Positions 1-64,000 of a DNA stretch of 64,000 nt are shown piece after piece. Under the pieces are notes generated by a model. The model did no database searches. It had not been told where the DNA came from and was given only the letters and a program-made list of their open reading frames with translations. The stretch covers positions 248,001-312,000 of the forward strand of contig NZ_JAASAF010000005.1 in NCBI RefSeq assembly GCF_012726195.1, written 5' to 3'. Each line of letters begins with the position of its first letter. Position 1 is the first letter of the stretch. The position numbers and the translations under genes are program-made. Source of the DNA: Rhodococcus sp. HNM0563 (lineage in GTDB: Bacteria; Actinomycetota; Actinomycetes; Mycobacteriales; Mycobacteriaceae).

Positions 1-420
1 GCCCTTGGAGAACTTCTCCTTCGGCATGTACCCGGTCTCTTCGAGAAGCGGAAGGTAGCAGTAGGCGTCCGAGTCGATCTGGATGCCGGGGTACCGGTTC
101 CAGTACCACACTCCTCCGAAATCGCCTCCCAATTCCACGATCCGGAAGTCGGTGACACCTGCCTGCTGGAGTCGGTGTGCCGCAATGAGACCGCAGAATC
201 CGCCCCCGAGGATCACCACGTCGATCTCGTCGGTGAGTGGATCACGGGGCGTCACCGGGAGATGTGGATCCGCAGCGTAGAAATCGTCGAATCCGTCGCC
301 GGTCTCGATGTACTGCTGCTGGCCGTCCGACCGAAGGCGCTTGTCGCGCTCGAGGAGATACTTCTGTCGTAAGGCTTCCTGATCGACGTCGGGTGTCGGC
401 GTAGGCGCGCAGTTCTGCAT
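1..420 (-). CDS. Baeyer-Villiger-type flavin monooxygenase, N-terminal part (cut by window start)
   Basis: The first 140 residues of an FAD-dependent monooxygenase; the rest lies beyond the window. The ATG at 420 follows a GAGGA ribosome site. A Rossmann segment VVILGGGFCGL gives the FAD-binding GxGxxG at about residues 68-78. The motif GGVWYWNRYPGIQIDSDAYC follows, which is typical of cyclohexanone and steroid monooxygenases of the Baeyer-Villiger class. These enzymes use NADPH and O2 to insert oxygen next to a ketone, giving an ester or lactone. It is the last visible gene of a minus-strand operon with a Rieske oxygenase, an SDR and a propeller protein, which would supply the ketone and open the lactone. 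The BVMO fingerprint FxGxxxHxxxWP would lie outside the window, so it was not checked. Confidence 0.88.
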   Translation of the reverse strand, partial: MQNCAPTPTPDVDQEALRQKYLLERDKRLRSDGQQQYIETGDGFDDFYAADPHLPVTPRDPLTDEIDVVILGGGFCGLIAAHRLQQAGVTDFRIVELGGDFGGVWYWNRYPGIQIDSDAYCYLPLLEETGYMPKEKFSKG

Positions 421-449
421 GTGAGTGTCCTCGGGTAAGGGGACGGGGT

Positions 450-1829
450 TCACGCGAGGTCGCGTGGTGCCCCGGTACCCATGTAGGTGGCGAGATTGTG
501 GTGAAGGCTGACGACGCTGCGTTCGCGGTAGGGATTGGGAACCGGACCGGCGAAACCTCGCGACTTCATCCCCTTCTGAACGGCGGCCATATTGTCGAAG
601 TCCTGAGGAAGCACGGTGCGCCAGCCGGGGTCGTCCTGTGGGGTGTACTCCCATTCCGTCTCCGGCTCCTCGCCGGGCGGGAACAGCTCGAACACGGCAG
701 CTTCGAATATGCACTTGTCCGGGTCGGAACCGTAGGGGCGCACGCGATAGCACAGCATGTTGTTCGGGGCATGCCCGATCTGGAAGTTCGGGAAGATCTG
801 CCATGCGGTACCGGCTTTTGCTACGTCTTCCGGCGCGATCGTCGGCCACGTGACTCCGCGAGCCTCGTCATCGCGTCGGGCTGACTCGAGCCAGTGCCGC
901 ATCACCTGGTCGGGGGGTGTGCCCTCGGGGAGTTCGTCGACGAGGCGTCGTGCGGCCTGCACCAAAGTGTTCGTCGTATTGGTGTTCGCGTTCTCCCAGG
1001 TGAAGTTCTGCAACTGCATCGTCGAGATGCGTGCGTCGGGCCCGGATCCGACGCGGAGCTTGGCCTGGTTCTCGTCCATGCCCTTCGGTGCGTCGTACCC
1101 GATATTGCTGTGCTTACCCTGGTTTCGGGCCCAGCCGAGGAACGCTCCGAAGTTCATGAACTCGGGATGGGTGTAGGGGACGTGATAGGTCTCCATGAAT
1201 GCCTCGAGCGCAACCTTCCAGTTGCAGTCGAACACGAGCCATTTGCGCCACCGGTAGCGCATGTTCTCGAGCTGGAACGGGTCGAGCAGCGACGCGGCCG
1301 GTTCCAGGTAGTCGCGCAGCGGCTCACAGTCGGGATCCATGTTGATCCAGATCCAGCCGCCCCAGGTGTCGACGCGGACGTCCTTCAGATTTCGCTGCTG
1401 CGCCGACAGGCATCCTTTCCAGTCCTGGTCCTCGGGAGCGAATGTGTTGTTGCCCTCGAGGTCGTAGCGCCAACCGTGGAACCCGCACACGAATTGCCGG
1501 GCCTGTCCGCGAGCGTCGTGGGCGCCGTCGGGGACATCGACGAGGCTCCTGCCGCGGTGTGAACACACGTTGTGGTGGGCGCGGATGGTGTCCTCCGCGG
1601 TGCGCACGACGATGATCGAGTCATCGCAGATGTCGTAGGTGAGGTAATCGCCGACACGAGGAATCTCCTCGACACGGCCGACTTGCTGCCATATCTTGGC
1701 CCAGAGTTTGTCTCCTTCGGCCTTGGCGTAGTCGCGCGAGAGATATGCCTCGACGCCGATCGTCATCGGTTCGGAGAACGGTGCTGCCTCGGACGGGGTG
1801 TCTTTGATGTTGTCAACCGTGTCGGTCAT
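450..1829 (-). CDS. Rieske non-heme iron oxygenase, alpha subunit
   Basis: 459 residues. The Rieske [2Fe-2S] ligands are visible as C89-x-H91 and C115-x2-H118 (CSHRGRS ... CGFHGW). The mononuclear iron site is at H216 and H221 in ALEAFMETYHVPYTHPE. The family hydroxylates aromatic or alicyclic rings with O2 and electrons from a ferredoxin/reductase. No beta subunit, ferredoxin or reductase is encoded nearby, so electrons must come from elsewhere. The gene lies 28 bp after the SDR and 29 bp before the monooxygenase, in one minus-strand operon. The likely role is to place a hydroxyl on the substrate that the SDR then oxidises; the exact substrate is unknown. Confidence 0.9.
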   Translation of the reverse strand: MTDTVDNIKDTPSEAAPFSEPMTIGVEAYLSRDYAKAEGDKLWAKIWQQVGRVEEIPRVGDYLTYDICDDSIIVVRTAEDTIRAHHNVCSHRGRSLVDVPDGAHDARGQARQFVCGFHGWRYDLEGNNTFAPEDQDWKGCLSAQQRNLKDVRVDTWGGWIWINMDPDCEPLRDYLEPAASLLDPFQLENMRYRWRKWLVFDCNWKVALEAFMETYHVPYTHPEFMNFGAFLGWARNQGKHSNIGYDAPKGMDENQAKLRVGSGPDARISTMQLQNFTWENANTNTTNTLVQAARRLVDELPEGTPPDQVMRHWLESARRDDEARGVTWPTIAPEDVAKAGTAWQIFPNFQIGHAPNNMLCYRVRPYGSDPDKCIFEAAVFELFPPGEEPETEWEYTPQDDPGWRTVLPQDFDNMAAVQKGMKSRGFAGPVPNPYRERSVVSLHHNLATYMGTGAPRDLA

Positions 1830-1857
1830 GTGATCCTCCTCGTGAAACTGGGCTGAT

Positions 1858-2703
1858 TCAGCGAGTGATGGTGGCGCGGAATGTTTCGTCCTTGAGGAAC
1901 AGGGACGTGTGGTCAGCGCCCATGTGGGTCCATTTGAGGTTCAGGCCTCCGTCGACGAGCATCGTCTGTCCCGTGACATAGCCGGAGAGGTCCGAGAGCA
2001 GGAAGAGGATTGCCCCGGCCTGCTCCTCGGGCGTGCCCCGTCGGCCCATCGCAATCGCCTGACGGTCGCGCTCGGGGTCGGCATCGACGTATGTACCGGA
2101 GGCAGGCGTCGCGGTGACTCCTGGTGCGATGGCGTTGACCCGGATGTTGTCGGTGGCGAGTTCGACCGCCATTGTGCGTGTAGCGGCGACGAGTGCCGCC
2201 TTCGCGGTTCCGTATGCGATGTGGAACGGGGCGGTGTTCATACCGCTGATCGACGAGATCGAGACGATCGATCCCGGCAGCGAGTTCTTCTTCAGTTCGG
2301 CCGCGACCGCCTGGCTCATGAAGAACATCGTTTCGAGGTTCTGCGTCATCAGCGCGCGCCAATCCTCCCGTGTCACGCGGGTGGCAGGCATCCATGTGGC
2401 CGGTGCGGCGCCGCCGGCGACATTCACGAGCCCGTACAGGTTGCCGTCGGTTCGGCGGACGGTGTCGAGAACCGTGGCGATGCCGTCGTCGGTCGATGCG
2501 TCCGCTGCAACGGGAATCACCGAAAGGCCCTCGGAAACAAGAGGTTCGATGTGCTTGTTGAGGTTCTCCTCGGAGCGGCTCACAGCGATGACGGTGGCTC
2601 CGGCCTGCGCGACCATGCGGGTCACGGAGGTGCCGATGCCACCACCTGCCGCTCCCGAGACGATGACGATACGGCCGGTGAGATCGAGGAAATCGTTGCT
2701 CAT
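1858..2703 (-). CDS. Short-chain dehydrogenase/reductase (SDR)
   Basis: 281 residues when started at the ATG at 2703 (MSNDFLDLTGR); a longer open frame upstream overlaps the preceding gene and is not needed. The cofactor motif is GAAGGGIGTSV near residue 17. The catalytic Ser-Tyr-Lys set appears as SISSISG and YGTAKAA. The C-terminal MLVDGGLNLKW is typical of classical SDRs. It interconverts an alcohol and a ketone with NAD(P). It sits 7 bp after the propeller gene and just before the Rieske oxygenase and the Baeyer-Villiger enzyme, so oxidation of a newly made alcohol to the ketone substrate of the monooxygenase is a reasonable inference. Confidence 0.88.
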   Translation of the reverse strand: MSNDFLDLTGRIVIVSGAAGGGIGTSVTRMVAQAGATVIAVSRSEENLNKHIEPLVSEGLSVIPVAADASTDDGIATVLDTVRRTDGNLYGLVNVAGGAAPATWMPATRVTREDWRALMTQNLETMFFMSQAVAAELKKNSLPGSIVSISSISGMNTAPFHIAYGTAKAALVAATRTMAVELATDNIRVNAIAPGVTATPASGTYVDADPERDRQAIAMGRRGTPEEQAGAILFLLSDLSGYVTGQTMLVDGGLNLKWTHMGADHTSLFLKDETFRATITR

Positions 2704-2710
2704 CGGGTGT

Positions 2711-4300
2711 TCACTTCCCTTCGCGGATCGCGAGGACGCTGCCTTCTGCGTCTGCGGAGATGTAGAGGGTGCCATCGGGGCCCGCGGTGATTCCGGCGAA
2801 GGGTCCCTGCGGACCGGCAAACGGGATGAGACCCTTCAGCGGCTTGGGGGTGACCCCCTCGGGCGCCCCGACGGGGAGATGGCGTGCGATGACCTGCTGT
2901 GCCTTGGTCTCGAGATCCACACTGATCAGCGTCTTGGCGTCGACGTCGACGATGTAGAGCTTTCCGTCGCGGACCAGGATTCCCTGTGGCCGCTCCAGAC
3001 CGTCGACGAGCGTGTCGACACCGGCGCTCGTCACCGAGATGATCCTTCCCGCTCCGGCTTCGGAGACGAGGAGAGTGCCGTCCGAGGTGAATGCAAGCCC
3101 CGTCGGGTCCTGCAGACCCGACGCAAGCACCTCCGCCTGCCCGGATCCGACGGAATGGACCTTGCCTGTGCCGATGTCCGCCACCGCGACGGTTCCGGTG
3201 GCGGACACTGCCACGCCGTAGGCCTGTTCGAGCCCGCCGAAGAGCAGCTCGCTCTCGGCGGTGGCGGGCCGGTACCGCGAGACCGCGGTATCGCCGGCGA
3301 CGATGAACTCGCCGTCGCCGACCGAGGTGATACCGCGGATGTACCCGGGCCATCCGGGGTGGAAGAGCATTGCGACGGTGCGGAGTTCGCCGTTCGGCTC
3401 GAGTGCCAGGAGGAAGGTGCCGTCGGCGACGTAGAGCGTGCCGTCCGTTCCCACGGTCAGGTCCAGGGGCCACGTGAGTCCGTCTGCGAGTGCGGTCTTC
3501 GTTTCGCCGCCGCCGAGCACCTCGGTGATCTGGCCGGTGAAGCTCGAGACGAACAGGCGGTCGCCGATGAAGGTGAGGTTGTCGAGGCCAGATCCGATAT
3601 CGGCCAGTACGGTGCTGTCGCCGGTGCGCGGGTCGATCCGGAGTACCTGTCCGGAAGCCACCTGCGGGGAGATTATGTAGCCCTCGGAGTCGAACTTCAA
3701 TGCGACCGGAACACCGAGATCGCCTGCGACGCGTTCGGGTTCGCCGCCGTCCGGGTCGATGCGCCAGATGTCGTTGGTACCGAGCGCTGGATAGTAGAGC
3801 TTGCCGTCGGGTCCGACCTCGAGGGCATTGGGCAGCTGGAGGCCCTCGACGAGCACCTTCGGTGGGCCGCCGTTGAGGTCGATTTCCATCAGACGCCCGT
3901 CGGGGCGGCACTCGTCGACGAAGAGCCGGCCCTGGTGGAAGGTGATGCCGTTGACGCCAGGGAGGTCGTCGCGGAGTAGACGCGTGCTCCCGTCGTCGGA
4001 GCGGATGCTGACCCGTCCGTCGTAGTACTCGGTGATGTAGAGCTCCCCGTCGGGATGGAAGGCCAGGTCGTCGGGGGCGACGATGTCGCTGCCCTTCGGG
4101 CTGATGGTCTCGACCACGCCGTTGTCGGGGTCGAACGCGCTGATCTGACTGCCTGCCACCTGTGCCACGTAGATGCGACCGTCTGCGCCGGTCCGGATGC
4201 CGTTTGCGCCGAACAGTCGGCTCGGGGGAGTGAGCCGGGTGAGGCTCCACCCTTCGGCGAGGTGTGTGGTTGGACCCGTGTAGCGCGACCCTTGCGTCAA
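2711..4300 (-). CDS. Double six-bladed beta-propeller protein (SMP-30/gluconolactonase/NHL-like), possible lactonase
   Basis: 529 residues from a TTG start at 4300, chosen because AGGAGGAG lies 7 nt upstream; the longer frame to 4432 has no comparable ribosome site. I count twelve blade repeats of the type DGxLYVAD (among them GRIYVAQ, GELYITE, GRLFVDE, GKLYYPA, GTLYVAD, GKLYIVD, GTLYISA), enough for two six-bladed propellers in tandem. SMP-30/gluconolactonase proteins usually have one propeller of about 300 residues. No signal peptide is evident. It is the first gene of the operon with the SDR, Rieske and Baeyer-Villiger enzymes, so opening of the lactone made by the last is the attractive role. 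A Vgb-like lyase or a sensor-type NHL protein is possible. I did not identify the metal ligands. Confidence 0.7.
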   Translation of the reverse strand: MTQGSRYTGPTTHLAEGWSLTRLTPPSRLFGANGIRTGADGRIYVAQVAGSQISAFDPDNGVVETISPKGSDIVAPDDLAFHPDGELYITEYYDGRVSIRSDDGSTRLLRDDLPGVNGITFHQGRLFVDECRPDGRLMEIDLNGGPPKVLVEGLQLPNALEVGPDGKLYYPALGTNDIWRIDPDGGEPERVAGDLGVPVALKFDSEGYIISPQVASGQVLRIDPRTGDSTVLADIGSGLDNLTFIGDRLFVSSFTGQITEVLGGGETKTALADGLTWPLDLTVGTDGTLYVADGTFLLALEPNGELRTVAMLFHPGWPGYIRGITSVGDGEFIVAGDTAVSRYRPATAESELLFGGLEQAYGVAVSATGTVAVADIGTGKVHSVGSGQAEVLASGLQDPTGLAFTSDGTLLVSEAGAGRIISVTSAGVDTLVDGLERPQGILVRDGKLYIVDVDAKTLISVDLETKAQQVIARHLPVGAPEGVTPKPLKGLIPFAGPQGPFAGITAGPDGTLYISADAEGSVLAIREGK

Positions 4301-4428
4301 GGTAGGTCTCCTCCTGTATGGGAACTCTGATTCGCACTCAGCGAGAACATCGTTCCGCAGTGTTCGAGGGGGAGTGACTCCGGTTTGTGGGTCTATGTCC
4401 GGTTCTCGCGAGAGTTTAGTGATGCAAG

Positions 4429-4442
4429 CCACTCCCGAGTGG
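4429..4442. promoter_or_regulatory. Palindrome CCACTC-CC-GAGTGG, operator-like
   Basis: A perfect 6-2-6 inverted repeat. It lies where the -35 of the alternative minus-strand -10 box TAAACT (4413-4418) would fall, upstream of the propeller operon. A second regulator site is possible; no protein can be named. Confidence 0.4.
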
Positions 4443-4450
4443 TGACTGGC

Positions 4451-4479
4451 AGTTAATCACGAACCGGCCAGCGCTACAA
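4451..4479 (-). promoter_or_regulatory. Candidate promoter of the propeller-SDR-Rieske-BVMO operon
   Basis: On the minus strand, TTGTAG (4474-4479) and TTAACT (4451-4456) are separated by 17 nt. The -35 overlaps the CAAGTATTG half of box A, just as in the gntR and transporter promoters. The -10 is imperfect. TAAACT at 4413-4418 is an alternative. The leader to the TTG start would be about 145 nt. Confidence 0.45.
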
Positions 4480-4502
4480 GTATTGTTATCCTTGTAAGGA
4501 TT
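4477..4502 (+). promoter_or_regulatory. Island regulon box A (putative GntR operator)
   Basis: CAAGTATTG (4477-4485) followed one base later by the core TATCCTTGTAAGGATT (4487-4502). The core holds ATCCTT-GT-AAGGAT, an almost perfect dyad. Copies with the same spacing occur at 5547-5572 and, reversed, at 14924-14949. It covers the -35 of the minus promoter on one side and the -35/spacer of a plus promoter on the other. Confidence 0.75.
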
Positions 4503-4511
4503 GGATAGGCT
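4483..4511 (+). promoter_or_regulatory. Candidate plus-strand promoter reading away from the propeller operon
   Basis: TTGTTA (4483-4488), a 17-nt spacer filled by the box core, then TAGGCT (4506-4511). The arrangement copies those at 5553-5582 and 14914-14943. An ATG follows 8 nt after the -10, the usual distance for a leaderless start. The downstream 150 bp carry no conventional gene. Confidence 0.55.
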
Positions 4512-4519
4512 GAGCGGAT

Positions 4520-4543
4520 ATGAAGAGAATCACGTTCTCATGA
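4520..4543 (+). CDS. Leaderless 7-codon ORF (MKRITFS)
   Basis: The ATG at 4520 lies 8 nt after the -10 TAGGCT. The ORF ends at a TGA whose bases overlap the ATG at 4540 (ATGA). It contains the inverted repeat GAGAA-N5-TTCTC. It may be a leader peptide or may simply mark the 5' end of a small RNA. There is no homology information; the support is position only. Confidence 0.3.
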   Translation: MKRITFS

Positions 4544-4641
4544 GAATGCGCCCGCAGGGCGGGGTGTGCAAGGGCTGGTGTGCAGCAGAACGGCCGGGCT
4601 CGGTTGTGGGACCGAGCCCGGCCGCTGTTGGTGAGTCGTAG
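4540..4641 (+). CDS. 33-codon ORF overlapping the leader ORF, candidate small protein
   Basis: The frame starts MRMRPQGGVCKGWCAAERPG and stops at TAG 4639-4641. It overlaps the 7-codon ORF by ATGA, the coupling used throughout this genome, and has a CxxxC pair (CKGWC). The hairpin 4591-4624, which also ends the opposing gntR transcript, lies inside its second half. Full translation would therefore need read-through, and a small RNA of about 105 nt is an alternative. The high GC content makes chance ORFs common, so confidence is low. Confidence 0.22.
   Translation: MRMRPQGGVCKGWCAAERPGSVVGPSPAAVGES
4591..4624. terminator. Strong hairpin, terminator of gntR and of the opposing short transcript
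   Basis: A perfect 14-bp stem CGGCCGGGCTCGGT / ACCGAGCCCGGCCG with loop TGTGGG, 41 bp after the gntR stop on the minus strand. No long T-run follows on either strand, as is usual in actinobacterial hairpin terminators. Confidence 0.75.
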
Positions 4642-4664
4642 TCGGGTGTGGGACGCGCCGGAAG

Positions 4665-5480
4665 TCAGCTACGTGGGCGTTGGCGTGTGGGGAACGTGTT
4701 GCGTGTCATCGCGGCCGACGCATTGACGATGGTGTCGCCGAAGCGGTCGAGGACGAGCGCCTGGGTTGCTGCGAGGTGAGAACGCGCGAGTCGTTCGGCT
4801 TCGGCGACGCGCCCGTCGGCGATTTCCTTGACGATGCGGCGGTGTGCGTGGACGGCGTCTTCGGCCTTGCCTTCGGACGGGTACTCGCCGCGGCGGGTGA
4901 GGGCCTCTGCCCACGCCTCTTCCTGTGCAGACCACAGGGCGACATAGCTGCGCACCGCGTAGCGAATCGTGGCGTTCGGAGTGAACGAGACGATCAGATC
5001 GTGGAATTCCCGGGCGGCCTGCGTGAATGCGACTCCGTCGCCGACGAGTTCGGCCGAGGTGTCGATGGATGTGTTGAGGGCGGGCACGACGACCTCGAGG
5101 CGGTCCGGGCGTTTCGCGCATTCGGTGACGCACATCGGCTCGAGTAGTTGTAGACCGGCGGCGAGATCCTCGAGTGTGACCCTGCCGGCTTGCAGTGAGA
5201 GTCCGAGGTGGTACGCGGCGGAGAATTCGTCGGGGCGATGCACATCGGCGCCGCCGACGTTGCCGCGGCGTACAGTGACCAGACCTTCGGTTTCCAGAAT
5301 GCGCAGGGCTTCTCGCACCGAGGGGTAGCTGACGCCGAAGTCCTTGACCAGTTGGTCTTGGGTAGGCAATCGGTAGTCGTCATCGGAAAGTATGTGGTCG
5401 CGCAATTCGTCGGCAACGGTTTCGGCGATACGTCGCTGTGGCACTCGGCCACGCCGCGGGGTCGTCAAGAAACTCGCCAT
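4665..5480 (-). CDS. GntR-family transcriptional regulator, FadR/FCD subfamily
   Basis: 271 residues. The winged helix-turn-helix spans about residues 15-85 (KDFGVSYPSVREALRILETEG, then the wing VTVRRGNVGG). An all-helical FCD effector domain follows (AAREFHDLIVSF, HAHRRIVKEIADG). Such regulators usually bind a carboxylate or acyl-CoA and release a dyad operator. The ATG at 5480 follows the promoter TTGGTA-18-TAGACT (5495-5524). A CAAGTATTG half-site covers that -35, so autorepression is likely. The gene lies between the two oxidative operons, and matching boxes occur in front of all the island operons. It is therefore the best candidate for the regulon repressor. Confidence 0.9.
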   Translation of the reverse strand: MASFLTTPRRGRVPQRRIAETVADELRDHILSDDDYRLPTQDQLVKDFGVSYPSVREALRILETEGLVTVRRGNVGGADVHRPDEFSAAYHLGLSLQAGRVTLEDLAAGLQLLEPMCVTECAKRPDRLEVVVPALNTSIDTSAELVGDGVAFTQAAREFHDLIVSFTPNATIRYAVRSYVALWSAQEEAWAEALTRRGEYPSEGKAEDAVHAHRRIVKEIADGRVAEAERLARSHLAATQALVLDRFGDTIVNASAAMTRNTFPTRQRPRS

Positions 5481-5494
5481 TCACGCATGGACGC

Positions 5495-5524
5495 AGTCTA
5501 GCGACAGGCGGTCTTTACTACCAA
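5495..5524 (-). promoter_or_regulatory. gntR promoter
   Basis: On the minus strand, TTGGTA (5519-5524), an 18-nt spacer and TAGACT (5495-5500). The start codon is 14 nt after the -10. The -35 shares bases with the half-site CAAGTATTG (5522-5530). Confidence 0.6.
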
Positions 5525-5572
5525 GTATTGCGAGGTTTCAAAATGGCAAGCATTGCTATCCTTGTTATGATT
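5522..5572 (+). promoter_or_regulatory. Island regulon box B with an extra half-site
   Basis: CAAGTATTG at 5522-5530, then the complete box CAAGCATTG (5547-5555) plus core TATCCTTGTTATGATT (5557-5572). The first half-site overlaps the gntR -35, and the core fills the spacer of the plus promoter 5553-5582. Binding would block both divergent promoters. Confidence 0.75.
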
Positions 5573-5582
5573 GACGTAATGT
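5553..5582 (+). promoter_or_regulatory. Promoter of the acyl-CoA dehydrogenase operon
   Basis: TTGCTA (5553-5558), 18-nt spacer, TAATGT (5577-5582). The ATG at 5589 is 6 nt further on, so the mRNA is probably leaderless; no ribosome site precedes this ATG. Confidence 0.6.
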
Positions 5583-5588
5583 CCGGGC

Positions 5589-6761
5589 ATGGACTTCACG
5601 ATGGGTGGTGCCGCACCGGAACTCCGTAGCGAGTTGCGCCGGCTGGTGCATGAGCACGTTCCCCCACATTTCCTCGGAGCATTCACCGACGACCCGAGTG
5701 ATCTCGAAGCGGCGCAGGCATTCTGCCGCCTCCTCGCCGACAGCGGATTGCTGTGTATGACGTGGCCCGAGGAGTTCGGTGGACGTGGTGCATCGATCTG
5801 GGAACAGACAGTGGTGCGAGAGGAGATGTGGGCGCACCATGAGCCCCGCGGCGCGCAGTACATGGGCGTCAATTGGGTGGGTCCCACGATCATGCGTCAC
5901 GGAACCGCGGAACAGCAGGACACCCACCTTCCGCCTATCGCGCGTGGCGAAGTGATCTGGTGTCAAGGATTCAGCGAACCCGAAGCCGGCTCCGACCTCG
6001 CGTCGTTGCGTACCGCCGCGCGCCGGGACGGCGACGGCTGGCTCATCTCCGGGCAGAAGATCTGGACGTCCTACGCCACGATGGCGCAATGGTGTTTCCT
6101 GTTGGCCCGCACCTCCACCAACGGACGGAAGCAGCAGGGACTCACCGTCTTTCTCGTCCCGATGTCCGACCCGGCCATCGAAGTCCGCCCGATCCGGGCG
6201 ATGCTGGGCCCGCACCATCTCAACGAAGTCTTCTTCAACGACCTCCGCGTCACCGATGCCGATGTACTCGGCACGGTCGACGAGGGATGGAAGGTCGTGC
6301 AGGAAGTACTCGCGTACGAGCGCGTGGGTATTGCCCGCTACGCCCGCTGCGAGCGCCTGTTGCAGGCCGCACCGTCGGTCCTCGGTGCGCGATGGGACGA
6401 TCTGCCGGGCGAGCTGAAGGCGCGCTGGACCCGGATGCTCACGCACTGCCGTCGCGCACGGTTGCTGGCGTACCGGGTGGTGTCGATGCAGAGCGGCGGC
6501 GCTGTGCAGCCCGGCGACGCTGCGGCATACCGGATTGCGGTGACGACTCTCGATCAGGACAGCGCGGAGGTCCTCACCGAGATCGCTGCGTACGCCACGC
6601 CACCGAGTGGCGACCCCGACGAATTCGACGACGATACCGCCAAGTGGTTCCGCCGCGCGGTCGAAGATCACTGGCGCTATTCGCAGGCAGCCACAGTGGC
6701 CTCCGGCAGCATCGAGATGCAGCGGATCCTCCTGGCCCGAGCCATCCTGGCGGCAGCATGA
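5589..6761 (+). CDS. Acyl-CoA dehydrogenase, large subunit of pair 1
   Basis: 390 residues. WCQGFSEPEAGSDLASL (124-140) is the FAD and substrate loop of acyl-CoA dehydrogenases, and GQKIWTS (155-161) is the usual flavin-proximal strand. The C-terminal segment ASGSIEMQR replaces the normal GTSEIQR. The enzyme would introduce a 2,3 double bond into an acyl-CoA and pass electrons to ETF. It overlaps the next, shorter dehydrogenase by ATGA. Such large/small pairs form alpha2beta2 enzymes in actinobacterial steroid side-chain degradation (ChsE-type), so the two probably act as one complex on a bulky acyl-CoA. The start has no ribosome site and is presumably leaderless. Confidence 0.85.
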   Translation: MDFTMGGAAPELRSELRRLVHEHVPPHFLGAFTDDPSDLEAAQAFCRLLADSGLLCMTWPEEFGGRGASIWEQTVVREEMWAHHEPRGAQYMGVNWVGPTIMRHGTAEQQDTHLPPIARGEVIWCQGFSEPEAGSDLASLRTAARRDGDGWLISGQKIWTSYATMAQWCFLLARTSTNGRKQQGLTVFLVPMSDPAIEVRPIRAMLGPHHLNEVFFNDLRVTDADVLGTVDEGWKVVQEVLAYERVGIARYARCERLLQAAPSVLGARWDDLPGELKARWTRMLTHCRRARLLAYRVVSMQSGGAVQPGDAAAYRIAVTTLDQDSAEVLTEIAAYATPPSGDPDEFDDDTAKWFRRAVEDHWRYSQAATVASGSIEMQRILLARAILAAA

Positions 6762-7711
6762 ACACTGAACTGAGCAAGGAAGCGACCGAGTACGGCCGTG
6801 AAGCGCTTCGTGCGCTGGAAGCGGCAGGGGGCGACGATCTCGCCCAGTTGATCGAAAGCGATCCCGATCACCGCGGGAACATCATCGAGCCGACGCTCGG
6901 TGAACTCGGTGCCTGGGATCTCGATCCCCGAGGAGACGCAGACGAACTCGAAGCGGCCGCCGCGCTGTGTCGCAGCGTGGGCTTCGGGGCGGTGCCCTAC
7001 CCTGTGGCGGAGCGGCTCTCACGACCGGCCGACCTCGACGTCGACGGACTGGTCGTCGTGGACGACGACGCTCCGAAGGCGCCCATCGCGTGCCTCGATC
7101 TGCGGTGGGCTGCGGTGAGTGTCGACGGTCGGCGCAGCCTTGTGGATGCCCGCCCGCCGAGTACTCCGCCGCGGATGTCGGCGTTCACTTCTCAGCTCGA
7201 CCTCCGGCCGATCGACGACGACGGTGCGAAGGATCTCGCCCTCGCGCTGACGCTGCCGTGCTGGACCCTGCTCGGAATGCTCGATCGAGCAATGGATCTG
7301 ACCCGCTCGCACGTGCTCCTCCGTGAACAGTTCGGAGCGCCCCTGGCGAAACTGCAGGGAGTCCAATTCCAACTCACGGAGGCGGAAGTGGAACGTACGG
7401 GACTGGACGTGCTCGCCAAGTACACGCTGTGGAGCATCCAGGCAGGCAATGATGAGGCCGTCGACGACGCCCTGGCATTCCGCTTGGCGGCCGTCGAAGC
7501 GGCACAGATCGTGTTCCGGGTCGCGCACCAACTGCACGGGGCCAGCGGATTCTGCGACGAGACCACCGTGTCCTGGATCTCCCGGTACAGCATTCCGCTG
7601 CGACGAATGCCGTGGGGACCGTCCGGAACCGTCGACGCGCTGACCAAGCGGATCGACCGGCGCGGACTCACGGGCCTGTTCTCCGAAGCTCCCGAGAAGG
7701 CGGTGCTGTGA
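6758..7711 (+). CDS. Acyl-CoA dehydrogenase, small subunit of pair 1
   Basis: 317 residues, shorter than a normal 380-400-residue dehydrogenase. The N-terminal half is divergent, with few recognisable flavin motifs. The C-terminal helical domain is clear: LREQFGAPLAKLQGVQFQ, then QLHGASGFCDET (about 258-269), where the canonical LHGGxGYTxE is altered. The acidic residue of that motif is the usual catalytic base in heteromeric acyl-CoA dehydrogenases. ATGA overlap with the large subunit and GTGA overlap with the crotonase indicate a translationally coupled operon. Most likely it forms a heterotetramer with its neighbour. Confidence 0.8.
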   Translation: MNTELSKEATEYGREALRALEAAGGDDLAQLIESDPDHRGNIIEPTLGELGAWDLDPRGDADELEAAAALCRSVGFGAVPYPVAERLSRPADLDVDGLVVVDDDAPKAPIACLDLRWAAVSVDGRRSLVDARPPSTPPRMSAFTSQLDLRPIDDDGAKDLALALTLPCWTLLGMLDRAMDLTRSHVLLREQFGAPLAKLQGVQFQLTEAEVERTGLDVLAKYTLWSIQAGNDEAVDDALAFRLAAVEAAQIVFRVAHQLHGASGFCDETTVSWISRYSIPLRRMPWGPSGTVDALTKRIDRRGLTGLFSEAPEKAVL

Positions 7712-8556
7712 AATACGAACTCCCGGACGTACTCACCGTCGAATGCGAGGGTCCCATCCGGATCGTCACGATCAACCGTCCCGCCGATCTCAACGCCGTC
7801 GACAAGGACCTGCACTGGGCCCTCGCGCACGTGTGGCGGCAGCTCGCCGGCGACACCGACGCTGCCGTGGTGATCCTGACCGGGGCAGGGCGCGCGTTCA
7901 GCGCCGGAGGTGACCTCGACTGGATCACCTCCTTCCTCGACGATCCGGTCGCGCGCGACGAGAGTGTCCGGGAAGGCGCCGAGATCATCGACGAGATGCT
8001 CCGCTTCCCGCTACCTGTGATCGCAGCGGTCAACGGACCCGCGGTAGGTCTCGGCTGTAGCCTCGCGGTGCTCTCCGATGTGGTCCTCATGTCGGAGAGG
8101 GCACACCTCGCAGACCCCCACGTCGCGGTGGGACTCGTTGCGGGCGACGGGGGTGCGGCCTTCTGGCCGCTGCTCACCCCGATTCTCCGCTCGCGGGAAT
8201 ACCTCTACACCGGCGACAGGATACCGGCGAGGACGGCGGTCGAACTCGGCCTGGCGTCGCGCGTCACCGCGCCCGACGACCTGTTACCCGAGGCGCGGCG
8301 CCTCGCTGAGCGCCTCGCCGCGCAACCCGCACAGGCATTGCGCAGTACCAAACGTGTGGTCAATATGTATCTGTCCCAAGCGCTCGCCGGTCCGATGCAG
8401 GCCGGTTTCGCGGCGGAGATAGCAACCATGCAGTCCGCAGAGCATCGGGACCGATTGCTCGCTCTCCGGGACAATGCGGTCAACCGGGAGAATGCAGCGA
8501 ACCGGGAGAATGCGGCGAGGAAATCTATGCCGAAGGAGAAGGAAGAAGCGCGATGA
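7708..8556 (+). CDS. Crotonase-superfamily protein lacking both hydratase glutamates
   Basis: 282 residues from a GTG overlapping the preceding stop. The oxyanion-hole segments FSAGGDLD (64-71) and NGPAVGLG (109-116) identify the enoyl-CoA hydratase/isomerase fold. Aligned by eye to rat crotonase, the two catalytic glutamates are replaced: GGGCE becomes GLGCS (Ser118) and QPE becomes DPH (His138). Simple water addition is therefore unlikely; a hydrolase, lyase or ring-opening role is possible. The last 30 residues carry a repeated NRENAA segment from an 18-bp tandem repeat and are probably disordered. It lies between the two dehydrogenase pairs, with 4-bp overlaps on both sides. Confidence 0.82.
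   Translation: MKYELPDVLTVECEGPIRIVTINRPADLNAVDKDLHWALAHVWRQLAGDTDAAVVILTGAGRAFSAGGDLDWITSFLDDPVARDESVREGAEIIDEMLRFPLPVIAAVNGPAVGLGCSLAVLSDVVLMSERAHLADPHVAVGLVAGDGGAAFWPLLTPILRSREYLYTGDRIPARTAVELGLASRVTAPDDLLPEARRLAERLAAQPAQALRSTKRVVNMYLSQALAGPMQAGFAAEIATMQSAEHRDRLLALRDNAVNRENAANRENAARKSMPKEKEEAR
8473..8520 (+). repeat. 18-bp tandem repeat, 2.7 copies, inside the crotonase C-terminus
   Basis: Units AATGCGGTCAACCGGGAG and AATGCAGCGAACCGGGAG, then a partial AATGCGGCGAGG. The unit is a multiple of three and encodes the repeated NRENAA tail, so copy-number changes would keep the frame. Confidence 0.8.
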
Positions 8557-9764
8557 GTGCCGGGACGACAAGCGTCGGAGCGCCGACACTCGAGGGCTTC
8601 CGGACCTCGGTCCGCGGCTGGTGCCGCGACCATATCCCCGCAGACTGGCGCCGGGCCCAAACCGATGTCTCCGACGACGAATTCGTCCGATTTCAGAAAG
8701 CCTGGTTCCAGGAACTACGCGGAGCGGGCTTTGCGGTGCCACACTGGCCGGAGGAATGGGGAGGCGGCATGTCCGTCGCGGAACAGGTCGTGCTGTACCA
8801 GGAACTCGCAGCCCACGACGCACCCCGGCTGGTTCTGCCCTTCGTCTCGATCCACCACGCCGCGTCGACGCTGCTCGCCGCCGGCACCGACGAACAACGG
8901 AACCGTCATCTCCCTGCGATCCTCGACGGCGAGATCTGGTGCCAGGGCTTCTCCGAGCCCGGCGCGGGATCCGACATGGCGGCACTCGCGACCAGCGCCC
9001 GGAAGGACGGCGACGTCTACATCGTCAACGGCCAGAAACTGTGGGCCAGCGGTGCGTTGTACGCCGACCGGTGCCTGCTGCTGGCCCGCACCGATCCCGA
9101 CGCCCCGAAACGCAAGGGCATCTCGTACTTCCTGATGGACATGCGTACCCCCGGAGTCGAGGTACGTCCGATCAAGCAAGCGACCGGCGAATCGCACTTC
9201 TGCGAGATATTCCTCAACGATGTCGCCATTCCTGCGACGAACCTTGTCGGACCCGAGAACGAAGGATGGCGGGTCGCGCAGGAAACACTCGGAGCCGAGC
9301 GCGGCATGACCATGCTCGAACTCACCGAGCGACTGAGTCACGGCGGGTTCCGCTTGCTCGTCGACCTGTGCACCCGGCCGGGCCCCGACGGGACGGCCCC
9401 ACTCGACGACACGCGCGTCGCAGACCGGCTCGCCACACTCGAGATCGAACTCACGGGGCTGCGCGCATTGGTGTCGGATTTCGTCGCCGCCGACCGGCCA
9501 GGGCCGGCCGACGCGTCGATCGTCAAGCTCTACTACAGCGAGCTGCTCCAGCGCATCACCGATTTCGGCACAGAGATCGCGGGTCTCGCAGCGCACACCG
9601 ATCTACGGAAACCTCAGTCCAGCGGGTGGGAATCAGGGGCATGGATGCTCGATTTCATCGGCTCGTGGGAGTGGACGATCCCGGGCGGAACCAGCGAAAT
9701 CCAACGCACCATCATCGGGGAACGTGGCCTCGGTCTGCCCCGCGAGCCGACAGGACAGCGATGA
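8553..9764 (+). CDS. Acyl-CoA dehydrogenase, large subunit of pair 2
   Basis: 403 residues, ATG overlapping the crotonase stop. WCQGFSEPGAGSD (129-141), the GQKLWAS strand and the C-terminal IPGGTSEIQRTIIGERGLGL are all standard for acyl-CoA dehydrogenases that bind FAD. It lies directly before a second dehydrogenase polypeptide with an ATGA overlap, repeating the arrangement of pair 1. The enzyme should oxidise an acyl-CoA at the alpha-beta bond in the pathway served by this island. Two pairs suggest two successive rounds or two differently shaped intermediates. Confidence 0.87.
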   Translation: MSAGTTSVGAPTLEGFRTSVRGWCRDHIPADWRRAQTDVSDDEFVRFQKAWFQELRGAGFAVPHWPEEWGGGMSVAEQVVLYQELAAHDAPRLVLPFVSIHHAASTLLAAGTDEQRNRHLPAILDGEIWCQGFSEPGAGSDMAALATSARKDGDVYIVNGQKLWASGALYADRCLLLARTDPDAPKRKGISYFLMDMRTPGVEVRPIKQATGESHFCEIFLNDVAIPATNLVGPENEGWRVAQETLGAERGMTMLELTERLSHGGFRLLVDLCTRPGPDGTAPLDDTRVADRLATLEIELTGLRALVSDFVAADRPGPADASIVKLYYSELLQRITDFGTEIAGLAAHTDLRKPQSSGWESGAWMLDFIGSWEWTIPGGTSEIQRTIIGERGLGLPREPTGQR

Positions 9765-10849
9765 CCGACTCACTCCCGGACCTGTCCGAATTCCACGACG
9801 AACTACGGTCCGTCGCGCGAGACCTTTTGTCAAGATCAGGCCACGACGCGCCGGTCGACTGGGAGTCGATCAGCACATCCGGATGGCTCGGCCTCGAAGT
9901 TCCGGGCGAATTCGACGGTGCCGACGCCACTTTCGCCGAGGTTGCCGTGATCCTCCGGGAGGTCGGCCGCGCAGCCGCACTCGGACCCTATCCGTCCGTC
10001 GCGTCGCTCGCGGTGGCAGCACTCGAGCGCGTCGAACCTGGCGATGATCGTGACCGCCTCCTCCGCGACACCGTCTCGGGAAACGCTGTTCCGGCATTCG
10101 TCCTCGGCGGGGAATCTGCAGGCCGGACCCAATTCCAAGTGGAGGCCGTGCCGCAGGGAGCGATCCTCCGGGGCGCGGCGGCGTTCGTGCTCGACGCTCC
10201 CGACGCAGACCGGCTACTCGTACCGGCGCAAGAACCCGATGGCACGATCGTCGTCGTCGATCTCGATCCGGGGGCGCTCGGGCTCGTGGTGACCGGACAA
10301 CCGGTCGTGGACGCGACACGCAGTTTCGGGACCGTAGTCGCCGAGGGCGTGACGATCCCGCCGGAATCGGTGTGGCGATTCCACGATGACCCCCGGGAGA
10401 CACTGCGACAACTGCACGACCGTGCCCTTGTGGCCGTGGCCTGTGACAGTCTCGGTTCGAGCGAGGCGATGCTCGACGCTACCGTCTCCTACGCCGGGAT
10501 GCGAGAGCAGTTCGGACGCAAGATCGGCTCGTTCCAGGCGGTCAAGCACGCCTGCGCCGACATGCTCGTCCAGGTGACGGTGGCCCGAACACTGGTCGAC
10601 GCCGCAGTGCGCAGCCTGGTGTCCGGAGACCCGGAGACGACGACTGCGGCCTCGATGGCCAAGGCCTACAGCTGTGCGGCGGCCGTCGAGGTTGCCGGCA
10701 AGGCCATGCAGTTGCACGGTGGAATGGGCTACACGTGGGAGAGCGGCGTCCACGTGCATCTCAAGCGTGCGACGTTGAACCGCTCGTTGTTCGGTTCACC
10801 TGCGCTGCACCGGGCGTACCTCGCGCAGCGCTATCGACCTGCCTCCTGA
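9761..10849 (+). CDS. Acyl-CoA dehydrogenase, small subunit of pair 2
   Basis: 362 residues. The N-terminal half is divergent. The C-terminal domain has MREQFGRKIGSFQAVKH and LHGGMGYTWE (318-327), whose Glu is at the catalytic-base position of this class. It is the last gene of the plus-strand operon, which ends at the hairpin 10865-10911. Together with the preceding gene it probably forms a heteromeric flavoenzyme; it could also act as a homomeric dehydrogenase, since the base motif is intact. Confidence 0.84.
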   Translation: MTDSLPDLSEFHDELRSVARDLLSRSGHDAPVDWESISTSGWLGLEVPGEFDGADATFAEVAVILREVGRAAALGPYPSVASLAVAALERVEPGDDRDRLLRDTVSGNAVPAFVLGGESAGRTQFQVEAVPQGAILRGAAAFVLDAPDADRLLVPAQEPDGTIVVVDLDPGALGLVVTGQPVVDATRSFGTVVAEGVTIPPESVWRFHDDPRETLRQLHDRALVAVACDSLGSSEAMLDATVSYAGMREQFGRKIGSFQAVKHACADMLVQVTVARTLVDAAVRSLVSGDPETTTAASMAKAYSCAAAVEVAGKAMQLHGGMGYTWESGVHVHLKRATLNRSLFGSPALHRAYLAQRYRPAS

Positions 10850-10864
10850 GGCCGAAGACGACGA

Positions 10865-10911
10865 AGCGAGAGGTCCTGCACACACTCGGAGCGTGTGCAG
10901 GACCTCTCGCT
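10865..10911. terminator. Bidirectional terminator between converging operons
   Basis: A perfect 19-bp stem AGCGAGAGGTCCTGCACAC with its complement after a 9-nt loop. It lies 15 bp after the last dehydrogenase stop and 15 bp beyond the stop of the opposing ligase gene. Confidence 0.85.
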
Positions 10912-10925
10912 CTGGTGGCGGTCGG

Positions 10926-12632
10926 TTATTTCTGGAGACGCTTGATGGCGAGTTCCTTGATGTCGCTCGACTTGATCTTCGCGGTGCCGGTGAGGCTGAT
11001 TTCCTCGTTGTCGAAGAACAACACCTCTCGCGGAACCTTGTAGCTGGCGAGGCGCTCGCGCAGGTATCCACGAATCCCGTCGACATCGAGGTCGGCTCCT
11101 GCGTGCGCCACTATGCAGGAGACGACGACCTCCCCGAGCGTGTCGTGGGGGACACCGACCGTGCGTGCCACTTTGACTCCGGGGCACGCGATGAGCGCTT
11201 CGTCGACCTCGAGGGGAGAGACGTTCGCGCCGCCGGTCTTGATGATGTCGGTGAGGCGTCCTTCCCAATAGAGTCGCCCGGTGTCGTCGACGTAGCCGCC
11301 GTCGCCGGTGTGGAAGAACCCGTGGTCGTCGACCGTCTCACTGAGGGGAGTGCCGACGTACCCGAGCATCAACGTCGGTCCCTTGACACAGATCTCGCCT
11401 CGCTCTCCTCGGGGAACGACAGCGCCGGTCAAGGCATCGACGATCCGGATCGTCACCCCGGGCAACGGCTTTCCGCTGCTACCCGCGATCACATCGGACG
11501 GGGTATTGGCGGGGTAGCACGTACTGATCGTGAAGGTTTCGGTATTGCCGTACGCGTGACCCGGCTCGTACCATTCGTCGGTCACCGTGGGGTGACGTGC
11601 TACCGGTGTGTTGTAGTCGACGTAGCGGAGGCTACTCAGATCCGCCTTGTCCCAGTTCGGGGCACCGACGAGCTGAGCCCACTGGTGCGGCCAGGCGAAG
11701 GGGAAGTTCACCCGTTCTTTCTCGATGAGCTCGAGGGCTTCGCTCGGATCGAACGTCGGTTGCAGGATGAGCGACCCACCACTGGCGAGGGTGTTGCCGA
11801 GGGCCATCGCGAAATTCCCCGACCAGAAGTAGCCGTTCGCTGTCCAGCACCGAATGTCCATCTCGGGCGAGAATCCGTACATGCGCCGGAATCGCCACAT
11901 CTGAATGGACACTCCGCGGTGCGCGCTCAGAATGCCCTTCGGTTTGCTGGTCGAACCGGAGGAGAAGAACAGCACGGCCACATCGCTGGGCTGTACTGAC
12001 GCGGCGGACGCTTCGACCAGTTCGCGGGGCTGTGATTCACCGTGGGCGAGGAACTCGTCCCACGCTTCGATCGACTCGCCTTCGGCCTTCTTGCCGACCA
12101 TGGCGACGTGACGGAGGAAGGGGAACTTCGTCGAGTGGATCTCGTCGCCGCCGGCTGTGCCGATCCGCGGTTCCAGGTCGGTCAGGGCTGCGGCGAAGTC
12201 CGTCTTCAGGACGTTGCGCTCGAACAGCAGGATCTCCACCCCCGAGGTCTCGAGCATGTAGTCGAGCTCCGACGGGGTCGAGAACGTGCTGAGTGTGACT
12301 GCGACACCCCCTGCAAGGGAGGCGCCGAAGACCGCCGTGATCCACTCGGGGCGGTTCGTCATCAGCACGCCCACGCGTCCGTCCTTTGCGAGGCCGAGTC
12401 CCCGCAGCGCCCGCGCGACGTCGATAGCCCGCTCCCACAGTTCGGAGTAGGTCCATCGGGTGACGCCGTCGGCGCCGTGCATCACAAGCGCTTCGCGATC
12501 GCCGTACAGTTCGGTCACCTCGCGGAGGAAACCGGGCAGGGTGAGGGCTCCGAGCCCCGGTTCGTCGCTCAGTGGTGGGCCCGACACGATCGAAACAGAG
12601 TCCACCGCTTCTGCCTTCGTCTCAGTACTCAT
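10926..12632 (-). CDS. AMP-forming acyl-CoA ligase
   Basis: 568 residues. The adenylate P-loop is SSGSTSKPKG (224-233). The hinge region is FHTGDGGYVDDTGRLYWEGR followed by IIKTGGANVSP. The C-terminal acyl-transfer lysine is in TGTAKIKS (about residue 552). It activates a carboxylic acid to its CoA thioester with ATP. It is the last gene of a three-gene minus-strand operon with a MaoC-type hydratase and an AcuI-like reductase under box C. A second ligase of the island lies at 23318-24829. The substrate is unknown, but co-regulation with the oxygenase operon suggests the acid formed after lactone opening or a ring-cleavage product. Confidence 0.88.
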   Translation of the reverse strand: MSTETKAEAVDSVSIVSGPPLSDEPGLGALTLPGFLREVTELYGDREALVMHGADGVTRWTYSELWERAIDVARALRGLGLAKDGRVGVLMTNRPEWITAVFGASLAGGVAVTLSTFSTPSELDYMLETSGVEILLFERNVLKTDFAAALTDLEPRIGTAGGDEIHSTKFPFLRHVAMVGKKAEGESIEAWDEFLAHGESQPRELVEASAASVQPSDVAVLFFSSGSTSKPKGILSAHRGVSIQMWRFRRMYGFSPEMDIRCWTANGYFWSGNFAMALGNTLASGGSLILQPTFDPSEALELIEKERVNFPFAWPHQWAQLVGAPNWDKADLSSLRYVDYNTPVARHPTVTDEWYEPGHAYGNTETFTISTCYPANTPSDVIAGSSGKPLPGVTIRIVDALTGAVVPRGERGEICVKGPTLMLGYVGTPLSETVDDHGFFHTGDGGYVDDTGRLYWEGRLTDIIKTGGANVSPLEVDEALIACPGVKVARTVGVPHDTLGEVVVSCIVAHAGADLDVDGIRGYLRERLASYKVPREVLFFDNEEISLTGTAKIKSSDIKELAIKRLQK

Positions 12633-12662
12633 GGATGACTTCCTGTTGTCTGCGCGGTGCCG

Positions 12663-13859
12663 CTACAGCGGCAGCTCGACCTCGGCGAGGGAGGACACGA
12701 GGACGGTGCCGTCCTGGTTCGTCAGCCGGAGCTTGACCTGGACGAGTGGAACGCCCCAGGTCGACATGGGCTCCTTGTCGACGATCTCGGCGTCGAAGTA
12801 CGTGACGTCGCCTTCGAAGGCAGGCCCGCGGAAGTCCGACTTGATGTGGCGCACCATGCCGTCGAGGCCGGCCCAGTTAGCAAGGAAGTCGGTGCACCAG
12901 GCGCCCATCGTCGCGCCGTATCCGTAGGCGCGTGCCATGCCGACTTCGCCGGCCTTGTCCTCGTCGATGTGTCCGCGGGACGGGCCGACATAGAGGCCGT
13001 CGCGCTTGCGGGGATCGATCTTGGCGCCTTCTTCGTCGAAGCCGAAACCGTCGACCCAGCCCGGATCCTGGTAGACCCACGGATCTTCGACGCCCTCGGG
13101 TGCCACCCACCCGAACGTGCCCCAGATGTTGAAGAGGAACGCACGGTATTCGGTGGTGAAGGACGCGATGGTGTGGGGTCCGAGGACCCGTCGCGGCAGT
13201 GTGTCGCCGACCTTGACCTCGTCGAACCGCGGTGAGATTCCGGACCGCGTGGTCAGGAGCCATTCGTAGCGCAGATTCTCGATCTCGACCAGCTCGGCGC
13301 TTGTCCACTTCTTCTTCTCGCCGAGCTGGTTCTCGTACATCCCGCGCTTGGTGGCTTCTGCGGACAGATACCGGATGGCGGTGGAACGCTCCTTGGCGAC
13401 GAGGACACCGTTCTGATTCTTGTGGACGGTGTCGCCGCGCGAGAACATGGTGGGTCCGGCGAACTTCGTCTCGGCCACCTTGTAGTCGTGGAAGCGCCGC
13501 TCCTGGAAGAGCTTGTCGCCCGGGCGGACCGGGCAGCCGTAGAACCACCATTCCTCGCCGCCGAAGATGAGATGGCTCTCGGGGATGCGCCCCACACACG
13601 CCGGTGCGGCGCCGTGGCCGTAGTCCAATGCGACGGCGATCGACTGCGGGGCGATGATTCCGCCGTATCGCGAGTTGCGAGCAAACTCATGATCCCAGTG
13701 GATCGGATTGGGATTGTCCATCGCCATCACCCACCGGCGGATGTCGGAGGTGCTGCACGGATCCCACAGCTGCCCGCCACCGATGGGTTTTCCGACTCGA
13801 TGGTCGACGTCGGAGAGGTCGAGTTCGACAGGGCTGGTGTTCTCGGACTTCTTTGTCAC
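12663..13859 (-). CDS. MaoC-type double hot-dog enoyl-CoA hydratase
   Basis: 398 residues from a GTG at 13859 with AGGAG upstream, 11 bp after the AcuI-like gene. The first hot-dog domain holds DNPNPIHWD (48-56), a variant of the hydratase-2 motif DxNPxHxD; the His is present, but the usual Asp position reads Asn49. A second hot-dog domain follows (ARAYGYGATMGAWCTDFLAN, about residues 310-330). It would hydrate an enoyl-CoA in beta-oxidation of the island substrate. This matters because the nearby crotonase at 7708 lacks the hydratase residues, so this protein may be the real hydratase. Confidence 0.82.
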   Translation of the reverse strand: MTKKSENTSPVELDLSDVDHRVGKPIGGGQLWDPCSTSDIRRWVMAMDNPNPIHWDHEFARNSRYGGIIAPQSIAVALDYGHGAAPACVGRIPESHLIFGGEEWWFYGCPVRPGDKLFQERRFHDYKVAETKFAGPTMFSRGDTVHKNQNGVLVAKERSTAIRYLSAEATKRGMYENQLGEKKKWTSAELVEIENLRYEWLLTTRSGISPRFDEVKVGDTLPRRVLGPHTIASFTTEYRAFLFNIWGTFGWVAPEGVEDPWVYQDPGWVDGFGFDEEGAKIDPRKRDGLYVGPSRGHIDEDKAGEVGMARAYGYGATMGAWCTDFLANWAGLDGMVRHIKSDFRGPAFEGDVTYFDAEIVDKEPMSTWGVPLVQVKLRLTNQDGTVLVSSLAEVELPL

Positions 13860-13870
13860 TGGTGCTCCTG

Positions 13871-14854
13871 TTATCGATTGACGTCGACGACGATGCGGCC
13901 GCGCACCGTGCCGTCCATGAGCCGGTCCGCCGCGGTGATGGCCTCCTCCAGCGACACCTCCTGGGTGATCGTGTCGAGCGTGTTCGCCTCGAGATCGCGG
14001 GACAGGCGTGCCCACGCGGTGAGACGCCGTTCGCGCGGTGCCATCACGCTGTCGATCCCGAGCAGAGATACCCCGCGAAGGATGAAGGGCGCCACCGAGG
14101 CCGGGAAATCCATGCCCTGCGCCAGTCCGCACGCGGCTACTGCGCCGCCGTAGCGGGTCTGTGCGCACGCATTGGCAAGAGTGTGGCTGCCTGCTGTATC
14201 GATGACGCCGGCCCACCGCTCCTTCTGCATGGGCTTTCCGGCCGAGGAGAGTTCGGCGCGGTCGATGACGACGTCGGCGCCCAGCTGTTGCAGGTATTCG
14301 GACTCGGCCGGCTTTCCGGTCGCAGCGGCCACGGTGAACCCGGCCTTCGTCAACAGCGCGATCGCGACACTGCCGACACCACCCGTGGCGCCGGTGACCA
14401 GGATTTCGCCTTGATCGGGGGTCACGCCGAAGTTCACCAGGGCATCCACACACAGGCTCGCCGTGTACCCGGCCGTGCCGATTGCCATCGCCTGCCGCGA
14501 GGTGAATGCTTCGGGCAGGGGGATCAGCCAGTCACCCTTCAGTCGTGCCTTCTGGGCGAATCCGCCCCAGTGGGTCTCGCCCACACCCCAACCGTTGAGG
14601 ACGACGCGGTCGCCCGCTTTCCACTCCGGGTTCGAGCTGTCGGTGACGACTCCCGCGACATCGATGCCCGGAACCATCGGAAACTTCCGCACCACTGGAG
14701 ATTTGCCGGTGATGGCCAGCCCGTCCTTGAAGTTCAGTGTGGAGTACTCCACCTCGACGGTCACGTCCCCTTCGGGGAGTGCCGATTCTTCGATGCTCGT
14801 GCGCGTCACCGTCTGGCCGGTTTCGCCCTTCTCGATCACTACTGCCGAAAACAT
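13871..14854 (-). CDS. acuI: Zinc-independent MDR reductase, AcuI/YhdH-like (acryloyl-CoA reductase family)
   Basis: 327 residues, close to YhdH of E. coli (324). Family signatures are [15 protein letters not shown] near residue 40, [21 protein letters not shown] and the nucleotide-binding [12 protein letters not shown] (about 155). AcuI reduces acryloyl-CoA to propionyl-CoA with NADPH. The ATG at 14854 follows GAGGAAGGA. It is the first gene of its operon, whose promoter (14914-14943) contains box C. Its presence suggests a C3 enoyl-CoA or similar intermediate is formed and must be removed. The family assignment is firm, the exact substrate is not. Confidence 0.82.
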
Positions 14855-14913
14855 AAGAAACGAAGTCCTTCCTCAGCCCACCCGGGCACGTACGGAGGTT
14901 GCGCTCGGTTCGC

Positions 14914-14943
14914 ACGCTACTTCAATCATTACAAGGATGGCAA
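14914..14943 (-). promoter_or_regulatory. Promoter of the acuI-maoC-ligase operon
   Basis: On the minus strand, TTGCCA (14938-14943), an 18-nt spacer holding the box core, and TAGCGT (14914-14919). It matches the layout at 5553-5582. The leader to ATG 14854 is about 53 nt. Confidence 0.6.
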
Positions 14944-14949
14944 TACTTG
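14924..14949 (-). promoter_or_regulatory. Island regulon box C (reverse orientation)
   Basis: Read on the minus strand: CAAGTATTG (14949-14941) plus core CATCCTTGTAATGATT (14939-14924). Spacing and sequence equal boxes A and B. It lies between the acuI operon and the ABC importer operon and overlaps both -35 boxes. Confidence 0.75.
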
Positions 14950-14975
14950 AATGTTGGCGTGGGAATGGTGATACT
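14947..14975 (+). promoter_or_regulatory. Candidate promoter of the ABC importer operon
   Basis: TTGAAT (14947-14952), 17-nt spacer, GATACT (14970-14975). The -35 shares bases with the box C half-site, mirroring the gntR promoter. The leader to the first lipoprotein gene is about 130 nt. The -10 is weak. Confidence 0.4.
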
Positions 14976-15111
14976 TCCTGTGATCGTCGTCACGCTCGGG
15001 TGTCCCGATTGTCCGGGCTGTCGATCGCTGTACGCCGATATCCGATGCCGTACCTCGACCTCCGACCGTCCACGGGCATCGTCCGGGACGATTCCATTCT
15101 TGTGAGAGGCC

Positions 15112-16686
15112 ATGATGTTTCGACACAGACGTGTACTGTCAGCAGCCGCTGCTGCGTTCGCTGCCGTCCTCCTCCTGAGCTCGTGCGGCGACTCGGGTTC
15201 GGACGACTCGAGCGCGCCGATCGAATCCGGGGATCCGGTCGTGGGAGGCACCCTCGAAGTCCTGCAGACGGGTGAGCCGCGGTCGCTCGACCCCGCAGCG
15301 TTGACCAACTACTGGGCGTTCCAGCCCACGCTCGGCAACGCCCTGTACGGCACATTGATGGTCAACGATGTCGAGAGTCTCGAGATCGACTACAAGATGG
15401 CCACCGAGTTCTCGACCGTCGACGGCGGCAAGACGTTCACCCTGAAGCTTCAGCCCGATCTCGTCTTCACCGACGGCACACCGCTCGACGCCGCTGCCGT
15501 GAAGTACAACTGGGATCGCCTGACCGATCCTGCACTGGGATCCACTTCGGGACGGTGGGCAGCGCAGATCGAGGAGACACGCGTCGAGGATCCGACCACT
15601 CTCACAGTCACGATGCGATCGGAGAACCCGCACTACGCGCAGGCGGTCGTAGGGAGTTCGCTGAACTGGATCGCGTCCCCCGCCGCCCTCGAGCAGGGTC
15701 AGGCCGCATTCGACGAGAACCCCGTCGGTGCGGGACCGTTCGTTCTGGAATCGTGGTCACGTCAGGACGCCGTGAAACTGACCAAGAACCCGGACTACTG
15801 GGACGCGCCGAAACCGTATCTGGACAGCCTCACGATCCGCACGGTCAGCGACACCAACCAGCGCGTGAACGCGATGACCACCGGCGCAGCGGATTTCGCG
15901 TCGGAGACGAACTGGGAGAGCATTGACAAGCTCGAGAACGCAGGTTTGAACACCGAAGTCGTCGCGACCGGCGGCGGTCAGTTCATGGGCATGAACTTCC
16001 GGCGCGCGCCGTTCGACGACGAGCGTGCACGTCGCGCCGTGGCACTCGCCGTCGACCTCGACGCGATCAACACCGCTGTCTACAACGGACAGGGCGAGGT
16101 CCCGCAAACGCTCTTCGCCGAGAGCTCACCGTTCTTCACCGACATCCCGCTCAAGGAGACCGATCCTGAGACTGCGCAGGATCTGTTCGACGAACTCGCC
16201 GCAGAAGGCAAGCCGGTGTCGTTCTCGTTCCTGTCGTACCCGACCACCGAGAGCAGGACCCTCGGTGAGGCACTCCAGGCGCAGCTCAGCGCGTTCGAGA
16301 ACGTCGAGGTGAACGTCGACGTGGTCGACTACCCCCAGGCGGTGGCCCGGACCGGATCCCACGACTTCGACATGCTGATTTCCTCGGCCATCATCCAGGA
16401 CCCCGACACCCCGCTGTGGCTGGCCTTCCACAGCGCCTCGACCGGAAACAATGTAGGCGTGTCCGATCCCGAGCTCGATGCCGCGCTCGATGCCGGCCGT
16501 ATCTCGGAGAACGTCGACGAACGGAAGCCCGCGTACAACACGGTGCAGGAGCGTCTGACCGAACTCGTCCCGGGCATCTGGTACTACCGCGCCGTCCCCG
16601 GCGTCGTGTGGGCCGACAACGTGCACGGTGTCGAGGTGTATGCGCTCGGGTCGCCGTTGCCCGAGGAAATCTGGGTTACCGGATAA
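15112..16686 (+). CDS. ABC importer substrate-binding lipoprotein 1 (family 5)
   Basis: 524 residues. A lipoprotein signal peptide with lipobox LLSSC (Cys25) anchors it outside the membrane. GGTLEVLQTGEPRSLDPA and FTDGTPLDAAAVKYNWDR are typical of extracellular solute-binding proteins family 5 (peptide, nickel, opine and similar ligands). ATG at 15112; ATG 15115 is an alternative. It is the first gene of the importer operon next to box C, so the ligand is probably the island substrate or a precursor. A second, distinct binding protein follows, which suggests two related ligands or an upper and a lower affinity mode. Confidence 0.88.
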   Translation: MMFRHRRVLSAAAAAFAAVLLLSSCGDSGSDDSSAPIESGDPVVGGTLEVLQTGEPRSLDPAALTNYWAFQPTLGNALYGTLMVNDVESLEIDYKMATEFSTVDGGKTFTLKLQPDLVFTDGTPLDAAAVKYNWDRLTDPALGSTSGRWAAQIEETRVEDPTTLTVTMRSENPHYAQAVVGSSLNWIASPAALEQGQAAFDENPVGAGPFVLESWSRQDAVKLTKNPDYWDAPKPYLDSLTIRTVSDTNQRVNAMTTGAADFASETNWESIDKLENAGLNTEVVATGGGQFMGMNFRRAPFDDERARRAVALAVDLDAINTAVYNGQGEVPQTLFAESSPFFTDIPLKETDPETAQDLFDELAAEGKPVSFSFLSYPTTESRTLGEALQAQLSAFENVEVNVDVVDYPQAVARTGSHDFDMLISSAIIQDPDTPLWLAFHSASTGNNVGVSDPELDAALDAGRISENVDERKPAYNTVQERLTELVPGIWYYRAVPGVVWADNVHGVEVYALGSPLPEEIWVTG

Positions 16687-16779
16687 CCCCGACCGCCGAT
16701 CAGCGAAGTGCTTGCTGCGGGTAGTGGCCTGGATGGTGCCGGTACCCGCAGCAGGCCCAGAACTACAACAGGAGTGCAA

Positions 16780-18381
16780 GTGTCAGTGAGTCGACCGCAC
16801 GTGTTGCCGCGCGTCCGTGCACGACGAGGGATTTCTCGACCGTTGCTTCTTGCCGTTGCGTCGGTGATGGTGGCCGCCGGGTGCGGTGGCGGGGATTCGT
16901 CGGGAGGCGGAGGGACAGGTTCCGACACGCCCGTGCCCGGCGGCGAACTGGTGATGGCCATCAACGTCGAGGGCAAGACGATGGACCCGGTCTGGTGTGC
17001 CAGCAACGCATTCGAACGATGCGTGCCCGTCTTCGGTACCCTCATGCGCTACGACGTCGAGGACGAACAGTTCGTGCCCTCGATGGCGTCGTCCTTCGAC
17101 TCCGAGGACGGCCGGACGTGGACCTTGACACTTCGGGACGGTGTCCAGTTCACCGACGGCACCCCGTTCGACGCAGAAGCTGTCGTCTTCAACTGGGACC
17201 GCATCAAGGATCCAGCGAATCTCTCACCTTCCGCTCTGGTCGCGGCTCCGCTCACGTGGCGGGTCGTCGACCCACTCACAGTCGAAGTCGTTTCGGAACA
17301 GACGAACTTCCAGCTTCCCTGGGCATTGACACAGGGCCTCGGCATGATCGGGTCGCCGTCAGCGATCACGCAGCTCGGCCCCGATTTCGGAAACGCGCCG
17401 ATCGGTGCCGGTCCCTTCACCCTCGACACCTGGGTCCGGAATTCGAAGGCAACCTACACGGCCAACCCTGACTACTGGGACGAGGGCGCTCCGTACCTCG
17501 ACAGTTACGTTCTCGAGGTGATCGGCCAGGACGACCAGCGTCTGAACGCGTTGCGTGCCGGCGAGATCGACATTGATTGGTCTCTTCTGGCGAAGGACGC
17601 CAAGGCGATCGAAGCGGAGGGGTATACGGTCCACAGCCTGCCCCTCGTCGGCGGAACCGGCCTGAATTTCAACCTCGAAGACCCTGATCTGAAGGACCCG
17701 CAGTTACGCCTCGCGATCCTGAAGACGTTCGACAGCGCCCAGATCAACAGCGCCGTGTACCCGGGCGACGAACCGGTCGACGCGTTCCTCTACCCGGACA
17801 GTCCCTACCGCGACGACTCGCTCGGAAAGTTCCCCGAGAAGGACATCGAGGAGGCGCAGCAGCTGTTCGACGAGTATCTGGACCGGACCGGCAAGTCCGA
17901 TCTGACCTTGCGTCTGAGCACCTTCGCGGGTCTGCCCGCACTCGAGCAGGTGGCGCAGCTCCTGCAGTCGCAGGCCCAGCAGATCGACGGGCTCACCATC
18001 GAGATCGACGCCATGGACTACGCCACGCTCGAAGGCGCTCTCAATGCAGGTGACTACCAACTCGGCATGGCCGCCGCCTTGTCGCAGAACATGGACGGCA
18101 TCTACGAACGGTTCCACTCCAACGGGACCCGCAATATCACCGGCTACTCGAATCCTGAGGTGGACGAAGCATTCGAGACGAGCCGGGCGTCGCAGGACCC
18201 GCAGGTGGTCTCAGCGGCCTACGAGGTGATCAACGGGGAGATCTCCAACGACGCACCGCTGCGGAACTGGCGATACCAGACCGGATACCTCTTCACCCAG
18301 GACTACGTGAAGGATCTGATCATCACGGGCACGCCGAGTGGAGCGGGCGTCTACCTGGACGAGGCATGGGTCGACAAGTAG
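16780..18381 (+). CDS. ABC importer substrate-binding lipoprotein 2 (family 5)
   Basis: 533 residues from the GTG at 16780, chosen for the AGGAG 5 nt upstream. The signal peptide ends in the lipobox VAAGC (Cys35). GGELVMAINVEGKTMDPV and FTDGTPFDAEAVVFNWDR mark the same family as the preceding gene. The two are paralogues, but many positions differ. It lies 93 bp after binding protein 1 and 49 bp before the first permease. A feeding role in the same importer is likely; whether both share the permeases cannot be read from sequence. Confidence 0.87.
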   Translation: MSVSRPHVLPRVRARRGISRPLLLAVASVMVAAGCGGGDSSGGGGTGSDTPVPGGELVMAINVEGKTMDPVWCASNAFERCVPVFGTLMRYDVEDEQFVPSMASSFDSEDGRTWTLTLRDGVQFTDGTPFDAEAVVFNWDRIKDPANLSPSALVAAPLTWRVVDPLTVEVVSEQTNFQLPWALTQGLGMIGSPSAITQLGPDFGNAPIGAGPFTLDTWVRNSKATYTANPDYWDEGAPYLDSYVLEVIGQDDQRLNALRAGEIDIDWSLLAKDAKAIEAEGYTVHSLPLVGGTGLNFNLEDPDLKDPQLRLAILKTFDSAQINSAVYPGDEPVDAFLYPDSPYRDDSLGKFPEKDIEEAQQLFDEYLDRTGKSDLTLRLSTFAGLPALEQVAQLLQSQAQQIDGLTIEIDAMDYATLEGALNAGDYQLGMAAALSQNMDGIYERFHSNGTRNITGYSNPEVDEAFETSRASQDPQVVSAAYEVINGEISNDAPLRNWRYQTGYLFTQDYVKDLIITGTPSGAGVYLDEAWVDK

Positions 18382-18430
18382 CGGGGGACGCCGAGTAGCG
18401 GGCGACGAGAGAGTGCGAGGTGATCGAAAC

Positions 18431-19396
18431 GTGGTCGGACCTTCGGTGCGGCGAAGCGCGGTGTCCGTCGGGAACTTCCTCCTTCTGGTCTGGATGGTCA
18501 GCGCGGCGGTGTTCCTGCTTCTGGAGTTGATTCCCGGCGACCCCGTCGACGCACTGGTGCCCCCGGGTGCGTCCGACGCGATGCGCGAGCTCGCCCGCGA
18601 GAGCTACGGACTGTCGGATCCGCTCGTGCAGCGGTACTTCTCGTGGATCGGAGGAGTTCTCCAGGGCGACTTCGGGCGCTCGTTCACCACGCAGACACCG
18701 GTGCTTACGTCGATCGCCGAACGAGCACCGGTGTCTCTGGAACTCGCGATCCTGTCGATGGTGGTGGCCCTCGCGATCTCGCTGCCCGTCGGTGTCTGGT
18801 CGGCGTACCGGCCCGGCGGCCGCGTCGACAGGATTGCGACAGCGCTGACGTCGGCGACACTGGCCATACCGTCGTTCGCGCTGGGAGTCCTGCTCGTCTT
18901 CCTGTTCGGCGTACTGCTCGGTTGGCTTCCGACCCTCGGGTGGACACCGTTCTCCGAAGACCCGATCGAACATCTCCGGCACCTCGTACTGCCGGTGATG
19001 ACCTTGGCCGCCGGGGAATGCGTGCTGTTCACCCGTCTGCTCAAAGGCGACATGATGGCGACCCTCCAGCAGGACCACGTCCTTTCGGCGCGAGCACGCG
19101 GACTGCCTACGTGGCGCATTCTGACGGGGCATTCGCTGCGGCAATCCTCGTTCTCCCTGATCACCGTGTCCGGGGTGGTGATCGGCCGGCTCATCGGCGG
19201 AACGGTCATCGTCGAACTGATCTTCTCGATACCGGGCATGGGCACGCTGGTCGTCAATTCGATCCTGTCGCGCGACTTCATCGTCGTGCAGGCGGTGGTT
19301 CTGCTCAGCGCGTTGCTCTACCTGCTGATCAATACGGCCGTCGACGTCGCTTACCCGTGGCTGGACCCGCGCGTCCGGAAAGTGAGTGGATCGTGA
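18431..19396 (+). CDS. ABC importer permease 1 (DppB type)
   Basis: 321 residues, multiple membrane helices. An opening helix (NFLLLVWMVSAAVFLLLELIPGDP) and the DppB-type periplasmic loop GDFGRSFTTQTPV are followed by the ATPase-contact segment (ARARGLPTWRILTGHSLRQS). GTG 18431 is used; GTG 18413 in frame is an alternative. It overlaps permease 2 by GTGA. Together with permease 2 it forms the channel of the importer in the cytoplasmic membrane. Confidence 0.86.
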   Translation: MVGPSVRRSAVSVGNFLLLVWMVSAAVFLLLELIPGDPVDALVPPGASDAMRELARESYGLSDPLVQRYFSWIGGVLQGDFGRSFTTQTPVLTSIAERAPVSLELAILSMVVALAISLPVGVWSAYRPGGRVDRIATALTSATLAIPSFALGVLLVFLFGVLLGWLPTLGWTPFSEDPIEHLRHLVLPVMTLAAGECVLFTRLLKGDMMATLQQDHVLSARARGLPTWRILTGHSLRQSSFSLITVSGVVIGRLIGGTVIVELIFSIPGMGTLVVNSILSRDFIVVQAVVLLSALLYLLINTAVDVAYPWLDPRVRKVSGS

Positions 19397-20307
19397 CAGA
19401 TCTCGTCGGGAAGGCCACCGATATCGGAGCACCCGCGCAGGGGCCTGCGATCGGTACGCCTACCAGCGCGGCGCCGGCCGCTGCGCCACCGCGTCGCCGG
19501 CGACGCGAGTACGGTGCGTTGCTCGGTGCTGTCTGGATCGGTCTCGTCGTCCTCGCGGCCCTGACTGCACAGTGGCTACCGCTGCCCGACCCCAGTGAGA
19601 TCACCGACGAGTTCAGTGCGACCCCGGGATGGGGAGCGCACCCGCTCGGGACCGACTCATTGGGCCGCGACACACTGTCGCGATGCATCTACGGCGCGCG
19701 GGTGTCGATGACGGTGGCCATCGTCGGTACGACCGTGGCGATGATCATCGGCGTTACGGCGGGGATGGTTGCCGGGTACGTCGGAGGCTTTCTGGACCGG
19801 GCGATCTCACTGGTCATCAATTTCCTGCTCTCGTTCCCCGCACTGATCTTCCTCATCGCACTGGTGGCCGCACTCGGTCCGAGTCTGTCGACACTGGTGC
19901 TCGGCCTCGCCCTGCTCGGTATCCCGAACTTCGCGCGTGTCGCGCGAGCCAACACGATCGCCTTCTCGGAACGTGAATTTGTCACGGCGGCGAAGGCGCT
20001 CGGAGCGGGAACATGGCGGGTGCTCACTCGGGAACTGCTCGCCAACGTGATGCTGCCCGTCATGTCGCTCGCGCTCGTGGTGATGGCGACCCTCGTCGTG
20101 GCGGAAGGCAGTTTGAGCTTTCTCGGACTGGGTGTTCCCCCACCCACTCCGAGCTGGGGCGGGATGCTCGCGGCCGGACGCGAATCCCTGAGGGAATACC
20201 CCCATCTCGTACTCATTCCCATGCTGTTCTTCTTTCTCACCGTGTACTCGTTCAACAAACTCGGGGACTGGGTGCGTGGCCGGGTCGGGAAGGAGTCGTC
20301 CGTATGA
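19393..20307 (+). CDS. ABC importer permease 2 (DppC type)
   Basis: 304 residues. A basic, proline/alanine-rich cytoplasmic N-terminus (PPRRRRREYG) precedes the first helix. HPLGTDSLGRDTLSRCIYGAR is the DppC signature, and the EAA-type loop EFVTAAKALGAG contacts the ATPase. It overlaps both neighbours by 4 bp, so the components are made in step. Confidence 0.88.
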   Translation: MTDLVGKATDIGAPAQGPAIGTPTSAAPAAAPPRRRRREYGALLGAVWIGLVVLAALTAQWLPLPDPSEITDEFSATPGWGAHPLGTDSLGRDTLSRCIYGARVSMTVAIVGTTVAMIIGVTAGMVAGYVGGFLDRAISLVINFLLSFPALIFLIALVAALGPSLSTLVLGLALLGIPNFARVARANTIAFSEREFVTAAKALGAGTWRVLTRELLANVMLPVMSLALVVMATLVVAEGSLSFLGLGVPPPTPSWGGMLAAGRESLREYPHLVLIPMLFFFLTVYSFNKLGDWVRGRVGKESSV

Positions 20308-21422
20308 GTGGTGTCGAAAGTCTCGAGAAGGACACCGACGGGGTGGAGGCTACGCGGCGGGCGTCACTGCTGGATGTGCGTGATCTGCGGGTGTGGTTCG
20401 ATACGCCACGCGGCTCGGTCCGTGCGGTCGACGGCGTCGATCTGACAGTCGATCCCGGACGGACACTCGGCATCGTCGGCGAATCCGGCTCGGGAAAGTC
20501 CGTGCTGTCCCGCGCGGTCATGAAGATTCTCCCGCCCAGCGCTCAGGTGCATCCGGCCGGTGAGATCCGCTTCAACGGTGTGGATCTGGCGACCGTGTCG
20601 CCGAAGAAGAACAAGCACCTGTGGGGAGTGGACCTGTCGATGGTGTTCCAGGACCCGATGACCTCCCTCACTCCGGTCATGACGATCGGGCGGCAACTCA
20701 CCGAAACTCTCCGGTTCCACCTCGGCCTCGATCGGGCGCAGGCGAAGGCCGAAGCGATCCGATTGCTGACGCTGGTGGGGATACCCGAACCCGAAAGCCG
20801 GTTCGCTCAGTACCCGCACCACCTGTCCGGTGGCATGCGGCAGCGCGTCACGATCGCGCTGGCGATCGCGTGTTCCCCGAAGCTGCTCATCGCCGATGAA
20901 CCGACCACGGCTCTCGATGTCACGGTGCAGCAGCAGATTCTCGATCTTCTCCAGGACCTGCAACAGAAATCGAAGATGGGCATGATCCTGATCACCCACG
21001 ATCTCGGTGTCGTGGCGGGCCGTGCCGACTCGATCGCCGTCATGTATGCGGGCAAGGTCGTGGAAGTAGGGCCGACGCGTGAACTGTTCGCGCACATGCG
21101 GCATCCGTACACCCGGGCTCTGATCGATGCGATTCCGAGGCTCACCCACCCGAGCCACGCCTACCTACCCTCGATTCCGGGGCGTCCGCCCACGATCATC
21201 GATCCTCCGCCGGGATGCAGTTTTGCGCCGCGATGCTTCTCCGCTCAGTCTCGATGCCTGATCGAAACACCGGTGCTCGCTACCTCACCCGATTCGCGCG
21301 AGCATTCCGCGGCGTGTTTCTTTCCGCTCGGGACCCCGGCGGGGGAGAGCGCCCGTGCAGCAAACATCGCCGCAGGTGTCACCGCGGCGGGCACACTCGT
21401 CGACTCGAAGGACGTGAACTGA
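20304..21422 (+). CDS. ABC importer ATPase 1 (DppD type)
   Basis: 372 residues. Walker A GESGSGKS, signature LSGGMRQR, Walker B LLIADEPTTALD and the H-loop ITHDLGVVAG are all intact. The C-terminal extension has the cysteine pattern PPGCSFAPRCFSAQSRC with a further Cys, usual for oligopeptide-type ATPases; in some members of the family these cysteines hold an iron-sulfur cluster. ATGA overlap with permease 2. It powers import together with ATPase 2. Confidence 0.9.
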   Translation: MSGVESLEKDTDGVEATRRASLLDVRDLRVWFDTPRGSVRAVDGVDLTVDPGRTLGIVGESGSGKSVLSRAVMKILPPSAQVHPAGEIRFNGVDLATVSPKKNKHLWGVDLSMVFQDPMTSLTPVMTIGRQLTETLRFHLGLDRAQAKAEAIRLLTLVGIPEPESRFAQYPHHLSGGMRQRVTIALAIACSPKLLIADEPTTALDVTVQQQILDLLQDLQQKSKMGMILITHDLGVVAGRADSIAVMYAGKVVEVGPTRELFAHMRHPYTRALIDAIPRLTHPSHAYLPSIPGRPPTIIDPPPGCSFAPRCFSAQSRCLIETPVLATSPDSREHSAACFFPLGTPAGESARAANIAAGVTAAGTLVDSKDVN

Positions 21423-21438
21423 TGGCGGGCAGTAACTG

Positions 21439-22434
21439 ATGGCAGGCAGCGGAGTGGCGCACCTGCGAACCGATGACGACGTGGTGCTGAGCGTCCGGAA
21501 CCTCACGGTGGAATACGCGGGGCGGGGGAGTGAGCGGGTCTTCGCGGTGTCTGATGTGAGCCTGGACGCCAAGCGGGGGGAAACGATCGGTCTGGTCGGC
21601 GAATCCGGATGCGGAAAATCGAGTGTCGCCAAGGCGATCATGCAGCTACCTGCGCCCACGTCGGGATCTGTGGTCGTCGACGGATCGGACATCGCCGGGC
21701 TCCGTCCATCCGCACTGCGCGGACACCGGCGGAAACTGCAGATGATCTTTCAGGACCCGATCTCCTCACTGAACCCGCTGCGCAAGGTCAAGGACATCAT
21801 CGCGGAGGGGCTGAGGATCCAGGGAGACGTGAGCAAGGCCGACGTCGTCAAGCGGACCAGAGACATGATCGAACGGGTCGGGCTCGACCCCGAAACCGCC
21901 CCGGATCGCCGACCTCACGAGTTTTCCGGTGGCCAGTGCCAGCGGATCTCGATCGCCCGAGCGATGGTCCTGGACCCGGAGATCGTGATCTGCGACGAAC
22001 CTGTGTCGGCTCTCGATGTCTCGGTACAGGCGCAGATCATCAACCTCCTCGCCGAGATGAAACAGCGTTACCGACTCACCATGGTGTTCATTGCGCACGA
22101 TCTGGCGGTGGTGAAGAACGTGAGTGACCGCGTGGTCGTCATGTACCTCGGAAAGGTCTGTGAGGTCGCCGGTTCCGACGACCTGTTCACCGCACCTGTG
22201 CACCCCTACACTCGTGCGCTGATCGACTCGATCCCCGATCCGGATCCCGACGCGCAGTTGCCGTCGGCCGTCCTGAGCGGCGACCTACCGTCGCCGTCGA
22301 ATCCACCGAGCGGATGCCGGTTCCGCACCAGGTGCCCGGCTGCGCAGGAGCGGTGTGCGGCCGAGGAACCGGAGATCCGTGAGCTGCGACCGGGACATTT
22401 CGCTGCATGCCACTTCCCCGTCGGAGTGGAGTGA
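21439..22434 (+). CDS. ABC importer ATPase 2 (DppF type)
   Basis: 331 residues. Walker A GESGCGKS, signature FSGGQCQR, Walker B IVICDEPVSALD, H-loop IAHDLAVV, and the C-terminal GCRFRTRCPAAQERC cysteine motif. The start is ATG 21439 (TGATG). Just upstream lies a near-copy of the same beginning (ATG GCG GGC AGT AAC TGA at 21422-21439), a micro-duplication that leaves a 5-codon ORF between the two ATPases. It is the last gene of the importer operon and meets the opposing SDR gene after 15 bp. Confidence 0.9.
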   Translation: MAGSGVAHLRTDDDVVLSVRNLTVEYAGRGSERVFAVSDVSLDAKRGETIGLVGESGCGKSSVAKAIMQLPAPTSGSVVVDGSDIAGLRPSALRGHRRKLQMIFQDPISSLNPLRKVKDIIAEGLRIQGDVSKADVVKRTRDMIERVGLDPETAPDRRPHEFSGGQCQRISIARAMVLDPEIVICDEPVSALDVSVQAQIINLLAEMKQRYRLTMVFIAHDLAVVKNVSDRVVVMYLGKVCEVAGSDDLFTAPVHPYTRALIDSIPDPDPDAQLPSAVLSGDLPSPSNPPSGCRFRTRCPAAQERCAAEEPEIRELRPGHFAACHFPVGVE

Positions 22435-22449
22435 GGAGCCCCGGCTCGG

Positions 22450-23226
22450 CTATCGCGCTGTCCAGCCACCGTCGACAACGATGGTCTGGCCCGTGACATA
22501 GCTTCCCGAGTCGCCGGCCAGCCATACGACGGCGCCTACGATGTCGTCGGGGGTGCCCTCTTTCGGGAGCGGGGTGTTGTGGCGCAGGTACTCGGTCGCG
22601 CGTTCGCTCTCGTAGAGGGGGCCTGTGATCTCGCTGCGGAAGAAGCCCGGCGCTACCGTGTTGACGCGGATCGAATGCCGTGCCCACTGCACGGCCAGTT
22701 CGGAAGTGAGGCCGGACAGTCCGAGTTTGCTTGCTGCATAGGAAGCCTGGGGGATTCCGGGGACGCCCACGCGGCCGCTGATCGACGAGATGTTGATGAT
22801 CGCGCCTCGCCCGACGGTGCGCATGTGCGGGAATACGTCCTGGGCGAGTCGGAACGGGGCGAGCAGGTTGAGGTCCATGGTGCGCCGGATCGCGGCGAGC
22901 GGCTCGGCCTCGGCTCGCTCTTCGGTGAACATGCTGCCCGCACCGTTGACGAGGATCTCCGGTGGGCCGAGCAGTTCGGCCACGGCCGGTACGACGGTGT
23001 CGACCTGATCGAGATCCGACAGGTCGCACGCGACCGCGACACCCCCGATCCGCTCGGCGAGCTCCTCGAGCCGATCCTTCCGCCGGGCCACCACGGCAAC
23101 CCTCGCGCCGAAGGACGCGAGCGTTTCGGCCACCGTCGCGCCGAGACCCGACGATGCGCCGGTCACGATCGCAACCCGGCCCTCGAGACCGAACATTCGT
23201 GCGGCGGTGTCGGGGTTCAGTGCCAC
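22450..23226 (-). CDS. Short-chain dehydrogenase/reductase 2 (SDR)
   Basis: 258 residues from GTG 23226, preceded by GAGGAG; a longer frame to a TTG at 23253 would start inside an inverted repeat and is less likely. Cofactor motif TGASSGLGATV, the NNAG equivalent NGAGS, catalytic SISGRVGVPG and YAASKLG, C-terminal VDGGW. It is a classical SDR, probably oxidising a 3-hydroxyacyl-CoA or an alcohol of the pathway. It follows the ligase gene on the same strand, separated by 91 bp that contain the inverted repeat 23247-23269. Confidence 0.87.
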   Translation of the reverse strand: MALNPDTAARMFGLEGRVAIVTGASSGLGATVAETLASFGARVAVVARRKDRLEELAERIGGVAVACDLSDLDQVDTVVPAVAELLGPPEILVNGAGSMFTEERAEAEPLAAIRRTMDLNLLAPFRLAQDVFPHMRTVGRGAIINISSISGRVGVPGIPQASYAASKLGLSGLTSELAVQWARHSIRVNTVAPGFFRSEITGPLYESERATEYLRHNTPLPKEGTPDDIVGAVVWLAGDSGSYVTGQTIVVDGGWTAR

Positions 23227-23246
23227 AGGGGTCTCCTCGGATTCGA

Positions 23247-23269
23247 ACTGCAAGACGAATTCTTGCAGT
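23247..23269. promoter_or_regulatory. Perfect 9-5-9 inverted repeat between ligase and SDR genes
   Basis: ACTGCAAGA-CGAAT-TCTTGCAGT. It ends 20 bp before the SDR start on the minus strand. As RNA it would be a stable hairpin in the intergenic mRNA; as DNA it could be an operator. It does not match the island box. Confidence 0.5.
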
Positions 23270-23317
23270 GTTGGGCGGCGGTGCAGGCCGATCGTCGGAT
23301 CGCGTCGGAACGACCGG

Positions 23318-24829
23318 TCAGGACACGCCGGAACGTCGGTGCGCGTCGATCAACTCGGGAAGCCCGGCGCGCTGGATCTTGCCCATCGCGTTGACGGGTA
23401 GCGCATCGACCCGCGTCCAGACCTCCGGAACCTTGTACGGTGAGAGTTCCCGACTGCACAGTTCGGTGAGTGCCTCGAAATCGGGTTCCTCGACCGGGCT
23501 TTCGATCACCGCGGCGACCCGCTGTCCGAGTCGATCGTCGGGGATCGGATACACGGCGACCTTGGTGACGTCCGGGTGGGTGCCGATGACCCGCTCGACC
23601 TCGAGCGGGTACACGTTGGCGCTGCCCCGGATGATGACGAGCTTCTTGCGGTCCAGCACCGTCAGCCGGCCGTGCTCGTCGACCGTTCCGATATCGCCGG
23701 TGGCAACGGGGCCCGGTTCCGGTGGGCTGATGACGCCGTTCTCCAGGTATCCGAGCATGGGTGTCCACACGCGCGCCCACGGACCGTTGTTCGCCGCGGT
23801 CAGTTGCAGTTCACCCAGCTCACCCGGAGCGAGGCGCTGTCCCGCGTCATCGTAGGCTGCCACGTCGAGATGCGGTAGGACAGTTCCGCTCGAGCGCGGC
23901 TGCCCCTCGACACCCACGGGATCGATCGACACGACGGTAGGTGCCTCGGTCAGGCCGTAGGTGACGCGGGGTTCGAGATGATGTGCGTCGGCGAATGCAC
24001 GGCGCAATTCATCCGGCGTGTCGCTGCCGCCGCTCCAAACCTCTTGCAGGGAGCCGAGGTCGAGGTCGGGGCGCGCGGCGAGATCATAGATCTGAGCGGG
24101 GGCTCCGTTCCACACGGTCACCTCACGTGTGGCGATCCATTCGGCGACGCCCTCGAGATCTCGCCGGTTCATGACGACGGCGCATCCGCCGGCCTGCGCG
24201 GTGAGCAGAGTGGACAGCACCATGAGGTTGAGGATCGTGAAGGGGAAGCTGTCGCCCTTACGCAGATCCGGGCCGTACCCACGGGTGGCGACGAGAACCG
24301 CGCCCGGAAGCAGGAGATTGCGCTGGCTGTGGACCACTGCCTTGGGCTTTCCGGACGTGCCGCTCGTGAAGGCGATTCCGGCGGGTGCATCGATGTCGAG
24401 GTCGAGTGCGGGTGTCTCGCCCCCGCGTGCGAGCAGTTCGGCCCACCTGTCCGGATCTATTCGGCCGGGAGTGCTGAGCTTGCAGTGTTCACCGGCGAGG
24501 ACAACTGTCGGTGTGCTGAGGTCGTAGAGGTACTGCTGTTCGGCGGCGGGTAGGGCTTCGCCGATGCCGGCCCACACGGCTCCGATTCGTTGGGTGCCGT
24601 GGAAGGCTGCGACGATGTCCAGATCGTTGGGCAGGCACGCCGCGACCCGGTCTCCGGGGCGCACCCCGAGTGACCACAGGGCGCCGGCGGCCCGACGGGC
24701 CTGGTCGTCGAGGTCCGAGTACGACCAGGTTCCTGAGGCGGCGTCGACGGCGGGCGCATTCGGGCGCTCCGCGAGCGCGGCGTCGAGGACTCTGTCGATC
24801 GTTCCCGGGATGGCGGTGTTTTCGTCCAC
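23318..24829 (-). CDS. AMP-forming acyl-CoA ligase 2
   Basis: 503 residues from GTG 24829. P-loop TSGTSGKPKA (155-164); acceptor region YGLTEAPT; hinge TGDIGTVDEHGRLTVLDRKK; C-terminal lysine in NAMGKIQR (about 484). It is shorter and different in sequence from the ligase at 10926. It is the first gene of a two-gene minus-strand unit with SDR 2, directly below box D (24846-24861), only 16 bp from its start. It probably activates a second acid intermediate or an alternative substrate of the pathway. The ribosome site is poor, so the exact start is uncertain. Confidence 0.84.
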   Translation of the reverse strand: MDENTAIPGTIDRVLDAALAERPNAPAVDAASGTWSYSDLDDQARRAAGALWSLGVRPGDRVAACLPNDLDIVAAFHGTQRIGAVWAGIGEALPAAEQQYLYDLSTPTVVLAGEHCKLSTPGRIDPDRWAELLARGGETPALDLDIDAPAGIAFTSGTSGKPKAVVHSQRNLLLPGAVLVATRGYGPDLRKGDSFPFTILNLMVLSTLLTAQAGGCAVVMNRRDLEGVAEWIATREVTVWNGAPAQIYDLAARPDLDLGSLQEVWSGGSDTPDELRRAFADAHHLEPRVTYGLTEAPTVVSIDPVGVEGQPRSSGTVLPHLDVAAYDDAGQRLAPGELGELQLTAANNGPWARVWTPMLGYLENGVISPPEPGPVATGDIGTVDEHGRLTVLDRKKLVIIRGSANVYPLEVERVIGTHPDVTKVAVYPIPDDRLGQRVAAVIESPVEEPDFEALTELCSRELSPYKVPEVWTRVDALPVNAMGKIQRAGLPELIDAHRRSGVS

Positions 24830-24845
24830 CCACCAGTCATACCAC

Positions 24846-24874
24846 TATCCTTGTAAAGATTCATCTGATAGTTT
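24846..24874 (+). promoter_or_regulatory. Island regulon box D (core only) with promoter of the CoA-transferase operon
   Basis: The core TATCCTTGTAAAGATT (24846-24861) matches boxes A-C at 13-15 of 16 positions, but the CAAGTATTG half is missing. TAGTTT (24869-24874) is a plausible -10 for the plus operon, giving a 55-nt leader to ATG 24936. The box also abuts the ligase start on the other strand, so it could control both. Confidence 0.65.
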
Positions 24875-24935
24875 GGCGCCCACCCGGACGGATGCGCATC
24901 CGGGACTTCCGACCCGACGCAGCGAGGTTTCGCCG

Positions 24936-26114
24936 ATGAAACACCCAGGTCCCCTGTCCGGAGTGCGTGTCGTCGATCTCACGGCGATGGTGATGGGTCC
25001 GTACTGCACCCAGATCATGGCCGACATGGGAGCGGACGTCGTCAAGATCGAACCGCCGGCCGGCGACAACACTCGATACATTTCGGTCGGGCCGGAGCCG
25101 GGAATGGGTGGCGTGTTCGTCAATGTCAACCGGGGCAAGCGCAGCGTCGTCCTCGATCTTCGATCCGACGAGGGTGCAGCGGCCCTGCGCGAACTCATCG
25201 CCGATGCCGACGTGTTCATCCACTCGATGCGCGCTACCGCGATCGCGCACCTCGGATTCGGATACGACGAGGTGACGGCCCTGAACCCGTCGATCGTGTA
25301 CACGAATTGCTACGGGTACGGACGCGGCGGCCCCGACTCGAATCTCACCGCATACGACGACACCATCCAGGCGGAATGCGGGCTGCCGTCCGTGCAGGAG
25401 CAGCTGACCGGCGAATCCGGCTACGTCGGAACCATCATTGCGGACAAAGTGGCCGGACTGACCGCCCTGTACGCCACCATGATGGCGCTGTTCCACCGTG
25501 AACGGGCAGGGGAGGGTCAAGAGGTCGAGGTCGCCATGTTCGAGACCATGGCGGCCTTCATGCTCGTCGAACACGGCAACGGGGCGATGTTCACGCCGCC
25601 ATTGGGTCCCGCAGTGTATCCCCGAGTGGTGGCGCCCAACCGGAAGCCCTACCGCACCAAGGACGGTCGGATCGCAGCGCTCGTCTACAACGACAAGCAA
25701 TGGAGCGCGTTCGTCGACGCTGTGAAACCGTCCTGGGCCGGAGAACATTTCGCGACACTTGCCCAGCGAGCCGCGCGCATCGACGAGGTCTACCGGCTGC
25801 TCGGCGACACCTTCCTCGAACGCACGACACAGGAATGGCTCGATCTCCTGCGCTCCCATGACATTCCGGCGGCGCCCGTCAGAACGCTCGACGAGCTGTT
25901 CGAGAACCCACATCTCGAGGAAGTCGGCTTTTTCGAGGAGGTCGAATCACCCTACGGCACAGTTAAATTCCCCGGGCCCCCGGCCTGGTTCTCGCGCACA
26001 CCCGGCCGCATCTCGGGACCCGCGCCCAGGCTCGGTGCGCACACCGACGAGATCGTCGACAACCTTTGTGCTCCCGCCTCGGTGCCGAATGCGAATGCCG
26101 AGCGCGACGCATGA
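24936..26114 (+). CDS. Family III (CaiB/BaiF) CoA-transferase
   Basis: 392 residues. The N-terminal GVRVVDLTAMVMGPYCTQIM and ADMGADVVKIEPPAGD are family signatures. The catalytic Asp is most likely Asp141 in AYDDTIQAECG. Members move CoA from one acid to another, or act as racemases. ATG 24936 follows AGCGAGG. ATGA overlap with the next gene, a transferase of an unrelated family. It may load CoA onto the substrate at the expense of a product such as succinyl- or acetyl-CoA. Confidence 0.86.
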   Translation: MKHPGPLSGVRVVDLTAMVMGPYCTQIMADMGADVVKIEPPAGDNTRYISVGPEPGMGGVFVNVNRGKRSVVLDLRSDEGAAALRELIADADVFIHSMRATAIAHLGFGYDEVTALNPSIVYTNCYGYGRGGPDSNLTAYDDTIQAECGLPSVQEQLTGESGYVGTIIADKVAGLTALYATMMALFHRERAGEGQEVEVAMFETMAAFMLVEHGNGAMFTPPLGPAVYPRVVAPNRKPYRTKDGRIAALVYNDKQWSAFVDAVKPSWAGEHFATLAQRAARIDEVYRLLGDTFLERTTQEWLDLLRSHDIPAAPVRTLDELFENPHLEEVGFFEEVESPYGTVKFPGPPAWFSRTPGRISGPAPRLGAHTDEIVDNLCAPASVPNANAERDA

Positions 26115-27379
26115 ACGTCCTGGCGGCACCGGACATCGACCTCCGCGAGTTTCTGCGCCCCGGCGACCACATCGTCATCGGGCAGGCCTGCGGCGAACCC
26201 ACGACCCTCATCGAAGCCCTGATCGCCCAGGGCAACGACATCGGCGACCTCACGGCGTTCGTCGCGACCAGCTTCTCCGGGATCTTCTCCCCGGAGACGG
26301 CGGGCAGTTTCAGGCTGTCGAGTATGGGCGCGATCGGCGCATTGCGGTCGATGACGAAGGCGCACTGCCTCGACGTCATTCCGTGTCACGTCAGCCAGGT
26401 CGGGCCGATGATCGAGGCCGGCATCCTGGGATGCGACGTGGCCTTCGTCCAGGTGAGCGAAGCCGATGCCGACGGGAATCACAGCTACGGACTCATCAGC
26501 GACTACGTGCAGGCAGCGGTGGGCAAGGCTCGTGTCGTGGTCGCGGAAGTCAACGACCAGGTGCCGTTCACACAGGGCCTGATGCTGCCCGCGTCGAGGA
26601 TCGACTACGCCGTGCACACTTCGCGCCCGCCGGTCGAGGTGCCACCGGCCCGGATCAGCGACGTCGACGCGGCCATCGCGCGACATGCCGCCGACTACAT
26701 CGGCGACGGCTCCGTCATCCAGATGGGAGTCGGCGCGGTCCCCGACGCGCTGCTGCGACTGCTGGCAGACCGCAGGGACCTCGGCGTCCATTCGGGCATG
26801 CTCGGGGACGGCCTCGTCGATCTCGTCGAAGCGGGTGCGGTGACCAACGCGCGCAAGCGAATCGACCAGGGGGTGTCCATCACCGGAGCGCTCATCGGCA
26901 CCCGGCGCCTCTACGATTTTGCGCACGACAACCCGCAGATCAGAATGTGCCCCACCTCGTATACACACGACGCGGCCGTGCTCGCGCAGTTGGAGCGGCT
27001 CGTCACCATCAACTCGGCGATGGAAGTGGATCTGACCGGGCAGGTCAACGCGGAGCAGAGCGGTGCTGCCTATCTCGGTGGGACGGGAGGCCAGGTCGAT
27101 TTCGTGCGCGCGGGTTCCCGGTCGCCGGGTGGCCACGCCATCATCGCGTTGCCGGCTACCGCGAAGGGCGGCACGATCAGCCGTATCACCACGGCGCTGT
27201 CGGGACCGGTCACCACCGCCCGCAGCGATGTCGACGTGATCGTCACCGAGTTCGGCGCGGCGGATCTTCGAGGCCGCTCGCTCGCCGAGCGGGCCCGGCG
27301 ACTGATCTCCGTCGCCCACCCCGACTTCAGAGAAGACCTGGCGCGTGACGCCCACACGATCGAGCAGCGAGGATTCTGA
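26111..27379 (+). CDS. Family I CoA-transferase / acetyl-CoA hydrolase
   Basis: 422 residues. The segments GQACGEPTTL, HVSQVGPM and the C-terminal NSAMEVDLTGQVNAE belong to the acetyl-CoA hydrolase / 4-hydroxybutyrate CoA-transferase family. Glu305 in NSAMEVD aligns with the catalytic Glu that forms the glutamyl-CoA intermediate. GVGAVPDALL and GSRSPGGHAIIALPAT complete the pattern. It is coupled to the family III transferase before it (ATGA) and followed at once by a crotonase. It may recycle CoA between acetate or another short acid and the pathway acid. Confidence 0.85.
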   Translation: MNVLAAPDIDLREFLRPGDHIVIGQACGEPTTLIEALIAQGNDIGDLTAFVATSFSGIFSPETAGSFRLSSMGAIGALRSMTKAHCLDVIPCHVSQVGPMIEAGILGCDVAFVQVSEADADGNHSYGLISDYVQAAVGKARVVVAEVNDQVPFTQGLMLPASRIDYAVHTSRPPVEVPPARISDVDAAIARHAADYIGDGSVIQMGVGAVPDALLRLLADRRDLGVHSGMLGDGLVDLVEAGAVTNARKRIDQGVSITGALIGTRRLYDFAHDNPQIRMCPTSYTHDAAVLAQLERLVTINSAMEVDLTGQVNAEQSGAAYLGGTGGQVDFVRAGSRSPGGHAIIALPATAKGGTISRITTALSGPVTTARSDVDVIVTEFGAADLRGRSLAERARRLISVAHPDFREDLARDAHTIEQRGF

Positions 27380-27380
27380 G

Positions 27381-28148
27381 ATGAACGACGCCGTACTGTT
27401 CGATGCCCGCAACGACGGTATCGCGATCATCACACTCAACCGTCCCGAGGCGCGGAACTGCCTCGCCAAGGATGTCCGCGAGGGCCTGTACGCCGCGTGG
27501 GAACGGTTCGAATCCGACCCCGCGCTGCGCGTCGGGATCCTCACCGGGGCGGGCGACAGGGCGTTCTGTGCCGGCGGCGATCTCAAGGAGATGGTGCAGA
27601 CCGGGATGCGGGTGCCGCCCCGCGATCTGATTCCCGTGCCGTACGACAACGTCGAGCTGACCAAACCGACCATCGCGGCAGTCAACGGTGCCGCGTTCGC
27701 CGGCGGTTGGCTCATCGCCCAGTCCTGCGACCTGGCCGTCGCGAGCACGACCGCCACATTCGCGGTGACCGAGGTGAAGGTAGGGAGGAGCTCGCCGTGG
27801 GCGTCGCCCCTGATCCACATGATCCCGCAGCGGATCATGATGGAAATCCTGCTCACCGGCAAGCCCATCACGGCGCAGCGCGCCTACGAAATCGGGCTCG
27901 TCAACCGGATCGCGGAACCGTCCGCACTGCTCGACACCGCACTCGAACTCGCCCGCGAGATCCTCGCCGGAGCACCGTTGTCCGTCAAGGCGGCGCGGGA
28001 GACCGTGATGCTCGCGACGGAGATGGGCCGAACGGCTGCGCTGCAAGCCGCGCGGCACGCGTCCGAGTACTGCTACAACAGCGACGACGCCCAGGAAGGA
28101 CCGAGGGCGTTCGCGGAGCGGCGTGCACCCGAGTGGTCGGGGCACTGA
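27381..28148 (+). CDS. Enoyl-CoA hydratase/isomerase family protein with one catalytic Glu
   Basis: 255 residues. FCAGGDLKEM (62-71) and NGAAFAGGW (102-110) form the oxyanion hole. Aligned by eye to rat crotonase, the second glutamate is kept (Glu131 in VTEVKVG), while the first reads Leu111. One-Glu members are often isomerases or C-C bond hydrolases rather than hydratases. ATG 27381 comes two bases after the transferase stop; last gene of the island, followed by a strong terminator. Confidence 0.85.
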   Translation: MNDAVLFDARNDGIAIITLNRPEARNCLAKDVREGLYAAWERFESDPALRVGILTGAGDRAFCAGGDLKEMVQTGMRVPPRDLIPVPYDNVELTKPTIAAVNGAAFAGGWLIAQSCDLAVASTTATFAVTEVKVGRSSPWASPLIHMIPQRIMMEILLTGKPITAQRAYEIGLVNRIAEPSALLDTALELAREILAGAPLSVKAARETVMLATEMGRTAALQAARHASEYCYNSDDAQEGPRAFAERRAPEWSGH

Positions 28149-28192
28149 CAATCAGGTCGGGTTGCTGACGGGAGAACCGTCCCGGTGACAAC

Positions 28193-28226
28193 AACACCCG
28201 AGGTGCACGTGTGCACCTCGGGTGTT
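28193..28226. terminator. Terminator closing the catabolic island
   Basis: A 16-bp perfect stem AACACCCGAGGTGCAC / GTGCACCTCGGGTGTT around GT, between the converging crotonase and DUF2631 genes. It marks the border between accessory and core regions. Confidence 0.85.
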
Positions 28227-28261
28227 CGTGTGTGCGTCCTTCTCGGACGGGCCCCGCCGGT

Positions 28262-28507
28262 CTACCGCGGCTTGCGGCGCCTGACGATGTCGCGAACCAG
28301 GATGAAGACGATCGCGGCTGCGAAGCCGATCAGGTAAAGGTTCTCGACCCAGCCGCTGTGGTTGCCGATCATCATCAGCAGCAGGAACACTGCGAAGATC
28401 CAGCCCAGGGCGCGGAACAGCCGCGGAGCTTCACCGCTCCATCCCCACTCGGCCGACGGCACCTCGGCCGTGTCGACATGAGTGGACTGCAACTCGGTAC
28501 CGGCCAC
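28262..28507 (-). CDS. DUF2631 small membrane protein
   Basis: 81 residues from GTG 28507, preceded by AGGAGGA. A hydrophilic N-terminus ([18 protein letters not shown]) is followed by two membrane helices (about 35-50 and 56-72) and a basic tail RRRKPR. Proteins of this kind occur beside dxr in many Mycobacteriales; the function is unknown. It is transcribed away from dxr. A much longer minus-strand frame through this region is a shadow of dxr. Confidence 0.8.
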
Positions 28508-28554
28508 CGTTGTTCCTCCTGCTCGCCAGATTCTGGTGTTGCCGCTAATCGTGA

Positions 28555-28575
28555 CATACGACCGCCCGTCGTATG
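28555..28575. promoter_or_regulatory. Inverted repeat in the DUF2631/dxr divergent promoter region
   Basis: CATACGAC-CGCCC-GTCGTATG, a perfect 8-5-8 repeat about 50 bp upstream of the DUF2631 start and 90 bp upstream of dxr. An operator for an unknown regulator is possible. Confidence 0.4.
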
Positions 28576-28661
28576 AAGCGGGGGCTGCACTCCGCGCGTC
28601 GGATTCGTCCCGGTCCGTCACCGCGGGGCGGAACACTCGGTGCATCAGCAACAATGTGTGG

Positions 28662-29816
28662 GTGGCCGACACAGAGAACTCTGACCGCACGCGGGTGCTG
28701 CTCCTGGGCAGCACCGGCTCCATCGGAACCCAGGCGCTCGAGGTGATCGCCGCGAATCCCGACAAGTTCGAGGTCGTCGGCCTCGCGGCCGGGGGCGGGA
28801 ACATCGATCTGCTGCAGGAACAGATCCGCGCGACCGGTGTCACGGAGGTCGCGGTCGCCGATCCCGCCGCGGCATCCCGGCTCGACCTCCCTGTTCGGAG
28901 TGGATCCGACTCAGTCACCCGGCTCGTGCAGGAAACCGAGGCTGACGTCGTCCTCAACGCATTGGTCGGTTCGCTCGGCCTCGAGCCGACCCTTGCGGCC
29001 CTCGCGACCGGTGCCCGGCTGGCATTGGCCAACAAGGAGTCGCTGGTCGCGGGTGGGGGATTGGTGACCGCGGCGGCAGCACCCGGGCAGATCGTCCCCG
29101 TGGACTCCGAACATTCCGCGCTCGCGCAGTGCCTGCGGGGCGGGACCGGCGACGAGGTCGCGCGGCTGGTGCTCACCGCATCGGGCGGACCGTTCCGCGG
29201 ATGGACGGCCGCGCAGCTCGACTCCGTGACGCCCGACCAGGCGGGGGCGCACCCGACCTGGTCGATGGGACCGATGAACACGCTCAACTCGGCATCGCTC
29301 GTCAACAAGGGTCTCGAGCTCATCGAGACCCACCTGCTGTTCGGAATCGACTACGACCGCATCGACGTCACCGTGCACCCGCAGTCGATCGTGCACTCGA
29401 TGGTCACCTTCGTCGACGGCTCGACTCTCGCGCAGGCGTCTCCTCCGTCCATGAAACTGCCGATCGCGCTCGCCCTCGGATGGCCCGATCGGGTGCCCGG
29501 TGCGGCGCAGGCGCTCGACTTCGCGACGGCCTCGACATGGCACTTCGAACCCGTCGACAACGACGTCTTCCCGGCGATCGAACTCGCACGGGCGGCGGGG
29601 CGCGGCGGCGGCTGCCTCACGGCGGTGTACAACGCGGCCAACGAAGTGGCAGCCGAGGCATTTCTCGGCGGTGCGCTCTCGTTCCCGCGGATCGTCGGTA
29701 CTGTGGACGCGGTGCTCAGCGACGCCGACGAGTGGTCGGCCGAACCCGCTACCGTTGACGATGTGCTCGCTGCCGACAGCTGGGCCCGTGAACGGGCCCG
29801 CACACTCGTCAAGTAG
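28662..29816 (+). CDS. dxr: 1-deoxy-D-xylulose 5-phosphate reductoisomerase
   Basis: 384 residues. NADPH motif [13 protein letters not shown] near residue 15; SEHSAL and GGPFRG are in the metal and substrate sites; [20 protein letters not shown] and the flexible-loop region [11 protein letters not shown] are diagnostic. It catalyses the second step of the MEP isoprenoid pathway, making MEP from DXP. The start is uncertain: GTG 28656 and GTG 28662 are both possible and neither has a good ribosome site. The next gene is rip1, as in M. tuberculosis. Confidence 0.96.
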
Positions 29817-29831
29817 GAGGATCGGCCACAC

Positions 29832-31052
29832 ATGCTGTTCGTATTGGGCGTCGTGCTCTTCGCCCTCGGCATCGCCGTCTCCATCGCCTTGCACGAGGCC
29901 GGTCACATGTGGACCGCGCAGAAACTCGGGATGAAGGTCCGCCGCTACTACATCGGCTTCGGACCCCGTGTGTTCTCCTTCCGGCGCGGGGAGACCGAGT
30001 ACGGCCTCAAGGCCATTCCCGCCGGTGGCTTCTGTGACATCGCCGGGATGACCGCGCTCGACGAACTCGAACCCGACGAGCACGACCGCGCGATGTACAA
30101 GCAGAAGACATGGAAGCGCTTGGTCGTCATGTCCGGCGGCATCGCCATGAACTTCTTGCTCGGCATCGTTCTCATCTACGGGCTGGCGGTGACCGGAGGA
30201 CTTCCCAACACCGACAACCGCGCGGTGGTCGGCTCCCTCGACTGCGCTGCGCCGACCCAGGCGGGCGAGGAAGGCGGCTACAAGCCTGCACCCTGCGAGG
30301 GCATCGGACCGGCGCAGGCTGCCGGCATCGAGGTCGGCGACGTCGTCGTCGCTGTCGACGACACACCCGTCGAGACCTTTCGTGAGCTCGTCACCGCGAC
30401 GCAATCGCTGACCGGCACCGCGGATTTCACTGTCGAGCGAGGTGACGAAACCCTCACCGTCCCGGTGACGGTCCAGCAAGTACAGCGCTGGGTCTACGAG
30501 AGCGACGCCGCCGACGCCGAACCGGTGTCGAAGACCGTCGGCGCGATCGGTGTCGGGGGCGAGCCGACGGTCCTCGAGTACACTCCGCTGTCGGCGGTGC
30601 CCGCCACCTTCGAGTTCACCGGTTTCCTTGCCGCGCGCACCGCCGAGGCGCTGGTGTCGCTGCCGAGCAAGGTCGCAGACCTGTGGACTGCGGTGACCGG
30701 CGGAGAACGCTCCATCGACACTCCCGTGAGCGTCGTCGGTGCCAGTGTCATCGGCGGCCAGTTCGCCGAACGCGGAATCTGGGAGTCGTTCGTGCTGCTG
30801 CTCGCGCAGCTGAACTTCTTCCTCGGCGCGTTCAACCTCGTGCCCCTGCTCCCTCTCGACGGTGGGCACATGGCCGTCGCGATCTACGAGAAGATCCGCA
30901 ACTGGGTCCGCGGTCTGCGCGGCAAGCCGGTGGGCGCGCCCGTCGACTACATGAAACTGCTCCCGTTGACCTATGTCGCTGTCGTCATCGGCGGTGCATT
31001 CATGGTGCTCACTCTCACAGCAGACATCGTCAACCCCATCCAGCTGTTCTGA
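29832..31052 (+). CDS. rip1: Site-2 intramembrane zinc metalloprotease (RseP/Rip1)
   Basis: 406 residues. The zinc motif HEAGH (21-25) sits in the first helix, a PDZ domain spans about residues 125-215 (VGDVVVAVDDTPVETFREL), and the second zinc ligand motif PLLPLDGGH is near 342. In M. tuberculosis Rip1 cleaves anti-sigma factors and controls envelope and stress genes. The start ATG follows AGGAGGA, 15 bp after dxr, so the two are co-transcribed. Confidence 0.94.
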   Translation: MLFVLGVVLFALGIAVSIALHEAGHMWTAQKLGMKVRRYYIGFGPRVFSFRRGETEYGLKAIPAGGFCDIAGMTALDELEPDEHDRAMYKQKTWKRLVVMSGGIAMNFLLGIVLIYGLAVTGGLPNTDNRAVVGSLDCAAPTQAGEEGGYKPAPCEGIGPAQAAGIEVGDVVVAVDDTPVETFRELVTATQSLTGTADFTVERGDETLTVPVTVQQVQRWVYESDAADAEPVSKTVGAIGVGGEPTVLEYTPLSAVPATFEFTGFLAARTAEALVSLPSKVADLWTAVTGGERSIDTPVSVVGASVIGGQFAERGIWESFVLLLAQLNFFLGAFNLVPLLPLDGGHMAVAIYEKIRNWVRGLRGKPVGAPVDYMKLLPLTYVAVVIGGAFMVLTLTADIVNPIQLF

Positions 31053-31062
31053 TCTGCGCCGG

Positions 31063-31068
31063 TAGAAT
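31063..31068 (+). promoter_or_regulatory. Candidate -10 box TAGAAT upstream of ispG
   Basis: It lies 10 bp after the rip1 stop and 29 bp before the ispG GTG, so ispG may have its own promoter in addition to read-through. The -35 is not clear. Confidence 0.4.
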
Positions 31069-31097
31069 CGCGCAGTAGCTACGAAAGAAGGCGAACT

Positions 31098-32249
31098 GTG
31101 ACCAGCCCCGTTGGATTGGGCATGCCCGAGATTCCAGCCGTCCTCGCACCGAGGCGTAAGACCCGGCAGCTCATGGTCGGCGGTGTGGGTGTCGGAAGCG
31201 ACCATCCCATCTCGGTGCAGTCGATGTGCACCACCAAAACGCATGACATCAACGCAACCCTGCAGCAGATCGCAGAGCTCACCGCTGCAGGATGCGACAT
31301 GGTCCGCGTCGCGTGCCCGCGTCAGGAAGACGCCGATGCGCTGTCCGCGATCGCGAAGAAGAGCCAGATCCCGGTCATCGCCGATATTCACTTCCAGCCC
31401 CGCTACATCTTCGCGGCCATCGATGCCGGGTGCGCGGCGGTCCGCGTCAACCCGGGCAACATCAAGGAGTTCGACGGCCGCGTCAAGGAGGTTGCAAAAG
31501 CGGCAGGCGACGCAGGCATCCCGATCCGCATCGGTGTCAACGCGGGGTCCCTCGACCCGCGGATCATGGCCAAGTACGGCAAGGCCACACCCGAGGCCCT
31601 CGTCGAATCGGCGATGTGGGAGGCGGGTCTGTTCGAGGAACACGGCTTCGGAGACATCAAGATCTCCGTCAAGCACAACGATCCCGTCGTCATGGTCGAG
31701 GCCTACCGGCAACTCGCCGCCCAGTCCGACTACCCGCTCCACCTCGGTGTCACCGAGGCGGGCCCGGCATTCCAGGGCACTATCAAGTCGGCCGTCGCAT
31801 TCGGTGCGTTGCTGTCGCAGGGTATCGGCGACACGATCCGGGTGTCGTTGTCCGCCCCGCCCGCCGAAGAGATCAAGGTCGGCGGCCAGATCCTGCAGTC
31901 GCTGAACCTCAGACCACGCAAACTCGAGATTGTTTCGTGCCCGTCGTGCGGTCGCGCGCAGGTCGACGTCTACAAGCTCGCGGACGAAGTCACCGCCGGA
32001 CTCGAAGGGATGGAGGTCCCGTTGCGTGTCGCGGTGATGGGTTGCGTCGTGAACGGTCCCGGCGAAGCCCGCGAAGCCGACCTCGGTGTCGCCTCCGGAA
32101 ACGGCAAGGGCCAGATCTTCGTCAAGGGCAAGGTCATCAAGACCGTGCCGGAAGCTCAGATCGTCGAAACGCTCATCGAAGAAGCGATGCGTATCGCGGA
32201 GGAGATGGAAGGCGCAGGAGCGGGCTCCCCGACCGTGTCCATCTCCTGA
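31098..32249 (+). CDS. ispG: 4-hydroxy-3-methylbut-2-enyl-diphosphate synthase
   Basis: 383 residues, GTG start after GAAAGAAGG. A TIM-barrel domain ([29 protein letters not shown]) is followed by a C-terminal [4Fe-4S] domain with ligands Cys281, Cys284, Cys316 and Glu323 (CPSC ... GCVVNGPGE). It makes HMBPP from MEcPP in the MEP pathway, so dxr and ispG flank rip1. In M. tuberculosis the order is the same. Confidence 0.96.
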
Positions 32250-32372
32250 TACGGATGGGGCGCTCGAGACGTCTGTGGCGTACTCGGATCCGTGGATCGG
32301 GACACGATTTCCCCGACGGCGTGACACGTGGCACTCTGATTTCGTATCGGCTTGTCGACGGGTGGTGAGCGA

Positions 32373-33209
32373 GTGCTCAAGCTTCTTGGTGTCCGGTCGT
32401 TGGGAGGCCGCGACACGGCCGCGGTGCAACGGGTGCTCGCCCGCGACCCCGTGGCGTCGTGCATGGTGGCGGGGCGTGTCGAGGAGTACGGCCTCGACCA
32501 CCGCTCGTTCGGCGGGGAAATATGGAGCCGCGGCGGTCCCGACCAATCGTTGTGTTTCTCCGGCGCAAATCTGATTCCGCTCCTGGGCGACCCGGACGAC
32601 ATCCACGCCTTCGCCGAGCGGGCCGCCCGCGGACCACGGCTGTGCTCCTCCGTGGTGGGGCGCGCTGAGTACGCACTGCCGATGTGGGAGCTGTTGGAAT
32701 CGACGTGGGGACCGCCGCGTGAAGTGCGGGCGGAGCAACCGCTGCTCGTGCTCGACCGCGAACCCCTCATCCAACCCGACTCGCGCGTTCGGCGAGTCCG
32801 GCCGGAAGAACTCGACCGGTATCTGCCCGCGGCGATCTCCATGTTCATCGAGGAAGTCGGCGTCGATCCGCGGGCAGGCGACGGGGGAGCAAGCTACCGG
32901 CGTCGTGTCGCGAGTCTCATTGCCGCCGGACGCGCGTGGGCGCGATTCGAAGGCGGCCGTGTCGTGTTCAAGGCAGAGGTCGGGTCGGTGTCGTCGGCCG
33001 TGGGGCAGATCCAGGGTGTGTGGGTGGAGCCGGAGATGCGCGGGCAAGGCCTCGGTACCGCAGGCACCGCCGCGGTGGCTGTTGCGGTCACCGCGAGCGG
33101 TCGTCTCCCGAGCCTGTACGTCAACAGTTTCAACGTCAGGGCGCGAGCCGCTTACGCGCGTGCGGGGTTCCGCCAGGTTGCGACATTGTCCACGGTCCTC
33201 CTGGACTGA
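32373..33209 (+). CDS. GNAT-family acetyltransferase (Rv2867c-like)
   Basis: 278 residues from GTG 32373; an in-frame TTG at 32352 is an alternative. The C-terminal GNAT domain has the acetyl-CoA loop EMRGQGLGTAGTAA and the strand LYVNSFNVRARAAYARAGF. The N-terminal part (DUF4081 type) is typical of an actinobacterial family always found after ispG. The acceptor is unknown. Confidence 0.87.
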   Translation: MLKLLGVRSLGGRDTAAVQRVLARDPVASCMVAGRVEEYGLDHRSFGGEIWSRGGPDQSLCFSGANLIPLLGDPDDIHAFAERAARGPRLCSSVVGRAEYALPMWELLESTWGPPREVRAEQPLLVLDREPLIQPDSRVRRVRPEELDRYLPAAISMFIEEVGVDPRAGDGGASYRRRVASLIAAGRAWARFEGGRVVFKAEVGSVSSAVGQIQGVWVEPEMRGQGLGTAGTAAVAVAVTASGRLPSLYVNSFNVRARAAYARAGFRQVATLSTVLLD

Positions 33210-33248
33210 GGTGGCGCCTGAGCCGAATTCGGCTCCTGAGCCCTTACG

Positions 33249-35093
33249 ATGGCGGCGATGAGACCTCGATCCGCTCCGTCGTGCCGTGCCGCGGGGAGAT
33301 CCGCGGCCGCCGTCACGGCGCTGCTGATGCTCCTCGGGCTCGTCGCAGCCTGTACCCCGCGCGCCGCGGGCCCGGAACCGGCGGCCCAACTGTTCTTGAA
33401 CGCCTTTGCCGAGCAGGATTTCGCGGCGGCGGCCACCCGCACCGACCGACCGGACGATGCCGAGAGCTCGCTCGTCGAGGTCTGGGACGGACTGCAGGCG
33501 GAGTCGCTCACGGCAACCACTACGGGAGCCCGGCTCGACGGTGACTCTGCCGTGGTCGACTACAGCTACGAATGGCGCCTTCCCAAGGAACGAGTGTGGC
33601 AGTACACCGGACAGCTGCACATGGGTCGCAGCGGCGAGGACTGGGTGGTGCGCTGGTCGAAATCCGTCGTGCACCCGCAGCTCGGTGATCGTCAGACGAT
33701 GTACCTCAGGAGTGATCCTGCACCCCGGGCGCGGGTCAATGAGCACGCAGGAAGCGACGTGCTCGTGCCGGGCATCGTGTACGGCATCGCGTTCGACGGG
33801 TCCCGGAGCCCCGATATTCCGGCTGCGGCGCGCTCGCTGTCGGCGGCGATCTCTCGGTTCGACCAGTCCTTGACTGCCCAGTCGATCGCCGAGTCGGTCA
33901 CGGCAGCCGACGGACCGCGTGCGGTCGTGCGTCTTCGCGAAGATGACTACGAGCTCGTCGCCGACGCGCTCGCGGCCATTCCCGGTGTTGTCGTCACCGA
34001 GCAGGCAGACATGGTCACGACCGATCGGACCTTCGCGCCCGACCTGATCGGTCAGGTCAAGAAGACCGTCATCGACCAGGTCGACGGCACTGCCGGCTGG
34101 AGCGTGGTGCTCGTCAACCAGTACGGCGTCGAAACCGGTGTCCTCACGGAGACTGCGCCGCAGCCGGTGCCGTCGTTCTCGATCAGTCTCGACCGCCCGA
34201 TCCAGGTGGCTGCCCAGGCTGCGGTGGACGGTCGTACCGAGCAGGCGATGATGGTCGTCCTCGAGGCATCGACGGGAGCCGTGCTCGCGGTTGCGCAGAA
34301 CAAGGCGGCCGACAAGGACGGTCCGGTTGCGCTCATGGGTCAGTATCCACCCGGATCCACATTCAAGATCATCACATCGGGCGCTGCGATCGCGAGCGGA
34401 CTCGCGACCCCGGAATCGATGGTGCCGTGCCCCGGCCGCATCACGATCGGCGAGCGGAGCGTTCCCAACTACAACGAATTCGCGCTCGGCACGGTCTCGA
34501 TGGCCACTGCATTCGCGCGCTCGTGCAACACCACATTCGCCAAGCTCGCGTCCGAGATGCAGCCCGATGCACTCACTGTCGCCGCGGCGCAGTTCGGCAT
34601 CGGCGTCGGCCACGACGTGGTGGGCATGCCGACCGACTCGGGATCCGTACCTCCCGCAGAAGATCTCGTCGAGCGGACCGAGGACGGTTTCGGGCAGGGC
34701 AAGGTGGTCGTCAGCCCGTTCGGGATGGCACTCGCTGCGGCGACGGTTGCGAGTGGGCGGACCCCGATCCCGTATCTCATCGAGGGTCGGGACACCGCGG
34801 TGGAAGGCGAGGCGCCACCGATCTCACCCGAGGTGGTCGACGGACTGCGGGGCATGATGCGACTGGTCATCACCAGTGGTACCGCCGATCGGATCCGTGA
34901 TCAGGGCGACGTCTACGGCAAGACGGGCGAAGCCGAGGTCGAGGGTGGGTCGCACTCGTGGTTCGTCGGATATCGGGGCGACCTCGCCTTCGCGACGCTC
35001 GTGGTTCGGGGAGGAAGCTCGGACAACGCGGTGGGCGTCACCCGCGACATGTTTGCTGCACTGCCACCCGAGTATCGGGAGGACGGGGCGTGA
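33249..35093 (+). CDS. Penicillin-binding lipoprotein (class B transpeptidase, Rv2864c-like)
   Basis: 614 residues. Signal peptide with lipobox LVAAC (near Cys35), then an NTF2-like domain and a dimerisation domain, then the transpeptidase with S370-T-F-K373, SCN and KTG (YGKTGEAE, about 557). It cross-links peptidoglycan on the outer membrane face and is a beta-lactam target; M. tuberculosis calls the homologue PBP-lipo. ATG 33249 or 33258. Same neighbourhood as in M. tuberculosis (GNAT gene before, mapB after). Confidence 0.92.
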   Translation: MAAMRPRSAPSCRAAGRSAAAVTALLMLLGLVAACTPRAAGPEPAAQLFLNAFAEQDFAAAATRTDRPDDAESSLVEVWDGLQAESLTATTTGARLDGDSAVVDYSYEWRLPKERVWQYTGQLHMGRSGEDWVVRWSKSVVHPQLGDRQTMYLRSDPAPRARVNEHAGSDVLVPGIVYGIAFDGSRSPDIPAAARSLSAAISRFDQSLTAQSIAESVTAADGPRAVVRLREDDYELVADALAAIPGVVVTEQADMVTTDRTFAPDLIGQVKKTVIDQVDGTAGWSVVLVNQYGVETGVLTETAPQPVPSFSISLDRPIQVAAQAAVDGRTEQAMMVVLEASTGAVLAVAQNKAADKDGPVALMGQYPPGSTFKIITSGAAIASGLATPESMVPCPGRITIGERSVPNYNEFALGTVSMATAFARSCNTTFAKLASEMQPDALTVAAAQFGIGVGHDVVGMPTDSGSVPPAEDLVERTEDGFGQGKVVVSPFGMALAAATVASGRTPIPYLIEGRDTAVEGEAPPISPEVVDGLRGMMRLVITSGTADRIRDQGDVYGKTGEAEVEGGSHSWFVGYRGDLAFATLVVRGGSSDNAVGVTRDMFAALPPEYREDGA

Positions 35094-35111
35094 TTCGCAC
35101 CCGCAACACCG

Positions 35112-35966
35112 TCAGGGCAGCAGACCCAGTTTTCTCGCGACGATTACTGCCTCGTGGCGGGAATTCACATCCAGTTTGTTCATGGCGCTACGCAGGTAAC
35201 TCTTGACGGTCTCGGATCCCACCGCCAAGCGCCGGGCGATCTCGGCGTTGGTGCAGCCCAACGCCACATACGACAGGACATCCGTCTCACGCGCAGACAG
35301 CGTGACCACGGTGTCCGACGACGACTTGCCGACGAGCGCCGACGCGAGACGATCGGACAGGCCCCTGAGTTGCTGCTGGAGTCCGGCGTCGTCGACATTC
35401 CGCGCCAGCGCGCGCAATTCGGCGTGGATCTCCCGCACCTCTGTGCCCGCGATGGGGCTCTTCGTGTCGGAGCAGAGGTAGCCGAGCATCGCGACCCGCC
35501 GATCCACTTCGTCGCGCACGGTGATCTCGCTCGCAAGCCTGGTCGCGGCGTGGACGAAGGCGCTCACGACGCGATCGCCGAAGCGGCTTCGCTCGCGCAC
35601 CGCGCCGTACAACACGGCCCGGGCAGCGCCGCCGACCACCACCGGTACCGCCAGGATCGAGCGCAACCCCTCACTGAGCACCGGACGGTCGAAATGATGG
35701 GTGATCGACGAGGCGCTTGCGTAATCGGCGACGGTTACCGGACGTGCCTCGTCGAGTGCACGGCCACCGAGTCCTGCGCGCGGCGGTACGACGACCCCCG
35801 ACAGACCGTTCGTCCGCGTGCCGAGAAACTCGCTCAGGTGCAGGTGGCCGTTCTTCACCTCGCCGGCGAAGACAACGGGGACCTGTGCCTGCGAGGCAGT
35901 TCGGCGCAGTTCGCTCCGTAGCGCGTCGCCGTCTCGGGGACGAAGCAGGGAGGAAGCAGTGGACAC
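35112..35966 (-). CDS. GAF-LuxR family transcriptional regulator
   Basis: 284 residues. The N-terminal part looks like a GAF sensor (about 20-160, GLSGVVVPPRAGLGGRA, VLYGAVRERSRFGDR). The C-terminal LuxR helix-turn-helix is LSARETDVLSYVALGCTNAE then VKSYLRSAMNKL. No response-regulator phosphorylation domain. It is divergent from an acyl-CoA synthetase gene across 113 bp, so it probably controls that gene in response to a small ligand. This pair is an insertion relative to the M. tuberculosis order. Confidence 0.86.
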   Translation of the reverse strand: MSTASSLLRPRDGDALRSELRRTASQAQVPVVFAGEVKNGHLHLSEFLGTRTNGLSGVVVPPRAGLGGRALDEARPVTVADYASASSITHHFDRPVLSEGLRSILAVPVVVGGAARAVLYGAVRERSRFGDRVVSAFVHAATRLASEITVRDEVDRRVAMLGYLCSDTKSPIAGTEVREIHAELRALARNVDDAGLQQQLRGLSDRLASALVGKSSSDTVVTLSARETDVLSYVALGCTNAEIARRLAVGSETVKSYLRSAMNKLDVNSRHEAVIVARKLGLLP

Positions 35967-36017
35967 TGTCGGCCACCCCTTTCCGGGGGTATCGGGAGGG
36001 TTCTGTGACAGGAATCA

Positions 36018-36049
36018 TAAATGTGTCAGGGTCGAGTGGGCCCGGGCCC
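36018..36049. promoter_or_regulatory. LuxR/synthetase divergent region: TGTCA-type repeats and a GGGCCCGGGCCC palindrome
   Basis: The 113-bp spacer has TGACA (36006-36010) and TGTCA (36024-36028) as 5-bp inverted arms around GGAATCATAAATG, and a perfect 12-bp palindrome GGGCCCGGGCCC at 36038-36049, 31 bp before the synthetase ATG. Either may be the LuxR operator. The promoter is not clear. Confidence 0.35.
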
Positions 36050-36079
36050 TATGCCGATGCGCGACGAGAGGACGGACCG

Positions 36080-37705
36080 ATGGCCGACACAGCAGCCCGT
36101 GTGCAGGAACTTCTGGACCGATACGCCACAGCCGACGCCACCGCTGCCCGCTTGTTGTGCGACGACCACCCGGCCGATGCGGTGGCGTTCACGGTGATCG
36201 ACGCCGATCTCGCATCGGTCGACTTGACCTACGGCGACCTGTCCGAGCGGTCGGCGCGATTCGCGGCGGCGCTTGCTGATCTCGGTGTGGAACCGGGCGA
36301 TCATGTCGCCACCTTGATGGGAAAGTCCGCGGACCTCGTGGTTGCGTTGCTCGGCATCTGGCGTCGCGGTGCCGTGCACGTACCGCTGTTCACGGCGTTC
36401 GCACCGCCCGCCATCGCCTTCCGGCTCGGCGCGAGCGGCGCGAAGGTCGTCGTCGCGGACGGTGATCAGATGGGCAAGCTCGCTCCCGGCGACGACATCC
36501 CTCACGATGCCCCGTGGCAGGTGATCGTCGCCGGTGACGGGGACGGTGTCGGTCTGGACTTCGCCGAGCTCGTCGAATCCCATTCCGCACACGATCCGCG
36601 AGGTGAGGCGGTGGCGGTGGGTGGCGAGGGGGGCCTCGTCCAGCTCTTCACATCGGGCACCACCGGCACTCCCAAAGGCGTGCCGGTGCCGGTCAAGGCC
36701 CTGGCATCGTTCCACGCCTACCTCGAATTCGGTCTCGACGTCCGTGAGGACGACGTGTTCTGGAACGCGGCCGATCCGGGTTGGGCGTACGGGCTGTACT
36801 ACGCACTCCTCGGGCCCTTGGCTGCGGGTCGGCGGAGCCTGCTGCTGCACGCCGGATTCTCCCCGGCCCTGACCTGGCAGGTACTCGACACCTTCGGCGT
36901 CACCAACTTCGCGGCAGCACCGACTGTGTATCGATCGTTGCGAGCCGACTCGGCACCGCATACCAGGATCCGCCTGCGCCGGGCATCGTCGGCGGGGGAA
37001 CCGCTCACTCCCGACGTGCTCGCCTGGTCGCGTGAGGAACTCGGCGTGGTGGTGCGCGATCAGTACGGTCAGACCGAGCACGGCATGTTCGTCGTCGACG
37101 CGTGGGCCGACGGGCTCCGCGAAGATGTGCCGGAGCGTTCGATGGGAAAGCCGTTGCCGGGATGGACCTGCGCGGTGTTGCGCGACGACAACGACGATAT
37201 CGCCGCACCCGGCGAGCTCGGCCGGGTTGCGATCGACGTCGAGAAGAGCCCCCTGGTGTGGTTCACCGGTTACGTCGATGCACCGGAGAAGACTGCGACT
37301 CGATTCACCGATGATGGGCGCTGGTACCTGACCGGCGATGCCGGAAAGATCGACGAGAACGGCTTCTACTTCTTCTCCTCGCGCGACGACGACGTCATCA
37401 TCATGGCCGGCTACCGCATCGGACCGTTCGACGTCGAATCCGTGCTCGTGATGCATCCGGACGTCGTCGAGGCGGCGGTCGTCGGACTACCCGACGAGTT
37501 GCGCGGTGAGGTGCTCGAGGCCTTCGTGGTGCTTCGTGACGGTGTCGACGGCGACGATGCACTCGAAGCGGACCTGCAGCGGCTCGTGAAGACGAAATTC
37601 GCGGCACACGCCTATCCGCGAGTTGTCCATTTCGTCCCTCACCTGCCCAAGACTCCGAGCGGCAAGGTACAGCGGTTCCTCTTGCGGCAGGGAAGTAAAT
37701 CGTGA
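36080..37705 (+). CDS. AMP-forming acyl-CoA synthetase (acetate/medium-chain type)
   Basis: 541 residues, ATG with GAGAGGA upstream. P-loop TSGTTGTPKGVPV (about 190), YGQTEHGM, TGDAGKIDENGFYFFSSR, GYRIGPFDVES and the C-terminal lysine in PKTPSGKVQRF (about 528). The sequence type is that of ACSM/acetate-like synthetases: GYRIGPFDVE matches the acetyl-CoA synthetase GYRIGPxEVE. It activates a short- or medium-chain acid. The divergent LuxR regulator probably controls it. Confidence 0.88.
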   Translation: MADTAARVQELLDRYATADATAARLLCDDHPADAVAFTVIDADLASVDLTYGDLSERSARFAAALADLGVEPGDHVATLMGKSADLVVALLGIWRRGAVHVPLFTAFAPPAIAFRLGASGAKVVVADGDQMGKLAPGDDIPHDAPWQVIVAGDGDGVGLDFAELVESHSAHDPRGEAVAVGGEGGLVQLFTSGTTGTPKGVPVPVKALASFHAYLEFGLDVREDDVFWNAADPGWAYGLYYALLGPLAAGRRSLLLHAGFSPALTWQVLDTFGVTNFAAAPTVYRSLRADSAPHTRIRLRRASSAGEPLTPDVLAWSREELGVVVRDQYGQTEHGMFVVDAWADGLREDVPERSMGKPLPGWTCAVLRDDNDDIAAPGELGRVAIDVEKSPLVWFTGYVDAPEKTATRFTDDGRWYLTGDAGKIDENGFYFFSSRDDDVIIMAGYRIGPFDVESVLVMHPDVVEAAVVGLPDELRGEVLEAFVVLRDGVDGDDALEADLQRLVKTKFAAHAYPRVVHFVPHLPKTPSGKVQRFLLRQGSKS

Positions 37706-37779
37706 TCGGCGAGAGACGGTTCGTGGACCGGCGAGCGAGGGTGTGCGGGGCGCGAGCCCGTGGCGGGGTCGTGGGCGAC

Positions 37780-37785
37780 TAACCT
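37780..37785 (+). promoter_or_regulatory. -10 box TAACCT of a probably leaderless map transcript
   Basis: The ATG of map is 7 nt further on and has no ribosome site, the geometry of a leaderless start. Confidence 0.5.
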
Positions 37786-37792
37786 GGAACGC

Positions 37793-38650
37793 ATGTCTAC
37801 CCGTGCCCCGCTCGTCCCAGGAACCCCGACCCCCATCCGCGAGGTCCCCAAGTCCATCGAGCGCCCTGAGTACGTCTGGAAGCCCACGGCGAACGAAGGC
37901 AACGAGCCGTGGGTGCAGACTCCGGAGACGATCGAGAAGATGCGCGTTGCATCGAAGATCGCGGCGCAGGCGCTCGTCGAGGCAGGCAAGGCGGTCGCCC
38001 CCGGCGTGACGACCGATGAGATCGATCGCATCGCACACGAATTCATGTGCGATCACGGCTCCTACCCGTCCGACCTGGGTTACCGAGGGTTCTCGAAGTC
38101 GGTCTGCGTGTCGCTCAACGAGGTGATCTGCCACGGAATTCCGGACACCACCGTGATCGAGGACGGCGACATCGTCAACATCGACGTGACCGCCTACATC
38201 CACGGTGTGCATGGCGACACCAACGCCACCTTCCTCGCGGGAGACGTGTCCGAGGAGGCGCGACTGCTCGTCGAGCGCACGCGTGAGGCGACGATGCGCG
38301 CGATCAAGGCGGTCAAGCCTGGCCGGGCGCTCAACGTCATCGGCCGGGTGATCGAGTCGTACGCCAACCGGTTCGGATACGGCGTGGTGCGCGACTTCAC
38401 CGGCCACGGCATCGGAGAGACATTCCACAACGGGTTGGTGATCCTGCACTACGATCGTCCCGACATCGACACGATCATCGAGCCGGGCATGGTGTTCACG
38501 ATCGAGCCGATGATCAACCTCGGCACCCCGGACTACGAGATCTGGGACGACGGCTGGACCGTGGTCACCAAGGACCGCAAGTGGAGTGCCCAGTTCGAGC
38601 ACACGCTCGTCGTCACCGAGACCGGTAGCGAGATCCTCACACTGCCCTGA
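37793..38650 (+). CDS. map: Methionine aminopeptidase, type I
   Basis: 285 residues, the same length as M. tuberculosis MapB. An N-terminal extension with an SH3-binding-like [18 protein letters not shown] precedes the pita-bread domain. Metal ligands lie in [19 protein letters not shown] (two Asp), GHGIGETFH (His), IEPM (Glu) and FEHTL (Glu). It removes the initiator methionine from new proteins. An ATG at 37760 in frame is rejected because the -10 box at 37780 would lie inside it. Confidence 0.94.
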
Positions 38651-38830
38651 GTGGAGCGGCCGTCGCGAATCGAGCTTGCGAATCCCGCAGTGAAGGTTCG
38701 GCCCCGTCGGTCGATGTGAGATCGAGGTGAGATCGGTCGGACTGTTCCGCACACGTGCAGTCGATCAGGAAACGAGTCGGGCGGGTGCGATGCCGGATGC
38801 GGGATGCTCCGGCGTGTAGCGTTTGCGCGC

Positions 38831-39397
38831 ATGGAAACCAGGACGGTGAGCGCCCCAGGGGGGAGCGTTCGGGTGTATGTCGGGGGGCCCGACAGTCGGC
38901 ATACAGTGCTGTTGCTTCCCGACGCGGGAGAGTCTGCACAGGTGTACGACGTCGTATGCGAGCGTCTGCACAACTCGGATCTTCGTACGATCGTCGTCGA
39001 CGACATCACCGGTCTCGGCCCGGCCGACGTGTTCGCGATCCTCGACGACCTGACTCTGCCGTGGGTGCATCTGGTGGGCAGCGGTGCCGGCGCCGAACTC
39101 GCGTGGGCGGTCGCGGCAGGCCGGTTCGGCCGGTTCGCGAGTCTCGTCGTCGCCGAACGCGGGCACCCGGCTGTCGCAGCCGCCGACGGCACCGTGCGAG
39201 ATGAGTCGGCACCGGCCGCGGAGGTCCCGACGACCATCGTGATCGGGAGCGCCGCGCGGCGGGCGGAGGCGGAGGGCTCGATGCGTTACGTCACCGGCGA
39301 GTTTCGCGTTGTCGAACTCGACGGTGTCGAGAACATCCCGGCGCACGCACCGGCAGACTTCGCGTCGGCGATCGCGCTGCGCACCGGAAGCTGGTAG
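38831..39397 (+). CDS. Small alpha/beta-hydrolase-fold protein with degenerate catalytic site
   Basis: 188 residues. The start fits the leaderless pattern: TAGCGT (38817-38822), 8 nt, ATG 38831. VLLLPDAGESAQVYDVVCERL and LVGSGAGAELAWAV follow the alpha/beta-hydrolase pattern. Compared with the usual VGHSxGG, the nucleophile Ser position is Gly (VGSGAG), and the terminal His motif is only AHAP. It is probably a non-enzymatic member or uses another residue. Separated from map by 180 bp; ends at terminator 39406-39444. Confidence 0.7.
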   Translation: METRTVSAPGGSVRVYVGGPDSRHTVLLLPDAGESAQVYDVVCERLHNSDLRTIVVDDITGLGPADVFAILDDLTLPWVHLVGSGAGAELAWAVAAGRFGRFASLVVAERGHPAVAAADGTVRDESAPAAEVPTTIVIGSAARRAEAEGSMRYVTGEFRVVELDGVENIPAHAPADFASAIALRTGSW

Positions 39398-39405
39398 ACG
39401 AAACG

Positions 39406-39444
39406 ACGCCACCTCCCGGGTTCCGAAGAACCGAGAGGTGGCGT
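39406..39444. terminator. Bidirectional terminator before mtr
   Basis: Stem ACGCCACCTC / GAGGTGGCGT with an inner CGGTTC-type pairing (GGGTTC/GAACC) in the loop, between converging genes. Confidence 0.75.
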
Positions 39445-39472
39445 TCGCCGGACCGGTCGGAGACCGAGCCGA

Positions 39473-40846
39473 TCAGAGACCGAGGAGGGCGTTCTCGACG
39501 AGCTCGGGCAGCGCCGGATGGATCCAGTACTGGCCGGAGGCCATTTCCTGTGCTTTCAGCCCGAAGCTCATCGCCTGGATCAGCGGCTGGATCACGGTCG
39601 ACGCCTGCGCCCCGATGATGTGCGCCCCGAGCAGCAGTCCGGTGGACCGATCGGCGATCAGCTTGCAGAAGCCTTCGGTGTCCTCCATCGCCCAGCCGTA
39701 CGCGACATCCCCGTAGTTCTGGACCTTGACCGAGATGTCGTATCCCTCGGAACGGGCCTGTTCCTCGGTCAGTCCGACGGTCGCGATCTGCGGATCGGTG
39801 AAGACCGCCGCCGGCACGAAGCGGTGATCGGCGCGTCGCAGTCCGGATGTGTCGTCGTTCCACGCGTCGTGGAGGAGGTTGTGCTGCACCACCCGGGCTT
39901 CGTGGTTTGCGACATGCTTGAGCTGGTACGACGACGACACGTCTCCGAGAGCGAACACACCGCGCGCGGTGGTGCGCTGGAACTCGTCGACGACGATGCG
40001 GCCCTCGTCGTCCAGCTCGATCCCTGCCTTCGCTACATCGAGCAGGTCCCCATTGGGCTCGCGGCCGGTCGCTACCAACAGTGCGTCCCCGGACACCACG
40101 GTGCCGTCTCCGAGTTCCACCTCGACTCCGTCGCCGACGGGCCGGAACCGGCGTGCAGGAGCGGTCAGATGCACGTCCCATTTCTCGCGGGCCAGCGACG
40201 TGAAGCGCTCGGATACCTCGGTGTCGAGATGACGAAGTAGTGCGCCGCTGCGCGCGATCACCGACACTCGGGTGCCGAGTGCCGAGAACACATGTGCAAA
40301 CTCCATGGCAATGAATCCGGTACCGAGAATCACCAACGACTCGGGGAGCTTCGACAGACGCATGATGTTGTCGCTCGTGTAGTAACGCACGCCGCTGTCG
40401 AGAACGCTGTGGGGGACCGCCGCCCGTGAGCCCGCGGCCACGACCACCTGGTCGGCCGTGATGGTCTCGCCGGTTCCCGTGTCGATGGTGCGTTCACCGG
40501 TGAACCGGGCATGCCCGTCGTACACGGTGACGTTGTCGCAGTCCTCACGGCGGTAGCGCTCGCCGCCCGCAGCGATCGGATCGATGCGCCCGAACACTCG
40601 ATCGACGATGTCGTTCCACCGCACCCCGTCGATCGAGGCATCGATGCCGTACTTGCCCGCGGTGCGCACAGTCCGTGCAACCTCGGCGGCGTAGACGTAC
40701 ATCTTGGTCGGGATGCACCCGACGTTGAGACAGGTACCGCCGAAGGTGCCCTCTTCGAGGAGCGCGACGCGCTTGTCGTCGTAGCGTCCGTCGATGAGCG
40801 AGTTACCCGATCCGGTGCCGATGATCGCGAGGTCGTAGTGGGTCAC
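39473..40846 (-). CDS. mtr: Mycothione reductase
   Basis: 457 residues from GTG 40846 with GGGAG upstream (M. tuberculosis Mtr has 459). FAD motif IIGTGSGNS, redox-active Cys39/Cys44 in [18 protein letters not shown] motif [11 protein letters not shown], second FAD motif [19 protein letters not shown], and the C-terminal active-site HPALPE. It reduces mycothiol disulfide with NADPH, a marker of mycothiol-using actinobacteria. GTGA overlap with the hydrolase gene before it. Confidence 0.95.
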
Positions 40847-41898
40847 GCATGCTCTCCCGTGGTTCGTTGCCGGGCGCCGTCTGCCCGGGCGCCGGTCTCG
40901 TCGCCGGTCCTGTGACCGTCCAACCATTCCAGCCACAAGTCCAATTCCCGGAACGCCTCACCAAGGGGTCCGGGTGTGGAAAGGAACACATCGTGGCGAG
41001 CGCCGTCGATGGGCACGATCGTCGTGCGGTTGCCGAGGCACCCCGCCCACCGGGCGATCTGCCGGACGTCGAGCACTGCGTCGACGGTGTCGATCGCCGG
41101 GTCGTACTTCGGTGCCGAACCACTCCTACCCGAACGCAGGACGAGCGAGGGCACCCCGATATCGAGGCCATGGTGCAGCTGCGCATGCCCGTGTCGGATT
41201 GCGCGGATCCATCCGAACCTGATCGGAAACCCGGCCAGCGGCTTCCAATCGAGGTCATAGGTCCAGCCGCCCTGCTGGAGGCTCGCCCCGTAGGTGTCGA
41301 GCTTCGGCCCGGGTATCGCGTCTTTGGGCCGGAGCCGGCCGATGAGATCGACCGCTGCTGTGCCGATATTGCGCAGGTAGGACGGTCCCTGCAGGTCGAA
41401 CCACGGACTGTTGAGAATCAGACCCATCACTCCGGCCCCGTGAGCCCCGCCGGGACGCCGCTCGAGACGGTCGAGCCACAGCGGCAGCACGAGACCGCCG
41501 GTGGAGTGGGCGGCGAGCAGTACATTCCCGGTCGTGTCGTCACCACCGGTCTCCTCGCGCACGAGACGCAGGGCCTGATCGAGTTCGGAGTCGTAGAACC
41601 TCAGATCGGTGACGAAGTGGGGAGTGTGCCCATGACCGCGCGAACGACCGCATTTTCGCAGGTCCAGGGCGTAGAATCGATAGCCCCGTGCGGCGAAGTG
41701 CTCGGCCAGGTGCTGTTGGAAGAAGTAGTCGGTGAAACCGTGGACGTAGAGAACCGCACGATCGGGAAGATCGAAGTCGTCCGGCTGGTACCGAACGACT
41801 GTCGCACTGATCTGGCCTTCCCCGTCAGGGTCGGTGCCCAGAGGTAAACTGAGCTGCTGGTATCCATCGCCGAGAATGTCGGGCTGCCAAGTTGTCAC
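40843..41898 (-). CDS. Alpha/beta hydrolase, lysophospholipase type (Rv2854-like)
   Basis: 351 residues from GTG 41898, which lies 6 nt after TACAGT on the minus strand, fitting a leaderless start; GTG 41904 is an alternative. Oxyanion HGFTDYFFQ, nucleophile in AAHSTGG (a variant of GxSxG), and a C-terminal His in DGARHDVF. No signal peptide. The pairing with mtr is kept in M. tuberculosis (Rv2854-Rv2855). The substrate is unknown; a lipid or ester is likely. Confidence 0.82.
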
Positions 41899-42113
41899 TA
41901 TCACACTGTATTGGTGACCGAGGTAGGCGGAAGTGGGTACACAATTGGGTGAAGTGAAACGCCGGTCAACATCCGGGTAACCTGTTCGTCGCAGTCGGCA
42001 CGATCGTGGTGATCTCGGTATACGAGAGCGTCCATGTCCGTGTACGGGACACTCACGCGGGCGGACCACCACCGCGGCGGCGCGTGCGAACAGACAAGGA
42101 AGTCGATTTCCCA

Positions 42114-43637
42114 GTGTCAGAGAACGTAGAGGCGAAGACCGATGTAGTGCTCGTAGGCGCGGGCATTATGAGCGCGACCCTCGGAGCGCTGCTCCGTCAG
42201 CTGCAGCCGGAGTGGTCCATCACGGCATTCGAGCGGCTCGACGCCGCCGCCGCGGAGAGCAGCGACCCGTGGAACAACGCCGGTACCGGGCACTCCGCCC
42301 TGTGTGAGCTGAACTACACCCCTGCCAAGCCCGACGGCTCGGTCGACATCACCAAAGCGATCAACGTCAACGAGCAGTTCCAGGTTTCGCGCCAGTTCTG
42401 GGCTTACGCGATCGACAAGGGAATCCTGTCGGACCCGAAGAACTTCATCAACCCGATTCCGCATGTCAGCTTCGTCCACGGCGCCGACAACGTGAAGTAC
42501 CTGCGCGCCCGCTACGACGCTCTCGCCGGACACCCGCTCTTCGCCGGTATGGAGTACTCCGAGAGCCCCGAATGGTTCTCCGAGCGCCTGCCGCTCATGG
42601 CCGAGGGCCGCGACTTCTCCGACCCGGTCGCACTGAACTGGACCGAGACCGGCACCGACGTCGACTTCGGTGCGCTCACCAAGCAGCTCGTCAACAGCGT
42701 GGCTGCGTCCGGTGGCACCGTGTTCTTCGGCCACGAGGTCACCAACCTCTCCAAGCAGTCCGACGGCAGCTGGATCGTCAAGGTTCGCAATCGCCGGACC
42801 GGTGACACCCGCAAGGTTCACGCAAAGTTCGTGTTCGTCGGTGCGGGCGGCGGAGCGCTGCACCTGCTTCAGAAGTCGGGCATTGCCGAAGCCAAGGGCT
42901 TCGGCGGATTCCCGGTGTCGGGGGCCTTCCTGCGTTGCACCAACCCCGACGTCATCGCTCGGCACAGCGCCAAGGTCTACGGCAAGGCCGCTGTCGGCGC
43001 GCCCCCCATGTCGGTGCCCCACCTCGACACCCGAGTGATCAACGGTGAGCAGGGCCTGCTCTTCGGTCCGTACGCCGGTTGGTCACCGAAGTTCCTCAAG
43101 CAGGGCGGCGTGATGGATCTGCCCAAGTCGGTCAAGCCCAACAACCTCATGTCGATGCTCGGTGTGGGCATGACGGAGCTCGGTCTCGTCAAATACCTCG
43201 TCAGCGAGCTCAGTCAGTCGCCCGCCGACCGCATCGTGACACTGTCCGAGTTCGCCCCGGAAGCCCGCCTCGAGGACTGGGAGCTCATCGTCGCCGGTCA
43301 GCGGGTGCAGGTCATCCGCCGTAAGGGTGCGGGTGGGGTACTCGAATTCGGTACCGCAGTGGTCAACGCAGCCGACGGGACCATCGCGGGCCTTCTCGGT
43401 GCGTCGCCCGGAGCGTCCACCGCCGTCCCTGCGATGCTCGATGTACTCGAGCGGTGCTTCCCGCAGCAGTGGGCGGGCTGGCAGTCGAAGCTGAAGGAAA
43501 TGGTGCCCTCGCTGGGCGTCAAGCTGTCCGACAACCCGGCCCTGTTCGAGCAGATGTGGGACTGGAGCACCAGGTCTCTCGAACTCGACGTTGCATCCGA
43601 CCCGGTGCCGACCGCTCCGGTCGAAGCTGCTGTCTGA
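42114..43637 (+). CDS. mqo: Malate:quinone oxidoreductase
   Basis: 507 residues from GTG 42114; AAGGA lies further upstream than usual. FAD motif [13 protein letters not shown] (11-23), [20 protein letters not shown] and the C-terminal [20 protein letters not shown] are diagnostic. Membrane-associated; it oxidises malate to oxaloacetate and passes electrons to menaquinone, bypassing NAD-dependent malate dehydrogenase in the citric acid cycle. Divergent from the hydrolase-mtr pair; followed by a strong hairpin. Confidence 0.95.
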
Positions 43638-43653
43638 CCCTCGCATACATCGT

Positions 43654-43695
43654 CACAGGCCGGTCCGCACCCAGTGGGGAGCGGACCGGCCTGTG
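43654..43695 (+). terminator. Terminator after mqo
   Basis: Perfect 15-bp stem CACAGGCCGGTCCGC / GCGGACCGGCCTGTG with a 12-nt loop, 17 bp after the mqo stop and 33 bp before cysG. Confidence 0.85.
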
Positions 43696-43727
43696 TTCAC
43701 ACCGGACCGGAAAGTGGGGACCACCGA

Positions 43728-44960
43728 GTGCCAACCGAGAACGCCGACGAGACGAATTATCTCGTCGGCCTGAATCTGTCCGGACGCCGCGTCGTCGTGG
43801 TGGGAGGTGGTTCCGTCGCCCAGCGCAGACTCGGGTTGCTCGCCTCGTCGGGTGCGGACATCCACGTGGTGGCGCGTGCCGCGACGCCGGTGATCGAGAG
43901 CTTCGCGGCAAAGGGCCGGATCACCCTCGAACTCCGTGACTATGTCGACGGTGACCTCGACGGCGCATGGTACGCAATGGCGTGCACTGACGAACCCGGC
44001 ACCAACGCCGCGATCGTCGAGGAAGCCGAACGACGCAGGGTGTTCTGTGTTCGCGCCGACAATGCGCGCGCGGGAAGTGCAGTGACGCCGGCAACGGCAC
44101 AGCACGACGGACTGGCCATCGGTGTGTTGGCGGGAGGCGATCACCGGCGTTCCGCCTCCGTGCGCACCTCGATTCTCGATGCACTTGCGGGTTCGGGAGT
44201 CCTCGGGATCTCCGACCCCGGTGACAAACCGGTCGGTGTGGCGCTCGTCGGAGGCGGCCCAGGCGATCCGGATCTGATCACCGTCCGCGGCCGCCGACTG
44301 CTCGCGCAGGCCGATGTCGTCGTCGCCGACCATCTGGCACCGCAGCCGCTCCTCGCCGAACTCGCCCCGCACGTCGAGGTGATCGACGCCGCGAAGCTGC
44401 CCTACGGACGGGCGATGGCGCAGCAGGCCATCAACGACATCCTCGTCGACCGCGCGAAGGCCGGGAAGTTCGTGGTGCGGCTCAAGGGCGGCGATCCGTA
44501 TGTGTTCGGTCGCGGCTTCGAGGAGCTCGAAGCGTGCGCAGAGGCGGGCGTGCCGGTAACGGTCGTGCCGGGCATCACCAGCGCGATTTCGGTGCCGTCA
44601 GCGGCCGGTATCCCGGTCACCCATCGCGGCGTGACACACGAGTTCGTGGTGGTCAGCGGTCATGTCGCACCCGGCCATCCGGATTCGCTGACCGATTGGG
44701 ATGCGCTCGCGAAACTTCGGGGAACCCTCGTGCTGCTGATGGCCGTCGCGCGCATCGGGCAGTTCGCCGACGCTCTCATGGCCGGGGGACGTCCCTCCGA
44801 CACTCCAGTGGCCGTCGTGCAGGAAGGAACCATGCGCAGCCAGCGAGTTCTCCGCGCCGACCTCGCGACAGTCGCTGCACGCGTCGACGAGGAGGACATC
44901 CGCCCGCCCGCGATCATCGTGATCGGCCCGGTTGCCGGATTCACGACGGAAGGTGCGTGA
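43728..44960 (+). CDS. cysG: Siroheme synthase: precorrin-2 dehydrogenase/ferrochelatase fused to uroporphyrinogen-III C-methyltransferase
   Basis: 410 residues from GTG 43728. The N-terminal NAD-binding unit (VVVVGGGSVAQRR, about 21-33; CVRADNAR) performs precorrin-2 oxidation and possibly iron insertion. The methyltransferase part starts near 165 (VALVGGGPGDPDLITVRG; VVRLKGGDPYVFGRG; VVPGITSAISVPSAAGIPVTH). It serves siroheme and cobalamin synthesis. M. tuberculosis CysG (Rv2847c) has the same fusion and position before efpA. The gene ends one base before the efpA start. Confidence 0.92.
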   Translation: MPTENADETNYLVGLNLSGRRVVVVGGGSVAQRRLGLLASSGADIHVVARAATPVIESFAAKGRITLELRDYVDGDLDGAWYAMACTDEPGTNAAIVEEAERRRVFCVRADNARAGSAVTPATAQHDGLAIGVLAGGDHRRSASVRTSILDALAGSGVLGISDPGDKPVGVALVGGGPGDPDLITVRGRRLLAQADVVVADHLAPQPLLAELAPHVEVIDAAKLPYGRAMAQQAINDILVDRAKAGKFVVRLKGGDPYVFGRGFEELEACAEAGVPVTVVPGITSAISVPSAAGIPVTHRGVTHEFVVVSGHVAPGHPDSLTDWDALAKLRGTLVLLMAVARIGQFADALMAGGRPSDTPVAVVQEGTMRSQRVLRADLATVAARVDEEDIRPPAIIVIGPVAGFTTEGA

Positions 44961-44961
44961 C

Positions 44962-46431
44962 GTGACCGACACGTCGAAACAGATGACCACCCGCGCGGTC
45001 GCCATCGCGATGCTCGTCCTGAGCGGACTCCAGCTCATGGTGGTGCTCGACGGCACCGTCGCGAACCTCGCGCTCGCACCGTTGCAGTCCGAATTCGGAA
45101 TGTCCGACTCCGGTCGCAACTGGGTCCTCACCGCGTACGCATTGGCCTTCGGTGGCCTGATGCTGCTCGGCGGGCGCCTCGGCGACAGTTACGGTCGCAA
45201 GAAGATGTTCATCGCCGGCGTCTCGATCTTCACACTCGCTTCGCTGTTGTGCGGCATCGCGAGCAACGACGTGATGCTCATCGGCTCGCGAGCCCTGCAG
45301 GGTGTGGGCGCAGCCGTCGCATCACCCACCGCGCTCGCACTGGTGGCGACGACTTTCGCGGCGGGCCCCGCGCGCAACCGGGCGATAGCGGTGTTCGCGG
45401 CGATGACAGGTGTCGGATCCATCGCGGGTCTGATCCTCGGCGGCGCGCTCACCCAGGTGTCGTGGCGATGGATCTTCCTGATCAACGTGCCGATCGGTGT
45501 GCTCATCGTGGTGCTCGCGGTGATCTCGCTCCGGGAGACCGCGGGTGAGCGGCTCGCCCTCGACGTACCCGGGGCGATTCTCGCGACGCTGGGATGCACA
45601 GGGCTGGTGTTCGCCTTGACCGAGGGGCCCAGTTTGGGGTGGGGCAGTTACGCGGTGATCGGCGCACTCGTTGCCGGTGTCGTGCTGCTCGGAGCATTCC
45701 TGCTGGTCGAGCGTCGCGCCGAGAATCCGCTTCTGCCGTTCGTGTTGTTCCGCAACAAGGACCGTGTTGCGGTGTTCGTATCGATTTTCTTCGCGGGCGC
45801 GGTGATGTTCAGTCTTGCCGCATTCGTTGCCCTGTTCGTGCAGGACGTGCTCGGCTACACCCCGCTTCAGGCCGGCCTCGCGTTCGTTCCATTCGCCTTC
45901 GGGCTCGGTGGGGCTGCTGCGGTGGCGTCGAAACTGGTTGCGCGGATCCAGCCGCGCTGGCTGGTCGTCACGGGCACGGCCATCGTGGCTGTGAGCCTGG
46001 TGTACGGGTCGGGGATGAGTCAGGACGTCGCGTACTTTCCGACCCTGTTCATCCTCGTGCTCGTCGTCGGGTTCGGTGTCGGACTTTCTTCGGTGCCGCT
46101 GCCGTTGTGCGCGATCGCCGGTGTGGGCTCGCACGAGATCGGGCCACTGTCGGCGATCGCGCAGGTCGCCCAGACGCTTGGCGGTCCCGTGGGGCTCGGC
46201 ATCATCGGTTCGCTCGCGACGTCCAGGGCGTTGTCGCTCGGCGGCACATCCGGCCCGGTCACCGCTATGACCGACGCGCAGCTCGCGGCCCAAGGAGAGG
46301 GCTACCTGTTCGCTCTCTTCGGCTGCGCGGTGTGCGCGGTCATCGCGGGTATCGCGGCGCTGTTCATCCGGTTCACTCCTGAACAGGTCGCACAGGCACA
46401 GGAAGCCGAGAAGGCAGCCCAGACGATCTGA
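44962..46431 (+). CDS. efpA: EfpA-type MFS exporter (DHA2, 14 helices)
   Basis: 489 residues from GTG 44962. The motifs LDGTVANLALAPLQ, GGRLGDSYGRKKMF (loop 2-3) and ALQGVGAAVASPTALALV are those of the DHA2 drug:H+ antiporter group with about 14 helices. Position between cysG and proS equals M. tuberculosis efpA, an exporter of drugs and possibly lipids. The name rests on synteny and general family type; substrate not known. Confidence 0.82.
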   Translation: MTDTSKQMTTRAVAIAMLVLSGLQLMVVLDGTVANLALAPLQSEFGMSDSGRNWVLTAYALAFGGLMLLGGRLGDSYGRKKMFIAGVSIFTLASLLCGIASNDVMLIGSRALQGVGAAVASPTALALVATTFAAGPARNRAIAVFAAMTGVGSIAGLILGGALTQVSWRWIFLINVPIGVLIVVLAVISLRETAGERLALDVPGAILATLGCTGLVFALTEGPSLGWGSYAVIGALVAGVVLLGAFLLVERRAENPLLPFVLFRNKDRVAVFVSIFFAGAVMFSLAAFVALFVQDVLGYTPLQAGLAFVPFAFGLGGAAAVASKLVARIQPRWLVVTGTAIVAVSLVYGSGMSQDVAYFPTLFILVLVVGFGVGLSSVPLPLCAIAGVGSHEIGPLSAIAQVAQTLGGPVGLGIIGSLATSRALSLGGTSGPVTAMTDAQLAAQGEGYLFALFGCAVCAVIAGIAALFIRFTPEQVAQAQEAEKAAQTI

Positions 46432-46446
46432 GGTCTCGGCACATAC

Positions 46447-46476
46447 GCGACCCCGCCCCTTCAGGAGCGGGGTCGC
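46447..46476. terminator. Bidirectional terminator between efpA and yaaA
   Basis: Stem GCGACCCCGC / GCGGGGTCGC with 10-nt loop, between converging stops at 46431 and 46483. Confidence 0.8.
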
Positions 46477-46482
46477 TGCGCG

Positions 46483-47226
46483 TCAGGTCAAGACGATCAA
46501 TTCGGTCGGCGACGCGACCTCGACCCGCAACCCTGCCTTCGACGCGACCCGTGCCACGCCTTTGATGTCCGTCGGCTCGGCGCGTGTGAGCACCAATGCT
46601 CTCGCAAGCAGACCCTTGTGATGCTTGTTGAAGTGGCTGACCACTTTGCGGGTGCCGTCGGGTTGCTCGGTGAGCACCGTGGCGGTCACGGCACCGGGTA
46701 TCGGACCGAGCTGCTGATAGACGCCCGATCGCAGATCGACCATGAGATCGCCGTCCGCCTCCGCCACGAGTGTGTCGGACAACTCCGGTCGCCACAGTGC
46801 CGCGAGTGTCCCGAAACCGGGCAGTTTCGATCCCCCCGACAGTCGGTAGGCGGGCACCGGGTCGGCCGCACGGATCGCCCCGAAGAGCGCGGATCCGATG
46901 CCCAGTCGCCGATAGGCCTTGTCACGCTGTGCCCTTGTGAAGGCACCGGCGTCGAGTGCGTCGAACAACACTCCCGTGTAGCGGAAGAGCGCGGGCGTGG
47001 TCGGGGAGACCCACAGTTTTGCGTTCCGCTCGACCTCGTCGAACTGGGTGGCACCCAATCCGAGGGCACGGGCCGACGCCTCCGGATCCGCTGCGAGGTC
47101 GACGAGGGCATTGACGAGGAGTTCGCGTGTCTCGGTCAGTTGCGGCATCGACAGGTCCCCGAGATCGAGTGGGGCGCCGTCGCCGCCCTCGGACTTCGTC
47201 TCGGACGGGGGGAGAAGTACCAGCAC
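46483..47226 (-). CDS. yaaA: YaaA/DUF328 family peroxide-stress protein
   Basis: 247 residues from GTG 47226. The N-terminal LLPPSETK (4-11) and C-terminal NKHHKGLLARAL are family signatures; the E. coli protein lowers free iron and protects DNA under peroxide stress and has a DNA-binding fold. On the minus strand TACGGT (47235-47240) lies 8 nt before the GTG, so a leaderless start is likely; the longer open frame to 48552 is a shadow of proS. Confidence 0.88.
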   Translation of the reverse strand: MLVLLPPSETKSEGGDGAPLDLGDLSMPQLTETRELLVNALVDLAADPEASARALGLGATQFDEVERNAKLWVSPTTPALFRYTGVLFDALDAGAFTRAQRDKAYRRLGIGSALFGAIRAADPVPAYRLSGGSKLPGFGTLAALWRPELSDTLVAEADGDLMVDLRSGVYQQLGPIPGAVTATVLTEQPDGTRKVVSHFNKHHKGLLARALVLTRAEPTDIKGVARVASKAGLRVEVASPTELIVLT

Positions 47227-47234
47227 AAACGACA

Positions 47235-47272
47235 ACCGTACCGATCGGGTCGATCGGGTCGCGAGGTAGGCT
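47235..47272. promoter_or_regulatory. Divergent leaderless promoters of yaaA and proS
   Basis: In only 54 bp between the two GTG codons, the minus-strand -10 TACGGT (47235-47240) and the plus-strand -10 TAGGCT (47267-47272) each lie exactly 8 nt from their start codon. The direct repeat GATCGGGTC-GATCGGGTC lies between them. The -35 of each overlaps the other's -10 region, so the two promoters may compete. Confidence 0.55.
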
Positions 47273-47280
47273 GACCGATC

Positions 47281-49023
47281 GTGATCACCCGCATGTCGCA
47301 CCTGTTCCTCCGCACGCTCCGCGACGACCCGGCCGATGCCGAGGTCGCCAGCCACAAGCTGCTCGTCCGCGCCGGCTACGTGCGCCGCATCGCGCCGGGC
47401 GTGTACTCGTGGCTGCCACTGGGACTGAAGGTGCTGCGCGAGGTGGAACGGGTGGTCCGCGAGGAGATGAACGGCATCGGCGCGCAGGAGATCTCCCTGC
47501 CTGCGCTGCTCCCGCGCGACCCCTACGAGACGACGAACCGCTGGACCGAGTATGGCCCCGGCCTGTTCCGCCTGCAGGATCGCAAGGGCGGCGACTACCT
47601 CCTCGGCCCGACCCATGAGGAGATGTTCGCGCTCACCGTCAAGGGCGAATACAACTCGTACAAGGACTTCCCGGTCACGCTGTATCAGATCCAGACCAAG
47701 TACCGCGACGAAGAACGGCCGCGCGCCGGCATTCTGCGCGGCCGCGAATTCACCATGAAGGACTCGTACAGCTTCGATCTCACCGACGAGGGGCTCGCTG
47801 AGTCGTACCGCGCACACCGTGACGCATACGAGCGGATCTTTACGCGCCTCGGCGTGAAGTACGTGATCGTGTCCGCGACGTCGGGTGCGATGGGCGGCAG
47901 CGCGTCGGAGGAGTTCCTCGCCGAGTCGCCCGCCGGTGAGGACACCTACGTGCGGTGCGTCGAATCCGGGTACGCCGCGAACGTCGAGGCCGTGAAGACC
48001 CTGGCCCCCACCCCCGTTCCGATCGAGGGGCAGCCGGAGGCGGTCGTCCACGACACCCCCGACACGCCCACGATCGACACTCTCGTCACGGTGTCCTCGC
48101 AGATCCTCGGCCGCGAGGTCGACGCCTCCGAGACGCTCAAGAACATCCTCGTGAAGGTGCGGCAGCCCGGCGGCGAATGGGAACTCCTCGGTATCGGTGT
48201 CCCCGGCGACCGCGAGGTCGACGACAAGCGTCTCGAAGCCTCCCTCGAGCCGGCCGAGGTCGCGCTGCTCGGCGAGGCCGACTTCGCCGCCAACCCGTTC
48301 CTCGTCAAGGGCTACATCGGGCCCAAGGCGTTGCTGGCGAACGGCGTGCGCTACCTCGTCGACCCCCGGGTGGTCGACGGCAGCTCCTGGATCACCGGCG
48401 CCGACGAGCACGGCAAGCACGTGTTCGGATTCGTCGCCGGCCGCGACTTCACCCCGGACGGCACGATCGAGGCGGCAGAGGTGCGCGACGGCGACCCGTC
48501 GCCCGACGGAGCGGGACCGCTCGTCTCGGCCCGCGGCATCGAGATCGGTCACGTCTTCCAGCTCGGCAGTAAGTACACCGATGCATTCGACGTGAATGTT
48601 CTCGGGGAGAACGGCAAGCCGGTGCGCCCCACGATGGGCTCCTACGGCATCGGTGTCTCACGACTCGTTGCCGTGGTCGCCGAGCAGCAGCACGACGACA
48701 AGGGCCTGCGCTGGCCTGCCGAGATCGCACCGTTCGACGTGCACCTCGTCATCGCCAACAAGGACGAGCAGGCCCGCGCGGGCGCCGAGGCACTCGCGCA
48801 GGAACTCTCCGACGCCGGCGTCGACTTGCTCTTCGACGACCGCAAGGCATCGCCGGGCGTGAAGTTCAAGGACTCCGAGCTGCTCGGTATGCCGCTCGTC
48901 GTCGTGGTCGGCCGCGGTTTCGCCGACGGTCACGTCGAACTGCGCGACCGCTTCACCGGTGAGGCCCGCGAGGTGCCTGTCGCGGATGCGGTGAGCGAGG
49001 TTCTCGCAGCGACCCGCCGCTGA
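47281..49023 (+). CDS. proS: Prolyl-tRNA synthetase, long bacterial type
   Basis: 580 residues. The N-terminal [20 protein letters not shown] and class II motif 2 region ([17 protein letters not shown]) are clear, and DSYSFD follows. Residues of about 225-400 form the inserted Ala-tRNA(Pro) editing domain. The anticodon domain closes the protein. It charges tRNA-Pro. GTG start, leaderless geometry. Confidence 0.96.
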
Positions 49024-49071
49024 CCCGACCGACGGCTGCCGATGAGGTGGTGACGGGGGAGACTGTGTTCC

Positions 49072-49725
49072 ATGGCTGCTGATTGGGAACGTACAGACAC
49101 CTATCTCTCCGACCTCCTCATCGGCAACGACCGTGCCACCGAGGCTGCGCTCGTGGCGAACGCCGAGGCAGGCCTACCCGCCATCGATGTCTCGCGCATG
49201 CAGGGCAAGTTCCTGCACCTGCTTGCGCGAGCGATGGGTGCGCGGGCAGTTCTCGAGATCGGCACGCTCGGTGGATACAGCACGATCTGGCTCGCGCGGG
49301 CCGTCGGCGACGAAGGACGGGTGGTCACACTCGAGTTCGAGCCCCGTCACGCAGAGGTTGCGCGTGGGAACCTGGACCGGGCCGGGGTCGGCGGAGTGGT
49401 CGATATCCGCGTCGGTCCCGCCCTGGAGTCGTTGCCGCATCTCGAGGGCCCGTTCGATCTCGTGTTCATCGACGCGGACAAGGAGAACAACTCCAACTAC
49501 GTGCGTGAAGCACTGCGGCTCACCCGCCCGGGCAGTGTCATCATCGTCGACAACATCGTCCGCGGCGGTGCGATCGCGGATCCGGATCAGGACGATGAAC
49601 GCGTCCGTGCGTCTCGGGATGTCCTTGCTCTGTTCGCATCCGAACCTCGCCTCGACGCGACAGCGCTGCAGATGGTAGGGGTGAAGGACTGGGATGGTTT
49701 CGCGATGGCGCTGGTCGTCCGCTGA
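49072..49725 (+). CDS. Class I SAM-dependent O-methyltransferase (catechol-type)
   Basis: 217 residues. SAM motif VLEIGTLGGYSTIWLA (about 61-76), metal and SAM site FIDADKENN and the later VDNIVRGG are those of the cation-dependent catechol/caffeoyl-CoA O-methyltransferase family. ATG 49072 is preceded by GGGGGAG. It would methylate a phenolic hydroxyl. A hairpin follows. It has no counterpart between proS and Rv2844 in M. tuberculosis that I recall. Confidence 0.87.
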   Translation: MAADWERTDTYLSDLLIGNDRATEAALVANAEAGLPAIDVSRMQGKFLHLLARAMGARAVLEIGTLGGYSTIWLARAVGDEGRVVTLEFEPRHAEVARGNLDRAGVGGVVDIRVGPALESLPHLEGPFDLVFIDADKENNSNYVREALRLTRPGSVIIVDNIVRGGAIADPDQDDERVRASRDVLALFASEPRLDATALQMVGVKDWDGFAMALVVR

Positions 49726-49737
49726 GGGCGCTGCCGG

Positions 49738-49780
49738 ACAGGTTCTCTCCGAATTGTCCTGATCCGCCACGAGAACCTGT
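49738..49780 (+). terminator. Weak hairpin after the O-methyltransferase gene
   Basis: Stem ACAGGTTCTC / GAGAACCTGT with a 23-nt loop; a terminator or RNA structure. It ends 10 bp before the -10 box of the next gene. Confidence 0.45.
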
Positions 49781-49804
49781 TCCAGTGTCGTAATGTGCGC
49801 AGCC

Positions 49805-50896
49805 ATGATCTCCACGGTCGTCTGGGGTACAGGAAACGTCGGGCGCGCGGCTATTCGCGCTGTCGATGCTCACCCCGCACTCGAGCTGACAGCGGTTCTC
49901 GTCCACAACCCGGACAAGGTCGGGCGCGACGCCGGGGACCTGGCTGATCTCGGCCGTGAGATCGGCGTCAGGGCGAGAGCGGACATCGACGCCGTGCTGT
50001 CCGAGGGGCCCGCCGCCGTCGTGTACGCGGCGACCGGCGACATCCGGCCCGACGATGCCTTCGCCGACATCCTCCGTGCGCTGCGCACCGGTGCCGTCGT
50101 CGTCACACCCGCGCTGTTCCCGCTGTACGACCACCGCAGTGCACCGCCCGAGATGAGAGAACCGATCCTGGCGGGGATCGCGGAGGCCGGCGGGTCGCTG
50201 TTCGTGTCGGGTATCGACCCGGGGTGGGGCAACGACGTGCTGCCGTTGCTGCTCAGCGGACTCGGCACGACAGTCGAGGGCATCCGCTGCCAGGAGATCT
50301 TCGATTACTCGACCTACGACCAGCCCGACTCGGTGCGGTACCTCGTCGGGATGGGGCAGCCGATGGACTACGAACCACCGATGCTCGCGCCGTCGATCCC
50401 GACGATGGTGTGGGGCGGACAGGTGCGGTTGATGGCGCGAGGCCTCGGCGTCGAACTCGACGAGATCCGTGAGGTCTTCGACCGGCGTGCCCTCGACACC
50501 ACAATCACTACTGCGACGATGGGCGACTTCGAGGCGGGCACACAGGGCGCGGTGCGATTCGAACTGCAGGGCATCGTCGGCGGACAGCCTCGAATCGTCA
50601 TCGAACACGTCACCCGCATCCACCCGAAATGTGCGCCGGACTGGCCCGTTCCACCCGACGGCGGTGCGGGTGCACACCGGGTGATAATCGAGGGACGACC
50701 GCGGATCGAAGTCAGTATCGAGGCCGACGACGAAGGCGGGAGCCGGGCGGCCGGCGGCAATGCGACGGCGGTGGGTCGGCTCGTCGGCGCGATCGACTGG
50801 CTCGTCGAGCACGAACCCGGCCTCTACGACGCACTCGAAGTTCCGCTGCGCCCCGCGATCGGCAAACTCACCGCTCCGGAAGGAGCCCCCGCATGA
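49805..50896 (+). CDS. DapB-like NAD(P)-dependent oxidoreductase
   Basis: 363 residues. TAATGT (49791-49796) lies 8 nt before ATG 49805, a leaderless geometry; ATG 49793 is an alternative. Rossmann motif VVWGTGNVGRAAIRAV (5-20); AATGDIRPDDA and GIDPGWGND follow the pattern of dihydrodipicolinate-reductase-like proteins such as 2,4-diaminopentanoate dehydrogenase. It is not the lysine-pathway DapB (no such substrate motif, larger size). ATGA overlap with a carboxymuconolactone-decarboxylase family gene, so the two act together on an unknown substrate. Confidence 0.8.
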   Translation: MISTVVWGTGNVGRAAIRAVDAHPALELTAVLVHNPDKVGRDAGDLADLGREIGVRARADIDAVLSEGPAAVVYAATGDIRPDDAFADILRALRTGAVVVTPALFPLYDHRSAPPEMREPILAGIAEAGGSLFVSGIDPGWGNDVLPLLLSGLGTTVEGIRCQEIFDYSTYDQPDSVRYLVGMGQPMDYEPPMLAPSIPTMVWGGQVRLMARGLGVELDEIREVFDRRALDTTITTATMGDFEAGTQGAVRFELQGIVGGQPRIVIEHVTRIHPKCAPDWPVPPDGGAGAHRVIIEGRPRIEVSIEADDEGGSRAAGGNATAVGRLVGAIDWLVEHEPGLYDALEVPLRPAIGKLTAPEGAPA

Positions 50897-51372
50897 TCAT
50901 CGACATCCCCGAGGGCAAGGACCCGATCGGCTATGTCTGGGCCGAGATGGTCCCCGGGATAGGGATCCCCGCTTCCCAGTTCTCGCTTTCCGTGTACGAG
51001 CACTCGACCATCGACCTGCGTGCGTTCGAAGCCGCGCGGCTGCGGATCGCGCAGATCAACGGATGTGTTTTCTGCCAGGACTGGCGTACCGAACGGGACG
51101 GAGTCAGGGTCGAGCCCGGTTTCGACCGAGACGTCGAGAACTGGCGCACCACCGAGCACTTCGACGAGCGAACACGACTCGCAACCGAGTACGCCGAGCG
51201 ATACGCGCTCGATCACCACGGTCTCGACGACGCGTTCTGGATTCGGATGAAGGCCCAGTACACCGACGCCGAGATCGTCGAGTTGTCGATGAGCATCGGA
51301 TCGTGGCTGGCGTTCGGCCGACTCAATCACGTGCTCGGGTTGGACTCCGCCTGTGTACTACCCCGGCACTGA
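50893..51372 (+). CDS. Carboxymuconolactone decarboxylase family protein (AhpD-like)
   Basis: 159 residues. The AhpD/CMD core has CxxC in INGCVFCQDWRTE (about 55-67) and ELSMSIGSWLAFGRLNHVLG. With a CxxC it is closer to peroxidase-type or thiol-disulfide members than to true carboxymuconolactone decarboxylases. Coupled to the DapB-like gene by ATGA. Its role is unknown. Confidence 0.85.
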   Translation: MIIDIPEGKDPIGYVWAEMVPGIGIPASQFSLSVYEHSTIDLRAFEAARLRIAQINGCVFCQDWRTERDGVRVEPGFDRDVENWRTTEHFDERTRLATEYAERYALDHHGLDDAFWIRMKAQYTDAEIVELSMSIGSWLAFGRLNHVLGLDSACVLPRH

Positions 51373-51388
51373 TCGACACGACGAATGA

Positions 51389-51823
51389 TCAGGGTGCGCC
51401 GAACACCACGTTGCCCGTGTAGCCGATCATCCACTGCACGCCGTACTTGTCGGTGCACATGCCGAAGCGCTCCGCCCATTCCACCTTCCCCAGTGGCATG
51501 GACACCTCACCGCCCTCGGACAGTCCGCCGAACACCCGGTCGGCTTCCTCGGCGCTGTCGGCGTCGATCGAGATCGCGAAATTCGTTCCGGCGGTGACGG
51601 TACCCATCGCCTCGGGTACGTCGGATCCCATGAGCATGCTGTCGCCCAACGGGAGCGCGACGTGGGCGACGCCGTTCTTCTGTTCCTCGGTCAGCTCCAT
51701 GTCGCCGGTGTCCATGTCGCTGAAGCGTGCCAACTGTAGTTCGCCGCCGAAGACGGATCGGTAGAAGGTGAATACTTCTTCGGTGTTGCCGTTGAAATTC
51801 AGGTACGGGTCGACTGATTTCAT
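51389..51823 (-). CDS. VOC-family (PhnB/3-demethylubiquinone-type) protein
   Basis: 144 residues. PYLNFNGNTEEVFTFYRSVFGG and WAERFGMCTDKYGVQWMIGY are typical of PhnB-like VOC proteins. Metal-dependent function unknown. ATG 51823; minus-strand -10 TAGACT at 51865-51870. It converges with the CMD gene and is divergent from the serine hydrolase. Confidence 0.87.
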   Translation of the reverse strand: MKSVDPYLNFNGNTEEVFTFYRSVFGGELQLARFSDMDTGDMELTEEQKNGVAHVALPLGDSMLMGSDVPEAMGTVTAGTNFAISIDADSAEEADRVFGGLSEGGEVSMPLGKVEWAERFGMCTDKYGVQWMIGYTGNVVFGAP

Positions 51824-52008
51824 GGTGTGCTCCCATGTCGCTGTACGGACGGTCGAGCACCCGCAGTCTAGTGCGCCGATACCCCACACAACAGCCGACG
51901 CCTCGAGGCCGAGGGCGTGAACCGCATATGGAAACCTCGCCGACACGTCATGCTGAAAGCGCGCCGCTGTCCCAGCGCCTTGGTGGACGACACGACTGGG
52001 GATGTCGC

Positions 52009-53202
52009 ATGACCATCGATCTGCACGGTACGGTGCGACTCTCGCGCTCACTGATCACCCTCGCCTCCGCGGCGACGGTCGCCGTCCTCGCCGCGGGGTG
52101 CCTGCCGTCCCCGGCCGACGACCGGGTACCAGACCGGTCGGCCACTGTCACCCGTCCGGCTGCGCCCGAGGGGACGCTTCCCGACCCCCTCCGGACAGCA
52201 CTGCAGGGCGCACTCGATCGGACGATGACCGAATACGGGGTGCCCGGAGCCGCCGTGGGCGTATGGGTTCCGGGTGAAGGCACCTGGATTGCGACGGTCG
52301 GCACCGCAGACATCGAGGGGGAGGTCGCTGTCACCACCGAGATGACCTGGCCACTGCGGAGTATCACCAAGTCGTACACCGTCACCCTCATCCTCCAATT
52401 GGTGGACGAGGGCACGATCGGTCTCGACGACACGATCGATCAGTACGTCGACGGCGTCACGGACGGAGACAGAATCACTCTCCGAGAACTTGCCGGGATG
52501 TCCAGTGGCAACGCCGACTACACCGACGACAGATTCGTCGAGGTGTTCTCCGAGGACCCCGCGAGGATCTTCACGCTCGATGATTTGAACAGTTTCGTGC
52601 TCGGGGCGCCGGCGCAGTTCGCACCCGGGGAGAAGAAGGTCTACACCAACGCGAACACCAACCTGCTCGGCGCTGTCGTCGAGCAGGCAACGGGGCAGCA
52701 GTTCACCGACGTCCTCGACGAGCGCATCCTGAGACCCCTCGGGCTGGAAGGCACCGAGTACGTCCTCGACGCCGCGCAGTGGGCCGACCCACATCCGATC
52801 GGGTACGCGGCGGGTACGGGAGGTCTCGAGGAGCAGCCCGACAATCTGTCCATCTTCGGGCCGGCCGGTTCCATGATCAGCAACCTCGACGACGGTCGAG
52901 TGTGGGGCGAGGTCCTTGCCACCGGCACGCTCCTACAGCCGGAGACCCAAGCCGAGAGGCAACAAGGGGCGCCGTTGGACGTGGGGCCACCGTACGACAT
53001 CTATGCTCTCGGAATCGGCGAGACGGCGGGATGGTGGGGGCACAACGGCGAGGGCCTCGGTTTCACGGCGGCCATCTTCCACAACCCCGATTCGGGTGCG
53101 ACCGTCGTGGTCTATATGAACGAATCCGATGTCGTGCCGGAAGCCCACCCTGCCGATCAGATGTTCCGCCGTACGGCCGAGATCCTCGGATCGGGCCGGT
53201 AA
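52009..53202 (+). CDS. Secreted serine hydrolase of the beta-lactamase / DD-carboxypeptidase family (lipoprotein)
   Basis: 397 residues from ATG 52009. A signal peptide with lipobox VLAAGC, then a class C beta-lactamase-like fold: SxxK in LRSITKSY (about 123), Tyr-Asn in KVYTNANTN, and HNGEG in place of KTG. Anchored to the cell surface. Such proteins are usually esterases or D,D-peptidases, not resistance enzymes. The longer open frame to 51835 lacks any ribosome site and a signal peptide at its start. Confidence 0.86.
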   Translation: MTIDLHGTVRLSRSLITLASAATVAVLAAGCLPSPADDRVPDRSATVTRPAAPEGTLPDPLRTALQGALDRTMTEYGVPGAAVGVWVPGEGTWIATVGTADIEGEVAVTTEMTWPLRSITKSYTVTLILQLVDEGTIGLDDTIDQYVDGVTDGDRITLRELAGMSSGNADYTDDRFVEVFSEDPARIFTLDDLNSFVLGAPAQFAPGEKKVYTNANTNLLGAVVEQATGQQFTDVLDERILRPLGLEGTEYVLDAAQWADPHPIGYAAGTGGLEEQPDNLSIFGPAGSMISNLDDGRVWGEVLATGTLLQPETQAERQQGAPLDVGPPYDIYALGIGETAGWWGHNGEGLGFTAAIFHNPDSGATVVVYMNESDVVPEAHPADQMFRRTAEILGSGR

Positions 53203-53245
53203 CCCATGGTCCGCGACGCCTACGTCATGTGACACCTCGAGGTCC

Positions 53246-53692
53246 TCAGGACCTACCGGGGAACGGCACCGACGGCGGAACGATGCCGAGGTGCGTCCGC
53301 CAGTGTGCGGCCCGCACCGCAGTGTCCGTGAGTGCCTCGATTGCGTTCGCCCGGACCGGTTCGCTTCGAGCGCGCTCGACCACCGAGCGCCACGCGACCG
53401 CGGTGTCGGTTTCGATCTGCAGTGCGAGTTGTGCGGCACTCGCCGGGTCGGTGACAGGAAACGGCACCGTGTATCCGGGTGCCGCGACCGGCGGTTCGAC
53501 ACCGACAGAGATCAACGCGTCGATCGTGGCGTCGCGCCGCGCACGATGCGCTGCGGTGTCGTTCGCGACGTCGTCGGCACGCGCCGGGTCCGCGAATGCG
53601 GACACGACGCCGTACCCGAACACAGCGGAGTGTTCGGCCGCGAGGGCATCGACGAGGGATTGCTGTTCGGGACCGAGCTCGGGCGATGTCAC
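53246..53692 (-). CDS. Ferritin-like DUF4439 protein (Rv2844-like)
   Basis: 148 residues from GTG 53692, overlapping the preceding stop by GTGA. Two helical blocks with Glu/His positions (ALAAEHSAVFGYGVVSAF; AHRARRDATIDAL; ALQIETDTAVAWRSVVERA) suggest the ferritin-like DUF4439 four-helix bundle. A role in metal or oxygen handling is possible. M. tuberculosis has a matching pair (Rv2843/Rv2844) at this place before rimP. Confidence 0.78.
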   Translation of the reverse strand: MTSPELGPEQQSLVDALAAEHSAVFGYGVVSAFADPARADDVANDTAAHRARRDATIDALISVGVEPPVAAPGYTVPFPVTDPASAAQLALQIETDTAVAWRSVVERARSEPVRANAIEALTDTAVRAAHWRTHLGIVPPSVPFPGRS

Positions 53693-54183
53693 GGCAGCAG
53701 CACCGCCGTCTCGACCGCGCACGCGGCACTGACGGAGGCGAGCAGTCCCGCGCGGAACCCTTGGAGGCTGCGGCCGACCTCAGCCGCGCTGCGCTGCGAC
53801 TGGCTCAGGCGCTCGCGTAACAGTTCGACGGTCGGACCTTCTCCGGCCGCAGCGGTCGTGGTCGTCGACGAGGGAGGGGTGTAGCTCGTGGTGGCACCTG
53901 CCGCGCGAGCGATCTCGGCTTCGAGCGCGTCGGCGTGTGCCGTGCGCTCGGAGCTGATCGTGGTCAGTGATTCCGCGAGGTCGGGGGCGAGAGCAACCAG
54001 GGCGGTCGCGGTCGACGCATCGGTGCGGGCACGCACAGCCTGGGAGAGCAACGGGTCGGGTTCCTGCTCGCCGTCGTCGGTGATTCCACACCCGGTGACG
54101 ACCGCCACCGAAACTCCTCCTGCTGCAGCCGAGCACCATCGCAACAGTGTTCGTCGGGACATCGAGGATCGCGTCACTGGCAT
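53689..54183 (-). CDS. Tat-secreted lipoprotein (Rv2843-like), partner of the DUF4439 protein
   Basis: 164 residues from ATG 54183; a GTG at 54240 and ATG 54162 are alternatives. A twin-arginine signal (MSRRTLLRWCSAAAGG) ends in a lipobox VVTGC. The rest is alanine-rich and helical (ERTAHADALEAEIARAAG), with a Thr/Ser linker. It precedes and overlaps the ferritin-like gene, so the two form a unit at the membrane. Divergent from rimP. Confidence 0.72.
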   Translation of the reverse strand: MPVTRSSMSRRTLLRWCSAAAGGVSVAVVTGCGITDDGEQEPDPLLSQAVRARTDASTATALVALAPDLAESLTTISSERTAHADALEAEIARAAGATTSYTPPSSTTTTAAAGEGPTVELLRERLSQSQRSAAEVGRSLQGFRAGLLASVSAACAVETAVLLP

Positions 54184-54259
54184 CGGCACCGGACCATCCT
54201 GCCAGCCGGGTGTGACGGATATCGACCCCGGGCTGGTCACGGAGCGGCGAAATGCACGT

Positions 54260-54265
54260 TAGGCT
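54260..54265 (+). promoter_or_regulatory. Candidate -10 TAGGCT of the rimP-nusA-infB operon
   Basis: It lies 70 bp before the rimP ATG, leaving a leader of about 64 nt with AGGAG 11 bp before the start. The same hexamer serves proS and the plus promoter at 4506. Confidence 0.4.
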
Positions 54266-54335
54266 GGATATCTGCCGGTGCGTCCGTCCGGCCGCTGTCC
54301 GCTGCGATCACAACTGAACGAGGAGCCCGCTCACC

Positions 54336-54953
54336 ATGCCTGTGCCACCCCCGGAGAGGATCGTCGAGCTCGTCACCGATCTTCTCGACAACGAGGGCTA
54401 CGACCTCGAGGACGTGGTCGTGACCGCCGCCGGAAAGCACAGCACCGTTCGTCTGATGGTCGACAGTGATGCGGGCCTCGGACTCGACGAGGCGGCCCGC
54501 CTGAGTCGTCTGGTGTCCGAAGCGTTCGATTCCGTCTCCGATTTCGGAGAGTCCCCGTACGTCCTCGAAGTGACGAGTCCGGGCATCGGCAGGCCGTTGA
54601 CGCTCGATCGGCACTGGCGGCGCGCTCAGGGGCGCAAGGCTCGGATCGAGACGGCCGACGAGACGTTCGTCGCCCGGGTCGGCGAGCTCGTCGGCGACAC
54701 CATTCGAGTGGTGGCCTCCGACAAGCAAGGCCCTTTCGTTCGGTCCTTGCCGCTGTCCGACGTACGCAAGGCGGTGGTCGAGATCGAGTTCTCACCCCCG
54801 AATGCGCGCGAGCTGGAACTGGCCGGTGGACTGCCGGACGGGCGCGTGCAGGCCGGTGAGATCGACGAGAACGCGGTCGGCGACACGGCAGACGACGACG
54901 AGAACACGGTGGACGACGGCACCGAAAGCAACGAACAGAGGATGGACAAGTGA
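54336..54953 (+). CDS. rimP: Ribosome maturation factor RimP
   Basis: 205 residues. The core [19 protein letters not shown] and [22 protein letters not shown] is diagnostic. The protein helps assemble the 30S subunit. An acidic tail ([18 protein letters not shown]) lengthens it relative to shorter homologues of about 155-180 residues. GTGA overlap with nusA: first gene of the translation operon. Confidence 0.94.
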
Positions 54954-55978
54954 ATATCGAAATTGCGGCTCTGCGGATGCTGGAGTCGGAGAAGAACATT
55001 CCGTTCGACGAGCTCATCGAGACGCTCGAGACGGCGTTGCTCACCGCCTACCGGCATGTCGACGGACATCAGCCGCACGCGCGGGTCGTGGTCGATGTCA
55101 AGACCGGAGCGATCCAGGTGCTCGCCGAGGAGCGCGACGAGGACGGCAACGTCATCGCCGAATGGGACGACACCCCCGAGAACTTCGGGCGCATCGCCGC
55201 GACCACCGCCCGCCAGGTGATCATGCAGCGGATCCGCGACGCGGAGCACGAGCAGCGGTTCGGTGAGTTCTCCACTCACGAGGGTGAGATCGTCAGCGGT
55301 GTCGTCCAGCGCGACTCCCGCGCCAACGCCCGCGGCATGGTGGTCGTCAAGATCGGCGGCGACACCAGTGCCACCGAAGGGCTGATCCCGCCGGCCGAGC
55401 AGGTCCCGGGAGAGAGCTACGAACACGGCGACCGCATCAAGTGCTACGTCGTGGGTGTCTCGCGCGGCCAACGCGGACCGCAGATCACGCTGTCCCGTAC
55501 GCACCCGAACCTGGTTCGCAGGCTGTTCGCACTCGAGGTTCCCGAGATCGCCGACGAGTCCGTCGAGATCGTCGCGGTCGCGCGGGAGTCCGGCCACCGT
55601 TCGAAGATCGCTGTGCATTCGGTAGTGCCCGGGCTCAACGCGAAGGGCGCGTGCATCGGACCGATGGGTCAGCGCGTGCGCAACGTGATGCGCGAACTCG
55701 GCGAAGAGAAGATCGACATCATTGACTTCGACGAGGATCCCGCGAAGTTCGTCGGCAACGCATTGTCGCCGTCGAAGGTGGTTTCCGTCACGGTCGTGGA
55801 CCCGGATGCGCGCGCCGCACGGGTGGTCGTTCCCGACTTCCAGTTGTCGCTCGCGATCGGTAAGGAAGGGCAAAACGCACGTCTCGCGGCGCGCCTGACC
55901 GGGTGGCGAATCGACATCCGGAGCGACGCCGCACCCGTCGAGGCGGAGGATGCCGGTGACTCCCCGACAGGCAGGTGA
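54950..55978 (+). CDS. nusA: Transcription termination/antitermination protein NusA
   Basis: 342 residues. The N-terminal RNAP-binding domain ([20 protein letters not shown]), then S1 ([11 protein letters not shown]), KH1 ([20 protein letters not shown]) and KH2 ([18 protein letters not shown]). No acidic repeats at the C-terminus, as in other actinobacteria. It controls pausing and termination and rRNA antitermination. Confidence 0.96.
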
Positions 55979-56022
55979 AGGTGGGATGCGGGATTTCGGG
56001 CAAAACAGCGGTACAGTGGTCG

Positions 56023-56406
56023 ATGGTTCAGCATGACCTGCCCTCCGTCGGCTCGGAGCGCACCGGCCCGGTGCGCACTTGCGTCGGATGTCGGCAGCGA
56101 ACGCTGGCTGCCGAACTGCTGAGAGTCGTGGCGCGAGGCTCGGAACCGGAAGGTTTCGTGGTCGTCCCCGATTCGGGGCGCAGGCTTTCAGGGCGAGGTG
56201 CATGGATGCATCCCACCGTGGAGTGTCTGAACCTGGCCGTTCGGCGTCGAGCATTCGGCAGAGCACTGAGGGTGTCCGGAGGTCCGGATATCTCAGCGCT
56301 GGATCAGCTGGTCGGGTCCATGGCGGAGAGGTCGCACAACGACCCCGACGGCAGGACACCAACAGTGACATCGAACTCTGAGAAGAACAGGCACGAACAC
56401 TCATGA
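56023..56406 (+). CDS. ylxR: YlxR family RNA-binding protein
   Basis: 127 residues from ATG 56023, 5 nt after TACAGT (56012-56017), which fits an internal leaderless promoter. A GTG at 55975 overlapping the nusA stop (GTGA) would give 143 residues and is an equally good choice. GPVRTCVGCRQR and SGRGAWMHP are family motifs. It is a small protein linked to RNase P and nucleic-acid binding, always between nusA and infB. Confidence 0.85.
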   Translation: MVQHDLPSVGSERTGPVRTCVGCRQRTLAAELLRVVARGSEPEGFVVVPDSGRRLSGRGAWMHPTVECLNLAVRRRAFGRALRVSGGPDISALDQLVGSMAERSHNDPDGRTPTVTSNSEKNRHEHS

Positions 56407-56498
56407 GCACACCGTGAAGCACCAGCGATGAACGTCCATCGGAGATAACCCGAGGTCGTGCGGGCATTGGCCGCTCGACCTCATCAGTGAGGAGAGCA

Positions 56499-59402
56499 GT
56501 GGCAGGCAAGGCCCGCGTGCACGAGTTGGCAAAAGAACTCGGTGTCACAAGTAAGGAACTACTCGCAAAGCTCAAGGAGCAAGGCGAGTTCGTGAAATCA
56601 GCATCCTCGACGGTGGAGCCGCCCGTGGCCCGCCGTCTTCGCGAGTCGTTCGGTAAGGCGCAGAGCGCCGATGCGCCGGCCGCGAAGGCCGCACCCACCC
56701 CGGGCCCCCGCCCCGGCGCACCGCGCCCGGGCCCCCGCCCGGCAGCGCCGACGCCGGCCGCACCGACTCCCGCGCCTGCAGCTCCGGCGCAGGACGCAGC
56801 GGCGAAGGAAACCCCCGCGGCACCGACTCCTTCGGCACGGCCGAAGCCGGGCGCCCCCAAGCCTGCAGCTCCCACGCCCGCAGCTCCGGCTCCCACGCCT
56901 GCGGCTCCGGCTGCGAAGGCGGCTGCACCCGCGCAAGAGCAGGCTCCCGCTGCGACGCCGGCACCGAAGCCTGCTGCGCCGGGTCCCAAGCCGGCTCCGC
57001 GTCCGGGTCCGAAGTCCCCGCGCGTCGGTAACAACCCGTACTCGTCTGCTCCTGCCGAGCGGCCTGCTCCGCGTCCGGCAGGTCCCCGTCCGGGTCCCGG
57101 CGGACCTCGTCCGACTCCCGGTCAGGGTGGCCCCCGTCCGACTCCCGGTCAGGGACGTCCGGCGGCCGGTGGCCAGCGTCCGGCACCGGGACAGGGCGGT
57201 CCCCGTCCGGCTCCCGGTCAGGGTGGACCTCGTCCGTCTCCCGGCTCCATGCCTCCCCGTCCGAACCCGGGTGCGATGCCGCAGCGTGCTGCACGCCCGG
57301 CTGCTTCCGGTCGTCCGGGTCGTCCGGGCGGCGCGCCCGGGGGTCGTCCCGGTGGTGGCGGCGGTTACCGCGGCGGCGGTGCCGGTGGTGGCGCAGGCGG
57401 CGGCGCGGGTGCCGGTGCAGGTGCTCCCGGTGGCTTCCGCGGCCGTCCGGGCGGTGGTGGCGGCGGTGGCCGCGGACGCGGCGGTGCAGCCGGTGCGTTC
57501 GGTCGTCCCGGTGGCGCTCCGCGTCGTGGCCGCAAGTCGAAGCGGCAGAAGCGGCAGGAATACGATTCGATGCAGGCGCCCGCCGTCGGCGGCGTGCGGT
57601 TGCCGCGCGGCAGCGGTGAGACGATTCGTCTCGCCCGCGGAGCATCGTTGTCCGACTTCGCGGAGAAGATCGATGCGAACCCGGCAGCACTCGTGCAGGC
57701 GTTGTTCAACCTCGGCGAGATGGTCACCGCCACTCAGTCGGTGAACGACGAGACGCTCGAGCTGCTCGGCTCGGAGATGAACTATGTCGTGCAGGTCGTC
57801 TCGCCCGAGGACGAGGACCGCGAGCTGCTCGAGTCGTTCGACATCCAGTACGGCCAGGACGAGGGCGGCGAGGAGGACCTCCAGCAGCGTCCGCCGGTGG
57901 TCACCGTCATGGGCCACGTCGACCACGGTAAGACCCGACTGCTCGACACGATCCGTAAGGAGAACGTCGGCGAGGGCGAGGCCGGTGGCATCACGCAGCA
58001 CATCGGTGCCTACCAGGTCATGACGCACCTCAACGGTGAAGACCGCCTGATCACGTTCATCGACACGCCGGGCCACGAAGCGTTCACCGCCATGCGTGCC
58101 CGCGGTGCGAAGTCGACGGACATCGCGATTCTCGTGGTCGCAGCCGACGACGGTGTCATGCCTCAGACGGTCGAAGCGATCAACCACGCCCAGGCGGCCG
58201 ACGTGCCGATCGTGGTCGCGGTCAACAAGATCGACAAGGAGGGTGCGAACCCTCAGAAGATCCGTCAGCAGCTCACCGAGTACGGTCTGGTCACCGAGGA
58301 GTACGGCGGCGACACGATGTTCGTCGACATCTCCGCCAAGCAGGGTCTCAACATCGACCAGCTGCTCGAGGCCGTGCTGCTCACCGCAGACGCATCTCTC
58401 GATCTGCGGGCGAATCCCGACATGGAGGCGCAGGGCGTCGCCATCGAGGCCCACCTCGACCGCGGTCGCGGTCCGGTCGCTACGGTGCTCGTTCAGCGCG
58501 GCACCCTGCGGGTCGGCGACTCCATCGTTGCCGGCGATGCGTACGGCCGCGTTCGTCGCATGGTCGACGAGCACGGTGAGGACGTTCTCGAAGCGTTCCC
58601 GTCGCGTCCGGTTCAGGTCATCGGCTTCACGTCGGTGCCCGGCGCCGGCGACAATCTCGTCGTCGTCGACGAGGACCGCATCGCCCGCCAGATCGCCGAC
58701 CGGCGCAATGCGCGCAAGCGCAATGCGCTGGCCGCCAGGAGCCGCAAGCGGATCAGCCTCGAAGATCTCGATGCGGCTCTCAAGGAGCACAACGAGCTCA
58801 ACCTCATCCTCAAGGGCGACAACTCCGGTACCGTCGAGGCCCTCGAAGAGGCCCTCATGGGTATCCAGATCGACGACGAGGTGCGCCTGCGAGTCATCGA
58901 CCGCGGTGTCGGTGGCGTCACCGAGACCAACGTCAACCTGGCGTCCGCATCGAACGCCGTGATCATAGGCTTCAATGTCCGCGCCGAGGGCAAGGCAACG
59001 GAGCTCGCGAACCGCGAGGGCGTCGATATCCGCTACTACTCGATCATCTACCAGGCGATCGACGAGGTGGAGAAGGCCCTCAAGGGCATGCTCAAGCCGG
59101 TCTACGAGGAGGTCGAGCTCGGCCGCGCCGAGATCCGCGCGATCTTCAAGTCGTCGAAGGTCGGTAACATCGCTGGTTGCCTCGTGCAGTCGGGGATCGT
59201 CAAGCGCAACGCCAAGGCACGTCTGCTCCGCGACAACAACGTGATTGCGGAGACCGTCACGATCTCCTCGCTGCGGCGTGAGAAGGACGACGTCGTCGAG
59301 GTGCGTGAGGGCTACGAATGTGGTCTGACGATCACCTACTCCGACATCAAGGTCGGCGACGTGATCGAGGCCTACGAGTTGCGCGAGAAGCCGCGCGACT
59401 GA
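56499..59402 (+). CDS. infB: Translation initiation factor IF-2
   Basis: 967 residues from GTG 56499 with GGAGAG upstream. An N-terminal IF2N helix bundle ([20 protein letters not shown]) is followed by a long disordered segment (about 55-345) first rich in Pro/Ala, then PGQGGPRP repeats, then Gly/Arg. The GTPase domain carries GHVDHGKT (about 472), DTPGHE (about 522) and NKID (about 576). Domains II-IV close the protein. It places fMet-tRNA on the ribosome. Confidence 0.97.
57110..57245 (+). repeat. Imperfect CCCGGTCAGGGTGG(C/A)CC(C/T)CGTCCG-type repeats inside infB
   Basis: About five imperfect copies of a 24-bp unit encode [17 protein letters not shown]. They keep the frame and lie in the disordered part of IF-2. 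Confidence 0.7.
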
Positions 59403-59489
59403 CACATCTCGGCCGGTGGCGGTGGACGACCATGTCGTCCGCCGCCACGGGCGTGTCGAGAGATCAGCATCCGGCGGGGAAGGTCGACG

Positions 59490-59780
59490 ATGTATCTGGG
59501 AGCGCTCGAACTGGACATCCTCCTGGGCGACGTCCATTCGCTCAAAGGCAAGCGATCGTTGATCAAGCCGGTGCTCGCTGAGCTGCGTCGCCTGGGTGTA
59601 TCTGCATCGGAGACCGGCGACCAAGATCTGCATCGACGCACGAAACTCGGTGTGGCGGTCGCGGCACCCGATCTTGCGCACGTACGGGAGATACTCGACA
59701 AGTGCGAGCGCCTCGCCGCGGACCGCCCGGAACTGGAGTTGCTCTCCACCAGACGAAGAGTGTTCGGTCCGGAAGACTGA
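59490..59780 (+). CDS. DUF503 family protein
   Basis: 96 residues. [20 protein letters not shown] and [16 protein letters not shown] are the family signature. The function is unknown; it lies between infB and rbfA in many actinobacteria and Firmicutes, suggesting a link to ribosome assembly. Confidence 0.9.
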
Positions 59781-59841
59781 CGGTCCGAAACAACACAGAG
59801 AGTGGTCGCCGGAGACCGGCGACCGAGGAGGAACGAACGAC

Positions 59842-60291
59842 ATGGCCGATCCAGCACGCGCGCGCCGCCTTGCGAAGCGCATCTCCACTATCGTGGCTAC
59901 CGCGATCGACCATGAGATCAAGGATCCACGGCTCGAGTTCATCACCATCACCGACGCGAAGGTCACGCCCGATCTGCATGACGCGACGGTCTACTACACC
60001 GTGCGCGGCGCCGATCTGAACACCGAGCCGGACCTCGAGTCGGCAGCAGCAGGGCTCGAGAAGGCCAAGGGGATCCTCCGATCGAAGGTCGGTGCGGCAA
60101 CCGGTGTCCGGTTCACCCCGACACTGACGTTCGCCACCGACACCGTGCCGGATACCGCCCGTCACATGGAAGAACTCCTCGCGCGTGCGCGTGCGGCGGA
60201 CGACGAAGTGGCACGGGCACGAGAGGGAGCGGTACCGGCCGGTGACTCCGACCCGTACAAGGAACCTCGCGAACGTGACGACGACGAATAG
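59842..60291 (+). CDS. rbfA: Ribosome-binding factor A
   Basis: 149 residues, ATG with GAGGAGGAACG upstream. The KH-like fold is marked by [20 protein letters not shown] and [12 protein letters not shown]. It is needed for late 16S rRNA processing in the 30S subunit. The acidic tail ends in RERDDDE. The next gene starts inside its end. Confidence 0.94.
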
Positions 60292-61291
60292 CGGCCCCAT
60301 GCCCGACTTCGAAACGTCGACCGTCCCCGGAGGCGCGGTCGATCTCGACGGTGCCGTCGCGTTGCTCTCTGCTGCGCGGACAGTGACCGTGCTGTGCCAC
60401 GTCCAACCCGACGCCGACACTCTCGGCAGCGGGCTGGCCCTCGGCCTCGCTCTCGAGCGACGAGGAGTTTCCGTGCAGGTGGCGTTCGCGGCGCCGGATA
60501 CGGTACCCAAGTCGATGCGAGGCCTGCCGGGCGTCCATCTCGTCGTCGCGGCGGAGCAGGTCCGGGACGAGGTAGATCTGCTCGTTGCCGTGGACTGCGG
60601 CACCGCCGGCCGCCTCGGCAGCTTGCGGACCCGTCTCGAAGGTGCTCGGAACTCGCTGGTCATCGATCACCACCGATCGAATACGCGATTCGGGACCCAC
60701 AATCTCATCGATGCGGACGCCGAGGCCACCGCGGCAGTTCTCGCTGACGTATTCGACGCGTGGGGCGTCGAGATCGACGCGAGTATCGCCCATTGCCTGT
60801 TCGCCGGTCTGGCCACCGACACCGGATCCTTCCGATGGGTGCGCCCGGGTACGCACTCGCTCGCGGAGCGCCTGCTCTCGACCGGGATCGACGGTGCGAA
60901 CATCACCCGCACGCTTCTCGACACCCACCCGTTCGGCTGGTTGCCGATGCTGTCGTCGGTCCTGGCGTCCGCGACCCTGATACCCGAGGCCGCGAACGAT
61001 CGCGGATTGGTGTACGCCCTGGTGCGTCGTGCGGACTCCTCCCATCTCGGCGCCGAAGAGATCGAAAGCGTCATCGACATCGTGCGCACCACCCTGGAAG
61101 CAGAGGTTGCCGCGGTGTTCAAGGAGGTCGGCCCGCAGGAATGGACGGTCTCGTTGCGTTCCAAACGCGATGTGGACGTCTCACTCGTGGCGACCACCCT
61201 CGGAGGTGGCGGACATCGATTTGCGTCCGGATATACCGCGCTCGGCGACTCCGAGGAGATCGTCGCTGCCCTTCGCGCTGCGCTCGGGTGA
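60275..61291 (+). CDS. nrnA: DHH/DHHA1 phosphoesterase, bifunctional oligoribonuclease/PAP phosphatase (NrnA-like, Rv2837c)
   Basis: 338 residues from GTG 60275, overlapping rbfA by 17 bp; ATG 60299 is an alternative. Metal motifs [12 protein letters not shown] (42-53), [15 protein letters not shown] (about 129-136) and the DHHA1 [10 protein letters not shown] (about 310) are intact. The M. tuberculosis homologue degrades nanoRNA, c-di-AMP/pApA and PAP. It ends by overlapping the next ATG (TGATG). Confidence 0.94.
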
Positions 61292-62655
61292 TGGCGTCGG
61301 CCGAACCCACGACCCCAGGCGACGTCTCCGGGCGGCGGATCCTCGGACTCGCGCTGCCCGCGCTCGGAGTGCTGGCGGCAGAGCCCCTCTATCTCCTGTT
61401 CGACATCGCGGTGGTGGGGCGACTCGGTGCACTTCCGCTCGCCGGACTGGCGATCGGTGGTCTCGTCCTTGCTCAGGTCACGACACAGTTGACCTTCCTG
61501 TCGTACGGGACGACAGCCCGGGCGGCGCGGTTCCACGGTGCCGGTCGGCGCGACGACGCCGTCACGGAAGGGATCCAGGCCACCTGGCTCGCGGTCTGTG
61601 TCGGTGCCGTGATCGTCGTGGTCGGCCAGTTGCTTGCCGCCCCGGTCGCGGGTCTGATCGCCGGTGACGAGGAGATCGCGGCTGCCGCGGTGTCCTGGCT
61701 GCGTGTCGCGCTGTTCGGTGCGCCGCTGATCCTCATCAGCCTGGCGGGTAACGGGTGGATGCGAGGTGTGCAGGACACCGCACGACCCTTGCGGTATGTG
61801 GTGCTGGGATTGGGACTCTCGGCGGTACTGTGTCCGATTCTGGTCCACGGTCTGCTCGGTGCTCCACGTTGGGAGCTCGTCGGCTCCGCGGTTGCCAACG
61901 TCGTGGGGCAGTTCGTTGCGGCAACGCTGTTCGTGGTGGCGCTGGCGCGGTCAGGGGTGTCGCGCCGACCGCGCCGCGCCGTGATCGTCGCCCAGTTGCA
62001 ACTCGGTCGCGATCTCATCGCCCGGAGCCTGGCGTTCCAGGCGTGTTTCCTGTCGGCAGCCGCGGTCGCAGCGCGGTTCGGTGCCGCTGCCGTCGCGGGG
62101 CACCAGGTGGTCCTGCAGTTGTGGAACTTCGTCACGCTCGCCCTCGACTCACTTGCCATCGCCGCACAGGCGCTCGTCGGCGCCGCACTCGGTGCCAAGG
62201 ACACCCGCGGGGCAACTCGGATTGCCTGGCGAGTGACGGCGTGGTCGGCCGTGTTCGCAGTGGCCCTGGCCGTGCTCTTCCTTGCGGGGCGGACACTGCT
62301 CCCAGGTCTGTTCACTGCAGACGCCGCGGTACTCGATCAGATCGAGATCGCTTGGTGGTTCTTCGTCGCGATCATCCCGCTGGCCGGAGTCGTATTCGCG
62401 CTCGACGGAGTACTACTCGGCGCAGGCGACGCCGCGTTCCTTCGTACTGCGACACTTGCCGCCGCATTGCTGGGTTTCCTCCCTCTGATCTGGTGCTCGC
62501 TCGCCTTCGACTGGGGCCTCGCGGGAATCTGGACCGGGCTTACGGTGTTCATCGTGTTTCGGATGATTGCCGTCGTGTGGCGCACTCTGTCGGGGCGCTG
62601 GGTAGTGACGGGCGCGGACCGACAGGTCCACGCAGGCAACGGAACGGGAGGATAG
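61291..62655 (+). CDS. dinF: MATE-family exporter DinF
   Basis: 454 residues, about 12 membrane helices. EPLYLLFDIAVVGRLGALPLAGLAIGG is the N-terminal MATE repeat, and AGHQVVLQLWNFVTLALDSLAIAAQALVGAALG the second. Such proteins exchange Na+ or H+ for cationic compounds. The same position as in M. tuberculosis (Rv2836c). ATG overlaps the preceding stop. Confidence 0.92.
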   Translation: MASAEPTTPGDVSGRRILGLALPALGVLAAEPLYLLFDIAVVGRLGALPLAGLAIGGLVLAQVTTQLTFLSYGTTARAARFHGAGRRDDAVTEGIQATWLAVCVGAVIVVVGQLLAAPVAGLIAGDEEIAAAAVSWLRVALFGAPLILISLAGNGWMRGVQDTARPLRYVVLGLGLSAVLCPILVHGLLGAPRWELVGSAVANVVGQFVAATLFVVALARSGVSRRPRRAVIVAQLQLGRDLIARSLAFQACFLSAAAVAARFGAAAVAGHQVVLQLWNFVTLALDSLAIAAQALVGAALGAKDTRGATRIAWRVTAWSAVFAVALAVLFLAGRTLLPGLFTADAAVLDQIEIAWWFFVAIIPLAGVVFALDGVLLGAGDAAFLRTATLAAALLGFLPLIWCSLAFDWGLAGIWTGLTVFIVFRMIAVVWRTLSGRWVVTGADRQVHAGNGTGG

Positions 62656-62660
62656 AAACC

Positions 62661-63599
62661 GTGGCAGCGAAGTTGTGGGCGGTCAGTGACATCCATGTGG
62701 CACATCGGGGAAATCGGCCTGTCACCGAGGACCTGTTCCCAGAATCACCCGACGACTGGCTCATCGTCGCAGGTGATGTTTCGGAGAAGACCGACGATAT
62801 CCGCTGGGCACTGAAGCTGCTCAGCGATCGCTTCGCGAAGGTGATCTGGGTTCCCGGCAATCACGAACTGTGGACCACTGCGAAAGATCCGGTGCAAATG
62901 CACGGGGTGGCGCGCTACGACTATCTCGTGACGATGTGCCGGGAACTCGGTGTGATCACTCCGGAGGATCCGTATCCGGTCTGGGAGGGCGACGGCGGAC
63001 CGGTCACGTTGGTGCCGATGTTCCTGCTGTACGACTACTCGTTCCTGCCGGACGGTACCGCGACGAAAGCAGACGGCCTCGCACTGGCGCGCTCGCGCAA
63101 CGTGGTCGCCACCGACGAGTTCCTCTTGAAGCCCGACCCGTACATCACCCGCGACACGTGGTGCCGTGCACGGATCGAGCAGACGAAGGCTCGGCTCGAC
63201 GCACTCGATCCTGAGGTGCCGACCGTATTGATCAATCACTTCCCGCTCGTGCGCGAACCCACTCGAATGCTGTTCTATCCTGAGTTCGCGCTGTGGTGCG
63301 GCACCACCGAGACCGCCGACTGGCACTTGCGGTACCGGGCATTGTGCAGTGTGTACGGGCATCTCCACATCCCGCGCACCACTTACTACGACGGGGTGCG
63401 CTTCGAGGAGGTATCGGTCGGATACCCACGCGAATGGCAACGACGCGGCCTCCCCGACAATGTGCTGCGCCAGATCCTGCCCGTCCCGGACTACCCGCCG
63501 GGCACGCTCAACAAGTGGGGCGGTCATTTCACGGTGACGCCCGAGATGGAAGCCGAAGCCGAGAAGTTTCGGGCTCAACGAGAGAAGGAACTGCGGTGA
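62661..63599 (+). CDS. Calcineurin-like metallophosphoesterase (Rv2795c-like)
   Basis: 312 residues from GTG 62661 with GGGAGGA upstream. Metal-binding sequence SDIHV, AGDVS, GNHE, NHFPL and YGHLHI, in this order, is the full set for the family. The substrate is unknown. GTGA overlap with pptT; the same pair occurs in M. tuberculosis (Rv2795c-Rv2794c). Confidence 0.93.
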   Translation: MAAKLWAVSDIHVAHRGNRPVTEDLFPESPDDWLIVAGDVSEKTDDIRWALKLLSDRFAKVIWVPGNHELWTTAKDPVQMHGVARYDYLVTMCRELGVITPEDPYPVWEGDGGPVTLVPMFLLYDYSFLPDGTATKADGLALARSRNVVATDEFLLKPDPYITRDTWCRARIEQTKARLDALDPEVPTVLINHFPLVREPTRMLFYPEFALWCGTTETADWHLRYRALCSVYGHLHIPRTTYYDGVRFEEVSVGYPREWQRRGLPDNVLRQILPVPDYPPGTLNKWGGHFTVTPEMEAEAEKFRAQREKELR

Positions 63600-64000
63600 C
63601 GGAACCGGCGACGAACCCCATGGTCGGTGCACGAGAAGGTTTGATCGAACGGATCGTTCCCGACGGTGTCGCAGCCGCGGAACTGTTCTCCGACCCGCCG
63701 GGCCTCGTAGCTCATCCTCAGGAGGAAGCCCTCATCGCCAGGTCTGTCGAGAAGCGTCGCCGCGAGTTCATCGGTGCGCGGCACTGCGCACGTCAGGCGA
63801 TGGGTCGTCTGGGTGTGGAGCCGGCACCGATTCTCAAGGGGGACAAGGGCGCACCGATCTGGCCGCGCGGAGTGGTGGGTAGTCTCACGCACTGCGACGG
63901 CTATCGCGGTGCCGTCCTCGGCTACTCGCTGCAGGTGCGTTCACTCGGAATCGACGCGGAACCGCACGATCACCTCCCGGACGGTGTTCTCGATGCAGTC
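63596..64000 (+). CDS. pptT: 4'-phosphopantetheinyl transferase, EntD/PptT type (cut by window end)
   Basis: First 135 residues of about 220-230. KRRREFIGARHCARQAMGRL, GDKGAPIWP, GSLTHCDGYRGAVLG and GIDAEP are the motifs of Sfp/PptT-type transferases, in which the Asp and Glu of DAE hold the magnesium. It transfers phosphopantetheine from CoA to carrier proteins of mycolate and siderophore synthesis. The start is GTG 63596 overlapping the phosphoesterase stop. Confidence 0.92.
   Translation, partial: MTEPATNPMVGAREGLIERIVPDGVAAAELFSDPPGLVAHPQEEALIARSVEKRRREFIGARHCARQAMGRLGVEPAPILKGDKGAPIWPRGVVGSLTHCDGYRGAVLGYSLQVRSLGIDAEPHDHLPDGVLDAV

Follow-up and report, generated by a model that had tools for sequence, protein, structure and literature searches.

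The locus raises the question of whether a single regulator controls every operon of a catabolic island through one shared DNA box. The first-pass annotation had proposed one such GntR regulon confined to the island, with a box composed of CAAGTATTG plus a core. We analysed the window (the whole stretch of 64,000 nucleotides, numbered from its first letter), and the features in question were as follows.

1-450, minus strand: Baeyer-Villiger-type flavin monooxygenase, N-terminal part; the operon continues leftward
450-1829, minus strand: RHO, Rieske ring-hydroxylating oxygenase alpha subunit
1858-2697, minus strand: SDR1, short-chain dehydrogenase
2711-4432, minus strand: PROP, SMP-30/NHL propeller protein (Pfam SGL and NHL; NCBIfam ScyD/ScyE above cutoff; start uncertain)
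4477-4503, plus strand: box 1, CAAGTATTG TTATCCTTG TAAGGATTG, three half-sites, 47.0 bits, between gntR and the propeller operon
4665-5480, minus strand: gntR, FCD-type GntR regulator (271 aa), the putative repressor acting at every box
5522-5530, plus strand: extra half-site CAAGTATTG, which the proposed gntR -35 overlaps
5547-5573, plus strand: box 2, CAAGCATTG CTATCCTTG TTATGATTG, three half-sites, 42.6 bits, gntR/ACAD1 divergent region
5553-5582, plus strand: ACAD1 promoter TTGCTA-18-TAATGT; box 2 overlaps its -35 and fills its spacer
5589-10849, plus strand: ACAD1, ACAD2, ECH1, ACAD3 and ACAD4, four acyl-CoA dehydrogenases and one enoyl-CoA hydratase
10926-14854, minus strand: ADH (AcuI-type acrylyl-CoA reductase), MaoC-like dehydratase and LIG1 acyl-CoA ligase
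14923-14949, minus strand: box 3, CAAGTATTG CCATCCTTG TAATGATTG, three half-sites, 43.9 bits, ADH operon/importer divergent region
15112-22434, plus strand: oligopeptide/nickel-type ABC importer (two binding proteins, two permeases, two ATPases)
22450-24829, minus strand: LIG2 acyl-CoA ligase and SDR2
24845-24862, plus strand: box 4, CTATCCTTG TAAAGATTC without the CAAGTATTG half, two half-sites only, 25.4 bits, LIG2/CAIB divergent region
24936-28148, plus strand: CAIB CoA-transferase III, acetyl-CoA hydrolase-type CoA-transferase and ECH2

The propeller operon, and with it the island, extends left past the window edge. Judged from its genes, the pathway probably degrades a cyclic compound: the Rieske oxygenase, a short-chain dehydrogenase and the Baeyer-Villiger-type monooxygenase would come first, followed by CoA activation and beta-oxidation. 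NCBIfam, Pfam, PDB and plasmid records all pointed to a cyclic compound and gave no named substrate, and the literature search, abscisic acid included, returned nothing specific on the substrate. The regulator itself carried an N-terminal GntR winged helix-turn-helix (PF00392, 50.7 bits versus a Pfam cutoff of 27) and a C-terminal FCD domain (PF07729, 47.9 bits versus 24.3).

Direct reading of the sequence bore out the box at three full sites and a shorter fourth. No further copy was found in the window, where the next best core match had 4 mismatches (reverse readings of known sites excepted). In the whole 5.54-Mb genome, the core with up to 3 mismatches occurred at 9 places, four with 0-1 mismatch (boxes 1-4), none with 2 and five with 3; the control, the pattern read backwards, gave 3 places. 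When up to 3 mismatches were allowed, the 18-mer CAAGTATTGNNATCCTTG occurred at 12 places genome-wide, three with 0-1 mismatch (boxes 1-3) and nine with 3, two of these nine being reverse readings of boxes 2 and 3; its control gave 7 places. With at most one mismatch the core was thus present only at these four sites, all of them in the island, as had been predicted.

To describe the box, a PWM was trained on 81 loci, namely the window and the best 80 of 119 relatives that had been found to encode a related GntR. As these loci were selected by their GntR and also served as training set, the PWM, conservation, flank and half-site results given below are not independent of that choice. The PWM gave 152 sites, spread over all 81 loci, with the consensus CAAgtATTG CnATCCTTn taAGGATtG. 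The sites of the original motif stood, but three contiguous 9-bp half-sites describe it better than CAAGTATTG plus a core. The first half-site of box 2, CAAGCATTG, differed from that motif by a single base. The half-sites are about CAAGTATTG on the plus strand, a relative of it on the minus strand and TAAGGATTG on the plus strand, all repeats of about NAAGKATTG, and their +,-,+ order creates a pair of dyads that overlap. The dyad centres, box positions 9.5 and 18.5, were the only ones with strong symmetry. The half-site matrices were correlated at 0.85, 0.74 and 0.94, and the mean was reached by 0 of 5000 column permutations. The third half-site was as good as the other two at most sites. Among the same 81 loci, the first half-site was absent from 16/16 LIG2/CAIB boxes in the reading used, and 7/65 had a half-site (at least 8/9 match) at -24/-25 relative to the ACAD1 box. 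The promoters of the island differ in their half-sites: LIG2/CAIB has two, PROP and ADH have three each, and gntR/ACAD1 of the window has three and the additional one.

We then related the boxes to promoters. The core had been placed in the promoter spacer at the first three sites, which held at ACAD1, where the promoter position suggests a leaderless mRNA starting from the ATG at 5589. At box 1, however, the promoter (TTGTTA-17-TAGGCT) points away from the propeller operon, toward the 3' end of gntR, with no gene seen on that strand there. A 15-bp-stem hairpin (4591-4624) lies between this promoter and gntR. The idea that this promoter acts on gntR in antisense was considered and not taken further than a remark: of 9 loci with no gene in between, only 5 retained the promoter, and the hairpin intervenes. 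The proposed -35 of gntR, TTGGTA, was not covered by the main box as had been stated; it falls on the extra half-site at 5522-5530. Opposing promoters for the leftward propeller operon and for the importer can be proposed, but their -10s, read by eye, were poor. Across relatives, TANNNT stood at promoter spacing in 64/69 ACAD1 boxes versus a mean of 0.5 at shifted positions, and at fixed spacing in 11/12 ADH boxes and in 20/20 PROP boxes of one orientation; at ADH, the box in most relatives lay over the -35 and the spacer. Such regular spacing, together with the -35 TTG held within the box, is what would be expected if the repeated sequence were chiefly the signature of a sigma factor common to these promoters instead of an operator. 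We regard this as extremely improbable, since the information sits in two dyads within the spacer, a region not conserved in promoters; PROP boxes, moreover, are found in either orientation (20 the same, 17 opposite), and TTG and TANNNT are missing from most LIG2/CAIB boxes, with no spacer-type promoter seen there. The flanks of ACAD1 boxes showed little conservation outside the promoter elements.

The box was kept before the same genes. Among the 81 loci (best 80 of 119 plus the window), it was present before gntR in 80 (locus L110 had none directly before gntR), before ACAD1 in 65/65 at the same position, before the propeller operon in 37/37, before ADH in 13/14 (exception L111) and before LIG2 in 15/16 (exception L102). 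Two results count against: the importer box was found only in the window and L044 among these loci, and also in genome L141, and 1 of 25 PWM permutations gave 65 matches at threshold 14. In other actinobacteria the box also marked further pathway genes, encoding a TPP enzyme and luciferase-like monooxygenases. In 301 genomes, a strict box pattern was found in 30/32 with a GntR of at least 64% identity versus 1/269 others, a line drawn once it was apparent that no identities fell between 64% and 51%; Fisher's test gave p 8e-38, with genomes treated without regard to relatedness. The control pattern was found in 0/301. The two genomes missing the strict pattern had PWM boxes of 37.5 and 36 bits, and the pattern was found in none of 30 genomes whose sole GntR match was at most 51%. 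A pattern match with 2 mismatches in genome G110 was set aside as chance, with no regulon genes near and no PWM match of at least 16 bits (L140). Five genomes kept the box at an ACAD operon distant from gntR; since the box pattern was the means of finding these operons, they demonstrate that the operon is marked by boxes and say nothing of the frequency of boxless operons. Ten GntR homologues of greater distance were examined, and none had a box of at least 14 bits beside it. In one of them (L157, 47% identity), a weak match of 13.5 bits lay immediately ahead of gntR, and second GntR copies of 63-66% identity (L144, L158) had no box directly before them; both observations count against. VSYPS(I/V)RE in the recognition-helix region was invariant in 20 aligned orthologues, and 6 of the 10 more distant boxless homologues had VSLVSLRE in this region.

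These data bear on whether the boxes are bound by another regulator, with gntR merely among its targets. A box before gntR would be equally expected of a target gene, and the usual GntR-family TKGT/ACMA operator (GT and AC 2-3 nt apart) was found at 0/152 sites of the 81 loci (best 80 of 119 plus the window), 10-bp flanks included. The co-occurrence of the box with the close GntR nevertheless makes another regulator very unlikely; moreover, gntR was the sole gene common to all 81 loci (by selection), and no second regulator family was present among the scanned island genes of the window. One GntR regulon confined to the island was supported by the uniqueness of the box, its conservation before the same genes and its co-occurrence over 301 genomes, and further by the boxless distant homologues and the boxes at ACAD operons away from gntR.

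The box, its architecture, conservation and co-occurrence, and its placement over promoters are read directly from the DNA. From them we infer the binding, repression, effector and dimer number, and consider it highly likely that the boxes are the binding sites of the FCD-type GntR encoded at 4665-5480, through which it represses gntR itself and six neighbouring transcription units, seven units with gntR included and not the six first counted. GntR would occupy the box as a single dimer or several adjacent dimers, covering the -35 and spacer of the rightward promoter (ACAD1; ADH in most relatives), and the TTG of the opposing -35 would come from the first half-site or, for gntR in the window, from the extra half-site 25 bp upstream. 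The box reaches both the rightward promoter and the opposing -35, so one box could shut two promoters. A site overlapping the -35 and the spacer is the usual position of a repressor, and repression is proposed because box and promoter overlap. This placement at most promoters makes it unlikely that GntR is an activator or a dual regulator at some of them; the mode may differ at LIG2/CAIB, with two half-sites and no spacer-type promoter. Under repression by GntR, the repressor would be released when a compound of the pathway occupies the FCD domain; a carboxylate or an acyl-CoA is the most likely candidate. The releasing compound is likely the pathway substrate or an intermediate and would offer a handle on the pathway, and about 23 window genes plus the operon continuation outside form one predicted regulon with a precise operator. 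For GntR specialists, it adds a class of operators that departs from the consensus of the subfamily, with three half-sites about equally conserved.

The six box strings had no match in the literature searched (most subscription papers and RegPrecise lay outside its scope). Among known regulators, NanR of Escherichia coli (FadR subfamily, FCD) was the best solved-structure match of the GntR protein, a remote one (E 7e-6), and the top NCBIfam model, its 65.1 bits lying far under the NF003011 cutoff of 260. According to PMC8012715, the NanR operator consists of three repeat units cooperatively bound by three dimers; these are direct GGTATA repeats, whereas the boxes here are inverted 9-mers (+,-,+). 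The operator might be readable in two registers, with a dimer on the convergent dyad (half-sites 1-2) or the divergent dyad (2-3). How many half-sites a promoter has, and of which kind, could then set tightness and opening order by a NanR-like cooperative multi-dimer assembly on inverted repeats, a proposal we hold tentatively and with more doubt than belief. The FCD metal site (Asp-x3-His plus two further His), mapped through sequence alignment to NanR only, was incomplete: His160, His213 and His235 were present in 30/30 sequences, but the Asp position, zinc ligand Asp172 of NanR (PMC8012715), was Ala, Ser or Gly in the GntR protein and its relatives (30/30), which counts against the best explanation. 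LldR, PdhR, GlcC and HypR, FadR-subfamily local regulators of the RegPrecise type, likewise combine a wHTH with an FCD-type domain and, according to PMC4494728, share autoregulation, one site for divergent promoters and extra half-sites by the main dyad. They differ in their common TKGT/ACMA boxes, missing here, and in a third half-site that is weaker there and equal here at most sites. TKGT/ACMA is common and not universal in the FadR subfamily, as PMC4494728 records: BioR and other atypical members have motifs outside the subfamily consensus, as here, although the BioR motif TTATMKATAA is unlike the box in sequence. Retained as the box is across many related bacteria, the regulon appears to be a genuine system of local control, though of a conventional sort.

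The first-pass annotation had placed four operator sites in the island, and direct reading of the sequence found them there with small corrections (a 27-bp predicted operator, the box, at 4477, 5547, 14923, and 24845, the last with two half-sites only). It had also named random occurrence of the motif across the genome as a ground for refutation, and scans of the whole 5.54-Mb genome spoke against such occurrence. The core was found with at most one mismatch at four places, all inside the island, at none with two mismatches, and at five with three (reversed control pattern, three); for the 18-mer CAAGTATTGNNATCCTTG, the same limit of one mismatch gave three places, sites 1-3. Since near-exact copies of both were confined to the island sites, the genome does not carry the motif at scattered places. 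Genes were assigned with Pfam and NCBIfam as follows.

Minus strand: propeller protein (PROP), short-chain dehydrogenase (SDR1), and Rieske oxygenase (RHO)
4665..5480, minus strand: GntR/FCD regulator (gntR)
Acyl-CoA dehydrogenases ACAD1 and ACAD2, enoyl-CoA hydratase ECH1, and acyl-CoA dehydrogenases ACAD3 and ACAD4
AcuI-type acrylyl-CoA reductase (ADH; 546 bits, cutoff 440), MaoC-like dehydratase, and acyl-CoA ligase
ABC importer, oligopeptide/nickel type, with two binding proteins
Ligase and SDR
CaiB-type CoA-transferase, acetyl-CoA hydrolase-type CoA-transferase, and hydratase
From 28482 onward: housekeeping genes dxr, M50 protease, and gcpE

Related loci were the best 80 of 119 relatives from a contig scan and spanned Rhodococcus, Nocardia, Williamsia, Gordonia, Aldersonia, Mycobacterium/Mycolicibacterium, Amycolatopsis, Actinomadura, Actinocorallia, and Pseudofrankia; among named genomes, the closest GntR was that of Rhodococcus sp. 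SMB37 (97%). A 27-bp position weight matrix (PWM), seeded with eight typed sites, settled at 152 sites distributed over all 81 loci, the window included; of 25 control runs with permuted columns, one gave 65 matches and each of the others 0-4. Counting only loci that showed the gene (at least 55% identity) and its upstream region, the box lay upstream of gntR in 80 of 81, ACAD1 in 65 of 65, PROP in 37 of 37, ADH in 13 of 14, and the acyl-CoA ligase LIG2 in 15 of 16. By position, the 152 boxes were sorted into ACAD1 (69), PROP (37), LIG2 and its divergent CoA-transferase CAIB (16), gntR only (15), ADH (13), and other (2).

Co-occurrence of box and regulator was also seen in a survey of 301 genomes, 32 of which encoded a GntR of at least 64% identity. 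A strict box pattern, scored at no more than two mismatches, was present in 30 of these 32 and in 1 of the 269 others (Fisher p 8e-38, a statistic that ignores relatedness), and the reversed control pattern gave no match. The sole match outside the group (G110) had no regulon genes near it, and the two genomes missed by the pattern, G259 and G109, carried PWM boxes of 37.5 and 36 bits. The strict pattern was found in none of 30 genomes whose sole GntR match was at most 51%, and none of 10 loci of distant GntR homologues had a box of at least 14 bits; two of these scored 12.6 and 13.5 bits, the latter directly upstream of gntR. Judged from sequence, the local, conserved GntR regulon is real, and the gntR product is very probably the repressor of its boxes.

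Boxes were also located away from gntR, in regions selected via the pattern match itself. The boxed ACAD operon and gntR were on different contigs in G022, G243, and G282, and lay about 77 and 95 kb apart on one contig in G229 and G096. Remote boxes were also found upstream of a TPP enzyme (L124) and of luciferase-like monooxygenase genes (L129 6857, L130 6632, and L137 5718). The latter had no counterpart in the window by tblastn, and are candidate additional regulon members in other genomes.

The box consisted of three contiguous 9-mers. Their matrices, placed in register by reverse-complementing the second 9-mer, correlated at 0.85, 0.74, and 0.94, a mean reached by none of 5000 column permutations; among the centres tested, symmetry was strong only at 9.5 (0.85) and 18.5 (0.94), the next reaching 0.53. 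When at least 7 of 9 positions had to match for a half-site to count, boxes with the full set of three made up 37/37 for PROP, 58/69 for ACAD1, 12/13 for ADH, 8/15 for gntR-only, and 0/16 for LIG2/CAIB. Half-site 1 was missing from all 16 LIG2/CAIB boxes and half-site 3 from six gntR-only boxes, so a single dyad of either kind is apparently sufficient. Seven of 65 loci, counting the window, had a half-site corresponding to the extra one at 5522, placed 24-25 bp upstream of the ACAD1 box.

A second three-half-site array, GAGAATCACGTTCTCATGAGAAT, lay at 4525-4547, 22 bp to the right of box 1. It had no other exact copy in the genome and one further place at three mismatches (reversed control, 0). 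By eye, similar GAGAAT/TTCTC dyads adjoined the PROP box in L044, L045, L048, and L055; the array is possibly a site for another regulator.

All 69 ACAD1 boxes were oriented with the gene; TANNNT stood at the correct spacing in 64 (shifted positions, mean 0.5), and box positions 7-9 read TTG in 53. The same promoter type was found at 11 of 12 ADH boxes and 20 of 20 gene-directed PROP boxes, and 12 of the 17 PROP boxes directed away from the gene, the window's among the 17, had it facing away from PROP. For gntR, the CAA of half-site 1 supplied a TTG followed by TANNNT 16-19 bp on in 51 of 84 boxes, by raw count. The ACAD1 ATG at 5589 was seven bases past the -10, a distance that suggests a leaderless mRNA.

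A promoter of the spacer type (TTGTTA-17-TAGGCT, 4483-4511) lay inside box 1, antisense to gntR; this promoter type was kept in 5 of 9 loci having no intervening gene. A hairpin with a 15-bp stem (4591-4624), likely a terminator, separated the gntR stop codon from box 1.

The PROP-SDR1-RHO operon extended left of the window, where the next genes encoded a Baeyer-Villiger-type monooxygenase, SDR, TPP enzyme, and aldehyde dehydrogenase (L159 6469-12454). The top NCBIfam model for the monooxygenase was neopentalenolactone D synthase (649 bits, under its cutoff of 1100), and PWM scanning of this 12.5-kb stretch gave no further box (top score 7.3). Rhodococcus plasmid pUSK13_1 carried the identical order (PROP, SDR, RHO, flavin monooxygenase, SDR, TPP enzyme, aldehyde dehydrogenase), with a 42-bit box upstream of PROP. 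Sphingobium plasmid pBSY17_1 (L145) encoded a Rieske oxygenase sharing 66% identity with RHO, next to acyl-CoA dehydrogenases, CoA-transferases, and a hydratase. Its enzyme set resembles that of the window but its control differs: the regulator is a TetR protein, and no box reached 14 bits.

The regulator had GntR and FCD domains, both above the Pfam cutoff. Its three FCD histidines were in 30 of 30 sequences compared and the FCD Asp in none; VSYPS(I/V)RE, in the recognition-helix region, was invariant across 20 aligned orthologues and was replaced by VSLVSLRE in 6 of 10 boxless homologues. The operator of the predicted regulon is unusual. The TKGT/ACMA pair of the FadR subfamily was in none of the 152 boxes, bare GT-N2-3-AC was in 18 versus 32 in control segments, and six box strings had no match in the literature text searched, whose coverage was partial. 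A third half-site is of a known kind, because additional, weaker half-sites at 7-12 nt from the centre of the site are reported for 13 FadR-subfamily groups (PMC4494728). NanR was both the closest named family and the closest solved chain to the regulator, yet remote; three NanR dimers have been shown to occupy three direct repeats (PMC8012715).
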